Source: Pseudomonadota bacterium (GTDB lineage Bacteria; Pseudomonadota; Alphaproteobacteria; Dongiales; Dongiaceae). From it: 64,000 nt of DNA. Shown one piece after another: positions 1 to 64,000 of this stretch. The notes beneath the pieces were generated by a model. The model made no database searches, was not told the origin of the DNA, and was given only the letters and a program-made list of their open reading frames with translations. Numbering within the stretch: position 1 is the first letter of the stretch; each line of letters starts with the position of its first letter. Made by a program: the position numbers and the translations under genes. The stretch is taken from positions 1 to 64,000 of the forward strand of contig JAJYUT010000004.1 in the NCBI GenBank assembly GCA_021792365.1, read 5' to 3'.

Positions 1-49
1 CAGAGCGCACACACAACAGCATCCGATACCCACAAGCCAAACCTCTTAC

Positions 50-1744
<1,695 letters not shown>

Positions 1745-1747
1745 GGC

Positions 1748-1963
1748 TCATTCCTGCTCAGGACTATTCCTATTCTGAGTCACCTTCTGTGTGTTGTCAT
1801 TAGCTTCTTTAGCCAACCACTCTCGTGCCGCTTGCCGAGCAAGAAGCCTCACGAGTGGGAGAAGCGCTGCGCGGACTTTGCCCATCTCAATGGCCGCCCC
1901 ACCCGGATTGTCGTTGGCTGGTCGATGACCATCTTGATCATTCTTGTGCATGTTGCCGTCCAT
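1748..1963 (-). CDS. small protein co-transcribed with the serine recombinase
   Basis: A 71-residue hydrophilic protein with no signal peptide. It has an N-terminal Asn/Asp-rich part (RPANDN) and a short amphipathic helix rich in Arg, Ala and Leu. Its stop codon lies 3 bp before the recombinase start, which makes it the first gene of a two-gene unit. I recall short proteins with an ANDN motif beside serine recombinases in Rhizobiales, but I know of no assigned function. A directionality or accessory role is inference from position only. Confidence 0.6.
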   Translation of the reverse strand: MDGNMHKNDQDGHRPANDNPGGAAIEMGKVRAALLPLVRLLARQAAREWLAKEANDNTQKVTQNRNSPEQE

Positions 1964-2777
1964 TCTCGACCGCCTCCAGATATGGCGGCGCGGGCAACCG
2001 AAGAATTGAGGTCAACAAGCGACCGGTTCAATGAAGCCGATGGAGTAAAGTCGGCCATGTATGAAGTGGGGCATCCTTCAGCGTGCGTGGTGTTCCAGAA
2101 ACGCAAGAAGAGCGATGATAGGCATACTATGGGTTTCTTCGGCCTGAGTGCGTGCACGTGCAGTGGGCGGGACAAGCGGACGCATTGCCGGCGGCACATG
2201 ATGGCAGAGCATCGACGGGGTGTGGCCTCCAGGTCTTGGGCCGGCCAGAAAGCCCACCGACTGTTTGTCAAACGGCCTGAGGACGAGCGCGGCCTGCTGA
2301 ATTTGATGCTCTCGAACTCGATCCAGAGGCAGGACAAGCTCTCAGTCGAGTTCAATGAACCTTTTGATCTCGTGTCGGAAAGCGTCGAGACTGCTGAGTG
2401 GGTGGAGACAACGGAAGACACTGCATCGGCCACAAACGAGATTTGGCTGCCCTTCGTGGACGTTTATCGAACCAAGTGCATCGTTCCAGTGCCTTCTTTC
2501 CGGCTGCGGTTGGAACAGGTAACTCGTCTCGGGCTTGCCGCATATCGGCAAATCCAGCAGCCGAGATCGAATCCCCTGTTCCCACTGCATGAGCTTCGCT
2601 CCGGTGAGCCTCAGATAACAGATCCGTTATGTGCGCCCATTTATTCTTTATGCGGCGCCCCCCGCCAGTGCCGCTCACTGCAAGGCCATCCTGCTCGTCG
2701 CGCCGAGCTCGATAAAAACGGAACTGTTGGGTAAGAGAGTCAGTCGATGTCTGTGATGACACCTACCGGACGAACTG
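1964..2777. other. about 800 bp with no recognisable gene
   Basis: Open frames exist on both strands, the longest running through from inside the recombinase on the plus strand. None shows a recognisable domain, a convincing ribosome binding site or a family signature. I treat the stretch as non-coding or eroded DNA. Confidence 0.5.
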
Positions 2778-3488
2778 CTACCGGGTGGATATGTCGGCTG
2801 TCGGAGGTGAAGCAGACCTGTTGCAGCGATCGGTGAGGGTCTTGCCGATACGCTCGATCAGCAGCTTGTCGCCTGCCTTAGTGCCGGAGTTCTTGCCGGC
2901 ATTGATGTAGAGCTCGGTGCCGTCATAATCCACCACCAGCCCCGACCACGGCACGTCGTTCATCTCGTTGGCGAGCTGCTGCAGTGCCCGCGTGATTGCG
3001 CGCCGCGTCGCCTCGCCCAGCGGCGTACTGTAGAACCTGTTGGTGCCGAGGCTCACGCCCTTGTAGCCGGCGTTCAGGCTCCCGGACGAGCTTTCGATCT
3101 CTTCGATGATGGTCACGGTGTCCAGAACTGGCTGGTGGTCGCATTAACGTAGCGAACTTCGATGGTGACCTTGCCGCTTTGCGACTGCTGTGACAGGCCC
3201 GCCGACCACGGCGCCCAACAGGCCGGCGCTACCACCGGCGCCCAGGCTCGCACCTCTGCCTTTGTCGGGCGCGCCGAACGAGGTCACCGAATCAATGATG
3301 AAAGCGTGAATGCCGGTGATGTTGCCGGCAGCTGAGCCGGTGGTGGGATTGACCAGCCCGGACGGCTTCATCTGCTGCTCCGCCAGGATCGGCTGGATCT
3401 GCGCGCGCTCGACCACGATGAACCGCCCGCTTTCTGCTTTCTTCCCAACTGTCGGCGCTGCTGTCGGTAACAACTCCGATACGCGCAC
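2778..3488 (-). pseudogene. CsgG/HfaB-family protein relic
   Basis: Two adjacent minus-strand frames (3488-3144 and 3116-2778) together give a CsgG-like protein. The first holds GRFIVVERAQIQPILAEQQ and a GLVNPTT segment followed by a Gly-rich loop. The second has EIESSSG and NAGYKGVSLG. The linking segment (VTIEVRYVNATTSQF) is readable only in a third frame near 3120-3180, so there are at least two frameshifts. No signal peptide is left at the N-terminus, and the C-terminus runs into a short dispersed repeat at 2794-2819. Intact members form outer-membrane export pores for curli-like or holdfast material. This copy cannot be functional. Confidence 0.75.
2794..2819. repeat. 26-bp dispersed repeat, copy 1
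   Basis: The stretch beginning TCGGCTGTCGGAGGTGAAGC matches 31239-31264 at 23 of 26 positions. It lies where the CsgG relic loses homology. I recall similar sequences as dispersed non-coding repeats in Rhizobiales genomes, but cannot check this. Confidence 0.4.
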
Positions 3489-3641
3489 CGTCGAACGGGT
3501 GGATTGGGAGGATCGCGGTGCGCGACAGGCGGGGCGGTGATCTATCGTGATGAACTGCCTTTCTTAAGTGTGGTCTGAGAGCGGCCTCGGACCACTCAGA
3601 CCAAGTTGCTTGACGTGCCTCGTCAGCGATAGTTATATAAA

Positions 3642-5237
3642 ATGGGCCTGTTCAGATCAGATCTTGCGGGGAGATCCTTGGAACTCAATTGGGATCGGAA
3701 GTCGGTGTGCCGGCGCTCACTGGCGTTTATTGTGCTGGTCAGCGTCGCTACCTTACTGCTGAAACACCCAACCGTCGCCCAGGAGGGCGCGCAGCAAGTG
3801 CTCCGAGGTCAGGCGGAGGCGCCTGTCACGGATGCGGACGTGCCGTCAAGCATACTGCCGAGCAATGACATCTTTACCGGTGACCTCGATGGCATTCGCG
3901 AGCGCACGCGCATCCGCATCCTCGTGCCATTCAGCAAGACGTTCTATTTCATCGACCGCGGCGGCGCCCAGGCTGGCGCGACCTACGAGATGGGCAAGGA
4001 GTTCGGGGCGTGGTTGAAGAAGCAGGAAAAAGCTAAAGGCCGGGGCATCAGCGTGGTCTTCGTTCCTACGCGGCGTGACGAGCTGTTCTCGGGGCTGGTG
4101 GAGGGGCGTGGCGACATTGCCGCTGGCAATCTCACGATTACCGATAAACGATCGGAGATCGTCGATTTCGCGCATCCGCTGGCGACTGGCGCCAGAGAAA
4201 TCCTTGTGACCGCCCCGAATGCGCCCGCGATCTCATCGCTCGACGACCTCGTTGGTCAGGAGATCTTCGCGCGGCCGTCCAGCAGCTACTACGAACACCT
4301 CAAGGCGATGAATGTGCAACGTGCCGCCGCCGGCAAGCCAGAGTTTACACTTACCGCTATCGACGAGGATCTGGAGGACGAGGACATCCTGGAGATGGTC
4401 AATGCCGACCTGCTGCCCTGGGGGGTGGTTGACGAGCATAAGGCCAAGATCTGGGCTCACGCTTTCGATAAGATCAAGCTGCGCCCCGACATCGTGATCC
4501 ATGAGGGCGGCGAGATCGCCTGGGCGATTCGCAAGAACAGCCCGCAGTTGAAATCCGTCGTCGACAAGTTCGCCGACACTCATAAATTCGGCACTACCTT
4601 CGGGAATATTTTGAAGAACAAATACGCGAAGGGACTTGCGCCGGTGAAAGCGGCGACGTCAAAGGAGGAGCGCAAGAAATTCGAGCAGTTGCTGGGAATT
4701 TTTCGCGGGTACGGCCACGAGTATAAGTTCGACGCGCTGATGATCGCCGCGCAGGGTTATCAGGAGTCAAAGTTGAACCAGAACGCTCGCAGCCATCGCG
4801 GCGCTGTCGGCATCATGCAGCTGCTGCCTTCCACCGCAGCTGATCCTGCGATCAACATTAAGGGCATCGACAAGGACGCGGCGAAGAACATCCAGGCTGG
4901 CGTCAAGTATCTGCGATTGCTGACCGAAAAGTACCTGAATGATCCAGCGCTTGATGACAAGAACCGGACCCTGATGGCCTTCGCCGCCTACAATGCCGGT
5001 CCAGGAAATCTCAGGAAGTTCCGCAAACTTGCTGAGAGGTCCGGCCTCGATCCCAACCTTTGGTTCGGCAACGTCGAACACGCAGCTGCGAAGATCGTCG
5101 GCAGGGAAACGGTAGACTATGTCGCCCACATTTATGTCTACTATGTTGCCTATCGCCTTGCGACCGAACGTCTCCAGGAACAGAATCTCGCGAAGGAAAA
5201 CCTGAAGGCGCCTGCTCCGCCATCCACTTGGCCTTAG
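3642..5237 (+). CDS. MltF-like lytic transglycosylase with substrate-binding domain
   Basis: A 531-residue exported enzyme combining a periplasmic solute-binding (SBP_bac_3) domain, about residues 88-320, with a C-terminal SLT domain, about 360-500. This is the MltF architecture. MltF enzymes cleave the MurNAc-GlcNAc bond of peptidoglycan to give 1,6-anhydro ends. The catalytic glutamate is Glu375 in GYQESKLNQ, followed by GIMQLLPSTA and the AAYNAGPGN motif. The N-terminus has a hydrophobic segment (about 26-46) that serves as signal or anchor. The ATG at 3642 has no Shine-Dalgarno. A TTG at 3678, five bases after GGGGAGA, is a credible alternative that keeps the signal segment. It stands alone, right of the CsgG relic. 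Confidence 0.88.
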   Translation: MGLFRSDLAGRSLELNWDRKSVCRRSLAFIVLVSVATLLLKHPTVAQEGAQQVLRGQAEAPVTDADVPSSILPSNDIFTGDLDGIRERTRIRILVPFSKTFYFIDRGGAQAGATYEMGKEFGAWLKKQEKAKGRGISVVFVPTRRDELFSGLVEGRGDIAAGNLTITDKRSEIVDFAHPLATGAREILVTAPNAPAISSLDDLVGQEIFARPSSSYYEHLKAMNVQRAAAGKPEFTLTAIDEDLEDEDILEMVNADLLPWGVVDEHKAKIWAHAFDKIKLRPDIVIHEGGEIAWAIRKNSPQLKSVVDKFADTHKFGTTFGNILKNKYAKGLAPVKAATSKEERKKFEQLLGIFRGYGHEYKFDALMIAAQGYQESKLNQNARSHRGAVGIMQLLPSTAADPAINIKGIDKDAAKNIQAGVKYLRLLTEKYLNDPALDDKNRTLMAFAAYNAGPGNLRKFRKLAERSGLDPNLWFGNVEHAAAKIVGRETVDYVAHIYVYYVAYRLATERLQEQNLAKENLKAPAPPSTWP

Positions 5238-5239
5238 AG

Positions 5240-5370
5240 AAAGGCAATCGATGGAGGCTCCTTGCGGGCCGCGAGATACCGGCCCCCTTCGACGCCGTCC
5301 ATGTCCGGCATGGGGAGATCGAGAACTTCGTCGGGCGGATCTGAATTTAGGAATAGCGCGATGGCAAGAG
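5240..5370 (-). pseudogene. possible response-regulator receiver fragment
   Basis: A minus-strand frame reads LDLPMPDMDGVEGGRYLAAR and then KEPPSIAFL before a stop. This resembles the phospho-acceptor loop of receiver domains, where the consensus is D(I/L)xMPxMDG. Only about 40 residues are present, with no partner domain, so it is at best a relic. Confidence 0.35.
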
Positions 5371-5479
5371 CGCCCTCTTGGCAAACTCAAGTCCGATGCA
5401 GGACATTTGCGGTCGCGTTCAATAGCGCCAGGCCGGCGGTCACCGAGCCCTACATGTTTCCAGTCAGCGGCGTCGACAT

Positions 5480-5626
5480 CTACATGGTCAGCATCGCGCA
5501 GCCTATTCCTACGAAGGAACCTGCATCGAACCCGCTGAGCAGGACTGTGTCCTTGATGCGCTTGAGGATGTTGTCCGCCACGTAAGTCGCTGAATGCGCG
5601 TAAGTGTTGACGGCGACGCTGGTCAT
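5480..5626 (-). pseudogene. possible bacterial HORMA-like N-terminal fragment
   Basis: A 48-codon minus-strand frame starts at ATG 5626 and contains TYAHSATYVADNILKRIKD followed by a TVLLSGFDAG segment, then meets a stop. From memory this pattern resembles the N-terminus of bacterial HORMA-family proteins, some of which work in CBASS defence. The match is by eye, and no nucleotidyltransferase, TRIP13-like ATPase or effector gene lies nearby. Any functional reading is speculative. Confidence 0.25.
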
Positions 5627-6168
5627 GCTCCGAGGAGCCCCTTGGGATCGAGGACCAGCGTTTCGGCCTTGGCGCCCGCGCTCTCCTCAACGTCGTTGGC
5701 GGCGGCGACATCACGCGCGGTGAAGCTTACCTTGGTCTTTGATGACATCTTCCTCTTCCTCTTGGCTCTACGCCCCAGTCCATTTGACCGACCGGCGTCG
5801 GACCTCCCGCAAGGCATCTGCCAGTGGCTCTTGCTTACGCATTAAGACAGCGTCTCGCTCTGCGGAACACCCACCTTGTGGCTGCACTCGGGCAGCACAC
5901 GTCAGCGCATGCATGCCGGGGAGCAGGCGCAAGTTGGAGCTCGGATTCTCTGGCTGGCTCATCTTCTCTTTCCACTCGATCTCCGCCTCTTCCATAGCGG
6001 GGGCCGGCTCGGTGCCGAGAAGGGCATAGCCCATCCAGGGGAATCACGAGCGAACATTCCGACATGATCGGAGCAAGGCGTCATTCACTCGCCGCTTTGT
6101 AGCTGCAGCGGACAAAGGCGTGAACTTGGTGAAAATGCTAGGCCGGGATTGACCGATGAGCGATGCAT

Positions 6169-6177
6169 TTACTGTAA
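6169..6177 (+). promoter_or_regulatory. TTACNGTAA palindrome upstream of DUF3302-A
   Basis: TTACTGTAA, extended by CGTACGTCC. It lies 89 bp before the ATG at 6267 and is conserved in copy B at 35274. Confidence 0.75.
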
Positions 6178-6266
6178 CGTACGTCCAAATCAATCCGGGA
6201 TATCAGCACGCTTGAGCCTGTCGCATGCCCGACGTAGCTTTCCGCCAAAGGGCAGGAGGGGTGACC

Positions 6267-6602
6267 ATGTTCCTTGACTATCTCGCACTGGTGATGCTGA
6301 TTATCGGTATATCGCTGGTCATTTACACCTTTATCTATATCCACGATATCCCGTACCAGATCGCCAAGAAGCGCGATCACGAACAGAAGGAAGCCATACA
6401 CCTCGCCTGCTGGCTTAGCCTCTTCACCCTTCACGCCATCTGGCCGATCGTCTTCATCTGGGCTGTCATGAAGCCGAAGCCTCTGGCGGTGAAGATCGAA
6501 GAGGATGAGCGCGGGCTGATCAATCAGCGAATCCTCGCGCTCGAGGCGCAGATCGCCGAGATCAAGACGGCATTGCCACCGGACCAGAAAGAGATCACCT
6601 GA
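6267..6602 (+). CDS. DUF3302 inner-membrane protein (YibI-like), copy A
   Basis: A 111-residue membrane protein. It has an N-terminal transmembrane helix (LALVMLIIGISLVIYTFIYI), the family motif HDIPYQIAKKRDHEQKEAIH, a second helix around LSLFTLHAIWPIVFIWAV, and a charged C-terminal helix. It matches the DUF3302 family, whose E. coli member YibI is encoded next to the HlyD-like YibH. The same pairing occurs here, with a 1-nt overlap (TGATG) to the next gene. The start ATG at 6267 has a strong AGGAGGGG Shine-Dalgarno. Earlier in-frame starts would extend over the conserved upstream region. The gene is intact, but its partner is truncated. Confidence 0.88.
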   Translation: MFLDYLALVMLIIGISLVIYTFIYIHDIPYQIAKKRDHEQKEAIHLACWLSLFTLHAIWPIVFIWAVMKPKPLAVKIEEDERGLINQRILALEAQIAEIKTALPPDQKEIT

Positions 6603-7240
6603 TGGTCGAGCTCATCATAGGCACCTACGGCCTGATTTGCTGGCTGGTTTTCAAAAAGCTCCGGCTGATCCCGGTCAACGCCTACACCGTGTGCACGGCG
6701 ATCATGATCGGGATCGCGATGCTAGGCGTGCTTGGCGTATTGCTGCTCAAGTATCAGCCGGCGTCTTCCGACGGCCGGCTCTATACGGTCACCACGCCGA
6801 TTGTGCCGCAAGTCAGCGGACAAGTCATCGCCGTGCCGGTGGCGTCCAATGTGCCGCTGCCCGAAGGTGACGTGCTGTTTCAGATCGATCCAGCTCCCTA
6901 CGAATACGAGGTCAATCGGCTGGAGGCGAAGCTCGCGGCCGCCAATACCAGCCTGAGCAGCTCGAAAGAAAGGCTGACAGCTGCGCAAGCAGCCACGGCC
7001 CAGGCGAAGGCGGACGTGGCAGCCTCCGAATCCGCCTATGATCGCCAGGCGCAGCAGCAGCGCGATCAGGCGGCAGTCGGGGTCGCACAGGTCTCTGCTC
7101 AGCTCTCGTTGGCGCGCAAGGACTATGTCCGCTACAAGGAATTGGTCGAGACGGGGACCATCCCGCGGCAGAAGTTCGAGCAGGTCTCGGAGCAGGTCGA
7201 GCGGCTCGAAGCGCAGCTGCGGTAATCCCAATCGGCTCTG
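6602..7240 (+). pseudogene. HlyD-family membrane-fusion protein, truncated copy A
   Basis: The first 207 codons encode the N-terminal membrane anchor, the biotinyl-lipoyl-like segment (VPQVSGQVIAVPV) and most of the coiled-coil hairpin of a YibH/EmrA-type adaptor. Reading stops at TAA 7223-7225, where copy B has CAA. Homology to B ends at 7240. From 7241 the sequence resumes just upstream of DUF2950. Compared with B about 2.2 kb is missing, including the rest of this gene and all of DUF3300. The product would lack the second lipoyl half and the beta-barrel and could not form an adaptor. Confidence 0.88.
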
Positions 7241-7281
7241 AGATGTGACGTGTCCGCCCTTCGAGAGTAAGAGGTGAGCAA

Positions 7282-8225
7282 ATGGCAGAGCTGTGCAGGT
7301 ATTTGTCAGCAACTAAGTTGGCCAACCTGGAGATTGTTGCCTTCGCCGCGGCGATGCTAGTGGCGAACCCCTTGCAGAACGCGTGCGCTGCTTCGGAGCA
7401 AGCAATGTTTGATCGGCCGGAGATGGCGGTCGATGCGCTGCTGGACAGCCTGAAAAATGGCGATGTGGATGGTCTTGCCAAGCTCTTCGGGCAGGAGCAG
7501 TGGGATCAGCTAGTTGGCCCGGACAAGAGCCAGGCGCGTGAAGGCCTGCTGCGCATCCATGAGGCCGGTTAGGTGTCCAGGACGGTGGTGAACCGTGGAG
7601 ATGGATACAAGGTCTTGATCATAGGACCAGAAGGCTGGCCGTTTCCGATCCCACTCGTGGCTGACAAGGGGCAGTGGCGGTTCGATACCGAGGCCGGCAT
7701 CGAGGAAGTTTTCAACCGCCGCATTGGGCAGAACGAATTGACCGCGATTGCGATCATGCGCGAATACGTCGAGGCACAGGTAAGATATGCCAGCCTCGAC
7801 CGCGACGGAGATGAGGTTCGGGAATATGCCCAGCGCATTGCGAGCACGGCGGGCAAGAAGGACGGCCTGCATTGGGCCAGTGCCGGCGGCGACGAAAGCC
7901 CGCTTGGACCGTTCGTCAGCGAGTCAGCAAGCTATCTGCAGGGTCGCGAAGCTGGCGATCCGCTTCGCGGCTACTACTTCAAGATGTGACCCGGCAGGGC
8001 GAAAGCGCCCCTGGCGGTCGCTACGACTATGTCATCAACGGCAACATGATTGGCGGCTTCGCGATGATCGCCTATCCAGCCGAGTATGGGAACTCCGGAC
8101 TCATGAGCTTCATCGTCAATCAACAGGGCGTCGTCTATGAGCGCGACCTTGGCGAGGAAACCGCCGTCGCTGCCCAGTCGATAGCAGAGTACGACCCTTA
8201 CGGGTGGTCAGAATCCGAAGATTGA
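7282..8225 (+). pseudogene. DUF2950 exported protein, decayed copy A
   Basis: It is homologous along its length to the intact 314-residue gene at 38578-39522, with signal peptide, Ala/Glu-rich region and GYYFRILTRQG-type core. There are two lesions. One is an in-frame TAG at 7570-7572, where B encodes a codon within the AAQAS segment. The other is a 1-nt deletion near 7985 that gives a TGA and moves the rest (RQGESAPGGRYDYVINGN) to another frame. The AGAGGTGAGC ribosome binding region is conserved. Confidence 0.88.
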
Positions 8226-8230
8226 TCGCC

Positions 8231-9594
8231 ATGGCATTCGAGGCATGGACGCGGCGGGCGCTGCTCCCGGCGGGTTTTCTTGCGCTTCTGGCAGGCACGG
8301 CCCAGGCGACAACTTTGAATGAGGCACTGGCCGCTGCCTATGAAGGAAATCCGACGCTGGACGCCAGGCGAGCGGAGCTGCGTGCCGTGGATGAGGGCGT
8401 TCCGCAGGCCCTCTCGGGATGGCGTCCGATCATCGAAGGCCGAGCCCAGGGCGGCCACGAGTGGGACAATATCAAATGAGCCCATCTCCCGCGACCGGGA
8501 ATTCTGGCCGCGTTCATATGGAGTGGCCATCTGCTAGCCGGTCTTCGAGGGGTTCGGCACCGTGGCCGCCACGGCGCAAGCGGAGAACCTGGTGCAGGCC
8601 GGTCGTTTCCGCCCCCTCGATACGGCACAGTTCATGCTACTGGATGCGGTCACAGCATACATGGCTGCGGTCCGTGACGAGGCGGTGCTCCAGCTCAACA
8701 TCAACAACGAGAAAGTCCTGGCCGCGCAGCTCGAGGCCACGCAGGACCGATTCGACGCCGGAGAATTGACGCGGACAGACGTTGCGCAGTCAGAAGCGCG
8801 GCTGCAGGGCGCGACCGCAAGCAGGATCCAGGCAGAGGGCCAGCTGACGGCATCGCGTGCGGTCTACCGGCAGGTAATCGAGGAACCGGCCAATGTCGAC
8901 ATGCCGGACACCGCTCTCGAACTGCCGGCCAGCCGCGACGAGGCAGTCGCATTGTCGGAGAATGCGCCGGTTGTACGTGCGGCGGAGTTTGAGGAGCGCG
9001 CGGCGAAGGATGATATAGACGTGCAATTCAGCGATCTGCTGCCTACCGTCGCGATCGAAAGCGCCTATGAGCGCCAAGAAGATCTCGGATTGGAGGATCG
9101 CGAGGCGGATGTCGGCTCCATCATCGGCCAAGTCATCATACCACTCTATCAGGCTGGCGAGCCGGATTCCCGTGTGCGGCAATCGAAGCAGCGCTACATG
9201 CAGTTCAGGCGACTCACCAGCGGAGCGCGGCGTGCAGCAGAGCGGGAATCAGTCACCGCGTGGTAAGTGCTGGAAACGGCCATCGCTCAGACACAGTCTT
9301 TCGCCGAGCAAGTCCGCGCGAACGAGCTGGCGCTCGAAGGGGTGCGGGGGGAGGAGGAGGTCGGCGCCAGGACCATCTTGAACGTCCTGGATGCGGAGCA
9401 AGAGACACTGAACTCGCGCGTCAGCTTGGTTGCATCCGAAACCCGACAGGGTGGTCGCAAGCTATCGGCTGTTGGCAGCGATCGGCGCACTGACGGCGGC
9501 CAATCTGAAACTGGATGTCGAACATTACGACCCGTCCGGGTACTATCGCGCGGTTCGGAACAAGTTCATCGGCACTGGGCCGAGCATCGAATAG
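8231..9594 (+). pseudogene. TolC-family outer-membrane efflux protein, decayed copy A
   Basis: It is collinear with the intact gene at 39528-40892. The signal peptide (LLPAGFLALLAGTAQA) and the repeats of the TolC barrel/coiled-coil fold are recognisable. Lesions seen against copy B are a 1-nt insertion near 8470 leading to TGA, CAG-to-TAG at 8535-8537, CAG-to-TAA at 9264-9266, and an extra C near 9443. Four independent lesions make sequencing error an unlikely explanation. The gene is dead in copy A. Confidence 0.92.
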
Positions 9595-9663
9595 GTTCCG
9601 AAGAATCTCCGTGCTTTGACCTTCGGCGCCTGCGTCGCAAGACCTGCTTGCTCAACGTTCGAG

Positions 9664-11214
9664 CTAGAGTTGGTCCTCAATTGGCAGCAGGCCCATGACA
9701 TCAGCAACGAACCGCCGCCACATGCTGGTTCCCGGGTCTGTATCGAATTGCACATTCAAGCCGTTCATCTCCGTCGTCCACAGCAGCTCACTGCTCTCGT
9801 CAAGCGTGACGTGAAAGGCACTGGCGGGAGTGACTCCCTCGTCCATAATCGCTCCTAACTGGCCGGCAATCTCGGGGCTATCGATCATGACGCCGACCTC
9901 GGTGTTAAAGGCCGTCGACCGCGGGTCGAGGTTGAAGCTGCCGATGAACACCGACTCACGGTCGAACACGAGAGCCTTGGCGTGCAAAGCCGCGCGCGAC
10001 TTGCCCGCCAGTACCGACCACTCCCGCTTCATGTCGATGTCGGGCCGCAGCTCGTAGAGCTCAATGCCTGCCTTGAGCAGCTTCTTGCGGGTATTGGCGT
10101 AACCGGCATGCGCAGCCACCACATCATTGGTGGCTGCGGAATTTGTCAGGATGCGGACATTCACGCCGCGAGAGGTTAGTTGTCGCATCTCATCGAGACC
10201 CCGCGCGCGAAGAATTAGATAGGGCGATTCGATCAACAACTCGCGCTCGGTCTCGCGTACCCGAAGGAGCAGCGCTTCAGCGACGAGCGTGCCGCTGGCT
10301 TCGGTGTTCACGCGGGAGGGGTCCTCAACAAGCGCATGGCCTGACGCCCAGACGAACGCATCACGGATCTGAACCAAGCGTGCGCTGAGGCCAGCCATTT
10401 GCTCGTCGATAGGATAGGGATAGCCGGCATCAGAAATCCTCTCGGAGAGTCGTTTGCTGCGAGCCATGAAATCCCGTTCGGTCGCACGCTTGTCCACCAC
10501 CGCACCTACTGGAATCGCCCACTGGCTGTTCCAGAACATGTCGAAGCTGGCGGACAAGTCCTTGACGACCGGCCCTGCCATCGCGACATCAAGATCGCGA
10601 AAGTTATGATCGGGCCGCACATCAAAATATGTATCTCCAATGTTGCGTCCGCCGACAACTCCCACAGCATTATCCACGACGAAAAGCTTGTTGTGCATGC
10701 GATGGTTAACGCGGCCAAAGTCTGTCAAGAAGCTCCAAGTGCGCCAACGCCGGTTCGCGACGGGGTTGAAGAAACGAACCTCAATGTTGGGATGGGCGTC
10801 GAGCGCCGCCACACCGAGGTCTCTCTCCTCCGTCTGATAGTGGTCGTCGACCAATAGACGCACGCGCACGCCGCGGTTGGCGGCGCGTATCAGTCGCTCA
10901 GCGAGAATCCGGCCCGTGGTGTCGGCCTCCCAGATGTAGTACTGTGCATCCAAGGTCATTTCGGCTAGGTCAGCCATGGCCAGACGGGCCATGGACGCGC
11001 GACTGGCCTCGCGCAGCAGGGCAAACCCGGATTGACCTGGATGTTGGTCCACGGCTTTCTGAAACAGCGCGCCGACCGTGGTCGTCTCGGGCTGCGCCAA
11101 GGCCAAGGAAGGGGAACGCGGGTAGGCCCAATTGACAGTGGTTCCGCAACCACCCAGCAACATGGCCACTCCGAGTGTCGCGATCAGCCTTTTGAACGAG
11201 CTTGTGGTACTCAT
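9664..11214 (-). CDS. phospholipase D / cardiolipin synthase-like lipoprotein (ClsC-like)
   Basis: A 516-residue PLD-superfamily enzyme with a lipoprotein signal (lipobox LLGGC, Cys23). It has two HKD motifs: HNKLFVVDNAVGVVGGRN in the first half and HAKALVFDRESVFIGSFN in the second, both followed by conserved Asn/Asp-Arg segments. This layout matches the ClsC/YmdC type, which transfers phosphatidyl groups to make cardiolipin. A phospholipase D role is the alternative. The start at ATG 11214 is chosen because it begins directly before the signal peptide. The longer frame from 11268 only adds unrelated residues. The gene is intact, points against its neighbours, and has no counterpart at this place in copy B, so it was gained in A or lost from B. 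Confidence 0.85.
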   Translation of the reverse strand: MSTTSSFKRLIATLGVAMLLGGCGTTVNWAYPRSPSLALAQPETTTVGALFQKAVDQHPGQSGFALLREASRASMARLAMADLAEMTLDAQYYIWEADTTGRILAERLIRAANRGVRVRLLVDDHYQTEERDLGVAALDAHPNIEVRFFNPVANRRWRTWSFLTDFGRVNHRMHNKLFVVDNAVGVVGGRNIGDTYFDVRPDHNFRDLDVAMAGPVVKDLSASFDMFWNSQWAIPVGAVVDKRATERDFMARSKRLSERISDAGYPYPIDEQMAGLSARLVQIRDAFVWASGHALVEDPSRVNTEASGTLVAEALLLRVRETERELLIESPYLILRARGLDEMRQLTSRGVNVRILTNSAATNDVVAAHAGYANTRKKLLKAGIELYELRPDIDMKREWSVLAGKSRAALHAKALVFDRESVFIGSFNLDPRSTAFNTEVGVMIDSPEIAGQLGAIMDEGVTPASAFHVTLDESSELLWTTEMNGLNVQFDTDPGTSMWRRFVADVMGLLPIEDQL

Positions 11215-11542
11215 TACTTGCCGTGCACCGGGAAAGGGTCTGTCCTCACCTGACTGCCTTGGTCGCAAGTAGAGCTAGACGATGCTATTTTGCCCTGAGA
11301 TTTATCACCCTGCGTCCATCGAAGCCCCTCCTACTGAACTCAACGAGCGCGGCTCCGGAAGAAGAGCAGAAATTTTCCCTCAAAGAGCTTCGCCGGCCAT
11401 TAATGTTTTGGTTCGAACCGCAGCAGCGGCGGATGAGAACGTGGCCGCGCGGCAAGGCCCGAGCGGAGCAGACGGGACCGCGCCGATGGTCACCGGTCGA
11501 ACCAAATGGACGATGGGCGAAGTCCGCGATCGACGTCGTATT
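11215..11542. other. intergenic region between PLD and porin A
   Basis: About 330 bp with no recognised gene. It holds the promoter of the leftward phospholipase gene and ends at the TTACAGTAA site preceding the porin chimera. Confidence 0.5.
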
Positions 11543-11551
11543 TTACAGTAA
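11543..11551 (+). promoter_or_regulatory. TTACNGTAA palindrome upstream of porin A
   Basis: TTACAGTAA followed by CGTGCTACGA. It lies 118 bp before the porin start, and the same extended site precedes porin B at 40941. Confidence 0.75.
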
Positions 11552-11669
11552 CGTGCTACGACCTAACCATTCTATCAGATAGCACTCAGAAGATAGTGCC
11601 CAGCGAAGTGCAGGTGCCGCGCTGCAGTGCGCGAGATGATGATGTGGCAATCGGGCGTGCAGGGGTGTC

Positions 11670-12752
11670 ATGTCGAAAAGCTGGCTGATGGCGACAACAG
11701 CGATCGTCACCGCCGGTCTGGCGGTGGACCCCGCCTCGGCGGCCGACGGGATCAAGCTCGGGATTGGCGGTTTCTTTAGCGCCGCTTATATGGCCGTAAT
11801 AGATGATGATGAGGAGGGTGAACTCGGCAATGAGCGCAACACCGACGGTTTCTTCCAAAGCGCTGAGATCTTCTTCGAAGGCAGCACGAGACTCGACAAC
11901 GGCGTGACGGTCGGCGCGCGTGTCGAGCTGGAAGGCGAGACGGACGAGGATCAGATTGATGAGGCTTGGGTCTTCTTTTCCGGCAAGTTCGGGGAGGCAA
12001 GAATCGGTTCGATCGACGATGCGCTGGCCTATTCGTGTATCCTTCCGCCTGGCTCGACCGGCAATTTTTCGGCCTTCTCGCCCGACCAGTGGGCAGCCAA
12101 TACGCTGATTTCCAATCCGGCGTGCGTCGGCGTGGATGAGTCGAACGGCGGCGACGCGCAGAAGCTACTGTACTTCTCCCCGGTGTTTGCCGGGTTTCAG
12201 CTTGCCTTGTCCTACACACCGAACGGTGGCGATCAAACCCACGTGGATGGCGTCGGGCCGCATGTCGGCATGCCGTTCAACAGCGACGACGAGTCAAGGC
12301 ACAATTTCTCCACCTACCTGACCTACACATACCAGGGCGAGGGCTGGGGCCTGACCTGGGGCGGTGGCGGCTCCTGGGAAGGTCACGTCGAGCGATCACC
12401 AGGCCCCAATCGCGACAAGCAAGATTTCTATCAGACCGGGCTCAGCTTGACCTTCGGCAACTTCGCGGTCGGACGTGTCTTCGAATATTACAACGACGCG
12501 CTGGATCGTAGCGGCGAGGAGGGTCACGTCGGTGACGCCGTGGCGCTCGATGCCTGGGTAGCGGGTGCCGGAATCGCCCATACAATGGATGCCTGGGTGT
12601 TTGGCGCCCAGTACTCCGACCTCGACGCGGACAACGATGACGACGCAGCGCTCGTCACCGACTTCACGCAGGACCGCGCGATGCTAACCGCCACCTATGC
12701 GCTAGTGTCTTTGGTCAGCAAGGAGTTCAGCGGGCTGACATGGCATGGCTGA
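11670..12752 (+). pseudogene. porin truncated and fused to the arcC 3' end (copy A)
   Basis: An open frame of 360 codons. The first 345 or so match the intact porin B (signal peptide ending SAADG, acidic DDDEEGELGNERNTDG loop, beta-strands). After TATYAL the frame enters SLVSKEFSGLTWHG, which matches the last residues of carbamate kinase ArcC in copy B ([12 protein letters not shown]). A deletion of about 5.7 kb relative to B (about 42108 to 47768) therefore removed the porin C-terminus, DUF4410, arcD, arcA, arcB and most of arcC. The last porin strands and the C-terminal Phe needed for outer-membrane assembly are missing, so function is doubtful although the frame is open. Confidence 0.9.
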
Positions 12753-12791
12753 CCGGGAGCGGGAGTCAAGTCGGGGAAGAGGGGCGTTGTA

Positions 12792-14255
12792 GTGTCGAGC
12801 GATCATATAACGCAGAGCGGCAAGCGGGAGCCCCGCAAACCGTGCTTGCTGGATGCGCTGATTCCCACGATTGCGCTGATCGGATTGCTGTCGCTCTCAT
12901 ACATTTTTTTTGGCGACGCGGCGTCTGCGGGGCCCAATCAGGTCGCTCTCTTGTTCTGTAGCATCATCGCCGCAGGGATTGCCTACAAGAATGGGATGGC
13001 TTGGGATGGAATCCGCCAGGCGGCAGTCGACGGCATCGCAAGCGGCTTGGCTGCCATCATGATCCTGCTCGCGGTCGGCGCCCTGATCGGAACCTGGGCG
13101 CTCAGCGGCACCATCGTTGCCATGGTGTATTACGGACTGCAGATCCTCAGCCCGAACTATTTCTACGCGTCCACCGCCCTGATCTGCGCCGTCATCGGCA
13201 TCAGCATTGGCAGTTCGTGGACGGTCGCTGGCACAATCGGGATCGGGTTGATGGGCGTGGCGGCCAGCATGAACCTATCGCCCGAGATTACGGCAGGTGC
13301 GGTCATCTCAGGTGCCTATTTCGGCGACAAGGCTTCGCCGCTGTCGGACACGGCGAATCTCGCGACCGCGACGGCCGGCTCCGGCATCTACGAACACATC
13401 CGCGAAACCCTGTTCACATCAGTTCCCGCTCTGCTCATCGCCGTTCTGATTTTCAGCGCTCTTGGCGCCCCTAGTGATTTCGACGCCTCGGCGATGCTGT
13501 CCGGGCTGGATCGCAGCTTCAACGTCTCGCTGTGGGCGTTCGTGCCGCTCCTGATCGTCCTTGGCCTGTCGATCGCCAGGTTCCCACCTTTCGTCACCAT
13601 CTTCATCGGTGCGTTCGCCGGTGGAGTGATGGCGGTGCTCCTCGATCCTTCGCGCGTGATCGCGTTCGCGGCAGATCCGGAGCTATGGGCTCCGCTCGCC
13701 GCGACTAAGGGCCTCTGGATGGCGCTGGCTAACGGCTATGTCGCAAGCAGCGGCAACGAGGCAATCGATATGATCCTGACCCGCGGCGGCATGTCGAGCA
13801 TGATGAACACCGTATGGCTCATCATTGCGGCGCTCGCGTTCGGTGCGACCGTGGAGCATGCCGGGCTGTTGAACCGGCTCGTCGACCCGCTCATTCACGG
13901 AGTGAGGTCGATCGGTGCGCTGGTGACCTCCGTCGTGGCGACCTGCATCGGCGCAAATATCGTGACCTCGGACCAGTACATTGCCATCGTGCTGCCGGCA
14001 CGCCTATTTCGGCCGGAGTTTCTGAAGCGTGGCCTGGCGCCGGTGTTGCTGTCGCGTGTCGTCGGCGATTCCGCCACAGTGACCTCGCCCCTCATTCCAT
14101 GGAACAGCTGCGGCGCCTATATGGCGGCGGCACTAGGTGTTCCGGCAACCGCTTTTGCACTCTACTCCTTCTTTAACTTGCTGAACCCGCTTCTCACGAT
14201 CCTATTCGTCGTGCTAGGTTTTCGTGTTCTGCGGCCGACCATGGTTCGTCCGTGA
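12792..14255 (+). CDS. NhaC-family antiporter
   Basis: A 487-residue inner-membrane protein with about 11-12 hydrophobic segments. It matches the NhaC family, including the conserved GAYFGDKASPLSDTANLATA segment and a second SRVVGDSATVTSPLIPWNSC segment. Family members exchange Na+ for H+, and some related transporters exchange amino acids. It starts with GTG at 12792, preceded by GGGGAAGAGGGGCG. It lies only 40 bp after the arcC remnant, so in the ancestral arrangement it may have belonged to the arginine-deiminase operon. An arginine/ornithine exchange role is conceivable but is inference. No copy exists in block B. Confidence 0.85.
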   Translation: MSSDHITQSGKREPRKPCLLDALIPTIALIGLLSLSYIFFGDAASAGPNQVALLFCSIIAAGIAYKNGMAWDGIRQAAVDGIASGLAAIMILLAVGALIGTWALSGTIVAMVYYGLQILSPNYFYASTALICAVIGISIGSSWTVAGTIGIGLMGVAASMNLSPEITAGAVISGAYFGDKASPLSDTANLATATAGSGIYEHIRETLFTSVPALLIAVLIFSALGAPSDFDASAMLSGLDRSFNVSLWAFVPLLIVLGLSIARFPPFVTIFIGAFAGGVMAVLLDPSRVIAFAADPELWAPLAATKGLWMALANGYVASSGNEAIDMILTRGGMSSMMNTVWLIIAALAFGATVEHAGLLNRLVDPLIHGVRSIGALVTSVVATCIGANIVTSDQYIAIVLPARLFRPEFLKRGLAPVLLSRVVGDSATVTSPLIPWNSCGAYMAAALGVPATAFALYSFFNLLNPLLTILFVVLGFRVLRPTMVRP

Positions 14256-14381
14256 AGATCTCGCGCGTGGTCTGATCTCGCCGATCATGACGACTGGACC
14301 GATGCGATTTGCCAGAAGAATCAAGGCGCGCACCTACACATTATCTTGCTGTTTCCGTCCGATTCAGCGGGAGTGTCACGT

Positions 14382-15170
14382 ATGTTGACCCAGACGTTTC
14401 ACAAGAAGCGGCGCCGCTTCGTGAAGCAGACGGGTCGTCGATTCATCAAGAGCATCGCATCGTTTGTATCACGCCAAAGCCTTATTAAGGACCGGCCGAT
14501 ACACGATGCAGACCAGTTTCCATTTTTGAAGCCTATAGAAGCGAACTGGATAGCGATTCGAGATGAACTGGAAAGCCTGCTGAAAGACCGCGCCAGCCTC
14601 CCGCCGTTCCACAAGATTTCACCGGACCAGAAGTACATTTCAAAAGGCGACAGCTGGAAAGTCTTCATCCTGTTCGGTTTCGGTGTGCAAAGCCGCCGCA
14701 ACTGTGCGCAATGCCCGAGGACCGCCATCCTGCTTGAGGGTGTCCCCGGTCTCCAGTCGGCTTGGTTCTCAATTCTCGCGCCGCACTATCACATTCCGGT
14801 GCACCGCGGCATCACAAAGACGGTTTTGCGCGCGCATCTTGGCCTCGTCGTGCCGGCGCAGCCGGAGAAGTGCCTCATGCGGGTGGACGACCAGACCGCC
14901 AGCTGGGAGCCCGGCAGATGTCTGGTGTTCGACGATTTCTATCCCCACGAGGTGTGGAACGACACAGATGAAGAGCGCATCGTTCTGATCTTCGACTTTG
15001 ATCGGCCGATGCGGACATTCGGGCGGCTAGTAAACAGCATCTTGATGTGGGGAATCAAGCGCACGGCCTACTTCAAGGATGCAGAACGGTACTTGAAGAA
15101 CTGGGATGAGAGCCTCGAGGCAGCGGCCCAGAATGCTGAAAAACTGGCGGAAGACGAGAGCTATAGCTAG
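14382..15170 (+). CDS. aspartyl/asparaginyl beta-hydroxylase-family dioxygenase
   Basis: A 262-residue protein of the Asp/Asn beta-hydroxylase fold (2-oxoglutarate and Fe(II)-dependent), also used by the lipid A hydroxylase LpxO. The iron-binding HxG-type motif is in VHRGITKTVLRAHLG and the second histidine in FYPHEVWNDT. The substrate-binding Arg is probably in EERIVLIFDFDRP. It starts at ATG 14382, eight bases after GCGGGAG. The TTG-initiated extension to 14346 lacks such a signal. The substrate could be a protein side chain or a lipid A acyl chain and cannot be told from sequence. It is unique to copy A. Confidence 0.82.
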   Translation: MLTQTFHKKRRRFVKQTGRRFIKSIASFVSRQSLIKDRPIHDADQFPFLKPIEANWIAIRDELESLLKDRASLPPFHKISPDQKYISKGDSWKVFILFGFGVQSRRNCAQCPRTAILLEGVPGLQSAWFSILAPHYHIPVHRGITKTVLRAHLGLVVPAQPEKCLMRVDDQTASWEPGRCLVFDDFYPHEVWNDTDEERIVLIFDFDRPMRTFGRLVNSILMWGIKRTAYFKDAERYLKNWDESLEAAAQNAEKLAEDESYS

Positions 15171-15208
15171 GCTAATTGCGGGCGCGGCCGCGCAGCAGAG
15201 GTAGCGGC

Positions 15209-16990
15209 CTAGTCGTTCGCTCCTGTACTGGTCCGAAGTCCTGCTTTCTCAAGCCCGTCGGCTACTGCATCAATGATCTCCGGAACCAGATTCCTCTTCG
15301 CAAGATCCTCTCTCACGTTATTCCCATAGTGTGCATCGATCTCAAGGATCTCGGCGATTGCTTTTCTCGCGTCCTCCATCTGATCCAGTTGAGCATGGGC
15401 GATCGCGCGCGCCACTGCCCCGTATAGAACGTTGGGTGTTTGCACTTTCTTGCCTGATTGGAGTGCAGCCTGGTAGTCGCCAGTCATGTACTGGTGCAGG
15501 AAGCTCGCTATATGATATCCCACTGGCGCCCCGGGATTGCGTGCATAGGCCTCCTCTATGAGTGGCATTGCCTCATCCCACTTTGCCCGCTGCGCCAAGC
15601 GAAAGCCGAGTTCGGCAAGCAGGTCAATGTCATGGGAATTGATCTCCAGTCCCCGTCGGGCGATCTCGATGCTACCTTCCACATCATGTAAGAACCAAAG
15701 CACCATCGATTTGGCGAGATAGCCATTCGACCCATTTGGCTGGAGCGCAATCGCCTTGTCGGCGAGCTCGTTGGCGCGCTGGAGCGGATCGAATGGAATA
15801 TTTGCGGCGCCGAAACCGAAGCGGTAGGTGTCGACGTACAACAAGGCCAAGCTCGAGTAAGCTCGCGCATACCGTGGGTCTCGAGAAATCGTGCGCTCAA
15901 GGCACTCGCGCACAGTGTCAAAATCACGGACCTCATAAGATCCCCAATACTGACGGAATCTAACCACGCACTCGTAAGAGGATAGATCCTCCGAAGGCTT
16001 GACGACGACCTCCTTCGCTGTCTGCTCAAAGACAAAACCAGATGGCTGGGCAATGGCGGCAGCCACTTTGGCGACAATTTCATTCTGAAGCTGCGCCAAA
16101 CCGGACGTACTTAGGTCTTGCTCTGTCGTGGCCGTCCATAGGTATTGGTTGGTACCAGCCGCTGCGAGTATGGCCGCGACGCGGACCTTCGCACCGTCGA
16201 TCTGCACGGATCCGGACAGGATGTAGTCAGGTGTGAGACCGTCGAGCTGGATTGCACTCGCGCCATTGGTACGGAAGCTGGTGTCCGATCCGTAGACGAA
16301 CAAGTCGTCAAAGTGGGTCAGCGTCCCGATGATCTCGTAGGTCAGTGCACGTGCGAGATAGGAATGCGCTGGATCGCTGCCAACGAACTCGAAAGGTGCA
16401 ACAAGCACTGCCGGACCGCGCATCCGATCTGCGACGGTGTCTTCTTGGCGCCCGGATGCCAGCAGCGCATAGGTAGCAATAGCGAGTATAGTCAGGACAA
16501 TGGCTGTCGCAACCGATACCAGAATTAGCCCGCGATACTCATCGGGGCAGGTCCATGGCGAGAGCTGATGCACATCCGGGTCAGACTCAGACGGGGGCTC
16601 GTGCTGCTTTGCGGCCTCAGTGGCGGACTCGAACGTCGCAAAATAGGACCCTTTGGGAATGTCGATGCGGATAGGGTCCCACTTGCCCGCAGTGAGGTAG
16701 TAGTGTTCCAAAGACTGCCGGAGGCGCCTTGCTTCGATCCGCACGATCGGATCGGTGAGCGGGTCGAAGTCCTCGCCCCGGTCGAAGGCAACCAGCGCGA
16801 TGTTATAAGCTTTAAGCCGGTCCGCGCGCCCCTCCAGTGTCTCTTCGACCACATAAGACAGGAAGCGCCGATTGCGTTTGGACGCGTCAAATTCGCTTCG
16901 GTCAACCAGTGCGCGCAGATGTGCTCTCACCTCATCAGCACCGGGACGCACTGAAGCTTGCCCTGTCGCATCTGGCCGCACTTTGGCCAT
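15209..16990 (-). CDS. TolB-like/TPR membrane regulator with N-terminal DNA-binding-like domain
   Basis: A 593-residue protein. Residues 20-118 form the conserved domain with RNRRFLSYVVEETLEGRADR, DPIVRIEARRLRQSLEHYY and PKGSYFATFE, common to rhizobial and acidobacterial regulators and thought to be winged-helix-like. A transmembrane segment lies at 153-177, then a TolB/FlgO-like domain (PFEFVGSDPAHSYLARALTYEI, about 195-330), then C-terminal TPR-like repeats. The topology suggests a cytoplasmic DNA-binding head and a periplasmic sensing or scaffold part. It is one of five related genes or pseudogenes in the window. Target and signal are unknown. It is intact. Confidence 0.75.
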   Translation of the reverse strand: MAKVRPDATGQASVRPGADEVRAHLRALVDRSEFDASKRNRRFLSYVVEETLEGRADRLKAYNIALVAFDRGEDFDPLTDPIVRIEARRLRQSLEHYYLTAGKWDPIRIDIPKGSYFATFESATEAAKQHEPPSESDPDVHQLSPWTCPDEYRGLILVSVATAIVLTILAIATYALLASGRQEDTVADRMRGPAVLVAPFEFVGSDPAHSYLARALTYEIIGTLTHFDDLFVYGSDTSFRTNGASAIQLDGLTPDYILSGSVQIDGAKVRVAAILAAAGTNQYLWTATTEQDLSTSGLAQLQNEIVAKVAAAIAQPSGFVFEQTAKEVVVKPSEDLSSYECVVRFRQYWGSYEVRDFDTVRECLERTISRDPRYARAYSSLALLYVDTYRFGFGAANIPFDPLQRANELADKAIALQPNGSNGYLAKSMVLWFLHDVEGSIEIARRGLEINSHDIDLLAELGFRLAQRAKWDEAMPLIEEAYARNPGAPVGYHIASFLHQYMTGDYQAALQSGKKVQTPNVLYGAVARAIAHAQLDQMEDARKAIAEILEIDAHYGNNVREDLAKRNLVPEIIDAVADGLEKAGLRTSTGAND

Positions 16991-17164
16991 CGGATCTGCC
17001 CCCTTGAGCGCTCTCGACGGACCGTACCCCGGCCGTATGGTCGCAGACAGAATGGTCTACAGTACTCGTCTGAGCTCCAACTGGGCAAATCAAAAAGCAA
17101 ACAGAGGGGCAGGGAGTGGGTTTACCGAACCTCATTCACGTACTTTGACAACCTGTCCGTTTTG

Positions 17165-17173
17165 TTACTGTAA
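17165..17173 (+). promoter_or_regulatory. TTACNGTAA palindrome upstream of the small-protein relic
   Basis: TTACTGTAA followed by TGTGCTTCA, 77 bp before the TTG at 17251. It is conserved in copy B at 47885, where it reads CGTGCTTCA. Homology between copies restarts just upstream, at about 17148. Confidence 0.72.
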
Positions 17174-17250
17174 TGTGCTTCATCGCACCCTTCCCCTGCA
17201 GGCAGAGTTCACGAGTGTTAACTCTGGCGCCTCAGTGAGGAACGTGAAGC

Positions 17251-17518
17251 TTGTCACAGGCGGCCAAGCATGTCGGGAGAGTCCGTAAGCTCTTCCCCGA
17301 TTGGGCAGAGGAGGTGTCGCGCTTGCATTGAGGAGCGAAGCGTTTCGGACGATCTGCGAAGACTACGGGATGGCAGTTGAGGCGCAAGAGTTGCTTGAAA
17401 TCCGCAAGCAGCCGCAGGACGTCCAAAAATGCAGGAGTACCGCCTCCTCGTTCAGGATCTCGAGAGGGAGCTGAAATACGAACTTCTGGCCGCACGGCCT
17501 GAGGAGGAGCGGCGATAG
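17251..17518 (+). pseudogene. small coiled-coil protein, frameshifted copy A
   Basis: Homologous to the intact 89-residue gene at 47970-48239. The N-terminal reading SQAAKHVGRVRKLFPDWAEE is in frame. A 1-nt loss near 17330 and a shortened A-run at about 17425 (five instead of six A) break it. From 17411 onward the sequence is otherwise identical to copy B. Confidence 0.82.
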
Positions 17519-17807
17519 CAAGAGCGCGTTGCCACCGTGCCCGCGGTGGAAAGAGGGAGCCGTATCTGCAATTCCCCCGTGCTGCGGCTCCCTCAAGCCC
17601 CATATCGGCCAGGAGCAGAGTTTGAGCGGGTTCTCCATATGGTATTTCTGGAGTAGCGCATGCCACGTGTAAGCAAGTCCTTCGATCCAGCCAAGCGCAC
17701 TCTGCTGCGGGTCCTCTGCTGTGCTCCCGCCTTGTGCCTCGCGCCGGCAGCCTTTGCAGCCGACCTCGTGCAGACCGGTACCGTCACAATCGAGCAGGTA
17801 CAGATTG
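17411..17807. repeat. near-identical tract shared with copy B (gene-conversion candidate), A side
   Basis: This 397-bp tract equals 48131-48528 except for one base in a homopolymer, while flanking parts of the duplication differ at many positions. It spans the end of the small gene, an intergenic hairpin and the start of the next gene. Confidence 0.88.
17553..17594 (+). other. conserved intergenic hairpin, copy A
   Basis: GAGGGAGCCG pairs perfectly with CGGCTCCCTC across a 22-nt loop. A smaller CCACCG/CGGTGG stem lies just upstream. There is no T-run, so a simple intrinsic terminator is not supported. Confidence 0.55.
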
Positions 17808-17818
17808 ACTTTACCTGA
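17660..17818 (+). pseudogene. exported protein truncated by deletion, copy A
   Basis: The first 49 codons equal the start of the exported protein at 48381 (signal peptide CAPALCLAPAAFAADL). After EQVQI the frame runs into DFT and a stop. The sequence beyond matches the 3' end of the gene at 51194-51628 (TATCTCAGCTGGGATCG region). A deletion of about 3.1 kb relative to copy B therefore joined the two genes and removed an exported protein, the glycine-zipper protein and the patatin lipoprotein. Confidence 0.85.
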
Positions 17819-17964
17819 GCTGGGATCGGTACTGCGGCCCGCCTTAGCCCAGTGCTGACGGCCTGAAGTCCCTGCGAGAGGTTAATCAACGGCCGCTTCG
17901 ACCGCGCACGCCAATGCCAAGCTTTGGGAGAAGTACGCGGAGCGGCTTTTCTGTCACGAGTGAA

Positions 17965-17973
17965 TTACAGTAA
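17965..17973 (+). promoter_or_regulatory. TTACNGTAA palindrome upstream of PPK2-A
   Basis: TTACAGTAA followed by CGTTCCTCC, 90 bp before the PPK2 ATG. The same site occurs in copy B at 52069. Confidence 0.75.
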
Positions 17974-18063
17974 CGTTCCTCCAGATTTCTTGGCCCGCCT
18001 GTATTGTGGCGACTGCGCCATGTGCCTTGCAGCGTGGCGGCACGAGGTAAGGCAAACGCGAAA

Positions 18064-18909
18064 ATGCGACATTCCAATGCCAAAGCGGTGAAGGCCGGGA
18101 AGACCGGGCGACCGCGCCCGCAATCGGATCTTGACGCAAAGATCAAGCGGAAGGCCTACGAGGCCGAGCTTGCTAAGCTGCATGTCGAGATCGTCAAGCT
18201 ACAGGAATGGGTCAAGAGCACTGGCGCAAAGATCTGCGTTCTGTTCGAGGGGCGGGACGGTGCCGGCAAGGGCGGCACGATCAAGGCGATTACCGAGCGG
18301 GTGAGCCCACGGGTCTTCCGCGTCGTCGCACTGCCGGCGCCGACGGAGCGCGAGAAATCGCAGATGTACCTGCAGCGCTATCTGCCACACCTGCCCGCGG
18401 CGGGCGAGGTCGTGATCTTCGACCGCAGCTGGTACAACCGCGCTGGCGTCGAGCGAGTCATGGGCTTCTGCACGGAGAAGCAGGCGCGCAAATTCCTGCA
18501 GGTGGTTACGGCGGTGGAGAAGACGATCATCGAGTCCGGCGTGATCCTGATAAAGTACTGGCTCGAAGTCAGCCAGGATGAACAGACGCACCGGCTGAAG
18601 GCCCGGATTCACGATGGCCGCAAGATCTGGAAACTTTCACCAATGGACCTGAAGTCGTACAGCCGCTGGTACGACTACTCGCGCGCGCGGGACGAGATGA
18701 TCCAGGCGACCGACACCGCGTGGGCGCCGTGGTACGTGGCGCGATCCGACGATAAGAAGCGGGCGCGTCTCAACATCATCACCCACATGCTGGGCCTAAT
18801 TCCGTACAAGGAGGTCGCGCGCGAGAAGGTAAAGCTGCCGAGGAGGCAAAAGCCCGGCGGTTACCGGGAACCGAACTACCGGTTCAAGCAGGTGCCGCTC
18901 ACCTACTGA
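18064..18909 (+). CDS. ppk2: polyphosphate kinase 2 family protein, intact copy A
   Basis: A 281-residue PPK2 enzyme, which transfers phosphate between polyphosphate and nucleoside diphosphates. Walker A is GRDGAGKGG at residues 63-71, Walker B/lid DRSWYNRAGVE from 120. The family block YDYSRARDEMIQATDTAWAP and the C-terminal PNYRFKQVPLTY are present. The length fits single-domain class I PPK2. The start at ATG 18064 is chosen because the copy-B gene begins at the equivalent ATG, with a GAGGTAAGG sequence upstream. The gene is followed after 90 bp by the short TolB-like regulator, probably in one transcript. Copy B carries two frameshifts, so this is the only working copy here. Confidence 0.93.
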   Translation: MRHSNAKAVKAGKTGRPRPQSDLDAKIKRKAYEAELAKLHVEIVKLQEWVKSTGAKICVLFEGRDGAGKGGTIKAITERVSPRVFRVVALPAPTEREKSQMYLQRYLPHLPAAGEVVIFDRSWYNRAGVERVMGFCTEKQARKFLQVVTAVEKTIIESGVILIKYWLEVSQDEQTHRLKARIHDGRKIWKLSPMDLKSYSRWYDYSRARDEMIQATDTAWAPWYVARSDDKKRARLNIITHMLGLIPYKEVAREKVKLPRRQKPGGYREPNYRFKQVPLTY

Positions 18910-18998
18910 ACGGGCGCGATCAAGGTCGCCGACTTACCTGAATCAATGATGCCGAGGACAGAGCACGATAGCATTTGTATGGAGGGAGAGGGTTCAAA

Positions 18999-20003
18999 AT
19001 GTTGACAGCGCATTCCCTCAACGATTTTCCAAAGCCCGGGTGTCAGACTGCTGATGAAGTCCTGACCTATCTGCGTGAGCTTCTCGAGCGCGAGGAATTC
19101 AGCGCTTCGGAACGCAATCGTCGGTTCCTGTCCTACGTCGTGCAGGAGACGGTGGAGGGCAGGGGTGATCGCATCAAAGCATACAATATTGCCTTGGCGG
19201 CCTTTGATCGCGCAGAGAACTTCGACCCGTTGACCGATCCGATCGTGCGCATCGAGGCAGGCCGGCTGCGCCGCTCGTTGGAGCACTATTATTTGACCGC
19301 AGGGCAGACCGATCGGATCCGTATCAATATACCGAAAGGCTCCTATGCTGCGTCCTTTCTTTGTCGAGCCGAGATGGAAAGCGTCCTGTCGGCGGAATCA
19401 ATCTCAAGTGGGTTAACAAGTTCGTTGCTGCGCTATTGGTCGGCGGTCTCCTGGAACGTGATCAGGCTTGCCGCTGTCATGACGGCATTCGGCATGATCG
19501 TCGGCAGTCTAGCAACCTACGGCGCTACAAGGCACGCGAGTCAGGCTGGGCTCGAGGGCGTGGCGAGTAGCCGGCCGTCACTCGTTATCGTACCCTTCGA
19601 GGACACGGGTGGAGATCCTAGCCTTGCCTTCGTAGCGCGCGGCCTCACTTACGATGTTGGAACGGCATTGACTCAACTCGGCACCGTGGCGGTCTTCGGG
19701 CCTGGCCATTCGGCCCAGAAGGAGGCGTCAGGCTCTGAATTCACCAGCGATTTCACGCTCATGGGGTCCGTTCAGACCGATCCGCGCAGCATGCGTGTCG
19801 CGGTATTCGTAATAGACTCCCGCACGGGACAGTTCTTGCAGTCGTGGCGCTTTCAGCAAGACATCATCGCAACCGACATCATAGATGCGCAAGCGGAAGT
19901 GGCGCAGCAGATCCTCGCGTCTATGCAAAGGGAATGTGCATATGAACCCTTGACTTCACCTACACTGGGCGAGTGTCGACCGATCTCGATTGCGGCCAAC
20001 TAG
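18999..20003 (+). CDS. short TolB-like membrane regulator, copy A
   Basis: A 334-residue protein. The N-terminal domain has RNRRFLSYVVQETVEGRGDR and DPIVRIEAGRLRRSLEHYY and ends PKGSYAASF at about residue 115. A membrane-spanning segment follows (RLAAVMTAFGMIVGSLATYG, about 160-180), then a TolB/FlgO-like domain (SLVIVPFEDTGGDPSLAFVARG). It lacks the TPR region of the longer relatives. It starts at ATG 18999 after GGAGGGAGAG. It follows PPK2 in both copies, which suggests a functional link. It is intact in both copies and highly similar to 53105-54121. Confidence 0.78.
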   Translation: MLTAHSLNDFPKPGCQTADEVLTYLRELLEREEFSASERNRRFLSYVVQETVEGRGDRIKAYNIALAAFDRAENFDPLTDPIVRIEAGRLRRSLEHYYLTAGQTDRIRINIPKGSYAASFLCRAEMESVLSAESISSGLTSSLLRYWSAVSWNVIRLAAVMTAFGMIVGSLATYGATRHASQAGLEGVASSRPSLVIVPFEDTGGDPSLAFVARGLTYDVGTALTQLGTVAVFGPGHSAQKEASGSEFTSDFTLMGSVQTDPRSMRVAVFVIDSRTGQFLQSWRFQQDIIATDIIDAQAEVAQQILASMQRECAYEPLTSPTLGECRPISIAAN

Positions 20004-20018
20004 TGCGCGCCACGCTTC

Positions 20019-20027
20019 CTACTGTAA
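20019..20027 (+). promoter_or_regulatory. near-match to the TTACNGTAA site (copy A)
   Basis: CTACTGTAA followed by GTTACC, one mismatch from the consensus. The downstream GTTAC adds a further half-site. The equivalent position in copy B is 54138. Confidence 0.5.
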
Positions 20028-20080
20028 GTTACCAGCCCAACAATTGATGCGAAGATCGGCGATCGCTATCGTACCATCGT

Positions 20081-20152
20081 GGGCCTGTCCATGGTCGAGC
20101 CGCGGTCAGTCATGACGGAATGCCGCCAAGGCACGTATCGATAGGCAGGCCC
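20081..20152 (+). other. conserved leader with closing stem, copy A
   Basis: GGGCCTG (20081-20087) can pair with CAGGCCC (20146-20152), enclosing GTCATGAC and a CCGCCAAGGCAC segment. The stretch is strongly conserved with 54200-54270 upstream of the Mpo1-like gene in copy B, where one arm is altered. Confidence 0.35.
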
Positions 20153-20170
20153 ACTTTCGGCGCAGGGCTT

Positions 20171-20430
20171 GATGGGCGCGTTGGACTGGATACGGCCGAG
20201 CCGCGACGTGTCTTCGACGAGTGCTGGAGACGATTTCTGCACGCCAATGGCAAGCCGAACGCCCACCCATCACAAGCTAGCGAGACGAACGGCGTCGCCG
20301 CACCAGGGGTGTCTTGCGGCGATCTGCCCTTCAGCAACGGAGGGAGAGAGCTCACATAAACCGATGTGGGTGGTCAGCCGGGGCAGCGAAAGTTTCGTAC
20401 CCTCATCCGGGCTGGCCGTCCTCGCTCTCG
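20171..20430 (+). pseudogene. remnants of Mpo1-like and DUF4105 genes, copy A
   Basis: A fragment near 20171-20280 reads LDWIRPSRDV and, after a frameshift, FDECWRRFLHANGKPN. This parallels the N-terminus of the Mpo1-like protein in copy B (FAEFWRHYLRTHRKP). At 20319-20425 the sequence again aligns with the 3' end of the DUF4105 gene (GGCGATCTGCC... near 55547). About 1.2 kb between these points is missing. Neither fragment is functional. Confidence 0.7.
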
Positions 20431-21178
20431 AACCGACCGTCGGCCGTCGGTGAGACATCGCTGGCACCATCCGCCTCGGCCACCCACGCCACGAGCAGGG
20501 TATAGCCGACGGCGAGCACCGTCGGGCCAAGGAAGATGCCGATCAAGCCGAACGCGATCAAGCCACCAATCACCCCGACCAGGATGACCAGCAGCGGCAA
20601 GTCGACGCCCTTTCGGATGAGCAGAGGGCGGAGCACGTTATCGGCGCCGATCGCGAATACGCTGCACACAAGCAGGAACGTCGCCGATGCAGTCCCGCCG
20701 CTGGCAAACATCCAGATCACCGTCGGAACGAGCACCAGGCCGGGGCCGAGCTGCGCGATGCATAGCATGAACATGATCGCGCATAGAATGGGCGCATAGC
20801 CAGCCAAGTGGGAGGCGGCGGAAACGGCATGGAAGGGATGGCCTCGATCCAGCGTACGATCTGATCCGAGTTGGCGAGGATCGTGCCGATAGCAAGCCAA
20901 AAAGGGGCGACGAAAGGGAGTAGCAGGACGCCTGTCATCGCGGTGACGGCAAGACCGCGACTACCCCACAGCCGTGCCTCGACCCGCCGCATGAGAGGCC
21001 ACGTCGCTATGGCCAAGGTAGCTGCCCAGACGATGGCGGGTAGAAATGGCCGAAGTATCCACAGGCAGATGACGATCAGGCTCACTATGAAGAAGATTGA
21101 AAGCGTCGAACGGCCAAGGTCGCTGCGCAAGTCGCGCCTTACCCTTTTGTCGAAGGACTGAGATCCATACCCCAGCAT
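20403..21178 (-). pseudogene. AI-2E-family permease with internal deletion, copy A
   Basis: The N-terminal half (LGRSTLSIFFIVSLIVICLW, ATWPLMRRVEARLWGSRGLA) is in one frame and the C-terminal half (YAPILCAIMFMLCIAQLGPG, ADNVLRPLLIRKG) in another. Compared with copy B roughly 120 codons are missing at PPTWLA, at about 20800, and the frame changes there. Intact family members (PerM/TqsA/YdiK type) are seven- to eight-helix membrane proteins involved in export or Na+/H+ exchange. The copy in B is broken too. Confidence 0.85.
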
Positions 21179-21207
21179 CCGGGTATCCGAAGCCAAAAGC
21201 GCGCACG

Positions 21208-21216
21208 TTACGGTAA
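21208..21216 (-). promoter_or_regulatory. TTACNGTAA site between AI-2E-A and EF-hand-A
   Basis: On the minus strand it reads TTACCGTAACGTGC, the extended consensus oriented toward the AI-2E gene. It lies 80 bp before the EF-hand start on the other side. It is conserved at 56812. Confidence 0.72.
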
Positions 21217-21295
21217 GCTGCGATCCCAGACGACAGATGTTGGAGCGACGCAATCGCGATCCGTGTTACGATTATCGTCACCTCAGGGGGCGACT

Positions 21296-21691
21296 ATGAC
21301 TTGTACAACTATGGCTGCCGTGCTCCTGTCCATCGGGATCAGTTTGGCCGTTTCAGGCTTCCCCGCGTTGGCCAACGATGCCGTGCGGCTCAAACGCTTT
21401 TTCTCTGTTGTGGACCTGGATGAGAGCCAGGAGATCTCCGAATGGGAATACCGATCCGGAAAAAGCGTCGTGTTCCTCACTCTTGATCTGATCGGCAACA
21501 TGACGCTTGAGCCGAATGAAATGCGGATGTCGCCGGAAGGCTTCAAGCTGCTGGCTGGGGAGGACCGCGTGGTCGATGGCGAAGAATTCATTGGGTCGGA
21601 GATCGGCTCGTTCGGCGCAGTCGACAAGAATAAGAATGGCGAGATCGACTACCCTGAACTCAGCGAGTACATCGCGAAGTATGCGGATTGA
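21296..21691 (+). CDS. exported EF-hand protein, copy A
   Basis: A 131-residue protein with an N-terminal signal peptide (AAVLLSIGISLAVSGFPALA) and EF-hand calcium-binding loops: DLDESQEISEWE, a DLIGNMTLEPNE loop with a weaker set of ligands, and DKNKNGEIDYPE. It is probably a periplasmic Ca2+-binding protein. The ATG at 21296 follows a CAGGGGG ribosome-binding stretch. Its paralogue in copy B (56909-57304) is also intact. In A the second loop has Ile where B has Asn (DLNGNM), which may weaken one site. The gene is divergent from the AI-2E permease and shares its regulatory site. Confidence 0.8.
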   Translation: MTCTTMAAVLLSIGISLAVSGFPALANDAVRLKRFFSVVDLDESQEISEWEYRSGKSVVFLTLDLIGNMTLEPNEMRMSPEGFKLLAGEDRVVDGEEFIGSEIGSFGAVDKNKNGEIDYPELSEYIAKYAD

Positions 21692-21763
21692 TACCCCCTT
21701 GGGCGGCTCCTGCTGGCGCCGGAGTCAATATCGGGTACGCCCGACACGAATCTTCGACAGCCG

Positions 21764-22414
21764 ATGAACGAATTGGCTGCCAGTTTCCTGACGGTGTTCG
21801 TTGGGCTCTTCCCGATCGTCAATCCGCTCGGGATGGCGCCAATCTTTCTGCGCTTGACCTCCGATGCGACAGAATCGACGCGCGCGAAGCTGGCATGGCA
21901 GGTTGCCGTCGGCGGGTTCGTGCTGATGGCGGTCTCGTTGTTCATCGGCTCGCACATCCTCGCTTTTTTCGGGCTCACCATTATAGCGGTGCAGATCGCC
22001 GGCGGTCTCGTGGTCATGGCTGCTGGATGGCGCATGCTGCAGCAGGGGCACGACGCTCGCGTCAGGGAGCAGCAATCGACGGCCTCAGAGGACACGGTCA
22101 TGCGCCGGGCGTTCTTCCCCCTCACAATGCCATTGACGGTCGGACCGGGCACAATCTCGGTTGCAATCACGTTGGGCACGCGCGGCGCCGAGACAGAACG
22201 CTTGCTCATGACTGCCGCCGGCGGCCTGCTTGCCGCGCTCGCGGTAGCAGCCACGATCTATCTGAGCTACCGGTTCGCCACCGCCGTGCTGCGCTGGCTT
22301 GGGAATGCTGGCACCGATGTCTTCATGCGCCTGTCGGCCTTCATCCTGCTCTGCCTCGGCGTTCAGATTGTAGCCAACGGTGTCGCCGCGTTGCCGTTCA
22401 TTAAGGGGGCTTGA
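21764..22414 (+). CDS. MarC-family integral membrane protein, intact copy A
   Basis: A 216-residue protein with six predicted hydrophobic segments. It has MarC/UPF0056 motifs: FPIVNPLGMAPIFL in the first helix region, the central PLTMPLTVGPGTISVAITLG segment, and a C-terminal VFMRLSAFILLCLGVQIVANG. The role of the family is unsettled (the old multiple-antibiotic-resistance link is not accepted). It starts at ATG 21764, 72 bp after the EF-hand stop, probably in the same transcript. Copy B has a frameshift after 12 codons, so A is the working copy. Confidence 0.9.
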   Translation: MNELAASFLTVFVGLFPIVNPLGMAPIFLRLTSDATESTRAKLAWQVAVGGFVLMAVSLFIGSHILAFFGLTIIAVQIAGGLVVMAAGWRMLQQGHDARVREQQSTASEDTVMRRAFFPLTMPLTVGPGTISVAITLGTRGAETERLLMTAAGGLLAALAVAATIYLSYRFATAVLRWLGNAGTDVFMRLSAFILLCLGVQIVANGVAALPFIKGA

Positions 22415-22550
22415 GCCAACCTGCCATGTTTGTGTTCATGCTTGGAGGTCAACTATCGGAGGTGAGCCCGAAGCCATCGCAGGCAGCTTTGGAGTGTCTC
22501 CCGGGCAATAATGCTGCCAGCTGAGTCAGTTCTCGGAGGCACATAGCCGT

Positions 22551-24353
22551 TCAGTTGGCCTCATCCTCCGCTGCGGATGGCAATCCAGCCTTGGTGAGCC
22601 CTTCTACTATCGCATGCACGATACCAGCATCGGTGTTTCGCTTCCGGAAATCTGCCTCTACGCGCTCGCCATAGTTTGGATCAAACTTCTGGATCTCCGA
22701 GACGGCTGCCTTTGCACTCTCACTGTCTCCGAGTTGCGCATATGCCATTGCCCGAAAGACATAGTCGTAGATGTTCAGGGGCGTTTCGGCCGACAACACC
22801 TCCGACAGAGCTGTTTCGTAGTCTCCATGCATGTAAGCGTAGAGAAACCTTCCTCGACGATAGCCGGCCGGCGCCCTCGGATTGAGTGCAAACAGCTTGT
22901 CGAGCATTGCCTTGCTTTCCTCCCAACGAGCAAGCAATGCGTAGCGTATTCCAAGCTCAGCAATCAGGATCGTATTGTTAGGGTTCAGTGCCAGACCCTG
23001 TTTCGCGGCCTCCAGGCTACCTTCCACGTTGTGGGCGAACCAATGAGCCACGGACAGTGCCAGATAACCCTCGCTCGCCAACGGCTCGAGTTTGATTGCC
23101 GATTCAGCCAACTGCAACGCCCGCTGCACTGGGTCGAACATTAGCTCTTGTGTTCCATATCGAAATCTATGCGCATCGACGTACAGCAGTGCCAAGCAAG
23201 AGTAGGCGCGCGCGTAGCTGGGGTCAGCCTTGACCGTTGCTTCCATGCAGCGGAGGAGATCTTCATATTGGCTGACGTCGTAAGTGCGCCAATATTGCTG
23301 AAACCGCACGACGCATTCGTACGACAATAGGTCTTTTGCGGGCTCGCCCGAGATTTCGAGCGCGTTGCGTTCGAACACAACTCCATACGGCTGGGCGACT
23401 GCACGAGCGACACGATCAGCGATGTCCGTCTGCACCTGCAGCAAATTGGTTGGTGTCAATGGTGTTTCAGTGGACCACGACCAGACATATCCCCCCGTTT
23501 TCGTATCAGCGAGCATCGCAGAGACACGGAACATCGTCTCGGTCAAGAAAACTGAGCCTGTCAGAGTAAAGTCCGCTTGGATGGCCGATCCGGTGGGCTG
23601 TTGGTCATTGGGACCACCGATATAGAAGCTCGTCTCTGGCCCATAAACGAAGAGATCATTGAACCGGGTCAGGCTGGCGATGAGATCATAGGTTAGACCG
23701 CGAGCAACAAAAGCACGTGCGCGATGCTCGCTCGCATCTTGAAACGGGTGCACGACGATCTTTGGACCCCGCGATAATCCTGCATGAGCATCGGGTGCAC
23801 CGCCAGTGCTCCAGAACTGTTGACTGGCGAAAAGAATACCTAACGCAAGGCCCAAGGCAGTCACCGCCAGCAACGCAACTCGTCTTCTCGTAGCGTGCGA
23901 CGATCTTGGAGGGGGCACCGGGCCGGGTGGTCTGTCCGAGGTCGTCCCTTGATCGGTCTGATCATGCACACTGGAGCCTTGGTCAGGCTCCACGCGGATG
24001 AAGCTCGCGATGTAGGAGCCTTTTGGAATTGCGATTCTTATCCGATCTGCCTTGCCGGCCGTTAGGTAATAGTGTTCGAGCGAACGCCTGAGTCGACGTG
24101 CTTCGATGCGCACGATCGGATCGGTCAGAGGGTCGAAGTCCTCGCCACGATCGAAAGCGGCGAGCGCGATGTTGTAGGCTTTGATACGCTTGCCTCGCCC
24201 GCTAAGCGTCTCCTCCACGACATACGACAGGAATCGCTTGTTGCGAGCAGATGTGTCGAAGTCACTGCAGGCCAACAGCTTTCGCAAATGCTCACGAATG
24301 TCTTCAGGCAATGGAGGCGAATCGTCCGCCTTCCTGCGCGTCAGCCGCACCAT
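22551..24353 (-). CDS. long TolB-like/TPR membrane regulator, intact copy A
   Basis: A 600-residue relative of the 15209-16990 protein. The N-terminal regulator-like domain spans residues 20-118 (RNKRFLSYVVEETLSGRGKR, DPIVRIEARRLRRSLEHYY, IPKGSYIASF). A Pro-rich linker and a transmembrane segment follow (ALLAVTALGLALGILFASQQ, about 160-180), then a TolB/FlgO-like domain (PFQDASEHRARAFVARGLTYDL) and TPR-like helices to the end. It converges with MarC. The copy-B version has lost its N-terminus and has a frameshift. It is a candidate regulator of this block, which is inference. Confidence 0.78.
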   Translation of the reverse strand: MVRLTRRKADDSPPLPEDIREHLRKLLACSDFDTSARNKRFLSYVVEETLSGRGKRIKAYNIALAAFDRGEDFDPLTDPIVRIEARRLRRSLEHYYLTAGKADRIRIAIPKGSYIASFIRVEPDQGSSVHDQTDQGTTSDRPPGPVPPPRSSHATRRRVALLAVTALGLALGILFASQQFWSTGGAPDAHAGLSRGPKIVVHPFQDASEHRARAFVARGLTYDLIASLTRFNDLFVYGPETSFYIGGPNDQQPTGSAIQADFTLTGSVFLTETMFRVSAMLADTKTGGYVWSWSTETPLTPTNLLQVQTDIADRVARAVAQPYGVVFERNALEISGEPAKDLLSYECVVRFQQYWRTYDVSQYEDLLRCMEATVKADPSYARAYSCLALLYVDAHRFRYGTQELMFDPVQRALQLAESAIKLEPLASEGYLALSVAHWFAHNVEGSLEAAKQGLALNPNNTILIAELGIRYALLARWEESKAMLDKLFALNPRAPAGYRRGRFLYAYMHGDYETALSEVLSAETPLNIYDYVFRAMAYAQLGDSESAKAAVSEIQKFDPNYGERVEADFRKRNTDAGIVHAIVEGLTKAGLPSAAEDEAN

Positions 24354-25325
24354 GCGACCCCTCGACCGCTGTCCCTCTGCGTCGGTAGACCGGTAACGAT
24401 AATCAGCCTAGCTCTATTTCGCGCCTGCGAAACTGAAGTCTGTACCTGGGCGCACGTAGAGGCAAGAGGAAAAGGATCAGCTTCGTACACTGCCACACCT
24501 GCTTGTTAGGCCGGCAGAGTCCCTGTCGCTGAGAGCACAGCCAACTCCATGCCGGCCGGTTAAATGCGCTCAAAAACGTTTCATTTTGCGGCGAGCATAC
24601 GTCTGCGACCGCCGTACGGTGTCCGGTACTGGCAGGTGTCATGCAGCAGCCGGTTGCCGCCGGAGTTGAAGAGTGAACCTATCGTTTTGGGTTGGCCCGC
24701 GGGGCCTTCACGAGGGCGCGCAACGAGTGGTTCACGACAGCAATAGTCTCCAGCGCCTTCTCGAGCGCGCCGCGGAGACGTGCAATGCGATGGCCTCGTC
24801 GGCGCCACAAACGTCGCAGTTGCGCAACTGTATCGCAGGGTTTTCGCTACCACACACCTCCCTCACGGGACAGGTGCGCGGCATCCGAGACGCCTCAAGG
24901 TCGGAACTATGGCCCAATTTTACTAAGTGGTGCTGCACACTATGGGAAAGTGGCGTTGGCCGATGTGTCATGATCTGCACGAACGGTCGAATCCGAAGGG
25001 CGTGAGGCGCTGAGGCCCTGCGCCTCCAGATGGGTGTTAAGTGTACTCAGCATCACAGGCGAACTCCCTAGCTGACATTTGAGCCGCACTTGAGAAGGTT
25101 GGCGGTGCTGAAGACCAGACAGCGATCGATTCGCTCGCGTCGAGAGCGCGAGGAGTTCGGCAATGTTAAGTGATTCATCGGTTGGCTTTTGTTAGGAATA
25201 GTTATTTTGCGTTCGGCGGCCGTTACCTGGAATGCCCATTCCCGCTTCAGGAGCCCCTGGTGATCATGATACAGGCACGTGTCTAGCTGATAACCACTTC
25301 GGCACCAGCAGCTGAAATCCGTCAA
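24354..25325. other. about 970 bp with no recognised gene
   Basis: This is the right flank of copy A. Frames up to 110 codons occur on both strands but none resembles a known family or has a good ribosome binding site. Base composition drops in GC near 25.1-25.4 kb. Confidence 0.5.
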
Positions 25326-25334
25326 TTACGGTAA
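25326..25334 (+). promoter_or_regulatory. TTACNGTAA site outside the duplicated blocks
   Basis: TTACGGTAA followed by AGTACTTTG, 89 bp before the start of the small gene at 25423, whose paralogues at 17251 and 47970 carry the same site at a similar distance. Confidence 0.7.
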
Positions 25335-25422
25335 AGTACTTTGTCGTGCGTTTGGAAAAAACCATCCTTGTCCCAAAGGTAAGGTCGCTAGAGGCTGCGT
25401 CCATCCTCGCAGCCTATGTTGG

Positions 25423-25704
25423 TTGGAAAAGAATGTGTCACCAGTACGATCCTACATCGCCATGGTATGCAGGCTCTCGCCGGACTGGTCGGACGAGGTG
25501 GTGCGCATGGCAGCTCTGAACGATAACTACCGATCAATGTGCCATGAATACGGTATGGCCGTCGAGTTGCTCGATCGTCTGGGGCGCCGTAACCATCCAT
25601 CGGACGTGGAAAAGATGCACGAGCTTCGCGCGGTAATCAGGGGTCTCGAACGCCACCTAAAGAACGAGCTCCTGGTGTCGGCGAACAGCGAGAAGGCCAT
25701 CTAA
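25423..25704 (+). CDS. small coiled-coil protein, third paralogue
   Basis: A 93-residue protein related to that at 47970-48239. Shared features are LSPDWSDEVVRMA versus LFPDWAEEVSRLA, the CHEYGMAVELLDRLG block, DVEKMHELR, and a C-terminal LERHLKNELL helix. It is probably cytoplasmic, helical and of unknown function. The first codon at 25423 is TTG, 11 bases after a weak purine stretch. A GTG a few codons in (VSPVRSYIAM) is an alternative start. It is a single-gene unit preceded by a TTACGGTAA site, which ties it to the regulon outside the duplication. Confidence 0.65.
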   Translation: MEKNVSPVRSYIAMVCRLSPDWSDEVVRMAALNDNYRSMCHEYGMAVELLDRLGRRNHPSDVEKMHELRAVIRGLERHLKNELLVSANSEKAI

Positions 25705-26202
25705 TAGTGAGTATCCGGGTCATGGTTCTTGTAACGGAGCTGGCCGTGATGGCCGGTCGTCGAGTTAACCGCCATCGAGCGCATGGCAGCCCCAACTGCT
25801 GTGCCACCGGAGCGGGGCGCTACCTGCATCGACCCCCTCCGCGAGGATGCGCAGCAGATGTCGCATGTTGTGGCGATCGATTTGCAAGCAGCCTAGGATC
25901 ACAGGCACCGTTTCCCCTTTTGGCCGGCACTCGTGCCGGACTGAATTGCCGCAATCCAAGTCTGTGTCTGCTGGGAAGGGTAAGCAAGATTTCCGCATCA
26001 AGCGTATCCGCTAGTTCGCCCGTTTAAGTGGTTAATAGCGCGCTGTTACTTACCGACGCATTGAGGTTTCGAGTAGTTGAGGGCGATAGACCGTGATCGC
26101 AATTTTCCTGGGCGACGCCCGCCTGACAGTCGCGCTAAAAGAGCCACGTCGGTGGATGTTGTTTCGCCTAAGCCCTGACGCGCTACGCAGCTAGGTGGCC
26201 AA
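25705..26202. other. intergenic region upstream of nap
   Basis: About 500 bp without a recognised gene. I saw no clear FNR or NnrR-type palindrome before napE and no TTACNGTAA site. GTTACTTACC near 26045 is only a partial resemblance. Confidence 0.45.
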
Positions 26203-26391
26203 ATGCCCCAGACCAGCACATCCGAGGCAAATTTTGGACCGGGCGCGTTACGCCGCAGAGAGCTCATCACGTTCCTTGTCCTGGCATTTGCGATCTGGCC
26301 GCTCGTCGCGGTCGCGCTGGTCGGCGGCTATGGGTTGGTGGTCTGGATCTGGCAGATGATTTTCGGCCCGCCGGGCCCGCCGGCAGGCTAG
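26203..26391 (+). CDS. napE: periplasmic nitrate reductase accessory protein NapE
   Basis: A 62-residue single-span membrane protein with the NapE/TorE core RRELITFLVLAFAIWPLVAV followed by GGYGLVVWIWQM and a Gly/Pro tail. It opens a tightly packed napEFDABC operon, with only 5 bp to napF. NapE occurs in alphaproteobacterial nap operons. It is thought to be a minor membrane component of the complex, with no firm function. Confidence 0.88.
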   Translation: MPQTSTSEANFGPGALRRRELITFLVLAFAIWPLVAVALVGGYGLVVWIWQMIFGPPGPPAG

Positions 26392-26396
26392 ATCCG

Positions 26397-26903
26397 ATGG
26401 CCGGCGCAAGAAGTCTCATCCGCAGGGCCTTGTTCGTCGGCCGCCTTGCGCCACCGCCGCGCTGGCCGCTTCCGCCGGGCGCCACGGAAGCAACCCTGGA
26501 AGCGTGCACGGGCTGCTCGGCCTGCGCCTCCGCCTGCCCGATGCACATCGTTGTCATGGAAGGGGGCAGGCCGCGGCTGGATTTCTCCAAGGGCGAATGC
26601 GTGTTTTGCGGCGACTGCGCCGATGCGTGTCCGGAACTGGTTTTTGCCACCGACCGCCCGGCGAGGTTCCAGCATATCGTTCAGGTTTCGGACTCCTGCT
26701 TGGCTGTCCGTGGTGTGGCATGCATGGCGTGTCGTGACGCCTGTCCATCGAATGCAATCTACTTTCGACCACGGATCGGAACACCCTTCGTGCCGGAGAT
26801 ACGGGGCGAATCGTGCACGGGCTGCGGTGCATGCATCGCGCCCTGCCCGGTAGACGCCATCAGCGTTGCTGCCAAGGAAGGTGGGGAGGCAGCCAGTGCC
26901 TGA
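26397..26903 (+). CDS. napF: ferredoxin-type protein NapF
   Basis: A 168-residue cytoplasmic iron-sulphur protein that helps mature or activate NapA. It has four cysteine clusters for [4Fe-4S] centres: CTGCSACASACP, CVFCGDCADACP, a split CMACRDACP with an upstream Cys, and CTGCGACIAPCP. The RRALFVGR N-terminal basic segment is typical. The start at 26397 lies five bases after the napE stop. The 3' end overlaps the napD start (GTG at 26896) by eight bases, which indicates translational coupling. Confidence 0.92.
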   Translation: MAGARSLIRRALFVGRLAPPPRWPLPPGATEATLEACTGCSACASACPMHIVVMEGGRPRLDFSKGECVFCGDCADACPELVFATDRPARFQHIVQVSDSCLAVRGVACMACRDACPSNAIYFRPRIGTPFVPEIRGESCTGCGACIAPCPVDAISVAAKEGGEAASA

Positions 26904-27168
26904 GCGAACGCGCTACCATCACGTATCGAGCGCATTTGTTTCGGCATTGCCAGGGAATCTGGAGGCAGTGCGCGCCCAGCTTGCGACCATGCCGGACGTG
27001 GAGATCCATGGTTGCGAACGCAATCGCATCATCGTGGTGATCGAGGGAAGCAGCGCCGGCGACGTGGGGGATCGTCTCGCGGCCATCTCCGTGATGGAGG
27101 GCGTGGTCGCCGCCAACCTGGTGTTCGAGCATATCGAGCGAGAGGAGGTCACCAATCATGACCGTTGA
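26896..27168 (+). CDS. napD: NapA signal-peptide chaperone NapD
   Basis: A 90-residue cytoplasmic chaperone that binds the twin-arginine signal of NapA and delays export until the cofactor is loaded. Typical features are [20 protein letters not shown], the MPDVEIHG segment and [15 protein letters not shown] choose the GTG at 26896, which overlaps the napF stop. An ATG at 26866 in the same frame would lie deep inside napF and add ten unrelated residues. It overlaps napA by 11 bases. Confidence 0.9.
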
Positions 27169-29662
27169 TGTCACGCGCCGCGCGATCCTGAAGGCTCAGG
27201 CAGCCGCCGCTGCGGCCGCTGCCGCCGGCATCTCGCTCCCGGCATCTGCCCAGCCCGTGACGGGCGGAGTCGAGACGCTGGAGATCAAATGGTCGAAGGC
27301 GCCGTGCCGGTTCTGCGGCACTGGTTGCGGCGTGATGGTCGGCGTCAAGGACGGCCAGGTCGTCGCGACCCACGGCGACATGCAGGCCGAGGTCAATCGC
27401 GGCCTCAACTGCGTGAAGGGCTACTTCTTGTCCAAGATCATGTATGGCGAGGATCGGCTGACCACGCCGCTCATGCGCAAGCGTAATGGAAAGTTCGACA
27501 AGGAGGGCGAGTTCGAGCCGGTTTCCTGGGACGAGGCGTTCGAAACCATGGCCGGGCGGCTGAAGCAGGTGCTCAAGGACAAGGGCCCGACGGCCATCGG
27601 CATGTTCGGCTCCGGCCAGTGGACCATCTTCGAAGGCTATGCCGCGACCAAGCTGATGCGCGCGGGATTCCGCTCCAACAATCTCGACCCCAATGCGCGC
27701 CATTGCATGGCCTCGGCTGCGGTCAGCTTCATGCGCACCTTCGGCATGGACGAGCCGATGGGCTGCTATGACGATTTCGAGAATGCAGACGCGTTCGTGC
27801 TCTGGGGCTCGAACATGGCGGAGATGCACCCGATCCTGTGGACCAGGGTTGCCGACCGACGCCTCGGGCATCCGCATGTGAAAGTGGCGGTGCTGTCAAC
27901 CTTCACCCACCGCAGCATGGACCTGGCGGATATCCCCATCATCTTCAAGCCAGGCACCGATCTCGCCATCCTGAACTACATCGCCAACCACATCATCGAG
28001 ACCGGCCGCGTCAACGAACAGTTCGTGCGTGACCACACGACTTTCATGCGGGGCGCGACCGACATCGGTTATGGCCTGCGTCCGGAACATCCGCTCGAAA
28101 TAAAGGCGAAAGGGGCAGCGGATCCGCAGCGCATGGATCCGATCGATTTCGAAGCCTTCAAGGAGCATGTCGCACAATATCCGCTCGACAAGGTCTCCGA
28201 ATTGAGCGGCGTCGAGCCCGGCTTCCTCGAGGAGCTGGCGGAGCTTTATGCCGATCCGAAGCGCAAGGTGATGTCGCTCTGGACCATGGGCTTCAATCAG
28301 CATGTGCGCGGCGTGTGGGCCAACCATATGGTCTACAACATCCATCTATTGACCGGAAAAATATCCGAGCCGGGCAACAGCCCGTTCTCCCTGACGGGCC
28401 AGCCATCGGCCTGCGGCACCGCCCGCGAGGTCGGCACTTTCGCGCACCGCCTGCCGGCGGACATGGTGGTGACCAATCCCGAGCACCGCCACCACGCCGA
28501 GGAGATCTGGCAGCTGCCCGAAGGATTGCTGCCGGACAAGCCTGGCTATCATGCAGTTCTGCAGGACCGCATGCTCCGGGACGGCAAGCTCAACTTCTAC
28601 TGGGTCCAGGTGAACAACAACCTGCAGGCCGCGCCGAACATCAGCCAGGAGACCTATCCGGGGTACCGCAATCCCGAGAATTTCATCGTCGTCTCGGACG
28701 CCTATCCCACCGTCACGGCCATGGCGGCGGACGTGATCCTGCCCGCCGCCATGTGGGTGGAGAAGGAAGGCGCCTATGGCAATGCCGAGCGCCGCACCCA
28801 TGTCTGGCACCAGCTGGTGAACGCCCCCGGCGAAGCGCGCTCCGATCTCTGGCAGATGGTGGAATTCTCCAAGCGCTTCACGACCGACGAGGTCTGGCCG
28901 AAGGAGATTCTCGACAAGCATCCCGCATATAGGGACACGACCCTGTTCGACGTGCTGTTCGCGAACAGCAAGATCACACGTTTCAAACGTGAAGAGATCG
29001 ATCCGGCCTTTGAGAACCGGGAAGCCAAGGCTTTCGGCTTCTACATCCAGAAGGGCATGTTCGAGGAGTATGCCGAATTCGGGCGCGGTCACGGTCATGA
29101 CCTCGCGCCCTACGACCGCTATCATCAGGAGCGGGGCCTGCGCTGGCCGGTCGTGGACGGCAAGGAAACGCGCTGGCGTTATCGCGAGGGCTACGATCCT
29201 TACGTGAAGCCGGGCGAGGGCGTGAAGTTCTATGGCCGGCCCGACGGCAAGGCGGTCATCCTGGCGGTTCCGTACGAGCCGCCGGCTGAGGCGCCCGACG
29301 AGGAATTCGATTTGTGGCTGGTGACCGGGCGCGTGCTCGAGCACTGGCATTCCGGTTCCATGACCATGCGGGTGCCGGAACTCTATAAGGCCTTTCCCGG
29401 CGCGCGCTGCTTCATCAATGCCGAAGATGCGCGCGAGCGCGGCCTCAACCAGGGTGCTGAGGTCCGTGTTGTTTCCCGCCGCGGCGAGATCCGGTCCCGG
29501 GTCGAGACCCGCGGCCGCAACCGCATGCCTAAAGGTGTGATCTACATGCCGTGGTTCGACGCCAGCCAGCTTATCAACAAGGTCACGCTGGACGCCACCG
29601 ACCCGATTTCCAAGCAGACGGATTTCAAGAAATGCGCGGTCAAGATTCTTCCCGTCGCATGA
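27158..29662 (+). CDS. napA: periplasmic nitrate reductase catalytic subunit NapA
   Basis: An 834-residue molybdoenzyme (bis-MGD plus [4Fe-4S]) that reduces nitrate to nitrite in the periplasm. The twin-arginine signal is TRRAILKAQ with an Ala-rich hydrophobic stretch, cleaved near PASAQP. The [4Fe-4S] cysteines are 50, 53, 57 and 85 ([16 protein letters not shown]). The molybdenum-binding cysteine is Cys183 in ARHCMASA. The length is normal for NapA. Start and stop overlap napD (11 bp) and napB (ATGA), so the operon is compact. All key residues are present and it looks functional. Confidence 0.97.
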
Positions 29663-30123
29663 GGATGCGGCTGAAGCTTCAGGCGGCAATGGCTGCCATC
29701 CTCCTGCTGTGCGGCACGGCAGCGCTGGCGCAGATGGCGTCCGAACTCTCTGGCCCGCAGCCCCCGATGGAGGCGGTGCCCGCCGATCCAATGCCAAAAT
29801 GGATCACTGACGATGTCCGAAAGATGCGGGCCTATCCCGAGCAGCCGCCGGTCATTCCGCACTCGATCGAAGGCTACCAGCTTTCCGTCAACACCAATCG
29901 CTGCCTCTCCTGCCACAAGCGCGAATTCACGGAAAGCTCCGGCGCGCCGATGATCAGCGTCACCCATTACATGGATCGCCAGGGCCAGATGCTGGCCGAC
30001 GTATCGCCGCGGCGTTACTTCTGCACGGCCTGCCACGTTCCGCAGGCTGACGCCGAGCCGCCGGTCGGCAACCGATTCAAGGACATGAGCGAGATGGGCG
30101 TGAAGCCCGCCGGAAGCGAGTGA
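29659..30123 (+). CDS. napB: periplasmic diheme cytochrome NapB
   Basis: A 154-residue electron-transfer subunit that passes electrons from NapC to NapA. It has an N-terminal signal peptide ([19 protein letters not shown]) and two CxxCH haem sites, CLSCH at residue 82 and CTACH at 122, with distal histidines in the PHSIEGYQ and VTHYMD segments. The ATG at 29659 overlaps the napA TGA. The longer in-frame start at 29551 lies within napA and would spoil the signal peptide. Confidence 0.94.
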
Positions 30124-30127
30124 CGCC

Positions 30128-30826
30128 ATGGAGCGGTTGAAGGAGCTGGCGCTGCGCACCGGGAAGCTGATCTCGGCGCCCGCAGCCACGCTCAGTCTTG
30201 GTTTCCTGACCCTCGGCGGCTTCGTCGGCGGTGTCATGTTCTGGGGCGCCTTCAATACGGCGCTCGAGGCCACCAATACGGAGCGGTTCTGCATCTCGTG
30301 CCACGAGATGGAGAACAACGTCTTCGAGGAGCTGACACGGACTGTTCATTTCACAAACCGGTCCGGCGTCCGCGCCACCTGCCCGGATTGCCACGTTCCC
30401 CATGAATGGACGGACAAGATCGCGCGCAAGATGCAGGCGTCCAAGGAGGTCTGGGGCAAGATATTCGGCACCATCAACACCCGTCGCGAGTTCCTCGACA
30501 AGCGGCTGGAACTCGCCAAGCACGAGTGGGCCAGGCTCAAGGCGAATGACAGCTTGGAATGCCGCAACTGCCACTCGTCGGTGGCGATGGACCTCTCCAA
30601 GCAGACCGAGCGCGCGGCGCAGATCCATACACGATTCCTGCTGTCGGGCGAGGCCACCTGCATCGACTGCCACAAGGGGATCGCCCATGAACTCCCGAAC
30701 ATGGAGGGCGTCGAACCGGGCTGGAAGATGCCGCCCGAGCTCGAAGGCGAACAGCTCCCGGGCGCTTCGCTCATAGACACTCTGAGACAGTTGGCAGACT
30801 CCGAGGAGATGCCAAGGGCCGAATAG
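30128..30826 (+). CDS. napC: membrane tetraheme quinol oxidase NapC
   Basis: A 232-residue NapC/NirT protein anchored by one N-terminal helix ([20 protein letters not shown]). It takes electrons from quinol and feeds NapB/NapA. There are four CxxCH haem sites: CISCH, CPDCH, CRNCH and CIDCH, with the usual NapC spacing. It is the last gene of napEFDABC. No ubiquinol-bypass genes (napGH) are present, as usual for alphaproteobacteria. Confidence 0.95.
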
Positions 30827-30991
30827 TTCCGCGGCGGGATCAGCAGCGCCTTTTCCGGCGGGTCGATCTATTTTATTGTTGGTCGGCAGCCTATCGCATG
30901 GCTTGATTGATCCATTCAATGCCCGATGACCGGCAGGGGAGCCCTTGACGGGTCCGCCTGTTGCGACGACCATTCCGTCTTGGGGCATCTC

Positions 30992-31140
30992 ATGTCGAAA
31001 CATTTCATCGTAGTTCTGGTCCCGCAGCCAGAGGGTGGCTGGCGGGCGCCCCTTCCGGACTTCCCTGGCTGCCGCCCGAGGGCGAACGCGTCGAGACCGT
31101 CATCGACCGCGCCACGGAGGCGGCCCTGGGGATGGTTTAG
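30992..31140 (+). pseudogene. HicB-like antitoxin relic
   Basis: Starts MSKHFIVVLVPQPEGGW with a following PDFPGC, the beta-hairpin pattern of HicB-type proteins. A frameshift near 31070 is needed to continue with EGERVETVIDRATEAALGMV before TAG. There is no HicA toxin gene beside it. I regard it as a fragment. Confidence 0.5.
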
Positions 31141-31238
31141 CGACTGTGCCGAGCTCGACGAGGATGTACAAATTGATGCTGAACGAGAGGGGCCATCTAC
31201 CGGTGGCACCCTCCAATGAACTCCACTGGCTGGGAAGA

Positions 31239-31264
31239 TCGGCTGTCCGAGGTGAAGCGGATCT
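31239..31264. repeat. 26-bp dispersed repeat, copy 2
   Basis: Matches 2794-2819 at 23 of 26 positions. It sits 33 bp left of the IS1182 terminal repeat. Confidence 0.4.
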
Positions 31265-31317
31265 ATCGTAGACCTGCTGGCTCATCTGAGTTCGACCCTG
31301 GCTGTGTGAAAACCGGT

Positions 31318-31379
31318 ACGCTTCATCTGATGCGCAGGTTATGATTCCAGTGTGGCTTGTGGGCGATCAGATGAAGCGT
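31318..31379 (+). repeat. 13-bp inverted repeat sequestering the transposase start
   Basis: ACGCTTCATCTGA (31318-31330) is perfectly complementary to TCAGATGAAGCGT (31367-31379). The second arm contains the transposase ATG (31371), so a transcript reading in from outside would hide the start codon in a stem. Confidence 0.65.
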
Positions 31380-32804
31380 TCGTTGAAGGGGTCGATCGTG
31401 GGCAGAGCACACTGTTTCCCGAATGCCTGGGAGATTGGGTCGTCGGGGACAATCCCGTCCGCGTGATCGACGTCTTTGTCGACGAACTCGATCTAGGCGG
31501 TCTTGGATTCAGCGGGGTAGATCCCGAGGCGACCGGTCGGCCTTCGTATCATCCGTCTGTGCTGCTGAAGCGCTACATCTATGGTTATCTTAATCGGATT
31601 CAGTCGAGCCGCCGGCTCGAGCGGGAGGCCACCCGCAATGTCGAGGTGATGTGGCTCGCGGGCCGCCTGGTGCCCGATCACAAGACGATTGCCGACTTCC
31701 GCAAGGACAACGGCAAGGCCATCCGCCAAGTCTGTGCCCGCTTCGTCGATCTGTCCCGTCAGATGGATCTGCTGGCCACGACGAGCGTGGCGATCGACGG
31801 CAGCAAGTTCAAGGCGGTGAACAATCGCGACAGGAACTTCACGCGTGCCAAGGTCGAGCGGCGGCGGGCGCAGCAAGAGGAGAGCGTGGCGCGCTATCTG
31901 AGCCAGCTCGACACGGCCGACCGCCACGAGCCGACCGAGGCCCTGGCGACGAAGACGGAGCGGCTGAACGGAAAGTTTGCCTCAAGGGAGAGATGGCCAA
32001 GCTCGCCACCATCGAGGCGCAGATTCTGGCCTCGTCCGATGAGCAGGTGTCGCTCACAGATCCAGACAGTCGATCCCATGGCAACCAGTGGCCGCGGCTC
32101 CGGCGTCGTTGACGATAATGTGCAGGTCGCGGTAGAGACGGAGCATCACCTGATCATCGCACACGAGGTGACGAACAGCGGCTCGGACCGCGCGCAGCTG
32201 GCGAACATGGCCAAGCAGGCGAAGGCGGTTTTGCAAGCGGAGGAGCTGGCGGCCGTTGCCGATCGCGGATACTTCAGCAGTCCGGAGATCCTGGAATGCG
32301 CCGAAGCCGGGATCACCGTGACGTTGCCCAAGCCCCTGACGTCCGGCGCGAAATCGCAAGGCCGCTTTGGCAAGCAAGACTTTGTCGACGTGCCGGAACA
32401 GGATGTCTACCGTGTCCGGCCGGAGAGCAGTTGACCTATCGGTTATCAGCGGAAGAGCACGGCAAGACGATACGCCGCTATTGGACGACGGCATGTCCGA
32501 AGTGCCCCTTGCAGTCGCGATGCACGACCGGGCCGATACGGCGCATCCCGCGCTGGCAACACGAGCAACTGCTGGAGGCTGTTCAGGAGCGTCTCAATGC
32601 GAACCCGGAAGCCATGCGTGTGCGCCGCGAGACCGTCGAGCATCCATTCAGTACGATGAAGGCGCGGATGGGCCCGACGCACTTCCTGACGAAGACCCTG
32701 CCGAAGGTCGCCACGGAGATGGCCTCTCCGTGCTCGCCTACAATCTGACGCGCGTGATGAACATCATCGGTGTCAAACCGCTCATCGCAGCGATCGGGGC
32801 GTAG
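31371..32804 (+). pseudogene. IS1182-family transposase, multiply frameshifted
   Basis: Family motifs are clear: LFPECLGDWVVGDNPVRVID, RPSYHPSVLLKRYIYGYLNR, VPDHKTIADFRKDNG, SVAIDGSKFKAVNNRDRNFT, GSGVVDDNVQVAV, VADRGYFS, and at the end RRETVEHPFSTMKARMG and YNLTRVMNIIG. The frame changes just after the ATG (MKR then FVEGVD needs one extra base near 31379), around 31977 and 32070 (a compensating pair), near 32415 and near 32725. It is inactive. Confidence 0.93.
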
Positions 32805-33000
32805 CGGGCCTCTGTCGCGTCATACCCTGCCCGAGTGCACGGCCCAGACGCCGTCACAGTGCCTCTCAGGTGCCGATACCGGCTGTTCGCGTCGAGAAAT
32901 CCCCCAATCCCCGTGGCCACTCCCTCTGACACCTTGCGGCAGGGTGTTTTTACAAGGCCAAGACCTATAGCGGACTCTGAGCAGGGATGCGATGACTGAT

Positions 33001-35199
33001 TCATTCAGCGGCCTCGATGGGCTGTGCAGCAGCCGATCTGGTAATCTCGATACTCCGCTGTGCGGCGGCACCGGCTTCGCCACCGGCGACCTGCACGGTC
33101 GGTTGGGCGAATTTGATGCCGTTGGCGTCAAAAACGTTCTTGATCATCGCGTAGGCCTTGCGGCGAATCACGAATTGCTCGCCGGGTCTGCAGGTCATTT
33201 TCAGGCGAAGGCGGATCGCATAGTCGCCGAACTGCTCGACGCCTTGCATTTTGAGCGGCTCGATAATGTGGTCTTTGAACTCGGGATCGCCCGCCAGATC
33301 GCGCCCGATCTGCTTGATCAGCTTTCTGGCCTTCTCCAGGTCCGTATCGTAGGTAACGCCGATCGTCATCTTGTCGATCACCCAGTCCCTGCTCATGTTC
33401 TCGACGGCGCCGAGCTCGCCGAATGGCACGGTATAGAGCGGCCCCCGATGGTGACGCAGCTTGACAGATCGCAGGCTGAAGGATTCCACGGTGCCCTTGT
33501 AGATTCCACTCTGGATGTATTCGCCGACCCGGAACGCATCGTCCAGCAGATAGAACACGCCGCTGATGATATCCTTGACGAGCGTTTGCGCCCCGAAACC
33601 GATGGCGACACCTGCAACGCCGGCACCGGCGATCAATGGTCCGATCTCAAATCCCATGGCCGAGAGCACCATCAGGCCTGCCATCGTGAACAAGACGACA
33701 AACAGCACGTTACGCAGGATGGGAAGCAGGGTCTGCAGCCGTGATCGGCGGAGTCCTTCCGCGGAACCGGGGGGTGCAGCGCTTCCGCCGGCTGCGATCC
33801 GGCTGTCTATGAGCGCCCGCACGACGCGCCAGACGACGTCCGCAACCAGCACGATGATGATCGCGCTGACTGCGCCGCGCATAAGTCGCATTGCGACCAT
33901 ATCGCTGGCCGCAAGGCTTGTCAGATCGATGTGCCAGGCGCTCGCCAGCAGCAGGACCGCGGTGATGATCAAGCCGGCGCGAACACCGCGTTCGAGCAGA
34001 ATCTCGTGGACAGTTGCCGCGTCCGAAGGTGCCGTCGGCGCTGCGGATGCAAGCAGCGGCGCGGTGGCAGGTGACAACAGGCGCAACGAAACCGGCAGCA
34101 GAGTGGCAATCACCGCGAACCAGAAGGTTGGCATCATGCTGGCGGCCCAAAGCAGCCAGAGGAGAACCAGATACGCGGAAAGCAGGCAATTCAACAGCAG
34201 TGTTTGCCGGCGCTGACCGGAGCTCGATGTGAGTTCGAACGAGCGCGTCAGATCGTCGGGTAGCGGCCGGCGCCAGACCGCTTCCAGGCCGAGGGCGACC
34301 AGGATCAGGCCGATCCCGTAGGCGATCGACTGCCGTGCAGGACCGGAGAATTCAAGGATCTCCAGCAATCCAACCGTGACCCAGCCGAAAGCGAGCCAAC
34401 CGACCATAACGGGAAGGCGAATTGACCACTGCCGCGCCGTGGCAGTCCGCACGGACATCAACCTGAGCTGTTCGTCCTGCGGCGTCATGAGGAAAAGGCA
34501 TAGAGCGCGTGCCACTCTGACAAGTACAAAGACGAGCAGGTAACCAACGACGATTTCCCGCAGCAGGGGTGGCCAATCGCCGACGAGGAACAGGCCGACG
34601 CTGCCAACCGCAGACGCAAGGGCCAGTGCCAGGCCATTGCTGAGTCGCAGTGCAGCCGCGCGCAATCTCTGGACGGTGGTGACCAAGGGCAAAGCCGCCG
34701 TCCATTGCCCTAGGCCGGCGGTCAAGCGCCCCATGAGCCACTCAGCGGCCAAGCCGAGGCCGACGAACAGACCTAGCAACAAGGCAATGCCACCCTGACC
34801 AGCGCCAGCAATCTCGGCTGACAGAACTCTTCCCGCACGCTCGAACTGCAGCGGCAGCTCCGGTATTGCTGCCCGAAGATCGAGCAGGTGTTGCCGCACC
34901 GCAGCGATCCGCCCGGCGAGATAGTGCGAGGGTGTGGATTGCGGTATCGCTTCAGTGGAAACGCCTGGCGGGGCGGCCGCTTGCGCGGCGTGCGTCCTAA
35001 GCCATCCTTGGACGGCGGGATCCTCAAGCAGCTTCAGGAATTCACGAACCTGCGGCGGAGAAGACGCGAACGATGCCTCCTGCGCCACCGCATCCAAGGT
35101 AAGCACCGCCAGCACGGGGCCGGCAAGGAGGAAGTGTCTACAGAAGGCGCGCAGGCTCCCTCTGCATGCGGCAGGGAGCAGTCTGTAGCACATCGTCAT
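33001..35199 (-). CDS. large MscS-family mechanosensitive channel
   Basis: A 732-residue inner-membrane protein. It has an N-terminal signal peptide (LLAGPVLAVLTLDAVA), a periplasmic region, about ten hydrophobic segments, then a C-terminal MscS domain. That domain has the pore-lining helix GPLIAGAGVAGVAIGFGAQT, the beta-domain motif GVFYLLDDAFRVGEYI, the TVESFSLRSVKLRHHRG segment and a C-terminal alpha/beta cage. It is probably a safety valve against osmotic downshock. I use ATG 35199. Upstream codons to 35538 run antisense into the DUF3302 gene and lack homology. It is divergent from copy B DUF3302, with the TTACTGTAA site (35274) in between. Confidence 0.88.
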   Translation of the reverse strand: MTMCYRLLPAACRGSLRAFCRHFLLAGPVLAVLTLDAVAQEASFASSPPQVREFLKLLEDPAVQGWLRTHAAQAAAPPGVSTEAIPQSTPSHYLAGRIAAVRQHLLDLRAAIPELPLQFERAGRVLSAEIAGAGQGGIALLLGLFVGLGLAAEWLMGRLTAGLGQWTAALPLVTTVQRLRAAALRLSNGLALALASAVGSVGLFLVGDWPPLLREIVVGYLLVFVLVRVARALCLFLMTPQDEQLRLMSVRTATARQWSIRLPVMVGWLAFGWVTVGLLEILEFSGPARQSIAYGIGLILVALGLEAVWRRPLPDDLTRSFELTSSSGQRRQTLLLNCLLSAYLVLLWLLWAASMMPTFWFAVIATLLPVSLRLLSPATAPLLASAAPTAPSDAATVHEILLERGVRAGLIITAVLLLASAWHIDLTSLAASDMVAMRLMRGAVSAIIIVLVADVVWRVVRALIDSRIAAGGSAAPPGSAEGLRRSRLQTLLPILRNVLFVVLFTMAGLMVLSAMGFEIGPLIAGAGVAGVAIGFGAQTLVKDIISGVFYLLDDAFRVGEYIQSGIYKGTVESFSLRSVKLRHHRGPLYTVPFGELGAVENMSRDWVIDKMTIGVTYDTDLEKARKLIKQIGRDLAGDPEFKDHIIEPLKMQGVEQFGDYAIRLRLKMTCRPGEQFVIRRKAYAMIKNVFDANGIKFAQPTVQVAGGEAGAAAQRSIEITRSAAAQPIEAAE

Positions 35200-35273
35200 A
35201 AAGGAGGTTGCCCTCCGGAACGGTCGTAGGATTCGGTCGATCCTGGAATGCTGCTGGGCCGGCAGCCATGCAT

Positions 35274-35282
35274 TTACTGTAA
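35274..35282 (+). promoter_or_regulatory. TTACNGTAA site between mscS and DUF3302-B
   Basis: TTACTGTAA followed by CGTACGTCC. It is 88 bp before the DUF3302 ATG and 75 bp before the divergent MscS-family start. It is identical over at least 20 bases with the site at 6169. Confidence 0.78.
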
Positions 35283-35370
35283 CGTACGTCCAAATCGCCC
35301 TGGATGCCGCCACTCTCGCGATCATTCGGGGTGCCCGGCGTGGCCTGCTCATAGGACAGAAGGGGTGACC

Positions 35371-35706
35371 ATGTTCCTCGACTACCTCGCGCTGGTGATG
35401 CTGATCATCGGATTGTCGCTGGTCATCTATACCTTCATCTACATCCACGACATCCCGTACCAGATCGCCAAGAAGCGCGACCATGAGCAGAAGGAAGCCA
35501 TACACCTCGCCTGCTGGCTCAGCCTCTTCACCCTCCATGCGATATGGCCGATCGTCTTCATCTGGGCTGTCATGAAGCCGAAACCTCTTGCTGTGAGGAT
35601 CGAAGAGGATGAGAGAGGCTTGATCAACCAGCGCCTCCTTGCGCTCGAGGCGCAGATGGCGGACATCAAGACCAGCCTGCCGGTCCCGAAGAAAGAGACC
35701 GCCTGA
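35371..35706 (+). CDS. DUF3302 inner-membrane protein (YibI-like), copy B
   Basis: A 111-residue protein nearly identical to copy A. It has helix LALVMLIIGLSLVIYTFIYI, motif HDIPYQIAKKRDHEQ, a second helix and a charged tail. It starts at ATG 35371 after AGAAGGGGTGACC. Its TGA overlaps the ATG of the HlyD-like gene by one base. DUF3302 proteins accompany YibH-type adaptors, so it probably works with the next gene at the inner membrane. It heads a run of genes to the TolC homologue. Confidence 0.9.
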   Translation: MFLDYLALVMLIIGLSLVIYTFIYIHDIPYQIAKKRDHEQKEAIHLACWLSLFTLHAIWPIVFIWAVMKPKPLAVRIEEDERGLINQRLLALEAQMADIKTSLPVPKKETA

Positions 35707-37007
35707 TGGTCGAGCTCATCATCGGCACCTACGGTTTGATTTGCTGGCTGGTCTTCAAGAAGTTCCGCCTGATCGCGGTCAACGCCTACACGGTCTGCAC
35801 GGCCATCATGATCGGCATCGCGATGCTGGGCGTGCTCGGCATCCTGCTGCTCAAGTACCAGCCGGCGTCTTCCGACGGCCGGCTCTATACGGTCACCACG
35901 CCAATCGTGCCGCAGGTCAGCGGCCAGGTCATCGCCGTGCCGGTGGCGGCCAACGTGCCGCTCCGTGAAGGCGACGTGCTGTTCCAGATCGACCCGGCGC
36001 CGTACGAATATGAGGTCAACCGGCTGGAAGCGAAGTTGGCGTCGGCCAATACCAGTCTGAGCCAGCTGGAAAAACGGCTGACTGCGGCTCAGGCGGCCAC
36101 TGCCCAGGCAAAGGCCGACGTGGCAGCCTCCGAATCCGCCTATGATCGCCAGGCGCAGCAGCAGCGCGATCAGGCGGCGGCCGGCGTCGAACAGATCTCG
36201 TCTCAGCTCTCGTTGGCGCGCAAGGACTATGTCCGCTACAAGGAGCTGGTCGAGAAAGGCACCATCCCACGCCAGAAATTTGAGCAGGTCGCCGAGCAGG
36301 TCGAACGCCTCGAAGCGCAGCTGCGTCAATCCCAGTCGGCTCTGGCCCAGGCAGAGGAGGCGATCACCGGCGGCGGTGCAAGCCTCCAGGCGGCACGCGA
36401 GCGACTGCGGCAGGCGGAAGCGCAGGAAGAGGAAATCCGCGTCGAGCTCGAATCGCAGAGCGGCGGCGTCAATCCGGACGTCCAGCAGGTGGTCGCCGAG
36501 CTCGGCCTGGCGCGATGGCGCCTGGAGGAAACAACCGTGCGTGCGCCGGCCGATGGCTATGTAACGCAGCTGGCGCTTCGGCCGGGGCAGATGACGTCCA
36601 CACTGCCGCTGGCGCCCGTCATGGTCTTCGTTCACGGAGAGCAGCCGACCTTGGTCGCCACCTTTCCCCAGAATGTGATCGTCGACTTGAAGCCGGGCCT
36701 GGAAGCGGAGGTGGCATTCAAGGCCTACCCCGGCAGAATCTACAAGGCAACCGTCAGCCATCTGCTGCCGACAACTGCCGAAGGTCAGTTCACGACCAGC
36801 GGTCAGCTGCGCACTCAAACGGCAGCCTCCGCGCCGGGCCGTATTCCCGTGGTCTTCGAATATGGCGCCGAAATTGCGGATCTCAACCTACCGGGCGGTG
36901 CCCAGGCGACGGCTGCGATCTATACCGAGCACGTACACGTGCTGGCGATCATTCGCAAGATCATCCTGCGCATCAAGAGCTGGGAAAACTACCTATTCCT
37001 GCCCTGA
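35706..37007 (+). CDS. HlyD/EmrA-family membrane-fusion protein (YibH-like)
   Basis: A 433-residue adaptor, intact. It has one N-terminal transmembrane helix (YTVCTAIMIGIAMLGVLGIL), then a lipoyl half-motif (VPQVSGQVIAVPVAANVPLREGD, about residues 60-85), a long coiled-coil hairpin (about 95-270), and a second lipoyl half with beta-barrel (TVRAPADGYVTQLALRPGQ onward). Such proteins bridge an inner-membrane transporter and an outer-membrane channel. Here DUF3302 lies directly upstream and a TolC homologue three genes downstream, but no ABC, MFS or RND partner is encoded in the group. Copy A is truncated. Confidence 0.92.
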   Translation: MVELIIGTYGLICWLVFKKFRLIAVNAYTVCTAIMIGIAMLGVLGILLLKYQPASSDGRLYTVTTPIVPQVSGQVIAVPVAANVPLREGDVLFQIDPAPYEYEVNRLEAKLASANTSLSQLEKRLTAAQAATAQAKADVAASESAYDRQAQQQRDQAAAGVEQISSQLSLARKDYVRYKELVEKGTIPRQKFEQVAEQVERLEAQLRQSQSALAQAEEAITGGGASLQAARERLRQAEAQEEEIRVELESQSGGVNPDVQQVVAELGLARWRLEETTVRAPADGYVTQLALRPGQMTSTLPLAPVMVFVHGEQPTLVATFPQNVIVDLKPGLEAEVAFKAYPGRIYKATVSHLLPTTAEGQFTTSGQLRTQTAASAPGRIPVVFEYGAEIADLNLPGGAQATAAIYTEHVHVLAIIRKIILRIKSWENYLFLP

Positions 37008-37029
37008 CGCGCCGCAGACGTGGTGAACA

Positions 37030-37038
37030 TTACCGTAA
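37030..37038 (+). promoter_or_regulatory. TTACNGTAA site upstream of DUF3300
   Basis: TTACCGTAA followed by CTTACCC, 79 bp before the DUF3300 ATG. The following CTTAC adds a partial second site. Confidence 0.72.
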
Positions 37039-37117
37039 CTTACCCGGTGATTCTTGCGACACGGCGGCGGACCCGCGTAGCAATTGCCCAGCGGCTGAAA
37101 CAAGCGGCGAGGCGGCG

Positions 37118-38533
37118 ATGCTCAGACTTTCTTGGGTTGGCCTTATCGTGTTGGCATTGGCCTGGGCCGGGATGGCGCGGGCGCAAGAGGAAGTGACGGA
37201 AGCAGCTCCCGAAGAAGACGTCGCGCCGGAAGAGGTTGCGTTGCTCGCCCCGGAAAACGTCGAGGCGCTGGTTGCGCCCATCGCCTTCTACCCGGATGAA
37301 GTGCTGGCCGTCACCTTGCCGGCGGCCACCTATCCGCTCGATATCGTGGAAGCCTCCAGGTTCCTCGAGAAGCAGCAGACCACTCCAGATGCCCAGCCGA
37401 GCCCAGACTGGGATCCGAGCGTGTCGGCGCTCCTGAACTACCCGGTCGTCTTGAACATGATGAATGAGGACCTGGACTGGACGACGTCTCTTGGCGAAGC
37501 CGTCATCAACCAGCAGGCCGATGTCATCGACGCCATCCAGCAGGTGCGGCGCAGCGCCTACACCGGCGGGCATCTCAAGTCGGACGACAAAACCACGGTT
37601 TCCTACGAGAACGACGTAGTCGAGATCGCATCCGCCGATCCGAACGTCATCTATGTTCCCGTGTACGAGCCGATCACCGAACCGGCACCGGAACCGGCAC
37701 CGGAACCGGCGCCCGAACAGCTGCCCGCGGAAAGCGCTGCGCCGGACCAGATATCGACCGACGTCACGACGACCACCAATGTCTACTACCCTTCCAACAT
37801 GGCCTATTCGGAGCCGTACACGCCTTACTATGACGATACCGCGACCTTCTGGACAGGAGCCCTGGTCGGCGGAATCACCATGGGTTTCCTCATGGATTGG
37901 GATGACGACGACATCGACATCGACTTCGATGAGGGCGACTTCGATGACTGGGAGCCCGGGCGCGGTGACGTCAATATCGACGGCGACGTCAACATCGGTG
38001 ACGACATCGACATCGGGAACGGCGTCGCAGTCGGAAACGGTGATTCTTGGCGCAAGATGCGCGAGCAGAGAACCGGCGGCGAGCAGGTCTCCCAGCTGAA
38101 ATCGACCAGGACGACTAAGAAATCTGCTCAACCGGTTTCGAGCCTGCAGAAGAAACCAAAGAAGGTTCAGCAGCCCGCCGCCGCGAATTTGAAGAAGAAG
38201 CCGGCGCAGGCCGTAAAGCAGACGCAAGTCGCGAAACCGCAAAGGGCCGTCAGCAAGCAGCAGCCCAAGCCGAAGGCGGGCGCCCTCGGCAACGTCGAAC
38301 GGGGCCAGAACACGGTCAAGGCCAGCAAGCGCGGCGCCGGCTCGCAGCAGAAGGCCATGCAGCAGATGCCACGGAAACAGCAGGCGGCGCCGACAAAGAA
38401 ACCGCGCCCCACGGGCGCGAGCGCCAAGCCACGGCAAGGCCAGAGCGCGTTCGGCAGTATGAGCAGCGGCAAGAAATCCCAACAATTCAGCAAACGCGGC
38501 GCCGGAAGCCAGAAGATGCGGCCAAGGCGCTAG
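37118..38533 (+). CDS. DUF3300 exported protein with acidic and basic low-complexity tails
   Basis: A 471-residue protein with a signal peptide (VGLIVLALAWAGMARAQ). The DUF3300 domain at about 45-190 includes LVAPIAFYPDEVLAVTLPAA, YPLDIVEASRFLEK, and WDPSVSALLNYPVVLNMM, ending near SADPNVIYVPVYEP. Then come Pro-Glu repeats (PEPAPEPAPEP), an Asp-rich stretch around 265-300 and a long Lys/Gln/Ala-rich basic C-terminus. The domain's function is unknown. In many proteobacteria DUF3300 and DUF2950 genes are neighbours, as here. It is absent from copy A by deletion. The basic tail could bind an anionic partner such as peptidoglycan, LPS or nucleic acid, which is inference. Confidence 0.88.
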   Translation: MLRLSWVGLIVLALAWAGMARAQEEVTEAAPEEDVAPEEVALLAPENVEALVAPIAFYPDEVLAVTLPAATYPLDIVEASRFLEKQQTTPDAQPSPDWDPSVSALLNYPVVLNMMNEDLDWTTSLGEAVINQQADVIDAIQQVRRSAYTGGHLKSDDKTTVSYENDVVEIASADPNVIYVPVYEPITEPAPEPAPEPAPEQLPAESAAPDQISTDVTTTTNVYYPSNMAYSEPYTPYYDDTATFWTGALVGGITMGFLMDWDDDDIDIDFDEGDFDDWEPGRGDVNIDGDVNIGDDIDIGNGVAVGNGDSWRKMREQRTGGEQVSQLKSTRTTKKSAQPVSSLQKKPKKVQQPAAANLKKKPAQAVKQTQVAKPQRAVSKQQPKPKAGALGNVERGQNTVKASKRGAGSQQKAMQQMPRKQQAAPTKKPRPTGASAKPRQGQSAFGSMSSGKKSQQFSKRGAGSQKMRPRR

Positions 38534-38577
38534 GCAGGGATGCGGCGTGTCCGCGTTCAACAAAAAGAGGTGAGCAA

Positions 38578-39522
38578 ATGGCAGAGCTTCATGGGTATTT
38601 GTCAGCACCCAAGCTGGCCAGCTTCGGGATCGTTGGTGCCGCCGCGGCGATGCTCGTGGTGCAGTCCTTCCAGAACGCACACGCCGCTTCGGAACAGGCG
38701 ATGTTCGATCGCCCGGAAATGGCGGTCGATGCGCTGCTGGACAACCTGAAGAACCGTGATGTGGACGGCCTCGCCAAGCTCTTCGGGGAGGAGCAGTGGG
38801 ATCAGCTCGTTGGCCCGGACAAAAGCCAGGCGCGCGAAGGCCTGCTGCGCATCTATGGGGCCGCCCAGGCGTCTAAGACGGTGGTGGACCGTGGAGATGG
38901 ATACAAAGTGTTGATCATTGGGCCGGAAGGCTGGCCGTTCCCGATCCCGCTTGTACTCGAAAAAGGGCAGTGGCGGTTCGATACCGAGGCCGGCATCGAA
39001 GAGGTCTTCAACCGCCGCATCGGGCAGAACGAACTGACCGCGATTGCCATCATGCACGAGTATGTTGAGGCACAGGTACGGTACGCCAGCGTCGACCGCG
39101 ACGGCGACGAGGTGCTGGAATATGCCCAGCGCATTGCCAGCACTACGGGCAAGAAGGACGGGCTTCATTGGGTCAGTACCGGCGGCGACGAGAGCCCGCT
39201 TGGGCCGTTTGTGAGCGAATCTGCGACATATCTCCAGGGGCGTGAGGCGGGGGATCCGTTCCGCGGCTACTACTTCAGGATTCTGACCCGGCAGGGCGAA
39301 AGCGCGCCCGGAGGGCGATATGACTACGTCATAAACGGTAACATGATCGCCGGCTTCGCGATGATCGCCTATCCCGCTGAATACGGCAACTCAGGCATCA
39401 TGAGTTTTATCGTCAATCAGCAGGGCATCGTCTATGAGCGCGACCTCGGTGAGGAAACCGCAATCGCCGCCCAGTCGATGACGGAGTACGACCCGCACGC
39501 TTGGTCGGAGTCCGAAGATTGA
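38578..39522 (+). CDS. DUF2950 exported protein, intact copy B
   Basis: A 314-residue protein with an N-terminal signal segment (ASFGIVGAAAAMLVVQSFQN). It has the DUF2950 features: DRPEMAVDALLDNLKNRDVDGLAKLFG, the AREGLLRIY region, GWPFPIPLV with WRFDTEAGIEEV, the RRIGQNELTAI motif, and the C-terminal GYYFRILTRQG and MIAGFAMIAYPAEYG segments. It is periplasmic or exported, with unknown function. The ATG at 38578 follows AGAGGTGAGC. It is 45 bp after DUF3300 and five bases before the TolC homologue, so these three form one unit. Copy A has a stop and a frameshift. Confidence 0.92.
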   Translation: MAELHGYLSAPKLASFGIVGAAAAMLVVQSFQNAHAASEQAMFDRPEMAVDALLDNLKNRDVDGLAKLFGEEQWDQLVGPDKSQAREGLLRIYGAAQASKTVVDRGDGYKVLIIGPEGWPFPIPLVLEKGQWRFDTEAGIEEVFNRRIGQNELTAIAIMHEYVEAQVRYASVDRDGDEVLEYAQRIASTTGKKDGLHWVSTGGDESPLGPFVSESATYLQGREAGDPFRGYYFRILTRQGESAPGGRYDYVINGNMIAGFAMIAYPAEYGNSGIMSFIVNQQGIVYERDLGEETAIAAQSMTEYDPHAWSESED

Positions 39523-39527
39523 TCGCA

Positions 39528-40892
39528 ATGGCACGCGGGGCATGGACGCGGAGCGCGCTGCCCGCGGCGGGTCTTCTTGTGCTTCTGTCGAGCACGGCGC
39601 AGGCGACGAGCCTGAACGAGGCGCTGGCCGCTGCGTATGCGGGAAACCCCACGCTGGATGCGAGGAGAGCGGAGTTGCGCGCCGTGGATGAAGGCGTGCC
39701 GCAGGCGCTGTCAGGATGGCGACCGACGATCGAAGGGCGTGCCCAAGGTGGCCACGAGTGGGATAACCTCAACGAACCGATCTCGCGCGACCGCGAGTTC
39801 TGGCCACGCTCCTACGGGGTCGCCGTTCGCCAGCCGATCTTCGAAGGGTTCAGGACCGTGGCCGCCACGGCACAAGCGGAGCACCTGGTGCAGGCGGGGC
39901 GCTTCCGCCTGCTCGATACCGAACAGGTGGTGCTGCTGGATGCAGTCGCCGCATATATGGCCGTGGTCCGCGACGAGGCCGTACTCCAACTCAACATCAA
40001 CAACGAGAAGGTCCTCACCGCACAGCTTGAGGCCACGCGGAACCGCTTCGAAGCGGGCGAACTGACGCGGACGGATGTTGCGCAGGCAGAAGCGCGGCTG
40101 CAGGGCGCGACTGCGAGCCGGATCCAGGCCGAAGGTCAACTGACCGCATCCCGCGCCGTCTATCGCCAGGTGATCGGAGAGGAGCCGACCAATGTCGAGA
40201 TGCCCGGCACCGCGCTGGAGCTGCCGGCCAGTCGCGGCGAGGCAGTCGCACTTTCGGAGAACGCGACGACCGTGCGTGCAGCGGAGTTCGAAGAGCGGGC
40301 GGCGAAGGACGAGATTGACGTGCAGTTCAGCGATCTCTTGCCCACTGTTTCCGTTGAAGCTGCCTACGAGCGGCAGGAAGATCTCGGCCTTGAGGACAGC
40401 GAGGCCGATGTCGGCTCCATCATCGGCCAGGTGGTCATTCCCCTCTATCAGGCCGGCGAGCCGGATTCCCGCGTGCGGCAGTCGAAGCAGCGTTACATGC
40501 AGTCCAGGCGGCTCACCAGCGAAGCGCGGCGTGCGGCGGAGCGGGAAGCGGCCACCGCTTGGCAGGTGCTGGAAACGGCCATTGCGCAGACACAATCTTT
40601 CACCGAGCAGGTCCGTGCGAACGAGCTGGCGCTCGAGGGCGTCCGGCAGGAGCAGGAGGTCGGTGCCAGGACCATCCTGGACATCCTGGATGCGGAGCAG
40701 GAAACGCTGAACTCGCGCGTCAGTCTGGTTGCATCCGAAACCGACAGGGTGGTCGCGAGCTATCGGCTGCTGGCTTCGATCGGGGCGCTGACGGCCGCCA
40801 ATCTGGAACTCGACGTCGAATACTACGATCCGACCGAGCACTACCGTGCCGTTCGGAACAAGCTCATCGGCACTGGTCCCAGCCTCGACTGA
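39528..40892 (+). CDS. TolC-family outer-membrane channel, intact copy B
   Basis: A 454-residue protein with a signal peptide (ALPAAGLLVLLSSTAQA). It shows two TolC-fold repeats: TSLNEALAAAYAGNPTL at the start, long helical stretches rich in Ala, Gln and Glu, RFEAGELTRTDVAQAEARLQ, and the second repeat with VRANELALEGVRQEQEVGAR. Such proteins form trimeric tunnels for type I secretion or drug efflux. Start is ATG 39528, six bases after the DUF2950 stop. A TTG at 39519 overlapping that stop is possible. It is probably the outer-membrane partner of the HlyD-like protein upstream. Copy A has four disruptions. Confidence 0.93.
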   Translation: MARGAWTRSALPAAGLLVLLSSTAQATSLNEALAAAYAGNPTLDARRAELRAVDEGVPQALSGWRPTIEGRAQGGHEWDNLNEPISRDREFWPRSYGVAVRQPIFEGFRTVAATAQAEHLVQAGRFRLLDTEQVVLLDAVAAYMAVVRDEAVLQLNINNEKVLTAQLEATRNRFEAGELTRTDVAQAEARLQGATASRIQAEGQLTASRAVYRQVIGEEPTNVEMPGTALELPASRGEAVALSENATTVRAAEFEERAAKDEIDVQFSDLLPTVSVEAAYERQEDLGLEDSEADVGSIIGQVVIPLYQAGEPDSRVRQSKQRYMQSRRLTSEARRAAEREAATAWQVLETAIAQTQSFTEQVRANELALEGVRQEQEVGARTILDILDAEQETLNSRVSLVASETDRVVASYRLLASIGALTAANLELDVEYYDPTEHYRAVRNKLIGTGPSLD

Positions 40893-40940
40893 GCCTGTAA
40901 CCCCCTTGCCTTTGTTCGGGTCCGCGGTTGGCGGAGTAGT

Positions 40941-40949
40941 TTACGGTAA
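40941..40949 (+). promoter_or_regulatory. TTACNGTAA site upstream of porin B
   Basis: TTACGGTAA followed by CGTGCTACGA, 125 bp before the porin ATG. It shares its extension with the site at 11543. Confidence 0.78.
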
Positions 40950-41074
40950 CGTGCTACGATCTATTGCAATCCCGTCTATCAAATAGCTTCCAGCAAATCG
41001 CCTAGCGATCGTCGGACGCCACGTTGCGCGCGGAACGGGCGATGCTTCTTTGGAAACCGCTTGCGAGGGGTGTC

Positions 41075-42247
41075 ATGTCGAAGACCGGTCTGCTGGCAAC
41101 GACAGCGCTCGTCACCGCCGGCTTGGCGGTGAACGCTGCTTCAGCGGCCGATGGGGTCAAGCTCGGGATCGGCGGCTTCTTCAGCGCCGCTTATATGGCC
41201 GTAATGGATGATGATGAGGAAGGCGAACTCGGCAACGAGCGCAACACCGACGGCTTTTTCCAGAGCGCAGAGATCTTCTTCGAAGGCAGCACGGTCCTCG
41301 ACAACGGCCTCACAGTGGGCGCACGGGTCGAGCTTGAGGGCGAGACGGATGACGACCAGATCGACGAAGCCTGGATCTTCTTTTCCGGCGGATTCGGCGA
41401 GGCTCGGATCGGATCAATCGACGACGCGCTGGCTTATTCTTGCATCTTGCCGCCCGGCGGGACCGGCAACTTCTCGGCCTTTTCGCCCGATCAATGGGCG
41501 GCCAATACACTGATATCAAATCCGGCTTGCGTCGGCGTGGACGAATCCGATGGGGGCGATGCGCAGAAGATCCTGTACTTCTCGCCGATTTTCGCCGGGT
41601 TCCAGCTTGCTCTCTCATATACGCCCAACGGCGGAGACCAGGATCACACCGAAGGGGTGGGACCGCATGTCGGAATGCCATTCAACAGCGACGACGAGTC
41701 CCGGCATAACTTCTCTACATATCTAACCTACACGTACAAAGGCGATGGATGGGGGCTGACCTGGGGCGGCGGTGGTTCCTGGGAAGGTCACGTTGAACAA
41801 GCGCCGGGGCCCAATCGTGACAGGCAGGATTTCTATCAGACCGGGCTCAACCTGACTTTCGGCGGCTTCGAGATCGGCGGCGTCTTTGAATATTACAATG
41901 ACGCGCTCGATCGCAGCGGGGAGCAGGGTGACGCTGGGCCCACTGTCGCGCTCGACGCCTGGGTCGCCGGTGCGGGCATCGCCTACACCATGGATGCTTG
42001 GATCTTTGGCGCACAGTACTCGCACCTCGATGCAGACAACGATGGGGATACGGCAGTTACAGACTTCACGCAGGATCGCGCCATGATCACGGTGATTTAT
42101 GCGCTGGGGCCTGGAATCGAGCTCGATGCTGAGGTTGCCTACACCTGGGCCGATACCGATCCCGAAGGCGGCGAAGCTGCCGACGGCACGGATGTCGACA
42201 ATTACGACGCGCTGGAGATCGGGCTGGGAACGACACTGACATTTTGA
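41075..42247 (+). CDS. outer-membrane porin, intact copy B
   Basis: A 390-residue beta-barrel protein with a signal peptide (ATTALVTAGLAVNAASA). It has alternating aromatic/hydrophobic strands and acidic loops (DDDEEGELGNERNTDG, EGETDDDQIDE), resembling the alphaproteobacterial general porin family. The C-terminus ends LGTTLTF, with the terminal Phe that signals assembly by the BAM machine. The acidic eyelet-like loops suggest preference for cations or basic solutes, possibly arginine given the arc operon downstream, but that is inference. Start is ATG 41075 after GAGGGG. In-frame codons upstream to 41024 lack a signal-peptide pattern. Confidence 0.87.
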   Translation: MSKTGLLATTALVTAGLAVNAASAADGVKLGIGGFFSAAYMAVMDDDEEGELGNERNTDGFFQSAEIFFEGSTVLDNGLTVGARVELEGETDDDQIDEAWIFFSGGFGEARIGSIDDALAYSCILPPGGTGNFSAFSPDQWAANTLISNPACVGVDESDGGDAQKILYFSPIFAGFQLALSYTPNGGDQDHTEGVGPHVGMPFNSDDESRHNFSTYLTYTYKGDGWGLTWGGGGSWEGHVEQAPGPNRDRQDFYQTGLNLTFGGFEIGGVFEYYNDALDRSGEQGDAGPTVALDAWVAGAGIAYTMDAWIFGAQYSHLDADNDGDTAVTDFTQDRAMITVIYALGPGIELDAEVAYTWADTDPEGGEAADGTDVDNYDALEIGLGTTLTF

Positions 42248-42282
42248 ATTAAGAACGCGATTACGCGGGAGGAGGTGGAAAA

Positions 42283-42993
42283 ATGTATAGGAATGCAACG
42301 GCTCTCATCATGACGTCGATCCTGGCGGGCTGTGCGTCCACCGATGCGGAGGTGACCAAGTCGAACGCGGCGAATACGCGCCTGCCGTATCCGTCGCAGA
42401 TCCTGGTCTATGACTTTGCCATCTCTCCATCCGAGGTGTCGCCAGACAGCATTGCCGCAGGTCGCCTGAGTGGAGCGGGTGATGATCCTTACGAAACCGC
42501 CGAGCGCGAATATCTGGAACGGCAGGTCGCGGCAATTGTCGCTGATGGCGTCGCATCTGAGCTGCGGGAGCTTGGCTTGCCAGCCACTCGGTGGCGTGGC
42601 GCTCCTCCAGCTGGCACCAACATCTATGCCATCGAAGGTCAATTCCTCACGATCGATGAAGGCAATGCACTCAGGCGCATGATCATTGGTTTCGGGGCGG
42701 GCGGAACGGAAGTCAGGACTCTTGTGCAAGCCTACTACATCTCCGGCGGCCGGAAATCGCTGCTGGGCGAAGCGGAGGTGAGTGCGGAGAGCTCGAACAA
42801 GCCCGGTCTTGCCGCAACTATCCCCGTCGGTGCGGCGGTAACGAGCGTCGGAACCGCGGCCGCCGTCCAAAGTGGAATTGGCGTCATATCTGAGATGAAC
42901 ACAGACGTTCAGGAAGGCGCCGAGGACACGGCCGAAGCGATCGTGGAGCTTCTGAAACCGCGCATGGAGGACCATGGCTGGATTGATGACTGA
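42283..42993 (+). CDS. DUF4410 lipoprotein
   Basis: A 236-residue protein with a lipobox (SILAGC, Cys16). It has the DUF4410-type pattern: PYPSQILVYDFAISPSEV, a central LRELGLPATRW segment, IYAIEGQFLTIDEGNALRRM, and a Gly-rich FGAGGTEVRT motif. It is probably anchored in a membrane facing the periplasm, with unknown function. The ATG at 42283 follows GGGAGGAGGTGG, a strong ribosome binding site. It lies 35 bp after the porin stop, so both are likely on one transcript. Confidence 0.85.
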   Translation: MYRNATALIMTSILAGCASTDAEVTKSNAANTRLPYPSQILVYDFAISPSEVSPDSIAAGRLSGAGDDPYETAEREYLERQVAAIVADGVASELRELGLPATRWRGAPPAGTNIYAIEGQFLTIDEGNALRRMIIGFGAGGTEVRTLVQAYYISGGRKSLLGEAEVSAESSNKPGLAATIPVGAAVTSVGTAAAVQSGIGVISEMNTDVQEGAEDTAEAIVELLKPRMEDHGWIDD

Positions 42994-43022
42994 GCCGCCG
43001 ATGATCGCGCGGGCACCGTAAC

Positions 43023-43031
43023 TTACCGTAA
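43023..43031 (+). promoter_or_regulatory. TTACNGTAA site upstream of arcD, with adjacent half-site
   Basis: TTACCGTAA preceded immediately by ACCGTAAC, so two GTAA half-sites are nine to ten bases apart in direct orientation. It lies 78 bp before the arcD ATG. Confidence 0.75.
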
Positions 43032-43109
43032 CGCGACCTGTCGTCGCTGAGCCTGTGTGCTCTGGTGAATTCGATAAGGCGGGATCGGTGACGCAGCCGG
43101 GAGGTAGCT

Positions 43110-44579
43110 ATGACCACGACGGATGCAACGACCAGCGTCCAGGCGGAGGCCAGCCACAAGCTGACACTGATACCCCTGATCGCTTTGGTCGTCGGATCGA
43201 TGATCGGAGGCGGCGTCTTCAATCTACCCTCGGATATGTCCAGGGGTGCGTCGCCCGGCGCCATTATCGTCGGCTGGCTCATCACCGGCTTTGGCATGCT
43301 GATGCTGGCGTTCGTCTACCAAAATCTTGCTGTCCGCAAGCCGGACTTGAACGCCGGCCCGTATGCCTATGCCAAGGCGGGCTTCGGTTCGTTCGTCGGC
43401 TTCAACAGCGCCTGGGGCTACTGGCTGAGCGCCTTTCTTGGCAATGTCGCCTATGCGGTCGCGATCTTCTCCGCACTTTCGTACTTCGTGCCTGTGTTCG
43501 AGGGCGGCAACAATCTGCCCTCGATCATCGGTGCCTCGCTGTGTCTGTGGCTGGTTCATGCGCTGGTGCTGAAAGGGATCAAGCAGGCTGCGTTCGTGAA
43601 CGTCGTGACGACGATCGCCAAGCTGGTGCCGCTGTTCCTCTTCATCCTGATCGCAATCATCGCCTTCAACTGGGACAAATTCACGCTCAACTTCTGGGGG
43701 GCCGCAGACGCCCAGGACACCGGTGGCCTCGGGTCGGTCGTGGACCAGGTGAAGAGCACCATGCTCGTGACACTCTGGGTGTTCATCGGCATCGAGGGGG
43801 CCAGCGTCTATTCCGCCAGGGCGGCACGGCGGTCGGACGTGGGTCGCGCGACCGTGATCGGCTTCATCGGCGCGCTCGGCATCTACGTGCTGGTGTCGCT
43901 GCTTGCGACCGGCGTTCTGAGCCAGCCCGAGTTGGCAGGTCTCAAGGTGCCATCGATGGCCGGCGTGTTCGAGCCGCTGGTGGGCGCATGGGGTGCGGCC
44001 CTGATCAATTTGGGCCTGATGGTCTCGGTCGGCGGAGCCTTTCTCTCGTGGACGCTTCTCTGCGCCGAGATCCCATTTACCTGCGGCAAGGACGGAACGT
44101 TTCCGAAGTGGTTTGCCAAGGAGAACGAGAACGGCTCGCCCGCGAATTCGCTGTGGGCGACCAATATCCTGATACAGCTGTTCCTGATCCTCAGCTTTTT
44201 CTCTCAGAGCGCCTACCAGTTCTTCTATTTCATCGCCTCGGTCGCGATCTTGCCGCCCTATGTCCTCTCTGGCGCCTACGCGCTGAAGCTTGCCCTGGCG
44301 GGCGATAGCTACGGTGTGGGTGAGAGCCGCAGAAAGGACATGCTGGTCGGTGCACTGGCGACCGTCTACGGACTCTGGCTCGTGTACGCGGCAAGCCTCG
44401 AATATCTGCTCATGTGTGCCGTTCTGTTCGCGCCGGGAATCATCGTCTACGCAAAAGCCCGGAGCGAGCGGGGAGAGCGCGTCTTTGCCGGTTTCGAAAT
44501 CATCATTGCGATTGCTGTTGTGGCGCTTGCGCTGCTCGCCGCATGGCTGATGTGGACTGGCAAGATCAGTCCGCTTTGA
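43110..44579 (+). CDS. arcD: arginine:ornithine antiporter ArcD
   Basis: A 489-residue inner-membrane transporter of the amino acid-polyamine-organocation family, about 12-13 helices. The signature GSMIGGGVFNLPSDMSRG is in helix 1. Further features are NAGPYAYAKAGFGSFVGF and WVFIGIEGASVYSARAARR. It exchanges external arginine for ornithine and so feeds the deiminase pathway without net energy cost. The ATG at 43110 follows GGGAGGTAGCT. It is the first gene of arcDABC, with 29 bp to arcA. This order is the Pseudomonas type. Confidence 0.95.
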   Translation: MTTTDATTSVQAEASHKLTLIPLIALVVGSMIGGGVFNLPSDMSRGASPGAIIVGWLITGFGMLMLAFVYQNLAVRKPDLNAGPYAYAKAGFGSFVGFNSAWGYWLSAFLGNVAYAVAIFSALSYFVPVFEGGNNLPSIIGASLCLWLVHALVLKGIKQAAFVNVVTTIAKLVPLFLFILIAIIAFNWDKFTLNFWGAADAQDTGGLGSVVDQVKSTMLVTLWVFIGIEGASVYSARAARRSDVGRATVIGFIGALGIYVLVSLLATGVLSQPELAGLKVPSMAGVFEPLVGAWGAALINLGLMVSVGGAFLSWTLLCAEIPFTCGKDGTFPKWFAKENENGSPANSLWATNILIQLFLILSFFSQSAYQFFYFIASVAILPPYVLSGAYALKLALAGDSYGVGESRRKDMLVGALATVYGLWLVYAASLEYLLMCAVLFAPGIIVYAKARSERGERVFAGFEIIIAIAVVALALLAAWLMWTGKISPL

Positions 44580-44608
44580 GTCTTACGTTCGAATAGTGGA
44601 GGCGCATC

Positions 44609-45838
44609 ATGCGCGAATTCGGAGTCCATTCGGAGGTCGGAAAGTTGCGGACGGTGGTGGTCTGCCGGCCATCGCTGGCCCATCAACGCCTGACGCCCGG
44701 AAACTGCCACGACCTGCTGTTCGATGACGTGATCTGGGTCCATGAGGCGCAGAAGGACCACTACGACTTCACGCTCAAGATGAAAGAGCGGGGCGTCGAA
44801 GTGCTCGAGCTGCATGAGATGCTGGCCGAGACGGTGGCGACCGCCGAGGGTCGGAAGTTCGTTCTCGACCGCCGGATCACGGCCAACATGCTCGGCATCG
44901 GCGTTGCCGACGCAGTGCGGCCCTGGTTGGATGAGCTGCCACCGCAGCAGCTCGCGGCGCATCTCATCGGCGGCATTTCGGTCGCCGACCTGCCGGCGAC
45001 CAAGTCGAAGACCATGTTGAAGGAAGCGCTCGGCAATACCGAATTCGTGGCCCCACCGATCCCCAACACGCTGTTCCAGCGCGACCCGTCCTGCTGGATC
45101 TATGGCGGCGTCACCGTCAACCCGATGTTCTGGCCGGCGCGCCAGCCCGAAACGCTGATCCTGCGCGCCATCTACAAGTTCCACCCGTCGTTCAAGGGCG
45201 GAAACTTCAAGATCTGGTGGGGCGATTCCGACGAGCATCTCGGGAACTCGAAGGTCGAAGGTGGCGATGTGATGCCGATCGGCAAGGGTGTCGTGCTGAT
45301 CGGCATGGGCGAGCGCACAACCTACCAGGCGGTCGGCCAGGTGGCGCGCGAGCTCTTCAGGAACAAGGCCGCCACCCGTGTCATCGGGTGCCTCATGCCG
45401 AAGAGCCGCGCCGCCATGCATCTCGACACCGTGTTCTCGTTCTGCGACCGCGACTTGGTGACGCTGTTCCGCGACGTGGTCGACCAGATCCGCTGCTACA
45501 GCCTGCATCCGACCGACGACCAGGGCCACTTCGAGGTGCACCCGGAATCGAAGCCAATGTTGGAGGTGGTGTGCGAAGCGCTCGGCATCAAGGAACTGCG
45601 CACCGTCGGCACCGGCGGCGATGCCTACGAAGCGGAACGCGAGCAGTGGGACGACGGCAACAACGTCGTCGCCTTGGAACCGGGGGTGGTCGTCGCATAC
45701 GACCGCAACACCTACACCAACACCCTGCTGCGCAAGGCCGGAGTCGAGGTTATCACAATCCGCGGCGCCGAACTCGGCCGTGGGCGGGGTGGCGGCCATT
45801 GCATGACCTGTCCCATCCTGCGCGACCCGGCCTATTAG
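44609..45838 (+). CDS. arcA: arginine deiminase
   Basis: A 409-residue cytoplasmic enzyme hydrolysing arginine to citrulline and ammonia. It has family motifs [12 protein letters not shown] (substrate-binding FxRD), [12 protein letters not shown] with the catalytic histidine, and the active-site cysteine Cys398 in [11 protein letters not shown] near the C-terminus. The length is normal. It starts at ATG 44609 after GGAGGCGC. The ammonia it releases can raise cytoplasmic pH, and citrulline is passed to ArcB. Confidence 0.97.
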
Positions 45839-45866
45839 CGGAAACCCATTTCGAAGGAGACATAGG

Positions 45867-46871
45867 ATGAGCTTCAATCTCCGCAACCGCTCGCTCCTCA
45901 CTGTGCAGGACTACACGCCGCGCGAGTTCCGCTACCTCCTGGACCTCGCACGCGACCTGAAGCGAGCCAAGTACGCCAAGACAGAGCAGCAGCACCTGCG
46001 GGGCAAGGAGATCTGCCTGATCTTCGAGAAGACCTCGACCCGTACACGTTGCGCGTTCGAGGTCGCCTGCTATGACCAGGGCGCGAACGTCACCTATCTC
46101 GATCCTGCCGGCTCCCAGATCGGTCACAAGGAATCCTTCAAGGATACCGCCCGCGTGCTCGGGCGGATGTACGACGCGATCGAGTACCGCGGAGCCGCAC
46201 AGGGTGGCGTCGAAACCCTCGCCAAGTATGCCGGCGTGCCGGTTTATAACGGCCTGACCGACGAGTATCACCCGACCCAGATGCTTGGCGATGTCATGAC
46301 CATGCGGGAGCACAGCGACAAGCCGATCACCGAGCTCAAATACGCCTATGTCGGCGATACCCGCTCCAATATGGGGCACTCGCTGATGATCGTCGGCGCG
46401 CTGCTCGGCATGGATGTCCGCATCTGCGGGCCGAAATCGCTGTGGCCGTCAGACGAGTTCCGCAAGAGCGCCGAAGACCTTGCCGCCAAGTCGGGCGCAA
46501 AGCTCGTCATCACCGATGATGTGAAGGCAGCGGTGAAGGGCGTCGACTTCATTCACACCGACGTCTGGGTGTCGATGGGCGAGCCGAAGGAGGTGTGGAA
46601 AGAGCGCATCCAGCTGCTCACCCCCTACCAGGTCAACGCAGAGCTGATGAAGGCCAGCGGCAATCCGCAGGTGAAATTCATGCATTGCCTGCCGGCGTTC
46701 CACGACACCGAGACCACGCTCGGCAAGCAGATCGCCATAGACTACGGCATGTCCAACGGCCTCGAGGTGACGAACGACGTATTCGAGTCCGAAGCGAACG
46801 TCGCCTTCGAACAAGCCGAGAACCGGATGCACACGATCAAGGCGATCCTGGTTGCAACCTTGGGAGAGTGA
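45867..46871 (+). CDS. arcB: catabolic ornithine carbamoyltransferase
   Basis: A 334-residue enzyme that here runs in the phosphorolytic direction, citrulline plus phosphate to ornithine and carbamoyl phosphate. It has the carbamoyl-phosphate motif STRTR at residues 57-61, the [11 protein letters not shown] segment, and the ornithine-binding MHCLPAFHD motif. Its context in arcDABC argues for the catabolic form over biosynthetic ArgF. It starts at ATG 45867 after GAAGGAGAC and ends three bases before the arcC ATG. Confidence 0.97.
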
Positions 46872-46874
46872 GTG

Positions 46875-47813
46875 ATGCGCGTCGTGGTGGCACTGGGCGG
46901 AAACGCCCTTCTCAAACGCGGCGAGGCGATGACGGTGGAGGTGCAGCGCGCCAACATTCGCACCGCCGCCATGGCGCTGGCCCCGATCGCTAAGGAGCAT
47001 CAGCTCGTCGTCAGTCACGGCAACGGGCCCCAGGTTGGCCTCCTGGCGCTGCAAGGGGCGGCCTACAAGCCGGAAGAAGCCTATCCGCTTGACGTGCTTG
47101 GGGCGGAGACGGAAGGCATGATCGGCTACATGATCGAGCAGGAGATGGGAAACTTGCTGCCGTTCGAGGTCCCGTTCGCGACGCTCCTGACCATGGTGGA
47201 GGTCGATGGCGGCGATGCTGCCTTCCACAACCCCACCAAATTCGTTGGGCCGGTGTACGACAAGCCGGAGGCAGATCGGATCAACGCGGAGAAGGGCTGG
47301 ACTTTCAAGCAGGACGGTGCCAAGTGGCGACGCGTCGTGCCGTCCCCAATCCCCAAGCGCATCTTTGAAATCAGGCCGATAAGGTGGCTGCTCGAGCACG
47401 GAACGATCGTGATCTGTGCTGGCGGCGGCGGCATCCCCACCATGTATAAGCCGGGAGCGGACCGCACACTCGTCGGCGTCGAGGCCGTGATCGACAAGGA
47501 TCTCTGTTCGGAGCTGCTTGCACGGGATCTCGATGCCGACCTTCTCATCATGGCAACCGACGCGGAGGCGGTATTCGTCGGCTGGGGCACTCCGGAGGCG
47601 AAGGCGATCCACCGGGCGAATCCGGCCAAGATCGCCGAGCACAAGTTCCCGACTGGCTCGATGGGGCCGAAGGTCGACGCCGCGTGCCAATTTGCAGAGG
47701 CAACAGGCCGGACGGCTGCGATCGGTGCGCTGGCGGATATTCCGGACATCGTCCGAGGCAAGAAGGGGACGTTGGTCAGCAAGAAGTTCAGCGGGCTTAC
47801 ATGGCACGCATGA
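46875..47813 (+). CDS. arcC: carbamate kinase
   Basis: A 312-residue enzyme converting carbamoyl phosphate and ADP to ATP, CO2 and ammonia, the energy-yielding step of the pathway. It has the N-terminal [15 protein letters not shown] nucleotide/substrate motif, [14 protein letters not shown], and [11 protein letters not shown]. The start ATG 46875 lies 3 bp after the arcB stop. A GTG one codon earlier is also possible. Its final residues ([13 protein letters not shown]) are the segment found fused to the truncated porin in copy A. Confidence 0.96.
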
Positions 47814-47884
47814 TCAGGATCGCGGGCTGTTGGGGAAAGGGGCACTGGTGACCTCTCGGGAAATCCAACAACCTGCCAGTTTTG

Positions 47885-47893
47885 TTACTGTAA
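47885..47893 (+). promoter_or_regulatory. TTACNGTAA site upstream of the small coiled-coil gene, copy B
   Basis: TTACTGTAA followed by CGTGCTTCA, 76 bp before the TTG start. It also separates arcC from the next unit. Confidence 0.75.
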
Positions 47894-47969
47894 CGTGCTT
47901 CAGCTTACCCCTCCCCGCAGGCAGGCTTCCCGAGCATTAACTTTGGCGCCTCAGTGAGGAACGCGAAGC

Positions 47970-48239
47970 TTGTCACAGGCGGCCAAGCATGTCGGACGGG
48001 TTCGCAAGCTCTTCCCCGATTGGGCAGAGGAGGTGTCGCGACTGGCGCTCAGAAGTGAGGCGTTTCGCACGATCTGCGAGGACTACGGAATGGCGGTTGA
48101 GGCCCTCGAACTACTCGAAATGCGCAACCTGCCGCAGGACGTCCAAAAAATGCAGGAGTACCGCCTCCTCGTTCAGGATCTCGAGAGGGAGCTGAAATAC
48201 GAACTTCTGGCCGCACGGCCTGAGGAGGAGCGGCGATAG
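47970..48239 (+). CDS. small coiled-coil protein, intact copy B
   Basis: An 89-residue helical protein without signal peptide or membrane span. Blocks shared with its paralogue at 25423 are KLFPDWAEEVSRLA, CEDYGMAVEALELLE, DVQKMQEYRLLVQDLE and an ELKYELL helix. Its function is unknown. The pattern suggests a short helical hairpin that may dimerise. Start is TTG 47970, ten bases after GTGAGGA. No ATG exists in this frame near the start. From 48131 the gene is identical to copy A, apart from one A. Confidence 0.72.
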   Translation: MSQAAKHVGRVRKLFPDWAEEVSRLALRSEAFRTICEDYGMAVEALELLEMRNLPQDVQKMQEYRLLVQDLERELKYELLAARPEEERR

Positions 48240-48528
48240 CAAGAGCGCGTTGCCACCGTGCCCGCGGTGGAAAGAGGGAGCCGTATCTGCAATTCCCCCG
48301 TGCTGCGGCTCCCTCAAGCCCCATATCGGCCAGGAGCAGAGTTTGAGCGGGTTCTCCATATGGTATTTCTGGAGTAGCGCATGCCACGTGTAAGCAAGTC
48401 CTTCGATCCAGCCAAGCGCACTCTGCTGCGGGTCCTCTGCTGTGCTCCCGCCTTGTGCCTCGCGCCGGCAGCCTTTGCAGCCGACCTCGTGCAGACCGGT
48501 ACCGTCACAATCGAGCAGGTACAGATTG
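48131..48528. repeat. near-identical tract shared with copy A (gene-conversion candidate), B side
   Basis: Counterpart of 17411-17807, 398 bp. It differs only by one additional A in an A-run. Identity stops abruptly on both sides. Confidence 0.88.
48274..48315 (+). other. conserved intergenic hairpin, copy B
   Basis: Ten-base perfect stem GAGGGAGCCG/CGGCTCCCTC with a 22-nt loop, preceded by a CCACCG/CGGTGG stem at 48253-48270. It lies between the small gene and the exported-protein gene. Confidence 0.55.
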
Positions 48529-48848
48529 CCTTCATCGGCAGCGGCAATCTCGGCGGCGGAACGCTGGTCTTCGAGGGTCAGAAATACGACTTCTCGGTTG
48601 GCGGCCTCGGTGTCGGCGGCATCGGCGTCTCCAAAATGCAAGCTTACGGCGCGGTGTACAACCTCTACGACCTGAGCCAGTTTCCCGGGGCATATATGCA
48701 GGCACGCTACGGCCTCGCCGTCGGCTCGACCAGTACCGGCCAGCTCTGGCTGCGGAACGCGCAGGGCGTCGCGCTTCGGCTCGATGCGGATCGGAGCGGG
48801 CTCGCGCTCTCGCTCGGTGGCGACGCCGTCTACATCGACTTCGAATGA
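48381..48848 (+). CDS. exported protein of unknown function, Gly-rich
   Basis: A 155-residue protein with a signal peptide (RVLCCAPALCLAPAAFAADL). The mature part has Gly-rich beta-type segments: FIGSGNLGGGTLVFEGQKYD, VGGLGVGGIGVSKM, AYMQARYGLAVGS, and LRLDADRSGLALSLGGDAV at the end. The pattern reminds me of small periplasmic DUF1134/EipA-like proteins, but I cannot confirm membership. A second exported protein follows 18 bp downstream, so they are probably co-expressed. Copy A keeps only the first 49 codons. Confidence 0.72.
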   Translation: MPRVSKSFDPAKRTLLRVLCCAPALCLAPAAFAADLVQTGTVTIEQVQIAFIGSGNLGGGTLVFEGQKYDFSVGGLGVGGIGVSKMQAYGAVYNLYDLSQFPGAYMQARYGLAVGSTSTGQLWLRNAQGVALRLDADRSGLALSLGGDAVYIDFE

Positions 48849-48866
48849 CCTGAGGGAAGGACTGTC

Positions 48867-49424
48867 ATGTTTTACGTGCGCAGCGGTGGGTTGGCTCTCG
48901 GCGCTCTCTTGGCCATCGGTCTCACGATTGCTCCGGCGGCGGCGGAGACGCAGCAGACGGTCAAGGCGTTCGCAGCCTGGCAGGGGCGCGGTCAGATCTA
49001 CGAAACCGGCCCGACACGGGCGACCTTCGTAGGTTCTTTCTCCGGCATGGTCTTCGTCGAGACCGAGAAGGGTCCCCTCGACGCGGGTTTCATGATCTGT
49101 CCCGCCATTCTAGATGTTGATCTTACAAGCGGCAAGCAGGAGGCAAGGGGCCGCTGCACGATTACGGCCAAGGACGGCGCGCGCGCCTATGCTGAAGTGT
49201 CGTGCAAGGGCGTCCATCTGGTCGGCTGCGATGGTGATTTTGCATTTACCGGCGGGACGGAGCGCCTCGCCGGGATCACGGGTGGTGGGCCGGTGACCAT
49301 CCGCAGCGGTCTGCAAGAGTTTGCCGTCGGGGTCGGCAATATCGTTCAGGAGGCGGCTGGCGGCATCATGGTCTGGAACGAGCTGACCTATAAGCTGCCG
49401 GATGCAGCAGCGACGGCGCAGTAG
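48867..49424 (+). CDS. exported protein of unknown function
   Basis: A 185-residue protein with a signal peptide (LALGALLAIGLTIAPAAAET). The mature part looks like a single beta-sandwich domain with four cysteines (ICPAI, GRCTI, VSCKG, GCDGD) that could form disulphides. I do not recognise the family. It lies between the Gly-rich exported protein and the glycine-zipper protein, all in one direction with short gaps. It is deleted from copy A. Confidence 0.68.
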   Translation: MFYVRSGGLALGALLAIGLTIAPAAAETQQTVKAFAAWQGRGQIYETGPTRATFVGSFSGMVFVETEKGPLDAGFMICPAILDVDLTSGKQEARGRCTITAKDGARAYAEVSCKGVHLVGCDGDFAFTGGTERLAGITGGGPVTIRSGLQEFAVGVGNIVQEAAGGIMVWNELTYKLPDAAATAQ

Positions 49425-49434
49425 GAGGTCTGCG

Positions 49435-49926
49435 ATGACTTGCAGGCAGTCTCTGGCGCGGGCGATGGCTGCAAGCCTGGCTTTGGCGCTCATGTATGAA
49501 CAGCACGGCGCGGCCCACGCGCAACCTGCGCCCATCGTCTACCCGAGCGCCGGCCAGAGCATGGATCAGCAGGCGCGCGACGAAACGGAGTGCCGCAACT
49601 GGGCCACCCAGCAGACCGGCGTCTATCCGTACCAGGCGCCGCCAACCTACTACGGCAACGGCAGCCAGGGTATGCCAGTGGCCGGCGGAGCTGCGCGCGG
49701 AGCTGCGTTGGGAGCGATTGGGGGCGCGATCGCAGGGGATGCGGGCGAAGGCGCCGCGATCGGCGCAGGGGTCGGAGCCGCCGCAGGCTTGATCAGGAAG
49801 AACAGGGACCGGCGTCAGCAGGCGCAGATGAACGATCAGGCGATGGCGCAATACCAAGCCGACCTCGGCCGGTACAACCAAGCCTTTGCCGCCTGCATGC
49901 AGGGGCGCGGCTATGTCGTTCGCTAG
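49435..49926 (+). CDS. glycine-zipper exported protein
   Basis: A 163-residue protein with a signal peptide (AMAASLALALMYEQHGAAHA). A central glycine-zipper segment (GGAARGAALGAIGGAIAGDA then GAAIGAGVGAAAGL, about residues 82-118) is flanked by a region with the ETECRNWATQQTG motif and a C-terminal basic, Gln-rich helix ending AFAACMQGRGY. Such proteins insert into or associate with the outer membrane. The ATG at 49435 follows TAGGAGGTCTGCG. It overlaps the patatin gene by 14 bases. Confidence 0.82.
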   Translation: MTCRQSLARAMAASLALALMYEQHGAAHAQPAPIVYPSAGQSMDQQARDETECRNWATQQTGVYPYQAPPTYYGNGSQGMPVAGGAARGAALGAIGGAIAGDAGEGAAIGAGVGAAAGLIRKNRDRRQQAQMNDQAMAQYQADLGRYNQAFAACMQGRGYVVR

Positions 49927-51169
49927 GAGCCTCGCGCGCTGTAGGAGATCCGGACTGGTTGCGTGCGTCGTGGCCGTCGCGCTGTCGCTGACAGCCTGTA
50001 GCACGCTTACTCGTAACCCCGTTCCGCTCGAGGTACAGGACAACCCATCCATTGCTGGCTACGATAACATCAGGTTCTTCCCGCTGACAGATCCAGAACC
50101 GGTGCGCGACTCGATCCGTCAGGCGTTCCTTGCCGAAACGCCGGACAGTTACGAGACGCTGCCGGATGGATCACGCCGTTACGATTACCTGGCGGTATCC
50201 GGCGGGGGGTCTGACGGCGCGTTTGGAACCGGCATCTTGAACGGCTGGAGCGTGCGTGGCGATCGTCCATCGTTCAAGGTCGTGACCGGCGTCAGCACCG
50301 GCGCGCTGATCGCGCCGCTTGCTTTTCTCGGATCTTCCTACGACCCGCAGATCAAAGAAGCCTATACCACCGTCGACGCCGGTCGCATCTACATCGTCCG
50401 TCGCCTGATCTCGATCCTGTGGGAGGACGCGGTCGCCGACAACAAGCCGCTTAGGGATCTGGTTACACACTACATCACGCAGGATGTCCTCGACGCGATC
50501 GCGCAGGAGCATGCGAAGGGCCGGCGTCTCTACGTCGCGAGCACTAACATGGATCGCGAAGAACCGGTCGTTTGGGATCTCGGACAGATCGCTTCCAGCA
50601 AGGAGCCCGGACGCCTGGAGCTGTTCCGCAGCGTGCTGGTCGCATCTTCTGCTATACCTTCCGTTTTTCCGCCGGTACTCGTGAAAGTATCCTCGAAGGG
50701 AAAGACCTATGACGAGATGCACTCCGATGGCGGGGTGTTCTTCCAGTCGTTCTTCATTGGGTCGTTGGTGGACCTGCCTGCGCTGATCCGCGAAGCGCAT
50801 CCGGACTTCGCCGGACGTTTCGACCAGCGTCTGTTTGTCATCCGCAACGGCAGCACCAGCCCGGACCGCAAGCAGATCACCCGCGGCTTGGGGAGCATCT
50901 CCGCCAGGGCGATCGGCACCTTGTTGAAGGTGTCGGGTATTAACGATCTGTACCGGCTGTACCTTTCCACAAGGGACGATGATGTGGAGTTCCGTTATGT
51001 ATCGTTGCCAGCCGATTACGTGCGCACAACCGAGAAGCAGTTCAACAAGGAAGAGATGAACCGGCAGTACAAGCTGGGCTACAAGCTGGGACTGGAAGGG
51101 ATTCCTTGGCAGATGCTGCCCCCCGGATACGCACTGCCGGACCAGAAGCAGTCGATCGCGGGCAACTGA
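49913..51169 (+). CDS. patatin-like phospholipase lipoprotein
   Basis: A 418-residue lipoprotein (lipobox LTAC, Cys29) with a patatin domain. It has the oxyanion Gly-rich loop SGGGSDGAFG at about 96-105, nucleophile Ser128 in GVSTG, and the dyad Asp272 in SDGG. Patatin enzymes hydrolyse acyl esters of phospholipids. The lipid anchor places it at the inner face of a membrane in the periplasm. The start ATG 49913 overlaps the previous gene (ATGTCGTTCGCTAG), which suggests coupled translation. It is deleted from copy A. Confidence 0.9.
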   Translation: MSFARSLARCRRSGLVACVVAVALSLTACSTLTRNPVPLEVQDNPSIAGYDNIRFFPLTDPEPVRDSIRQAFLAETPDSYETLPDGSRRYDYLAVSGGGSDGAFGTGILNGWSVRGDRPSFKVVTGVSTGALIAPLAFLGSSYDPQIKEAYTTVDAGRIYIVRRLISILWEDAVADNKPLRDLVTHYITQDVLDAIAQEHAKGRRLYVASTNMDREEPVVWDLGQIASSKEPGRLELFRSVLVASSAIPSVFPPVLVKVSSKGKTYDEMHSDGGVFFQSFFIGSLVDLPALIREAHPDFAGRFDQRLFVIRNGSTSPDRKQITRGLGSISARAIGTLLKVSGINDLYRLYLSTRDDDVEFRYVSLPADYVRTTEKQFNKEEMNRQYKLGYKLGLEGIPWQMLPPGYALPDQKQSIAGN

Positions 51170-51193
51170 CCGTAGATTTCGAGGAGAACGACT

Positions 51194-51628
51194 ATGACCG
51201 ACCTGCTGCGCCCTGATGACCTCAAGAAGATCGCCGAGGACATCGACATGGCCAAGGCCAAGAAGGCCATGGAGCATATGAAGCGCGAGGAAGAGGAGAA
51301 GGCAGCGCTCAAGGACATCTTTATGTCGCGGGAAATTCATCCGGAAGCAAAGACCCGCATCAACGCGGCGATCCGGCGTGCGGCCGAACAAGGGAACCGA
51401 CAGGTCCTGGTGATCGAGTTCCCCGCGTCGTTCTGCAATGACCAGGGGCGGCGCATCAACAATCTGGAAGCGGACTGGCCGGCGTCGCTCGAGGGCTTCG
51501 CCAAGAAGGCGTATGACTACTTCCAGCAGGAACTGAAACCGCTCGGTTTCAAGCTCACGGCGGAGATTCTCGACTATCCCGGCGGCATGCCGGGCCGCGT
51601 CGGACTCTATCTCAGCTGGGATCGCTAG
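51194..51628 (+). CDS. hypothetical cytoplasmic protein
   Basis: A 144-residue hydrophilic protein. The N-terminal third is a charged helix (DIDMAKAKKAMEHMKREEEE). The rest looks like an alpha/beta domain with VLVIEFPASFCNDQGRRINN and a C-terminal GRVGLYLSWDR strand. There is no signal peptide and I recognise no family. The ATG at 51194 follows GAGGAGAACGACT. It is 24 bp after the patatin stop, probably in the same operon. The last 20 bases or so survive in copy A at about 17810 as the far side of a deletion. Confidence 0.75.
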   Translation: MTDLLRPDDLKKIAEDIDMAKAKKAMEHMKREEEEKAALKDIFMSREIHPEAKTRINAAIRRAAEQGNRQVLVIEFPASFCNDQGRRINNLEADWPASLEGFAKKAYDYFQQELKPLGFKLTAEILDYPGGMPGRVGLYLSWDR

Positions 51629-51980
51629 AGCGAGAGGATCGATCGCGCCAGGTTGTCGGGACGTGGCGAAGTTTCAAAGGCGACGACCGCGGCTTCGGCG
51701 CTGGCGAAGATCATGCCCGCGCCAATGCGCGCTGTCAGGCCTGATTGTTCGATGACGCACCGGGCGCGGCTGTTCAAGTCGGCAATACCGGATATGCGAT
51801 CGCGGAAGGCAGCGAAACAGCCGCGACCGAGAGCCCGGCGGCCGTGTCGGATTTCAGCCAGTCTTGTCTATATGCAACGAGCTGACCCGCAAGAGGCAGC
51901 CGCATCCAGTTGCGCCTGACGTGAAAGGGTGACTTGCCCGCATGGTTCGTTGCTGGCGGCATGAAGTTCTCCGCGCCCAA
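51625..51980 (-). pseudogene. SulP-family permease remnant (N- and C-termini joined)
   Basis: The minus strand encodes a typical SulP N-terminus (WMRLPLAGQLVAYRQDWLKS and AAGLSVAAVSLPSAIAYP). It then shifts frame directly into a STAS-domain C-terminus (GLTARIGAGMIFASAEAAVV), ending at TAG 51627-51625. All membrane helices in between are missing. The stop overlaps the palindromic CTAG at the end of the preceding gene. It is not present in copy A. Confidence 0.72.
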
Positions 51981-52068
51981 GGATTACTGCCCCGGACGCC
52001 TCCAACTGCCCACGCCAATGGTAAGCTTCCGCATAAGTTGCCACGGCCTATCCCATGCCGCGAGTGAA

Positions 52069-52077
52069 TTACAGTAA
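52069..52077 (+). promoter_or_regulatory. TTACNGTAA site upstream of PPK2-B
   Basis: TTACAGTAA followed by CGTGCCTCC, 93 bp before the PPK2 ATG. Confidence 0.75.
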
Positions 52078-52170
52078 CGTGCCTCCTCTTCTGCCTCTCC
52101 CCGATGCATATTGCATTGTTGGTCGCTGTGTCTCCGGCACAGAGACGGCACGGGGTAAGGCAAACGAGAA

Positions 52171-53014
52171 ATGCGACATTCCAATGCCAATGCGGCGAAA
52201 GTCGGCAAAGCCGGGCGACAACACGCGCCATCGGAGCTTGAGGAGAAGCTCACGCGCAAGGACTACGAAGCGGAGCTTGCAAAGCTGCATGTCGAGGTCG
52301 TGAAGCTCCAGGAATGGGTCAAGAGTGCTGGTGCAAAGATCTGCACCCTGTTCGAGGGGCGGGACGGCGCCGGCAAGGGCGGCACGATCAAGGCGATCAC
52401 CGAGCGGGTGAGCCCGCGGGTCTTCCGGGTCGTCGCGCTGCCGGCACCGACGGAGCGCGAGAAATCGCAAATGTACGTGCAGCGTTACCTGCCATACCTG
52501 CCGGGGGCGGGGAGGTCGTGATCTTCGACCGCAGCTGGTACAACCGCGCTGGCGTCGAGCGCGTCATGAGTTTCTGCACGGAGGAGCAGGCGCGCAAGTT
52601 CCTGCAGGTGGTCCCGGCGGTGGAGAAGGCGATCATCAAGTCCGGCGTAATCCTTATCGAGTATTGGCTCGAAGTCAGCCAGGACGAGCAGACCCGACGG
52701 CTGAAGGCCCGACTTCAGGATGGCCCAAGAGCTGGAAACTTTCACCCATGAACCTGAAGTTGTACAGCCGATGGTACGACTACTCGCGGGCGCGGGACGA
52801 GATGATCAAGGCCACCGACACAGCATGGGTGCGGTGGTACGTGGCGCAGTCCGACGACAAGAAGCGGGCACGTCTCAATATCATCACGCACATGCTGAAC
52901 CTTATCTCGTACAAAGAGCTGCCGCGCGAGAAGGTGAAGCTGCCGAAGCGGCAAAAGCCGGGCGGCTACCGCGAGCCGAACTACCAGTTCAAGCAGGTGC
53001 CGCTGACCTACTAG
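52171..53014 (+). pseudogene. ppk2: PPK2 family protein, frameshifted copy B
   Basis: The whole length aligns with the intact PPK2 in copy A. One base is missing near 52510 (after YLPGAG), so the Walker B part (VVIFDRSWYNRAGVE) is in another frame. A second base is missing near 52728, moving the rest (WKLSPMNLKLYSRWYDYS to QVPLTY) again. Both lesions fall in runs of G or C, so sequencing error is possible, but two in one gene make decay more likely. Confidence 0.88.
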
Positions 53015-53104
53015 GCTGGCTCGGCCAGCCGGTGACGCAATTGTTAGTCTGAATCGTCGATGGCGAAGATGTAAGAAGATTGATATATGGAGGGAGGGGG
53101 ATCG

Positions 53105-54121
53105 ATGTTGACAGCGCATTCCCTCACGGATCTGTCGGACTCCAGCAGCTCGACTGTTGAGGAAGTACAATCCTATGTGCACGAGCTACTCGGGCGCGAG
53201 GGATTCAGCGCCTCGGAACGCAACCGGCGCTTCCTGTCGTACGTTGTGCAAGAGACGCTGGAGGGCAGGGCCGATCGCATCAAAGCCTACAACATCGCAC
53301 TCGCGGTCTTCGATCGCACGGAGGACTTCGACCCTTTGATCGATCCAATCGTGCGCATCGATGCGGGCCGGCGGCGCCGCTCTCTTGAACATTATTATCT
53401 GACGACGGGACAGGCCGATCGGATTCGGATCGACATCCCGAAGGGTTCCTATGCTGCGACCTTCTCTTATCAAAAGGAGGCGGCCGGCACGCCACCGGCA
53501 CCAATTTCCAGCGAGGTTGCAGTTTCGCTGCCACGACCTCCGTCGGTCGCCTCCTGCAACCTGATCAGGCTTGCCGCGGCTATGGCAGTTTTCGGCATGG
53601 ATGTTGGCAGTCTTACAACCTATAGCATTGCGAACCACGCGAACCAAGCTGCGCTTGGATTCATCGAGAATAGCCGGCCATCACTCCTCATTGTTCCGTT
53701 CGAGGATACCGGTGGGAATCCAAGCCATGCCTTCGTAGCCCGTGGCCTCACCTATGATGTGGGGATGGCGTTGACTCAGCTGGGCGACGTCGCGGTCTTC
53801 GGACCTGGTCCTGCGCTCGACAAGTTTGCGTCGGGCTCTGAGTTCACTGGCGACTTCACCCTCATGCGCTCCGTCCAAACCGATCGGCACAGGATGCGTG
53901 TCGCTGTTTTCCTGGTGGATTCCCGCACGAGGCAGTTTCTGCGGTCTTGGAGCTTTCAGAAGGATCTCATCACCGACGACATCATCAACACGCAAGCGGA
54001 AGTGGCGCAGCAGATCCTCGCGTCGCTGCGAGAGGAATACGCACATGAATCCATGAAGCGCACGATAGCACCTGCCGAAGGCGCGTTCGCCTGTCGGCAG
54101 GTCGCGATGGCCGCCAAGTAG
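53105..54121 (+). CDS. short TolB-like membrane regulator, copy B
   Basis: A 338-residue protein equivalent to 18999-20003. It has an N-terminal domain with RNRRFLSYVVQETLEGRADR, DPIVRIDAGRRRRSLEHYY and PKGSYAATF, a membrane segment (RLAAAMAVFGMDVGSLTTYS) in which an Asp interrupts the helix, and a TolB/FlgO-like domain (LLIVPFEDTGGNPSHAFVARG). It starts at ATG 53105 after GGAGGGAGGGGG. The frame is open, so both copies remain potentially active. It is presumably co-transcribed with the broken PPK2. Confidence 0.77.
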   Translation: MLTAHSLTDLSDSSSSTVEEVQSYVHELLGREGFSASERNRRFLSYVVQETLEGRADRIKAYNIALAVFDRTEDFDPLIDPIVRIDAGRRRRSLEHYYLTTGQADRIRIDIPKGSYAATFSYQKEAAGTPPAPISSEVAVSLPRPPSVASCNLIRLAAAMAVFGMDVGSLTTYSIANHANQAALGFIENSRPSLLIVPFEDTGGNPSHAFVARGLTYDVGMALTQLGDVAVFGPGPALDKFASGSEFTGDFTLMRSVQTDRHRMRVAVFLVDSRTRQFLRSWSFQKDLITDDIINTQAEVAQQILASLREEYAHESMKRTIAPAEGAFACRQVAMAAK

Positions 54122-54137
54122 AACGAGCCATGTTTGG

Positions 54138-54146
54138 ATACTGTAA
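54138..54146 (+). promoter_or_regulatory. near-match to the TTACNGTAA site (copy B)
   Basis: ATACTGTAA followed by GTTACC, 147 bp before the Mpo1-like ATG. It is one mismatch from consensus, with the same downstream GTTAC as the copy A site at 20019. Confidence 0.5.
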
Positions 54147-54199
54147 GTTACCATGGCGACCATTGATGCAAGACTGCGCGCTCATTACCGTCATCTCGA

Positions 54200-54270
54200 G
54201 GGCCTGTCCGTGGTCGAGCCGAGGTCAGTCGTGACGGAATGCCGCCAAGGCACCTGTCCACAGGCGGGCC
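54200..54270 (+). other. conserved leader upstream of Mpo1-like gene, copy B
   Basis: Strongly conserved with 20081-20152, including the GACGGAATGCCGCCAAGGCA segment. The closing stem is altered (CAGGCGGGCCC in place of CAGGCCC). Confidence 0.35.
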
Positions 54271-54292
54271 CTACACTTGGTGCGGGCGAACC

Positions 54293-54646
54293 ATGAGCGT
54301 ATCGGATCGAATACAGACGGGGCGCGAGATGTCCTTCGCCGAGTTTTGGCGGCACTACTTGCGCACCCACAGAAAGCCTGGCACGCACGCCGCTCACTAC
54401 TTGGCGACGATGGTCGGGATCGCGTCGGCTGTCGCGGCCGCGTACTATGGCCAGCCTGTCCTGGTCATCGTCGGCATCGGAAGCGCCGTCGCGTTGGCTG
54501 TCGGCTCGCACTGGATCATCGAGCGCAACCAGCCTTTGATCCGGGTGAATGCGCTCTATGGCGCGATCGCCGACCTTTGGATGTGCTGGCTTGCCCCGAC
54601 TGGCTGGTTGAAGGGCGAATATCGCCGGCTCAGGTTGATGGATTGA
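54293..54646 (+). CDS. Mpo1-like (DUF962/YGL010w family) membrane protein
   Basis: A 117-residue membrane protein. It has an N-terminal motif FAEFWRHYLRTHRKPGTHAAHY, two hydrophobic helices (GIASAVAAAYYGQPVLVIVG, then SAVALAVGSHWIIERNQP) with the conserved HWIIERN, and a C-terminal LYGAIADLWMCWL. This matches the Mpo1-like family, a fungal member of which is a 2-hydroxy fatty acid dioxygenase. The bacterial role is unknown. Start is ATG 54293. It is three bases before the DUF4105 start, so the two are coupled. Copy A keeps only a fragment. Confidence 0.82.
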   Translation: MSVSDRIQTGREMSFAEFWRHYLRTHRKPGTHAAHYLATMVGIASAVAAAYYGQPVLVIVGIGSAVALAVGSHWIIERNQPLIRVNALYGAIADLWMCWLAPTGWLKGEYRRLRLMD

Positions 54647-54649
54647 GCG

Positions 54650-55663
54650 GTGTTCCGACGCAGGTCTGCTGCACGCAGGATTGCCGGTCTAGCCTCCGCT
54701 GCCATGCTCTGGCTGATCGTGGCGGCGTTGACGGTCTGGGCTGCAGCTGCTCTCTTCTATGATCTTCCCTTTGGCAAGGCGAACCTGATCGGCGTTTTCA
54801 TCTACATCGCCGTCGTTGCGGCGATTATTGCGGTGGCTCCGGGCCGTCAATTCAAGGCGCTGGCGTGTTCTGCGTCCTTCGCCGCGGTGCTGCTCTGGTG
54901 GCTCATGATCGATCCGTCCAGTGACCGATTCTGGCAGGAAGACGTCGCGAAGACCGCCTGGGCGGAAGTCAGCGGCGATCGGGTAACGGTGCATAACGTC
55001 CGCAATTTCGACTATCAGACGGAACACGACTACACGCCGCGATGGGAGACGCGCAGCTACGATCTCCGCGATCTGCGCGGCGGAGATCTCTTCATCACCC
55101 ATTGGGGCTCGCCCTGGATCGCCCATCCGATCGTGAGCTTCCAGTTCGGTGACAAGGAGCACCTTGCCTTTTCGGTCGAAACCCGGAAGGAGGTGGGAGA
55201 GGAATATTTGGCGATCCGTGGCTTCTTCCGGCAGTATGAGCTCATATATGTCGCGGGCGACGAACGCGATCTCGTCCGCCTTCGATCGAACCATCGCACG
55301 GGCGAGGAAGTCTATCTCTATCGGACGCGCACGACGCCGGCGGCCGCGAGGGCGATCTTCCTCGACTACTTGCGCAGCGTTAATGAGCTGCATGCGACAC
55401 CGGTCTTCTACAACGCATTGACCAGCAACTGCACCACCAACATCCGAATCCACGTGCAGTCGGGTTCAGCCCTTGCACCGTGGGATTGGCGCCTGCTGCT
55501 GAACGGCAAGAGTGACGAATATGCCTATGAGCACGGGCGTCTGGCCGGCGATCTGCCTTTCGAGCAACTGAAGGAGAAGGCCCATATCAACGACGTGGCG
55601 CGATCCGTCGGGACGGCGGAGGACTTCTCCGCTCTCATTCGGCTTGGCCGCCCCGGCTTTTGA
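54650..55663 (+). CDS. DUF4105 membrane protein
   Basis: A 337-residue protein. Two to three N-terminal transmembrane helices are followed by a periplasmic DUF4105-type domain: WAEVSGDRVTVHNVRNFDYQ, DLRDLRGGDLFITHWGSPWI, FSVETRKEVGEEY, and the conserved Cys-containing ALTSNCTTNIRIH. The Asn-Cys motif suggests a papain-like hydrolase fold, which is inference. It starts at GTG 54650, three bases after the Mpo1-like stop. Its 3' end overlaps the opposing AI-2E gene by about 29 bases. Confidence 0.85.
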   Translation: MFRRRSAARRIAGLASAAMLWLIVAALTVWAAAALFYDLPFGKANLIGVFIYIAVVAAIIAVAPGRQFKALACSASFAAVLLWWLMIDPSSDRFWQEDVAKTAWAEVSGDRVTVHNVRNFDYQTEHDYTPRWETRSYDLRDLRGGDLFITHWGSPWIAHPIVSFQFGDKEHLAFSVETRKEVGEEYLAIRGFFRQYELIYVAGDERDLVRLRSNHRTGEEVYLYRTRTTPAAARAIFLDYLRSVNELHATPVFYNALTSNCTTNIRIHVQSGSALAPWDWRLLLNGKSDEYAYEHGRLAGDLPFEQLKEKAHINDVARSVGTAEDFSALIRLGRPGF

Positions 55664-56782
55664 GCCGAGCGGATGCTGGTGTGACATCGCTGGCGTCATC
55701 CGCCTCGGCCACCCACGCCACGAGCAGGGTGTAGCCGACGGCGCGGCCAGTCGGCCCGAGAAAGATGCCGATCAGGCCGAACGCGATCAGGCCGCCGACC
55801 ACCCCGACCAGGATGAGCAGCAGCGGCAGGTCGACGCCCTTCCGGATGAGAAGGGGGCGAAGCACGTTATCGGCGGCGATCGCGATGACGCTGCACACAA
55901 GCAGGAAGGTCGCGGATGCGGTGCCTCCGTTCGCAAACATCCAGAACACCGCCGGGACGAGCACTAGGCCGGGGCCGAGCTGCGCAATGGAAAGCATGAA
56001 CATGATCGCGCACAGAATGGGCGCGTAGGGAACGCCCGCCACTAGCAGGGCTGTCGACCCGATCGCTGCCTGGATGAAAGCCGTGATGACCACGCCGAGC
56101 GCGACGCCGCGGATCGCCTGGCCCGCCAGCAGAACGGCCTGCTGTCCCCGCGCTCCGGCGAAGCGTTTTCCGAACCGGACCAGAGCCGCTGCGGCGCGCT
56201 CACCCCGGGCATACATGATCGCGGCGACCACCACCGTCAGCAGGAACTGCAGCAAGACCATGCCGAAATCCCCGACCGCGCCGATGAACCATTGCGTGAT
56301 CGTGCCGGCGTAGGGCCTGGCCTGCTGCAATGCTTCCCGACCGCCGGTTTCCTCAAGTCTCTGCCAGGCCCGAACGGCGCGTGCGCCGATGATCGGGATC
56401 TCGCCCAGCCAGGTGGGAGGCGTCGGAAATTGTATCGAAGCGACGGCTGCCACCCAGCGCAAGGTCTGATCCGAGTTGGCGAGGATCGTGCCGATGGCAA
56501 GCCAGAAGGGAACAACGAACAGGAACAGCAGGACACCCGTCATCACGGTGGCGGCGAGACCGCGGCTTCCCCACAGCCGCGCCTCGACCCACCGCATGAG
56601 CGGCCAAGTCGCAATGACCAAGGTGGAGCCCAGACGATTGCGGGTAGAAACGGCCCGAGGATCCACAGGCAGATGACGATCAAGCCCGCGATGAAGAAGA
56701 TTACAAGCGTGGAACGGCCGAGATCGCTGTGCAAGTCGTACCTTACGTTCAGTCGTTGGAGTCCAGACTCGCGCCTCGTCAT
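55635..56782 (-). pseudogene. AI-2E-family permease, frameshifted copy B
   Basis: Nearly the full family sequence is present. The C-terminal 330 or so codons, from ATWPLMRWVEARLWGSRGLA to the stop, are in one frame, including ITAFIQAAIGSTALLVAGVP and the PLLIRKGVDLPLL motif. The first 60 codons or so (LGRSTLVIFFIAGLIVICLW up to FLPAIVWA) are in another. A single missing base near 56625 explains it, as the copy A sequence is one base longer there. It may be a sequencing error. If real, both copies are defective. Confidence 0.8.
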
Positions 56783-56811
56783 TCGAACATTCCAGGGAGA
56801 ATGCGAGCACG

Positions 56812-56820
56812 TTACGGTAA
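56812..56820 (-). promoter_or_regulatory. TTACNGTAA site between AI-2E-B and EF-hand-B
   Basis: Minus-strand reading TTACCGTAACGTGCTC, oriented toward the AI-2E gene. It is 89 bp before the EF-hand ATG. It matches the site at 21208. Confidence 0.74.
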
Positions 56821-56908
56821 GCTACAATCCCGGCGCCCAAATTTCGCAGCGGCCCAATCGCCATCAGCGCAGCGCCGTGCTATGCCTCTCGGCATGGTGA
56901 GGGTGACT

Positions 56909-57304
56909 ATGACCTGTGCACGTAAAGCTGCCCTGCTGCTGTCCGTCGGCATCGGATTGGCCGCTGCAGGCGCGCCGGCGTTGACGAATGATGACGTGCG
57001 GCTCAGACGCTTTTTCTCGGTGATCGATCTGGATGGGAGCCAGGAAATCTCTCGGTCGGAGTTCCGATCCGGCAAGAGCGTCGTCTTCCTCAACCTTGAC
57101 CTAAACGGCAACATGACCCTCGAGCCGGACGAGATGCGGATGTCGCCGGACGGCTTCAAGCTTCTGGCTGGGGAGGACGGCGTGGTCGACGGCGAAGAGT
57201 TCATCGGGTCGGAGATTGGCTCGTTTGACGCAGTTGATAGGAACAAAGATGACCAGATCGACTACTCGGAGCTCAGCGAGTACATAGCAAAATACTCGGG
57301 CTGA
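56909..57304 (+). CDS. exported EF-hand protein, copy B
   Basis: A 131-residue protein with a signal peptide (ALLLSVGIGLAAAGAPAL) and EF-hand loops DLDGSQEISRSE, DLNGNMTLEPDE and DRNKDDQIDYSE, all with good oxygen ligands. It is a probable periplasmic Ca2+-binding protein. The ATG at 56909 follows GAGGGTGACT and matches the copy A start. In-frame codons back to 56729 overlap the divergent promoter and are not part of the protein. It is intact in both copies. Confidence 0.82.
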   Translation: MTCARKAALLLSVGIGLAAAGAPALTNDDVRLRRFFSVIDLDGSQEISRSEFRSGKSVVFLNLDLNGNMTLEPDEMRMSPDGFKLLAGEDGVVDGEEFIGSEIGSFDAVDRNKDDQIDYSELSEYIAKYSG

Positions 57305-57358
57305 TTCTGTCTGTGCTTCTACGTGGGGGAACACCGGATAAGGCACCTTTGAGGCTTG

Positions 57359-58010
57359 ATGGGCGCATTGGCTGCCAGTTTCCTGACGGTCTTTTGTTGG
57401 ACTCTTCCCGATCGTGAATCCGCTCGGGATGGCGCCGATCTTCCTTCGCCTGACCTCCGATGCGACGGAACGGACCCGGGCGAAGCTGGCCTGGCAGATT
57501 GCCACCGGCGGGTTCGTGCTGATGGCGGTGTCGTTGTTCATCGGATCTCATATCCTTGCCTTTTTCGGACTCACCATTACGGCGGTGCAGATTGCCGGCG
57601 GCCTCGTGGTGATGACCGCGGGCTGGCGCATGCTGCAGCAGGGGAACGACGCGCGCGTCAGGGAGCAGCAATCAACGGCGCCAGAGGACTCGATCATGCG
57701 CCGCGCGTTCTTTCCCCTTACGATGCCGTTGACGGTCGGACCGGGCACGATCTCGGTTGCAGTCACCCTGGGAACGCGCGGCGCCGAGACCAAACGGCTG
57801 CTCATGACTGCCGCTGGCGGCCTGCTTGCCGCGCTGGCGGTGGCAGCAACGATCTATCTGAGCTACCGGTTCGCGACCACTGTGCTGCGCTGGCTGGGGG
57901 AAACCGGCACGGACATCTTCATGCGTCTCTCGGCCTTCATTCTGCTTTGCCTTGGCGTGCAGATCGTAACCAATGGTATCGCCACGCTGCCGTTCATTGG
58001 CAGGTACTGA
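57359..58010 (+). pseudogene. MarC-family membrane protein, frameshifted copy B
   Basis: The start MGALAASFLTVF is in one frame. One extra base near 57393 (CTTTTGTTGG compared with GTTCGTTGG in copy A) shifts it. The rest, NPLGMAPIFLRLTSDATERT to the stop, is open in the correct alternative frame from 57414. It is a single lesion, so a sequencing error cannot be excluded. Copy A is intact. Confidence 0.82.
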
Positions 58011-58052
58011 GCCACTGGGTAAAGTCCGGTTCGGAGGTGTATGGTAATTCAG

Positions 58053-59460
58053 TTAGTGTCGCTCTTCGCCGTGGATGGCAGTCCCGCCTTGGTGAGCCCG
58101 ATCTACGATCGCACGCACAATAGTTGGGTCGGTGTTTCGCTTGCGGAAATCCGCCTCTATATGCTGGCCATAGTTTGGGTCAAACTTCAAGATCTCCAAG
58201 ACGGCTGTCTTTGCATTCTCACTATCCCCCAATTGCGCATATGTCATCGCGCGAAAGACATAGTCATAGATGTTCAGAGGCGTTTCGGCAGCCGTCATCT
58301 CCGCTAATGCCGATTTGTAGTCGGCATGCATGTAGGCATAGAGGAATCTCCCACGACGATAACCGGCTGGCGCTCTGGGATTAAGTGCGAATAGCTTGTC
58401 GAGCAGCGCTTTGCTCTCCTCCCAGCGGGCAAGCAATGCATAGCGTATTCCGAGCTCAGCAATCAGAATTGTATTGTTTGGGTTCAGTGCCAGCCCTTGC
58501 TTCGCGGCCTCCAAGCCGCCTTCCACGTCATGGGCGAACCAGCGAGCAACGGACAATGCCAGATAGCCCTCGCTCGCCAACGGTTCAAGTTTGATTGCCG
58601 TATCGGCTAACTCCAGCGCTCGCTGCACAGGGTCGAACGTCAGCACTTGCGTTCCGTATCCAAATCTATGCGCATCGACATACAGCGGCGCCAGGCAGGA
58701 GTAGGCGCGCGTAGGCGGGATCCGTCTTTACAGTTGTTTCCATGCAGCTAAGGAGGTCGTCGTACTGCCTGGCGTCGTAGGTGCGCCAATATTGCTGAAA
58801 ACGCACCACGCATTCGTAGGACAATAGGTCTTTTCCGGGCTTGCCCGAGATTTCGACAGAATTCCGCTCGAACACTGCCTCATACGGCTGAGCTAACGCG
58901 CGCGCGACACGATCCGCGATGTCCGTCTGCACTTGCAGGAGACTCGACGGTGTCAAGGGCGCTTCAGTGCTCCTCGACCAGACATATTCCCCTGTTCTGG
59001 TATCCGCGAGCATGGCGGAAACACGCAACGTCGTTTCGGTCGAGGAGACGGAGCCGGTCTGAGCGAAGTCTGCTTGGATGGTGAAACCTGTGGGCCGCAG
59101 TCCGCTGGACTCGCTGACAGCGAAGCTCGTTTCTTGCCCATAAACGAAAAGATCATTGAACCTGGTCAGACTGGCGATGAAGTCGTAGGTCAAGCCCCGC
59201 GCGACAAAAGCGCGGTCAGGATGCACGCTCGTGTCTTGGAACGGATGAACGACAATCTTTGGACCCCGCAATGGTCCTGCGTCCGCATCGCCTGCACTGC
59301 CGATACTCCAGATTTGCTGAACGATGAACCAAGTCCCTACAACAATGACCAGGGCAGCTGCGGCCAGCGCAAATCGTTTCTCCGTGGCGCGTGACGATCT
59401 CGGCGGGCGCGTGATCGCTGAGTGCGGTCTGATCCGAGAGGATCGCGGATGGTCAGCTGC
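58053..59460 (-). pseudogene. long TolB-like regulator, truncated copy B
   Basis: Homologous to the C-terminal two thirds of 22551-24353. The TPR part (58053-58700) and TolB-like part (58666-59290) are in different frames because two bases are missing near 58710 in a GCGCGC run. Upstream the membrane segment (ALAAAALVIVVGTWFIVQQI) is still readable, but homology stops at about 59420-59460. The N-terminal regulator-like domain and start codon are gone. This marks the right end of copy B. Confidence 0.85.
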
Positions 59461-59471
59461 CGTCGTACTTG

Positions 59472-59708
59472 TTAATGCGTGGGCGGACCAGGGACGGCAG
59501 AAGCGGTCTCATCGGTTCTGCTGAGTTCTGCCGAGACGGCGACCCAGAAGCGATGGTCATTTTCCCGATCGTCGTTCCTGGCGGCCGTGGCGCACTCCGC
59601 CGCCGCCTCGGCAGCCGCTGCGCCATAGATCTCCCGGAAGGTCGCTGCGGCTTCCTCGGGGCTCGTCAGATCCCAGAAACTGTTCCAATCGAAGGGGGTT
59701 TCAAACAT
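59472..59708 (-). CDS. small acidic/alanine-rich protein of unknown function
   Basis: A 78-residue hydrophilic protein: FETPFDWNSFWDLTSPEEAA, then an Ala-rich helix (AAAAEAAAECATAARND) and DHRFWVAV. There is no signal peptide. I recall similar short proteins in Rhizobiales but no function. It is divergently oriented to the XRE regulator at 59806, with two operator-like palindromes between them. Its 3' end lies at the copy B junction, so the C-terminal tail (ETASAVPGPPTH) may not be original. Confidence 0.6.
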   Translation of the reverse strand: MFETPFDWNSFWDLTSPEEAAATFREIYGAAAAEAAAECATAARNDDRENDHRFWVAVSAELSRTDETASAVPGPPTH

Positions 59709-59743
59709 TGGGCTTCCCTTGTCCTGATTGGGCCGGCATCAAT

Positions 59744-59774
59744 ATCCACTTTTTAGATTATCCACTTTTTGGAT
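59744..59774. promoter_or_regulatory. tandem operator-like palindromes before the XRE gene
   Basis: ATCCACTTTTTAGAT (59744-59758) and ATCCACTTTTTGGAT (59760-59774) repeat with a 16-bp period. The second is a perfect inverted repeat ATCCA-N5-TGGAT and the first has one mismatch. The position between divergent genes fits an autoregulatory XRE operator. Confidence 0.65.
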
Positions 59775-59805
59775 TAATTCAATTGCCTCCCTGCTGGAGG
59801 CAATT

Positions 59806-60069
59806 TTGCCAGACACCTTGCATTCGGACCGCCATAAGCTCCTGATAAGGCTGCTTGTAGAAGCAAGGCGAAGGGCCAATTTGACTCAGGCCCAGGTAGC
59901 AGCCCGCCTTGGGCGCCAGCAAAGTTTCGTGGCCAACATCGAGGGCAACCTGAGACGCGTTGACGTGATTGAGTTCTTGGATCTAGCGGATGCGATTGGG
60001 TTTGAACCTTCAGACCTGATTGCGAAACTCAGGAAAGAGAAAGCCAGTCATCGCAGACGTTCTCGCTAA
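59806..60069 (+). CDS. XRE-family helix-turn-helix regulator
   Basis: An 87-residue DNA-binding protein. The helix-turn-helix spans LTQAQVAARLGRQQSFVANI, followed by the EGNLRRVDVIEFLDLADAIG region and a basic tail (KEKASHRRRSR). It is a short single-domain Cro/CI-like regulator. The TTG at 59806 follows CTGGAGG by five bases. The longer ATG start at 59728 would make translation run through both operator palindromes. It probably represses itself and the divergent small gene. It could also be the antitoxin-like partner of that gene, which is weaker inference. Confidence 0.78.
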   Translation: MPDTLHSDRHKLLIRLLVEARRRANLTQAQVAARLGRQQSFVANIEGNLRRVDVIEFLDLADAIGFEPSDLIAKLRKEKASHRRRSR

Positions 60070-60814
60070 GCCACTTCCTGTAGGTTCACAGCGAAGCCAG
60101 GTCCACCCTCTAGGGCGAGAGATCCAATCATGGGTCATCAATGGGTCACCCATCAGACGAGAGCTCGATTCATGGATGAGCCGTTCCGCTCCCGAAGCGG
60201 AAGTGCGAGCCGCGAATGTAGACTAGATCGCGCGGTGGTTGGGTACCCCCTGATCGCAGGCCCGAAGAGTAAGGTCACCGTCAAGACACGTCTGACGCGG
60301 ATGGTAGAATATCCTGAATGTGCGCCCGCGCGTCTGTGACGCGCGCCGGGCTCTCGTGAACCGGGCTCCGCTTCGCAGATCCCGGCCATTCGGCTTCGAT
60401 CCCTGGCGCATCGCCCGCTTCTGTAATCGGATCGCCGGGGTCAAGGGCTTTCTTCTTTCCTGTCAGTGACCTGGTGCGGCCGGGATCGGCGGGCCCTCGG
60501 CGCGGCCGAGGTCGCGCTCTACTCCGCTAAGCCCTGTTCTCATGAAACAGGGCAAGCTCCGCCGAGCCCGGCCAGGGCCGGTCTCAGCCCATTCGGGTAA
60601 CGATCGCTCCCGCGGTGACAGCACTGATTACGCCGGACTTAGGATCACGCTTCTGTTCGGAGTCGACCCTTAGGGCCGCTCCACGATGGAGTTCGACAGG
60701 ATGGTCGTCCAAGCTGACGGCGCGTGTTCACGCCTCCGAGGAGGCGCACAGGGGGCGACGACGGACTGACCGATCCAACGTCCTGGCCGGCCTTCGGCAG
60801 CGCGGCCGGACGTA
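60070..60814. other. about 745 bp without a recognised gene
   Basis: GC-rich stretch between the XRE regulator and the first IS110 transposase. A perfect hairpin, GCCCTGTT/AACAGGGC (60531-60553), is present without a T-run. The part nearest 60815 is presumably the non-coding end of the IS110 element, but I cannot define its border. Confidence 0.5.
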
Positions 60815-61858
60815 TCAGCTTGCTACTGCCATAATCTCCGGTCCCCGGGTGAAGCGGAACGATTCCTCGTTCAGCCACATGCGATGCATGACAATGGCGA
60901 TCTTTCTAGCAATTGCCACGCGTGCGCGTTTGAACCCCTGCCGTTTGGCAAGACGCACGCCCCAGGATCTCAACGCCGACCAATGCTTGCTGCGCGACAG
61001 CAGCGTGGTCGCGGCCTCGTAGAGATAGTACCGCATCAACCGATCTCCGCATTTGCTGATGTGGCCAGAGTGGTCCATCTCGCCGGACTGATAGACCCTC
61101 GGTGTCACTCCCAGATGGGCGCCGACCGTCTTCGAACTCGAGAAGCGCTTCGGGTCGTCAATCGTCGCCCGGAAGGCAAGGGCGGTGATCGGGCCCACGC
61201 CTGGAACCGTCATCAGCCGAAGACAGACCTTGTCCCGTCGCGCCAGGCGGCGGAGGTAAAGGTCGAACTTGACGTACCGTTGGCGCATGATATCGGACGC
61301 TTCGAGCAAAGGCTCGATCGCCGGCCCCAGGGCCGGAGCCTCCCTCAACAGCTCCTGGATTCTCGCCGCAAATCGAGACCGGTGAACGACACCCACTTTC
61401 AACCCGTGGATCCGCAAGAGCCCGCGGGTAGTCGCCTCCAGTTTCAAGATGGCCGACAACATCTGCTTCCGCGCGACGATGAGCGTACGCAGATGGAGTG
61501 CCGGCACGCTCTTAACGTGGACAGGCCGGAAGTGCCCGAGCCGCATCATGTCAGCAATGCCGCGAGCATCGTTCTTGTCGGTCTTGTTGGGCCTCGTCGA
61601 CAGAAATCTCTGAGCATGCCGCGTCTCGATGCACCGGACATCGATGCCGGCCGCGGCGATCCCCGAATAAATCCACTCGGACAGCGGGCACGCTTCCAAA
61701 CCAACTAGGCCGATCGAGCCTCGCCAGGCCTCCAACGCCGCCACCAGAGCATCCGGCTCGCTGTCCACCTTGCCCTGCCAAGCGATCGTCCCGTCCTCAT
61801 TCTCTACGCAGACAGCAGTCTTCTGCAGCGAGATATCCAGTCCGACAAAGACCTTCAT
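60815..61858 (-). CDS. IS110-family transposase 1
   Basis: A 347-residue DEDD/RuvC-type transposase: FVGLDISLQKTAVCVENEDG at the N-terminus, IETRHAQRFLSTRPNKTDKND with acidic residues, then the C-terminal MTVPGVGPITALAF helix-hairpin region and SGEMDHSGHISKCGDRLMR, which contains the serine of the second domain. Start is ATG 61858. The frame is open further upstream but only through repeat DNA. It is intact. IS110 elements have no classical inverted repeats and use a structured bridge RNA from a non-coding end. The 144-bp palindromic repeat upstream is a candidate region. Confidence 0.93.
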   Translation of the reverse strand: MKVFVGLDISLQKTAVCVENEDGTIAWQGKVDSEPDALVAALEAWRGSIGLVGLEACPLSEWIYSGIAAAGIDVRCIETRHAQRFLSTRPNKTDKNDARGIADMMRLGHFRPVHVKSVPALHLRTLIVARKQMLSAILKLEATTRGLLRIHGLKVGVVHRSRFAARIQELLREAPALGPAIEPLLEASDIMRQRYVKFDLYLRRLARRDKVCLRLMTVPGVGPITALAFRATIDDPKRFSSSKTVGAHLGVTPRVYQSGEMDHSGHISKCGDRLMRYYLYEAATTLLSRSKHWSALRSWGVRLAKRQGFKRARVAIARKIAIVMHRMWLNEESFRFTRGPEIMAVAS

Positions 61859-61990
61859 AGCGTGATCCCTCCTGGGTGTCTGTTGCGGACCGACTGTAGC
61901 CGTCATGGCTGCGATCCGATTACCCCAGCTGACGCGGGCTCCGGTGGTCATCGCTTTGCGATGGCGCTGTGCGTTGGCTTTCCCTCTCGC

Positions 61991-62135
61991 GGGGTGGGCG
62001 GCGCTCCCTTGTAGGCCCGCGGCGGCGGTCCGCAAGTCTCCGGCTTCGCCTCCGACTCCTCCACTTCGTTCCGGCCCTTCGGGTGCGGCCGGCCTCTGAC
62101 CGCGGGCCTCTCGGTCGCTCTTCGCCGCCCACCCC
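61991..62135. repeat. palindrome-bounded 145-bp repeat, copy 1
   Basis: Perfect 13-bp arms GGGGTGGGCGGCG (61991-62003) and CGCCGCCCACCCC (62123-62135) enclose GC-rich inner stems. It lies 133 bp upstream of transposase 1. It shares blocks such as CTCCCTT, TAGGCCCGC, TCCTCCACTT and GTTCCGG with copy 2. Confidence 0.8.
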
Positions 62136-62428
62136 GCTCACATGGGGATTCTGGTCAAGCCTTTTTTGGCGACACAGGCGACTCCATCTCAATGTCGCAT
62201 CCAGGTCTGAGCCTGTTTCCGTGGCATGGCGAGCATCCTCGCCAGCTCCAGCTCACATTCGGTCGCTGCTCGGGCAGCCGCACCAACATCCCGCTTGCGT
62301 CGGGTAAGGCTCAGGAGGACAGGTCCATTCTTACGGTCGGCTGGTTAGGCCATGCGGGGTGGTAGGTCTGTCCACCTGGATCCGCCAGGTCCGATGGACC
62401 CTGGCAGATTGGAACTTCTCGAAGACGA
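62136..62428. other. non-coding segment between the IS110 elements
   Basis: About 290 bp with no gene recognised. It probably includes the 3' end of the second IS110 element. Confidence 0.45.
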
Positions 62429-63601
62429 TCAGGCGCGCTTCATGACCGCACCTTCGATCTCGACGCCTGCATGCGCGAACTTCCAGAGCGCGATCAGGAG
62501 CTTGCGCGCCAAGGCGATGATCGCCGTCTTTCGGCGACGGCCGCCATCCAGCCTGACACGCTCGTGGAACCATCTGGTCAATGCCGATGCAGGTTGATGC
62601 AGCAGCCAGAACCAGGAGAGCTGCACCATGACCGTGCGCAGGCGTGGGTTACCCGCCTTCGACACGCCTTGCTCGCGGTTGACTGAGCCACTTTGCCAGG
62701 GCGTCGGCGTCAATCCGGCGTAGGATGCGAGCTGTCGTCGGTTGTCAAAATGGCGGAACAGTCCCTCGGACCACAGCACTTCAGCAAAATCCGGTCCGAC
62801 GCCCCTCAGCTGCATCAGCCTGGCGGCCGTCGCGTGGACATTGGCGGTCTTCGGCTCGGAAGCGACGAGCGAACCGCGGGTAGCTTCCACTGCCTTGATC
62901 TGCTTGAGCAGCAGCTCAAGACGATCAAGTGCCCGCCCAATGGCAGCCTTCAATTGCGGCGGCAACGGCCGCCCGTCACCCGTCTTGAGCTCGTCAAATC
63001 GCGCACGCCGATCGACCTTCAAGGGCGCGAAGCTCGTGATCCCCTGCGAGAACAGTAGGCCCTTGATCCGATTCACGAGCTTGACACGCTCCGCAATCAG
63101 CGTGCTGCGCTCTCGGCTGGTCCGGCGCCGATCTTCTTCCTCCGGACTGGGCGCGCGGACCATGGAGCAGACCCGCGGTTCGCCGCGCTTGTATGCGAGC
63201 AACGCACGTAGCAGGCGCTCGCCATCCAGCCGGTCCGTCTTCGGATTCCGCCGCCTGCGAGACATCGCGATTGAGGCGGCGTCGACCACGTGACTCTCAA
63301 TCCCTTCGCGCTGCAGGACTCGGTGGATCCAGAACCCATCCAGTCCGGCCTCCTGGATGGCCACAATCGGACACGTCTCGCTTGTTCTCCGCCGTGCCTT
63401 CTCTTGCAGGCGAGCGAAGCGATCGAACAGGCCCGCAACGTCCCCCGCGGGCACCGAATGCCTCGACATCTTCTCTCCGCAACTCGGCGTCAACGACGTG
63501 ATCACCCAGGTTGAACGACTGAGCTCCATCGAAACGAAGATCGCTCCGAGCCTCGTGTGAATCGCCATCTCCGATTCGCGCTGAAACTCATTGCCGTCCA
63601 T
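62429..63601 (-). CDS. IS110-family transposase 2
   Basis: A 390-residue transposase clearly different from transposase 1 but of the same superfamily. It has an N-terminal RuvC-like domain (FVSMELSRSTWVITSL, SRRRRNPKTDRLDGERLLRA), a long helical insert (VKLVNRIKGLLFSQGI), and the C-terminal MQLRGVGPDFAEVLW and YAGLTPTPWQSGSVNREQGV with SKAGNPRLRT. In the first motif the usual Asp is replaced by Glu (SMELS), as in some members. It starts at ATG 63601 after AAGAGGAGGCAGAAC. It looks intact. Confidence 0.93.
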   Translation of the reverse strand: MDGNEFQRESEMAIHTRLGAIFVSMELSRSTWVITSLTPSCGEKMSRHSVPAGDVAGLFDRFARLQEKARRRTSETCPIVAIQEAGLDGFWIHRVLQREGIESHVVDAASIAMSRRRRNPKTDRLDGERLLRALLAYKRGEPRVCSMVRAPSPEEEDRRRTSRERSTLIAERVKLVNRIKGLLFSQGITSFAPLKVDRRARFDELKTGDGRPLPPQLKAAIGRALDRLELLLKQIKAVEATRGSLVASEPKTANVHATAARLMQLRGVGPDFAEVLWSEGLFRHFDNRRQLASYAGLTPTPWQSGSVNREQGVSKAGNPRLRTVMVQLSWFWLLHQPASALTRWFHERVRLDGGRRRKTAIIALARKLLIALWKFAHAGVEIEGAVMKRA

Positions 63602-63710
63602 GTTCTGCCTCCTCTTCGCTTGGTGAGTGAATCGCGGCCACTGTGCGCTCTTTGTCGCAGCTTCAGCCATCGCTGCGCGATGACGTTGCTTTGATCTGAA
63701 CCCGGGTCGT

Positions 63711-63853
63711 GGGGTGGGCGGCGCTCCCTTTTAGGCCCGCCTCGGCGTGCCGCAACCCTGCGCTCCGCTCCGGGTCCTCCACTTTGTTCCGGCTCTTCGA
63801 GTGCGGCCCGCCTTCGCGGCGGGCCTTTGCGGTCGCTTCTCGCCGCCCACCCC
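63711..63853. repeat. palindrome-bounded 143-bp repeat, copy 2
   Basis: The same 13-bp arms (63711-63723 and 63841-63853) and similar inner blocks as 61991-62135. It lies 110 bp upstream of transposase 2. Confidence 0.8.
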
Positions 63854-63948
63854 ACTCTCCGGGTTCAGGCGCGCTGGGTTTGGACCGAGCGCGCGGCACC
63901 CATGGGACCTTTCGGGGGAAGGCGCGCGGGTTTTCAGAGGAGCGGACC

Positions 63949-64000
63949 ATGGGCCAGCGTCAGGGCCATCAGGCACCGAGCAGCGGAGAGAGGCCGGAAC
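63949..64000 (+). CDS. possible start of a gene cut by the window edge
   Basis: ATG at 63949 preceded by CAGAGGAGCGGACC, a good ribosome binding site, opens a hydrophilic frame (MGQRQGHQAPSSGERPE) that runs off the window. Too short to identify. Confidence 0.25.
   Translation, partial: MGQRQGHQAPSSGERPE

Follow-up and report, generated by a model that had tools for sequence, protein, structure and literature searches.

The window, a stretch of 64,000 nucleotides, carries two blocks, A and B, which sequence comparison confirms as sister copies of one island. The account that best explains the whole, and which we regard as probable, is that sister islands arrived separately, underwent complementary loss and would now make up one set and one regulon.

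Layout and setting of the two blocks

By blastn self-alignment, A and B match in eight long homologous segments, all collinear, and in a 75-bp remnant of arcC. Gene order and orientation are common to both blocks and 16 genes can be aligned in both, remnants counted, in agreement with the collinear arrangement given in the preliminary description. Divergence, put there at 5-10%, is in fact 14-23% (77-86% identity) in seven of the eight segments. Only the eighth, of 664 bp, reaches 93% identity, because it contains a 383-bp exact tract. The block starts are 29 kb apart, with a gap of 11 kb between A and B, and the ends of the blocks fall within promoter or coding sequence. The surrounding stretch holds mobile-element genes and lies close to a tRNA-Met gene; compared out to 80 kb, the sequences flanking A do not match those flanking B. 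The host bacterium is related to Dongia. The island contains the arginine deiminase pathway, PPK2, an NhaC-type antiporter, TolC/HlyD/porin, DUF3300-DUF2950, the patatin module and MarC, among others. In B, homologues of arcD, arcA, arcB and arcC follow one another in order, with ArcD above its NCBIfam cut-off; among the matches listed, the arcC remnant in A is the only arc match elsewhere in the genome.

Table 1. Island features by position in the window, with strand and state of each copy
Feature	Position	Strand	Remark
tRNA-Met	50..126
Serine recombinase	83..1744
Block A, decayed copy	6159..24353	+	blastn self-alignment; match to B stops at 23916 within reg600
Box before DUF3302 A	6169..6180	+
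DUF3302 A	6225..6602	+	intact; Pfam PF11742
HlyD A, 5' half	6602..7240	+	truncated by deletion of B interval 36345-38538
DUF2950 A	7281..8228	+	in-frame stop, frameshift
TolC-like A	8203..9594	+	stops, frameshifts
PLD-domain protein	9664..11268	-	A only; island ancestry undecided
Box before porin A	11543..11554	+
Porin A	11620..12703	+	3' end gone at deletion, 5' frame disturbed
arcC 3'-end remnant A	12711..12785	+	at DUF4410-arcDABC deletion scar; 79% to B 47772-47843
NhaC-type antiporter	12792..14255	+	A only; 363.6 bits, NCBIfam NhaC cut-off 370
AspH (aspartyl/asparaginyl hydroxylase-like)	14346..15170	+	A only; ancestry undecided
reg593 regulator	15209..16990	-	A only; modelled: N-domain, one long helix, alpha/beta + TPR
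Box between reg593 and o47970, A	17165..17176	+
Exchange tract A, 383 bp	17425..17807	+	identical to B 48146-48528
Box before PPK2 A	17965..17976	+
PPK2 A	18004..18909	+	intact; Pfam PF03976
Short regulator reg342 A	18975..20003	+	intact
AI-2E family A	20406..21262	-	376-bp internal deletion, frameshifts
Box before AI-2E A	21205..21216	-
EF-hand protein A	21263..21691	+	intact
MarC A	21764..22414	+	intact
reg600 (long regulator) A	22551..24353	-	intact
DUF3302 B	35248..35706	+	intact
Block B, fuller copy	35264..59410	+	blastn self-alignment; right end truncated within long regulator
Box before DUF3302 B	35274..35285	+
HlyD B	35706..37007	+	intact
Box before DUF3300 B	37027..37038	-	opposite strand to gene
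DUF3300 B	37118..38533	+	intact
DUF2950 B	38578..39522	+	intact
TolC-like B	39501..40892	+	intact
Box before porin B	40941..40952	+
Porin B	41024..42247	+	intact
DUF4410 B	42283..42993	+
arcD-arcA-arcB-arcC B	43110..47813	+	arginine deiminase pathway
Box before o47970 B	47885..47896	+
o47970 B	47970..48239	+	A copy with two 1-nt deletions
Exchange tract B, 383 bp	48146..48528	+	identical to A 17425-17807
Exported pair o48381/o48867, then o49402, patatin, o51194	48381..51628	+	B only
o49402 glycine-zipper protein B	49402..49926	+
Patatin B	49886..51169	+
SulP permease remnants, both ends	51652..51902	-	gene lost in both copies
Box before PPK2 B	52069..52080	+
PPK2 B	52108..53020	+	frameshifted
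Short regulator B	53087..54121	+	intact
Mpo1-like and Lnb-type proteins B	54239..55663	+	A keeps ends only
AI-2E family B	55635..56864	-	N-terminal frameshift near 56627
Box before AI-2E B	56809..56820	-
EF-hand protein B	56840..57304	+	intact
MarC B	57370..58010	+	frameshift at about codon 11
reg600 B	58048..59410	-	broken, 5' end missing

Gene loss in the two copies

Deletions in A affect arcDABC, HlyD/DUF3300, the patatin module and Mpo1/Lnb. As a result of deletion DUF3300, DUF4410, arcDAB, o48867, o49402 and patatin are absent from A, o51194 is gone save for an 11-base match, and HlyD, the porin, arcC, o48381, Mpo1 and Lnb persist as edge remnants. The genes earlier listed as intact only in B do lack an intact A copy, but many of those A copies were deleted outright and others are such remnants. 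B has lost the NhaC-type antiporter and one regulator, and its PPK2, reg600 and MarC start are broken. PPK2 and the long regulator are indeed intact only in A. MarC, placed with them before, is not so clear, as the B copy differs by the early frameshift and keeps a 198-aa frame that spans Pfam MarC positions 15-201 of 203, with no excess substitutions. The list of A-only genes had also missed the NhaC-type antiporter, AspH, the third regulator and the PLD protein, and the double losses had missed SulP. The gene states checked bear out that DUF3302, the short regulator and the EF-hand protein are intact in both copies and that AI-2E is broken in both.

A comparison of intact with broken copies found that the broken copies mostly carry an excess of amino-acid-changing substitutions. 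For genes broken in A, changes at codon positions 1 and 2 number 38 in A and 10 in B for TolC, 22 and 9 for DUF2950, 10 and 5 for HlyD, and 31 and 18 for the porin. For those broken in B the counts are 14 in A and 31 in B (PPK2) and 27 and 56 (reg600). The pooled Fisher test for excess in broken copies gives 1.8e-10, or 4.4e-7 without TolC. Broken copies are thus mostly relaxed and surviving copies constrained: six genes agree, and MarC disagrees, with 16 such changes in the intact A copy and 8 in the frameshifted B copy. The preliminary description had allowed that the frameshifts might be sequencing errors; their uneven spread, together with the excess in broken copies, indicates that the decay is real. 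Of the other 10-kb bins in the 480 kb examined, most contain long ORFs; the bins at 180-200 kb are an exception. Codon constraint held over most of the A-B divergence time and, dated by these substitution patterns, the losses appear to be recent.

The single islands of relatives have the same gene order, and hence both A and B have lost genes. The order in G009 is DUF3302-HlyD-DUF4410-arcDABC-NhaC-o47970-patatin(broken)-o51194-regulator-Lnb, and that in G011 is PPK2-arcDABC-NhaC-regulator-porin(36%)-o47970-o48381-o48867-o51194. G001 and G003 show the union gene order in part, and intact arc homologues are found in G009, G010 and G011. The arcC remnant of A sits directly before the antiporter, as in relatives. 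Because NhaC follows arcC there, the antiporter was lost from B. Among the A-only genes, at least the NhaC-type antiporter and the third regulator are ancestral in the island.

Twenty-six of the 28 ancestral genes survive in at least one copy. The claim that the blocks together retain one working set therefore holds for these 26 but fails for AI-2E and the sulfate permease SulP, lost in both. Losses number 20 in A and 7 in B, with 2 double losses against 5 expected (P = 0.0095 by gene and 0.012 under random placement of loss events; counting MarC as intact in B raises these to 0.038 and 0.048). This is suggestive of complementary losses beyond chance, although the statistic is modest and ascertainment-biased, since a gene that is gone from A, B and the relatives alike escapes the count, which favours complementarity. 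With P of only 0.01-0.05 and that bias, one may ask whether the two copies simply eroded independently in a family-wide decay of the island and came to differ largely by chance, under either origin of the pair. Single islands do erode, with patatin broken in G009 and AI-2E in G001, so redundancy is not required for loss, and A and B share two losses. Yet only 2 of the 7 B losses coincide with any of the 20 in A, codon constraint persists in surviving copies but not in broken ones, and arc, NhaC and PPK2 have no other long match in the genome among the matches listed (17 candidate places scored each). We therefore consider independent erosion possible but doubtful. In the complementary-loss reading, redundancy combined with the island's general tendency to erode would have led to different losses in the two copies, and the genes that survive in A and B may now act as one set.

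Origin of the second copy

The median A-B dS is about 0.56, and orthologue dS to congeners is 0.48-0.89. The proposed test of uniform against mosaic dS gave a mixed answer: per-gene values are mostly within the core-gene spread, but the porin is high at 1.14 and the 383-bp tract has no difference at all. Because A-B dS resembles that of congeneric species, separate arrival, raised as a possibility in the preliminary description, is favoured over recent duplication. Most likely, a different lineage within the genus would have supplied the second copy, which then settled next to the first. The relatives searched included neither a donor nor a strain with just one of the blocks.

On the other hand, 6/6 gene trees join A and B as each other's closest relatives, which leaves room for an old duplication. 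Support for the A+B clade is 1.000 in five FastTree trees, and the A+B split in the sixth (HlyD, four sequences) has 0.963; for MarC, the distance of the congener G001 to B equals that of A. A duplication in an ancestor near the genus radiation, with both copies long functional and decay recent, would account for these trees. It would also suit the exact tract, the longest exact A/B word (the next is 62 bp), whose zero differences point to recent exchange and so to recombination between A and B in the same cell. However, DNA searches (17 candidate places scored per genome) of the congeners G002 (completeness 100) and G003 (97) found scattered homologues and no block pair, and both copies would have had to stay constrained (dN/dS 0.05-0.10 for HlyD, DUF2950 and TolC) through species-level time despite redundancy. 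We find an old duplication unlikely. It is very improbable that the pair is an assembly artefact, whether from two mixed strains or from a wrong join across the 383-bp repeat. That repeat is exact and lies within both blocks, so the pairing of left and right halves depends on the assembly's crossing. A misjoin there could put the halves in another phase, or would mean a 30.7-kb circle, but it could not produce two diverged copies, and both blocks lie with different flanks on one 536-kb contig of an assembly with completeness 100 and contamination 1.56.

Candidate control box, regulators and known systems

New here is a candidate control box, TTACNGTAAYGT, ahead of island genes. It precedes six of them, or seven including a weaker site at arcD. 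There are 13 matches in the 5.43-Mb genome, 11 of them inside A/B, and the reversed pattern, used as a control, has 3. The other two lie before o47970 genes in related modules, on C9 and C11. In relatives the box precedes the corresponding genes, and in 6 Rhizobium loci it is found some 100 bases ahead of the regulator match. Several island genes, NhaC, MarC and patatin among them, lack an individual box. As it lies ahead of six genes, much of the set may form one regulon, and the island pair is apparently run in part via this one shared box. From its gene families, we infer a role for the island in envelope or low-energy stress.

Candidate binders of the box are probably the island's own membrane regulators. 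CadC and ToxR are one-component membrane regulators with an N-terminal DNA-binding domain, one membrane helix and a sensor. reg593, the one regulator modelled, is predicted to have a CadC-like build: an N-terminal DNA-binding domain, one long helix and an alpha/beta plus TPR sensor. Its full-length model (pLDDT 81.6) has N-domain helices with a beta hairpin, a helix at 150-180, and then alpha/beta and TPR-like helices. A putative winged helix appears in the full-length model only; for the N-domain by itself, predicted with no alignment, pLDDT is 48.4. Foldseek matches include the CadC periplasmic domain (3ly7, 3ly8, 3ly9 and 3lya; E 2e-5 to 5e-5) amid generic TPR proteins; another match listing for reg593 has no CadC structure among its 50 matches. 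Unlike CadC/ToxR, the N-domain has no Pfam match, the TM-score to CadC is low (0.23 by query, 0.38-0.39 by target), and there are several regulator paralogues in the islands.

A membrane regulator could act in trans on box genes of A and B, in which case genes surviving in either copy would keep common control. The shared box could thereby explain the continued usefulness of genes from either copy. More tentatively, two islands from different congeneric donors may have become one split regulon, each having lost what the other retained, under membrane-bound CadC-like regulators that both encode and that act in trans. If so, losing either island would break an otherwise complete stress response. 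Whether trans regulation can join two incomplete acquisitions into a single functional set is the question that the pair makes testable. TTACNGTAAYGT is also a candidate operator for the widespread, little-studied DUF3300/DUF2950/TPR-type membrane regulator group in Alphaproteobacteria. Redundant islands are usually seen just after arrival or once one copy is gone. The A/B pair would be caught midway, with outgroup islands telling the original content and substitutions dating the losses as recent.

In lineage splitting of Hodgkinia, partial genomes with complementary losses reportedly work together as one, in separate cells and genomes, unlike the single chromosome of a 5.43-Mb genome here. 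Such splitting has been described in this cicada symbiont (PMC10287537). Reciprocal gene loss after whole-genome duplication, as outlined for example for Paramecium (PMC10195154), is similar in that redundant copies lose different genes; here two island copies are concerned, on one bacterial chromosome and probably with no genome duplication. Genomic islands are described as accreting at tRNA genes (PMC8978831, PMC5704250), and the present case resembles such accounts in that the islands are related and lie close to a tRNA next to which there is a site-specific recombinase gene, but differs in that homologous islands carry interleaved losses and the tRNA-Met 3' end has no direct repeat of at least 14 bases within 520 kb. 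In root-nodule bacteria, DUF3300 lies directly upstream of DUF2950, both with signal peptides and of unknown function, and gene neighbourhood reportedly gave no functional hints (PMC4653623). The same adjacent pair is found here within a larger island with the box.

Two related islands on one contig

Blocks A and B are most likely sister stress islands caught in the course of shedding redundancy, with one control system governing them at least in part; the pair may be selected as one unit. The 64-kb window opens contig C30 (536,186 bases), in a 5.43-Mb genome of 30 contigs (completeness 100, contamination 1.56). Its self-alignment yields eight long collinear segments with non-matching flanks, bearing out the two collinear related blocks of the preliminary description, whose observation is real and richer than described and whose interpretation stands in outline. 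The divergence of 5-10% given there for sample stretches does not hold: seven segments are at 77-86% identity and one at 93%. The flanks of A and B, compared up to 80 kb, have no mutual match. A larger tandem-duplicated unit is ruled out, as 24.3-35.3 kb has no match downstream of B up to 80 kb. The contig probably starts at an rRNA operon. A tRNA-end attachment repeat of at least 14 bases was absent from 520 kb, a weak test for a large serine recombinase. The oxidoreductase and cytochrome genes located between A and B (27158-30826) are probably a nitrate reductase run.

Positions of features in the window and of related loci elsewhere
Feature	Contig	Positions	Remark
tRNA-Met	C30	50-126	near contig start
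Large serine recombinase gene	C30	83-1744	strand opposite tRNA-Met; reading frame ends within tRNA
Block A	C30	6159-24353	
arcC remnant	C30	12711-12785	75 bp, in A; directly precedes antiporter
Exchange tract, A	C30	17425-17807	
Box-like site and o47970-like ORF	C30	25324-25704	upstream of reg600; ORF 25423-25704
Molybdopterin oxidoreductase	C30	27158-29662	
NapC-type cytochrome	C30	30128-30826	
DUF772 transposase	C30	31352-32434	between A and B
Large MscS-type channel gene	C30	33001-35538 (region)	divergent from B DUF3302; homologue also near the island of G011, a same-family relative
Block B	C30	35264-59410	
Exchange tract, B	C30	48146-48528	
IS110-family transposases, two	C30	60815-62035, 62429-63670	downstream of B
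Patatin module (L233)	C9, same genome	260.8-267.0 kb	more distant
Patatin module (L234)	C11, same genome	213.1-220.1 kb	more distant
Third DUF3302-HlyD pair	C28, same genome	793008-794647	outside blocks; HlyD 77% aa
Another TolC	C21, same genome	493664-494959	outside blocks; about 70% aa
Stretch resembling oxidoreductase/NapC genes	C4 of congener G003	23055-26517	
Broken patatin	C27 of same-family relative G009	130654-131039	single-copy island

Outside the exchange tract, synonymous divergence (dS) between A and B in 12 segments ranges from 0.385 (PPK2) to 1.14 (porin), with a median of about 0.56. Compared with three congeners, orthologues from a 20-kb part of C30 have dS of 0.48-0.89 (18 of the 21 rows, 3 being dropped as apparently out of frame; matches of at least 70% aa only), so that A and B are about as far apart as two species of the genus. 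The two copies are mutual nearest relatives in all six gene trees, with support values as given by FastTree; MarC and reg342 (three sequences each), reg600, EF-hand and DUF3302 are without a tree. MarC of the congener G001 is 86.9% identical to that of B, and A is 86.2% identical to B. An old duplication is one possible origin of the two copies. The constraint, the redundancy and the absence of the pair in congeners are accounted for if at least one copy arrived separately, from a related lineage.

In the exchange tract A and B agree in 383 of 383 bases, and the longest exact word elsewhere has 62; at 83% identity per base such a run has a probability near 1e-31. The tract starts within o47970, ends four bases before the A deletion scar in o48381, and is absent from the C9 and C11 relatives. 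We interpret the tract as the product of recent gene conversion or crossing-over, and at this spot an assembly could also re-phase the halves. A literature search on duplicated genomic islands with pseudogenes and gene conversion found nothing.

Gene losses and their possible reciprocity

Genes were named from Pfam and NCBIfam, and their states were judged from stops and frameshifts in the frame of the intact copy, outgroup proteins and inspection of single starts; stop counts for reg600 and part of AI-2E were excluded as out of frame. Several of the gene states listed in the preliminary description were wrong. Same-family relatives carry single islands. That of G009 (C27) reads, in one orientation, DUF3302-HlyD-DUF4410-arcDABC-NhaC-o47970-patatin (broken)-o51194-regulator-Lnb, and that of G011 (C2) PPK2-arcDABC-NhaC-regulator(-), a distant porin(-), then o47970-o48381-o48867-o51194. 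G001 (C402) and G003 (C1) have regulator-o47970-o48381-o48867-patatin-o51194, with NhaC adjoining the regulator in G001. This order, together with the arcC remnant before the A antiporter, indicates one ancestral string, of which arcDABC has gone from A, and the antiporter and reg593 from B. Other deletions in A left terminal remnants of HlyD, porin, o48381, Mpo1, Lnb and AI-2E. Loss of SulP would have escaped notice had G003 and G011 not retained the gene beside PPK2 and B not kept pieces of both its ends. PLD and AspH are present in A only. Recombination between repeats was rejected as the route of deletion, the longest word common to both ends being 4-6 bases at seven junctions.

Since patatin is broken in the single-copy island of G009, erosion occurs without a second copy. 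The C9 and C11 modules each have a regulator, box, o47970, o48381, o48867 and patatin. At 1e-60, HlyD had no match in any of 384 further genomes drawn from the class; a draw of equal size lacks G009, whose HlyD is 89% alike.

Among 28 ancestral genes (PLD and AspH, of undecided ancestry, excluded), A has lost 20, B 7 and both 2, namely AI-2E and SulP, where 5 double losses were expected (hypergeometric P 0.0095). The observed value is attained by 2 of 28 circular shifts, counting the true one, and random placement of the B loss events gives P 0.012. With MarC counted intact in B these values become 0.038 (hypergeometric) and 0.048 (random placement). A gene that has vanished from A, from B and from the relatives escapes the count, which biases the test toward complementarity. 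That two islands together keep one working set holds in outline, except for the two genes lost in both. A literature search on reciprocal gene loss in bacteria brought up mainly eukaryotic cases.

Changes specific to one copy at codon positions 1 and 2, assigned with an outgroup (for TolC, a paralogue from the same genome), accumulate in the broken copy. Genes broken in A have A/B counts of 10/5 (HlyD), 38/10 (TolC), 22/9 (DUF2950) and 31/18 (porin), and those broken in B 14/31 (PPK2) and 27/56 (reg600). MarC, frameshifted in B, runs contrary to this trend (16/8); DUF3302, intact in both, has 9/4, and the 5' part of AI-2E, broken in both, 10/2. HlyD and porin are singly non-significant (chi-square 1.67 and 3.45). 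Pooling six of the nine genes, with DUF3302, MarC and AI-2E left out, gives a Fisher P of 1.8e-10, or 4.4e-7 without TolC; third positions go in the same direction, more weakly (3.9e-5). Sequencing errors as the source of the frameshifts are ruled out by this test and by the remaining contig, where a survey of 480 kb (threshold 200 aa) found long ORFs in most of the other 10-kb bins, those at 180-200 kb being likewise poor in them. A drop in GC3 was discarded as a mark of decay, being inconsistent across genes: it is lower in A for HlyD, TolC and DUF2950, as expected, opposite for porin and reg600, and equal for PPK2. The A-B dN/dS is 0.05 for HlyD, 0.09 for DUF2950, 0.10 for TolC and 0.07 for porin. 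Most of the divergence thus arose under constraint, and we infer that inactivation is recent relative to the A-B split.

A putative control box and candidate regulators

A 29-base stretch common to both DUF3302 promoters gave the pattern TTACNGTAAYGT. A narrower form of this box, with one mismatch allowed, matches 11 times in the window versus 0.04 in shuffles. Genome-wide, TTACNGTAAYGT occurs 13 times, 11 in A and B and 2 before the o47970 genes of the C9 and C11 patatin modules; a reversed-pattern control occurs 3 times. In both copies the box precedes DUF3302, porin, o47970 (with reg593 divergent), PPK2 and AI-2E; it also precedes DUF3300 in B, a gene deleted in A, and a weaker form lies before arcD at 43021. 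Five measured distances to the start codon are 28-80 bases. Across five A/B box pairs, picked by pattern in both copies, A and B disagree at 2 of 60 positions within the 12-base core, compared with 152 of 465 in the flanks. In fetched stretches of relatives, 12 of 13 matches, on either strand, precede an island gene (DUF3302, porin, o47970, reg593, PPK2, arcD, AI-2E or DUF3300); the exception, at 119026 on C4 of G003, lies behind DUF2950 without a known island gene after it. The box-like site and second o47970-like ORF upstream of reg600 repeat the arrangement of regulator, box and o47970.

A longer form, TTACNGTAACGTRCYTC, was found in 2 of 385 class-sampled genomes, both of the same family, and in two rhizobial loci (L093 and L103), and so is not restricted to the family. 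A weight matrix built from the sites detects the box in 13 of the 20 fetched loci with a regulator homologue versus 13 of the 60 without (P 0.0007). At the same threshold it has 3 matches in the other 456 kb of C30 versus 16 in the window, and in six Rhizobium loci (L090, L097, L101, L102, L104 and L109) its sites lie about 100 bases before the regulator match. The FNR/FixK box (TTGAYNNNNRTCAA) has no exact match in the window, and a literature search on low-oxygen control in Rhizobium found nothing. We know of no published description of the box; one form, searched as text in the literature, had no match.

The predicted membrane regulators of the island, reg342, reg593 and reg600, are paralogues that share a strongly conserved domain at the N-terminus. 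Of these, reg593 is the sole one modelled with an alignment (mean pLDDT 81.6, pTM 0.63); its model comprises four helices plus a hairpin, one long helix (150-180), an alpha/beta domain and TPR-like helices. The Foldseek list includes the CadC periplasmic domain (ranks 10, 13, 18 and 20) at low TM-scores, amid general TPR proteins; the 50 rows of the VIA-align list hold no CadC chain, and a prediction of the N-domain by itself, made without an alignment, was unusable. 'CadC-like' thus describes only the build of the predicted protein. A sequence search of solved structures returned TPR proteins only, and the literature on TolB/winged-helix regulators yielded nothing related. CadC controls a lysine decarboxylase operon under acid; the arginine deiminase operon here may offer a parallel, as a lead only.
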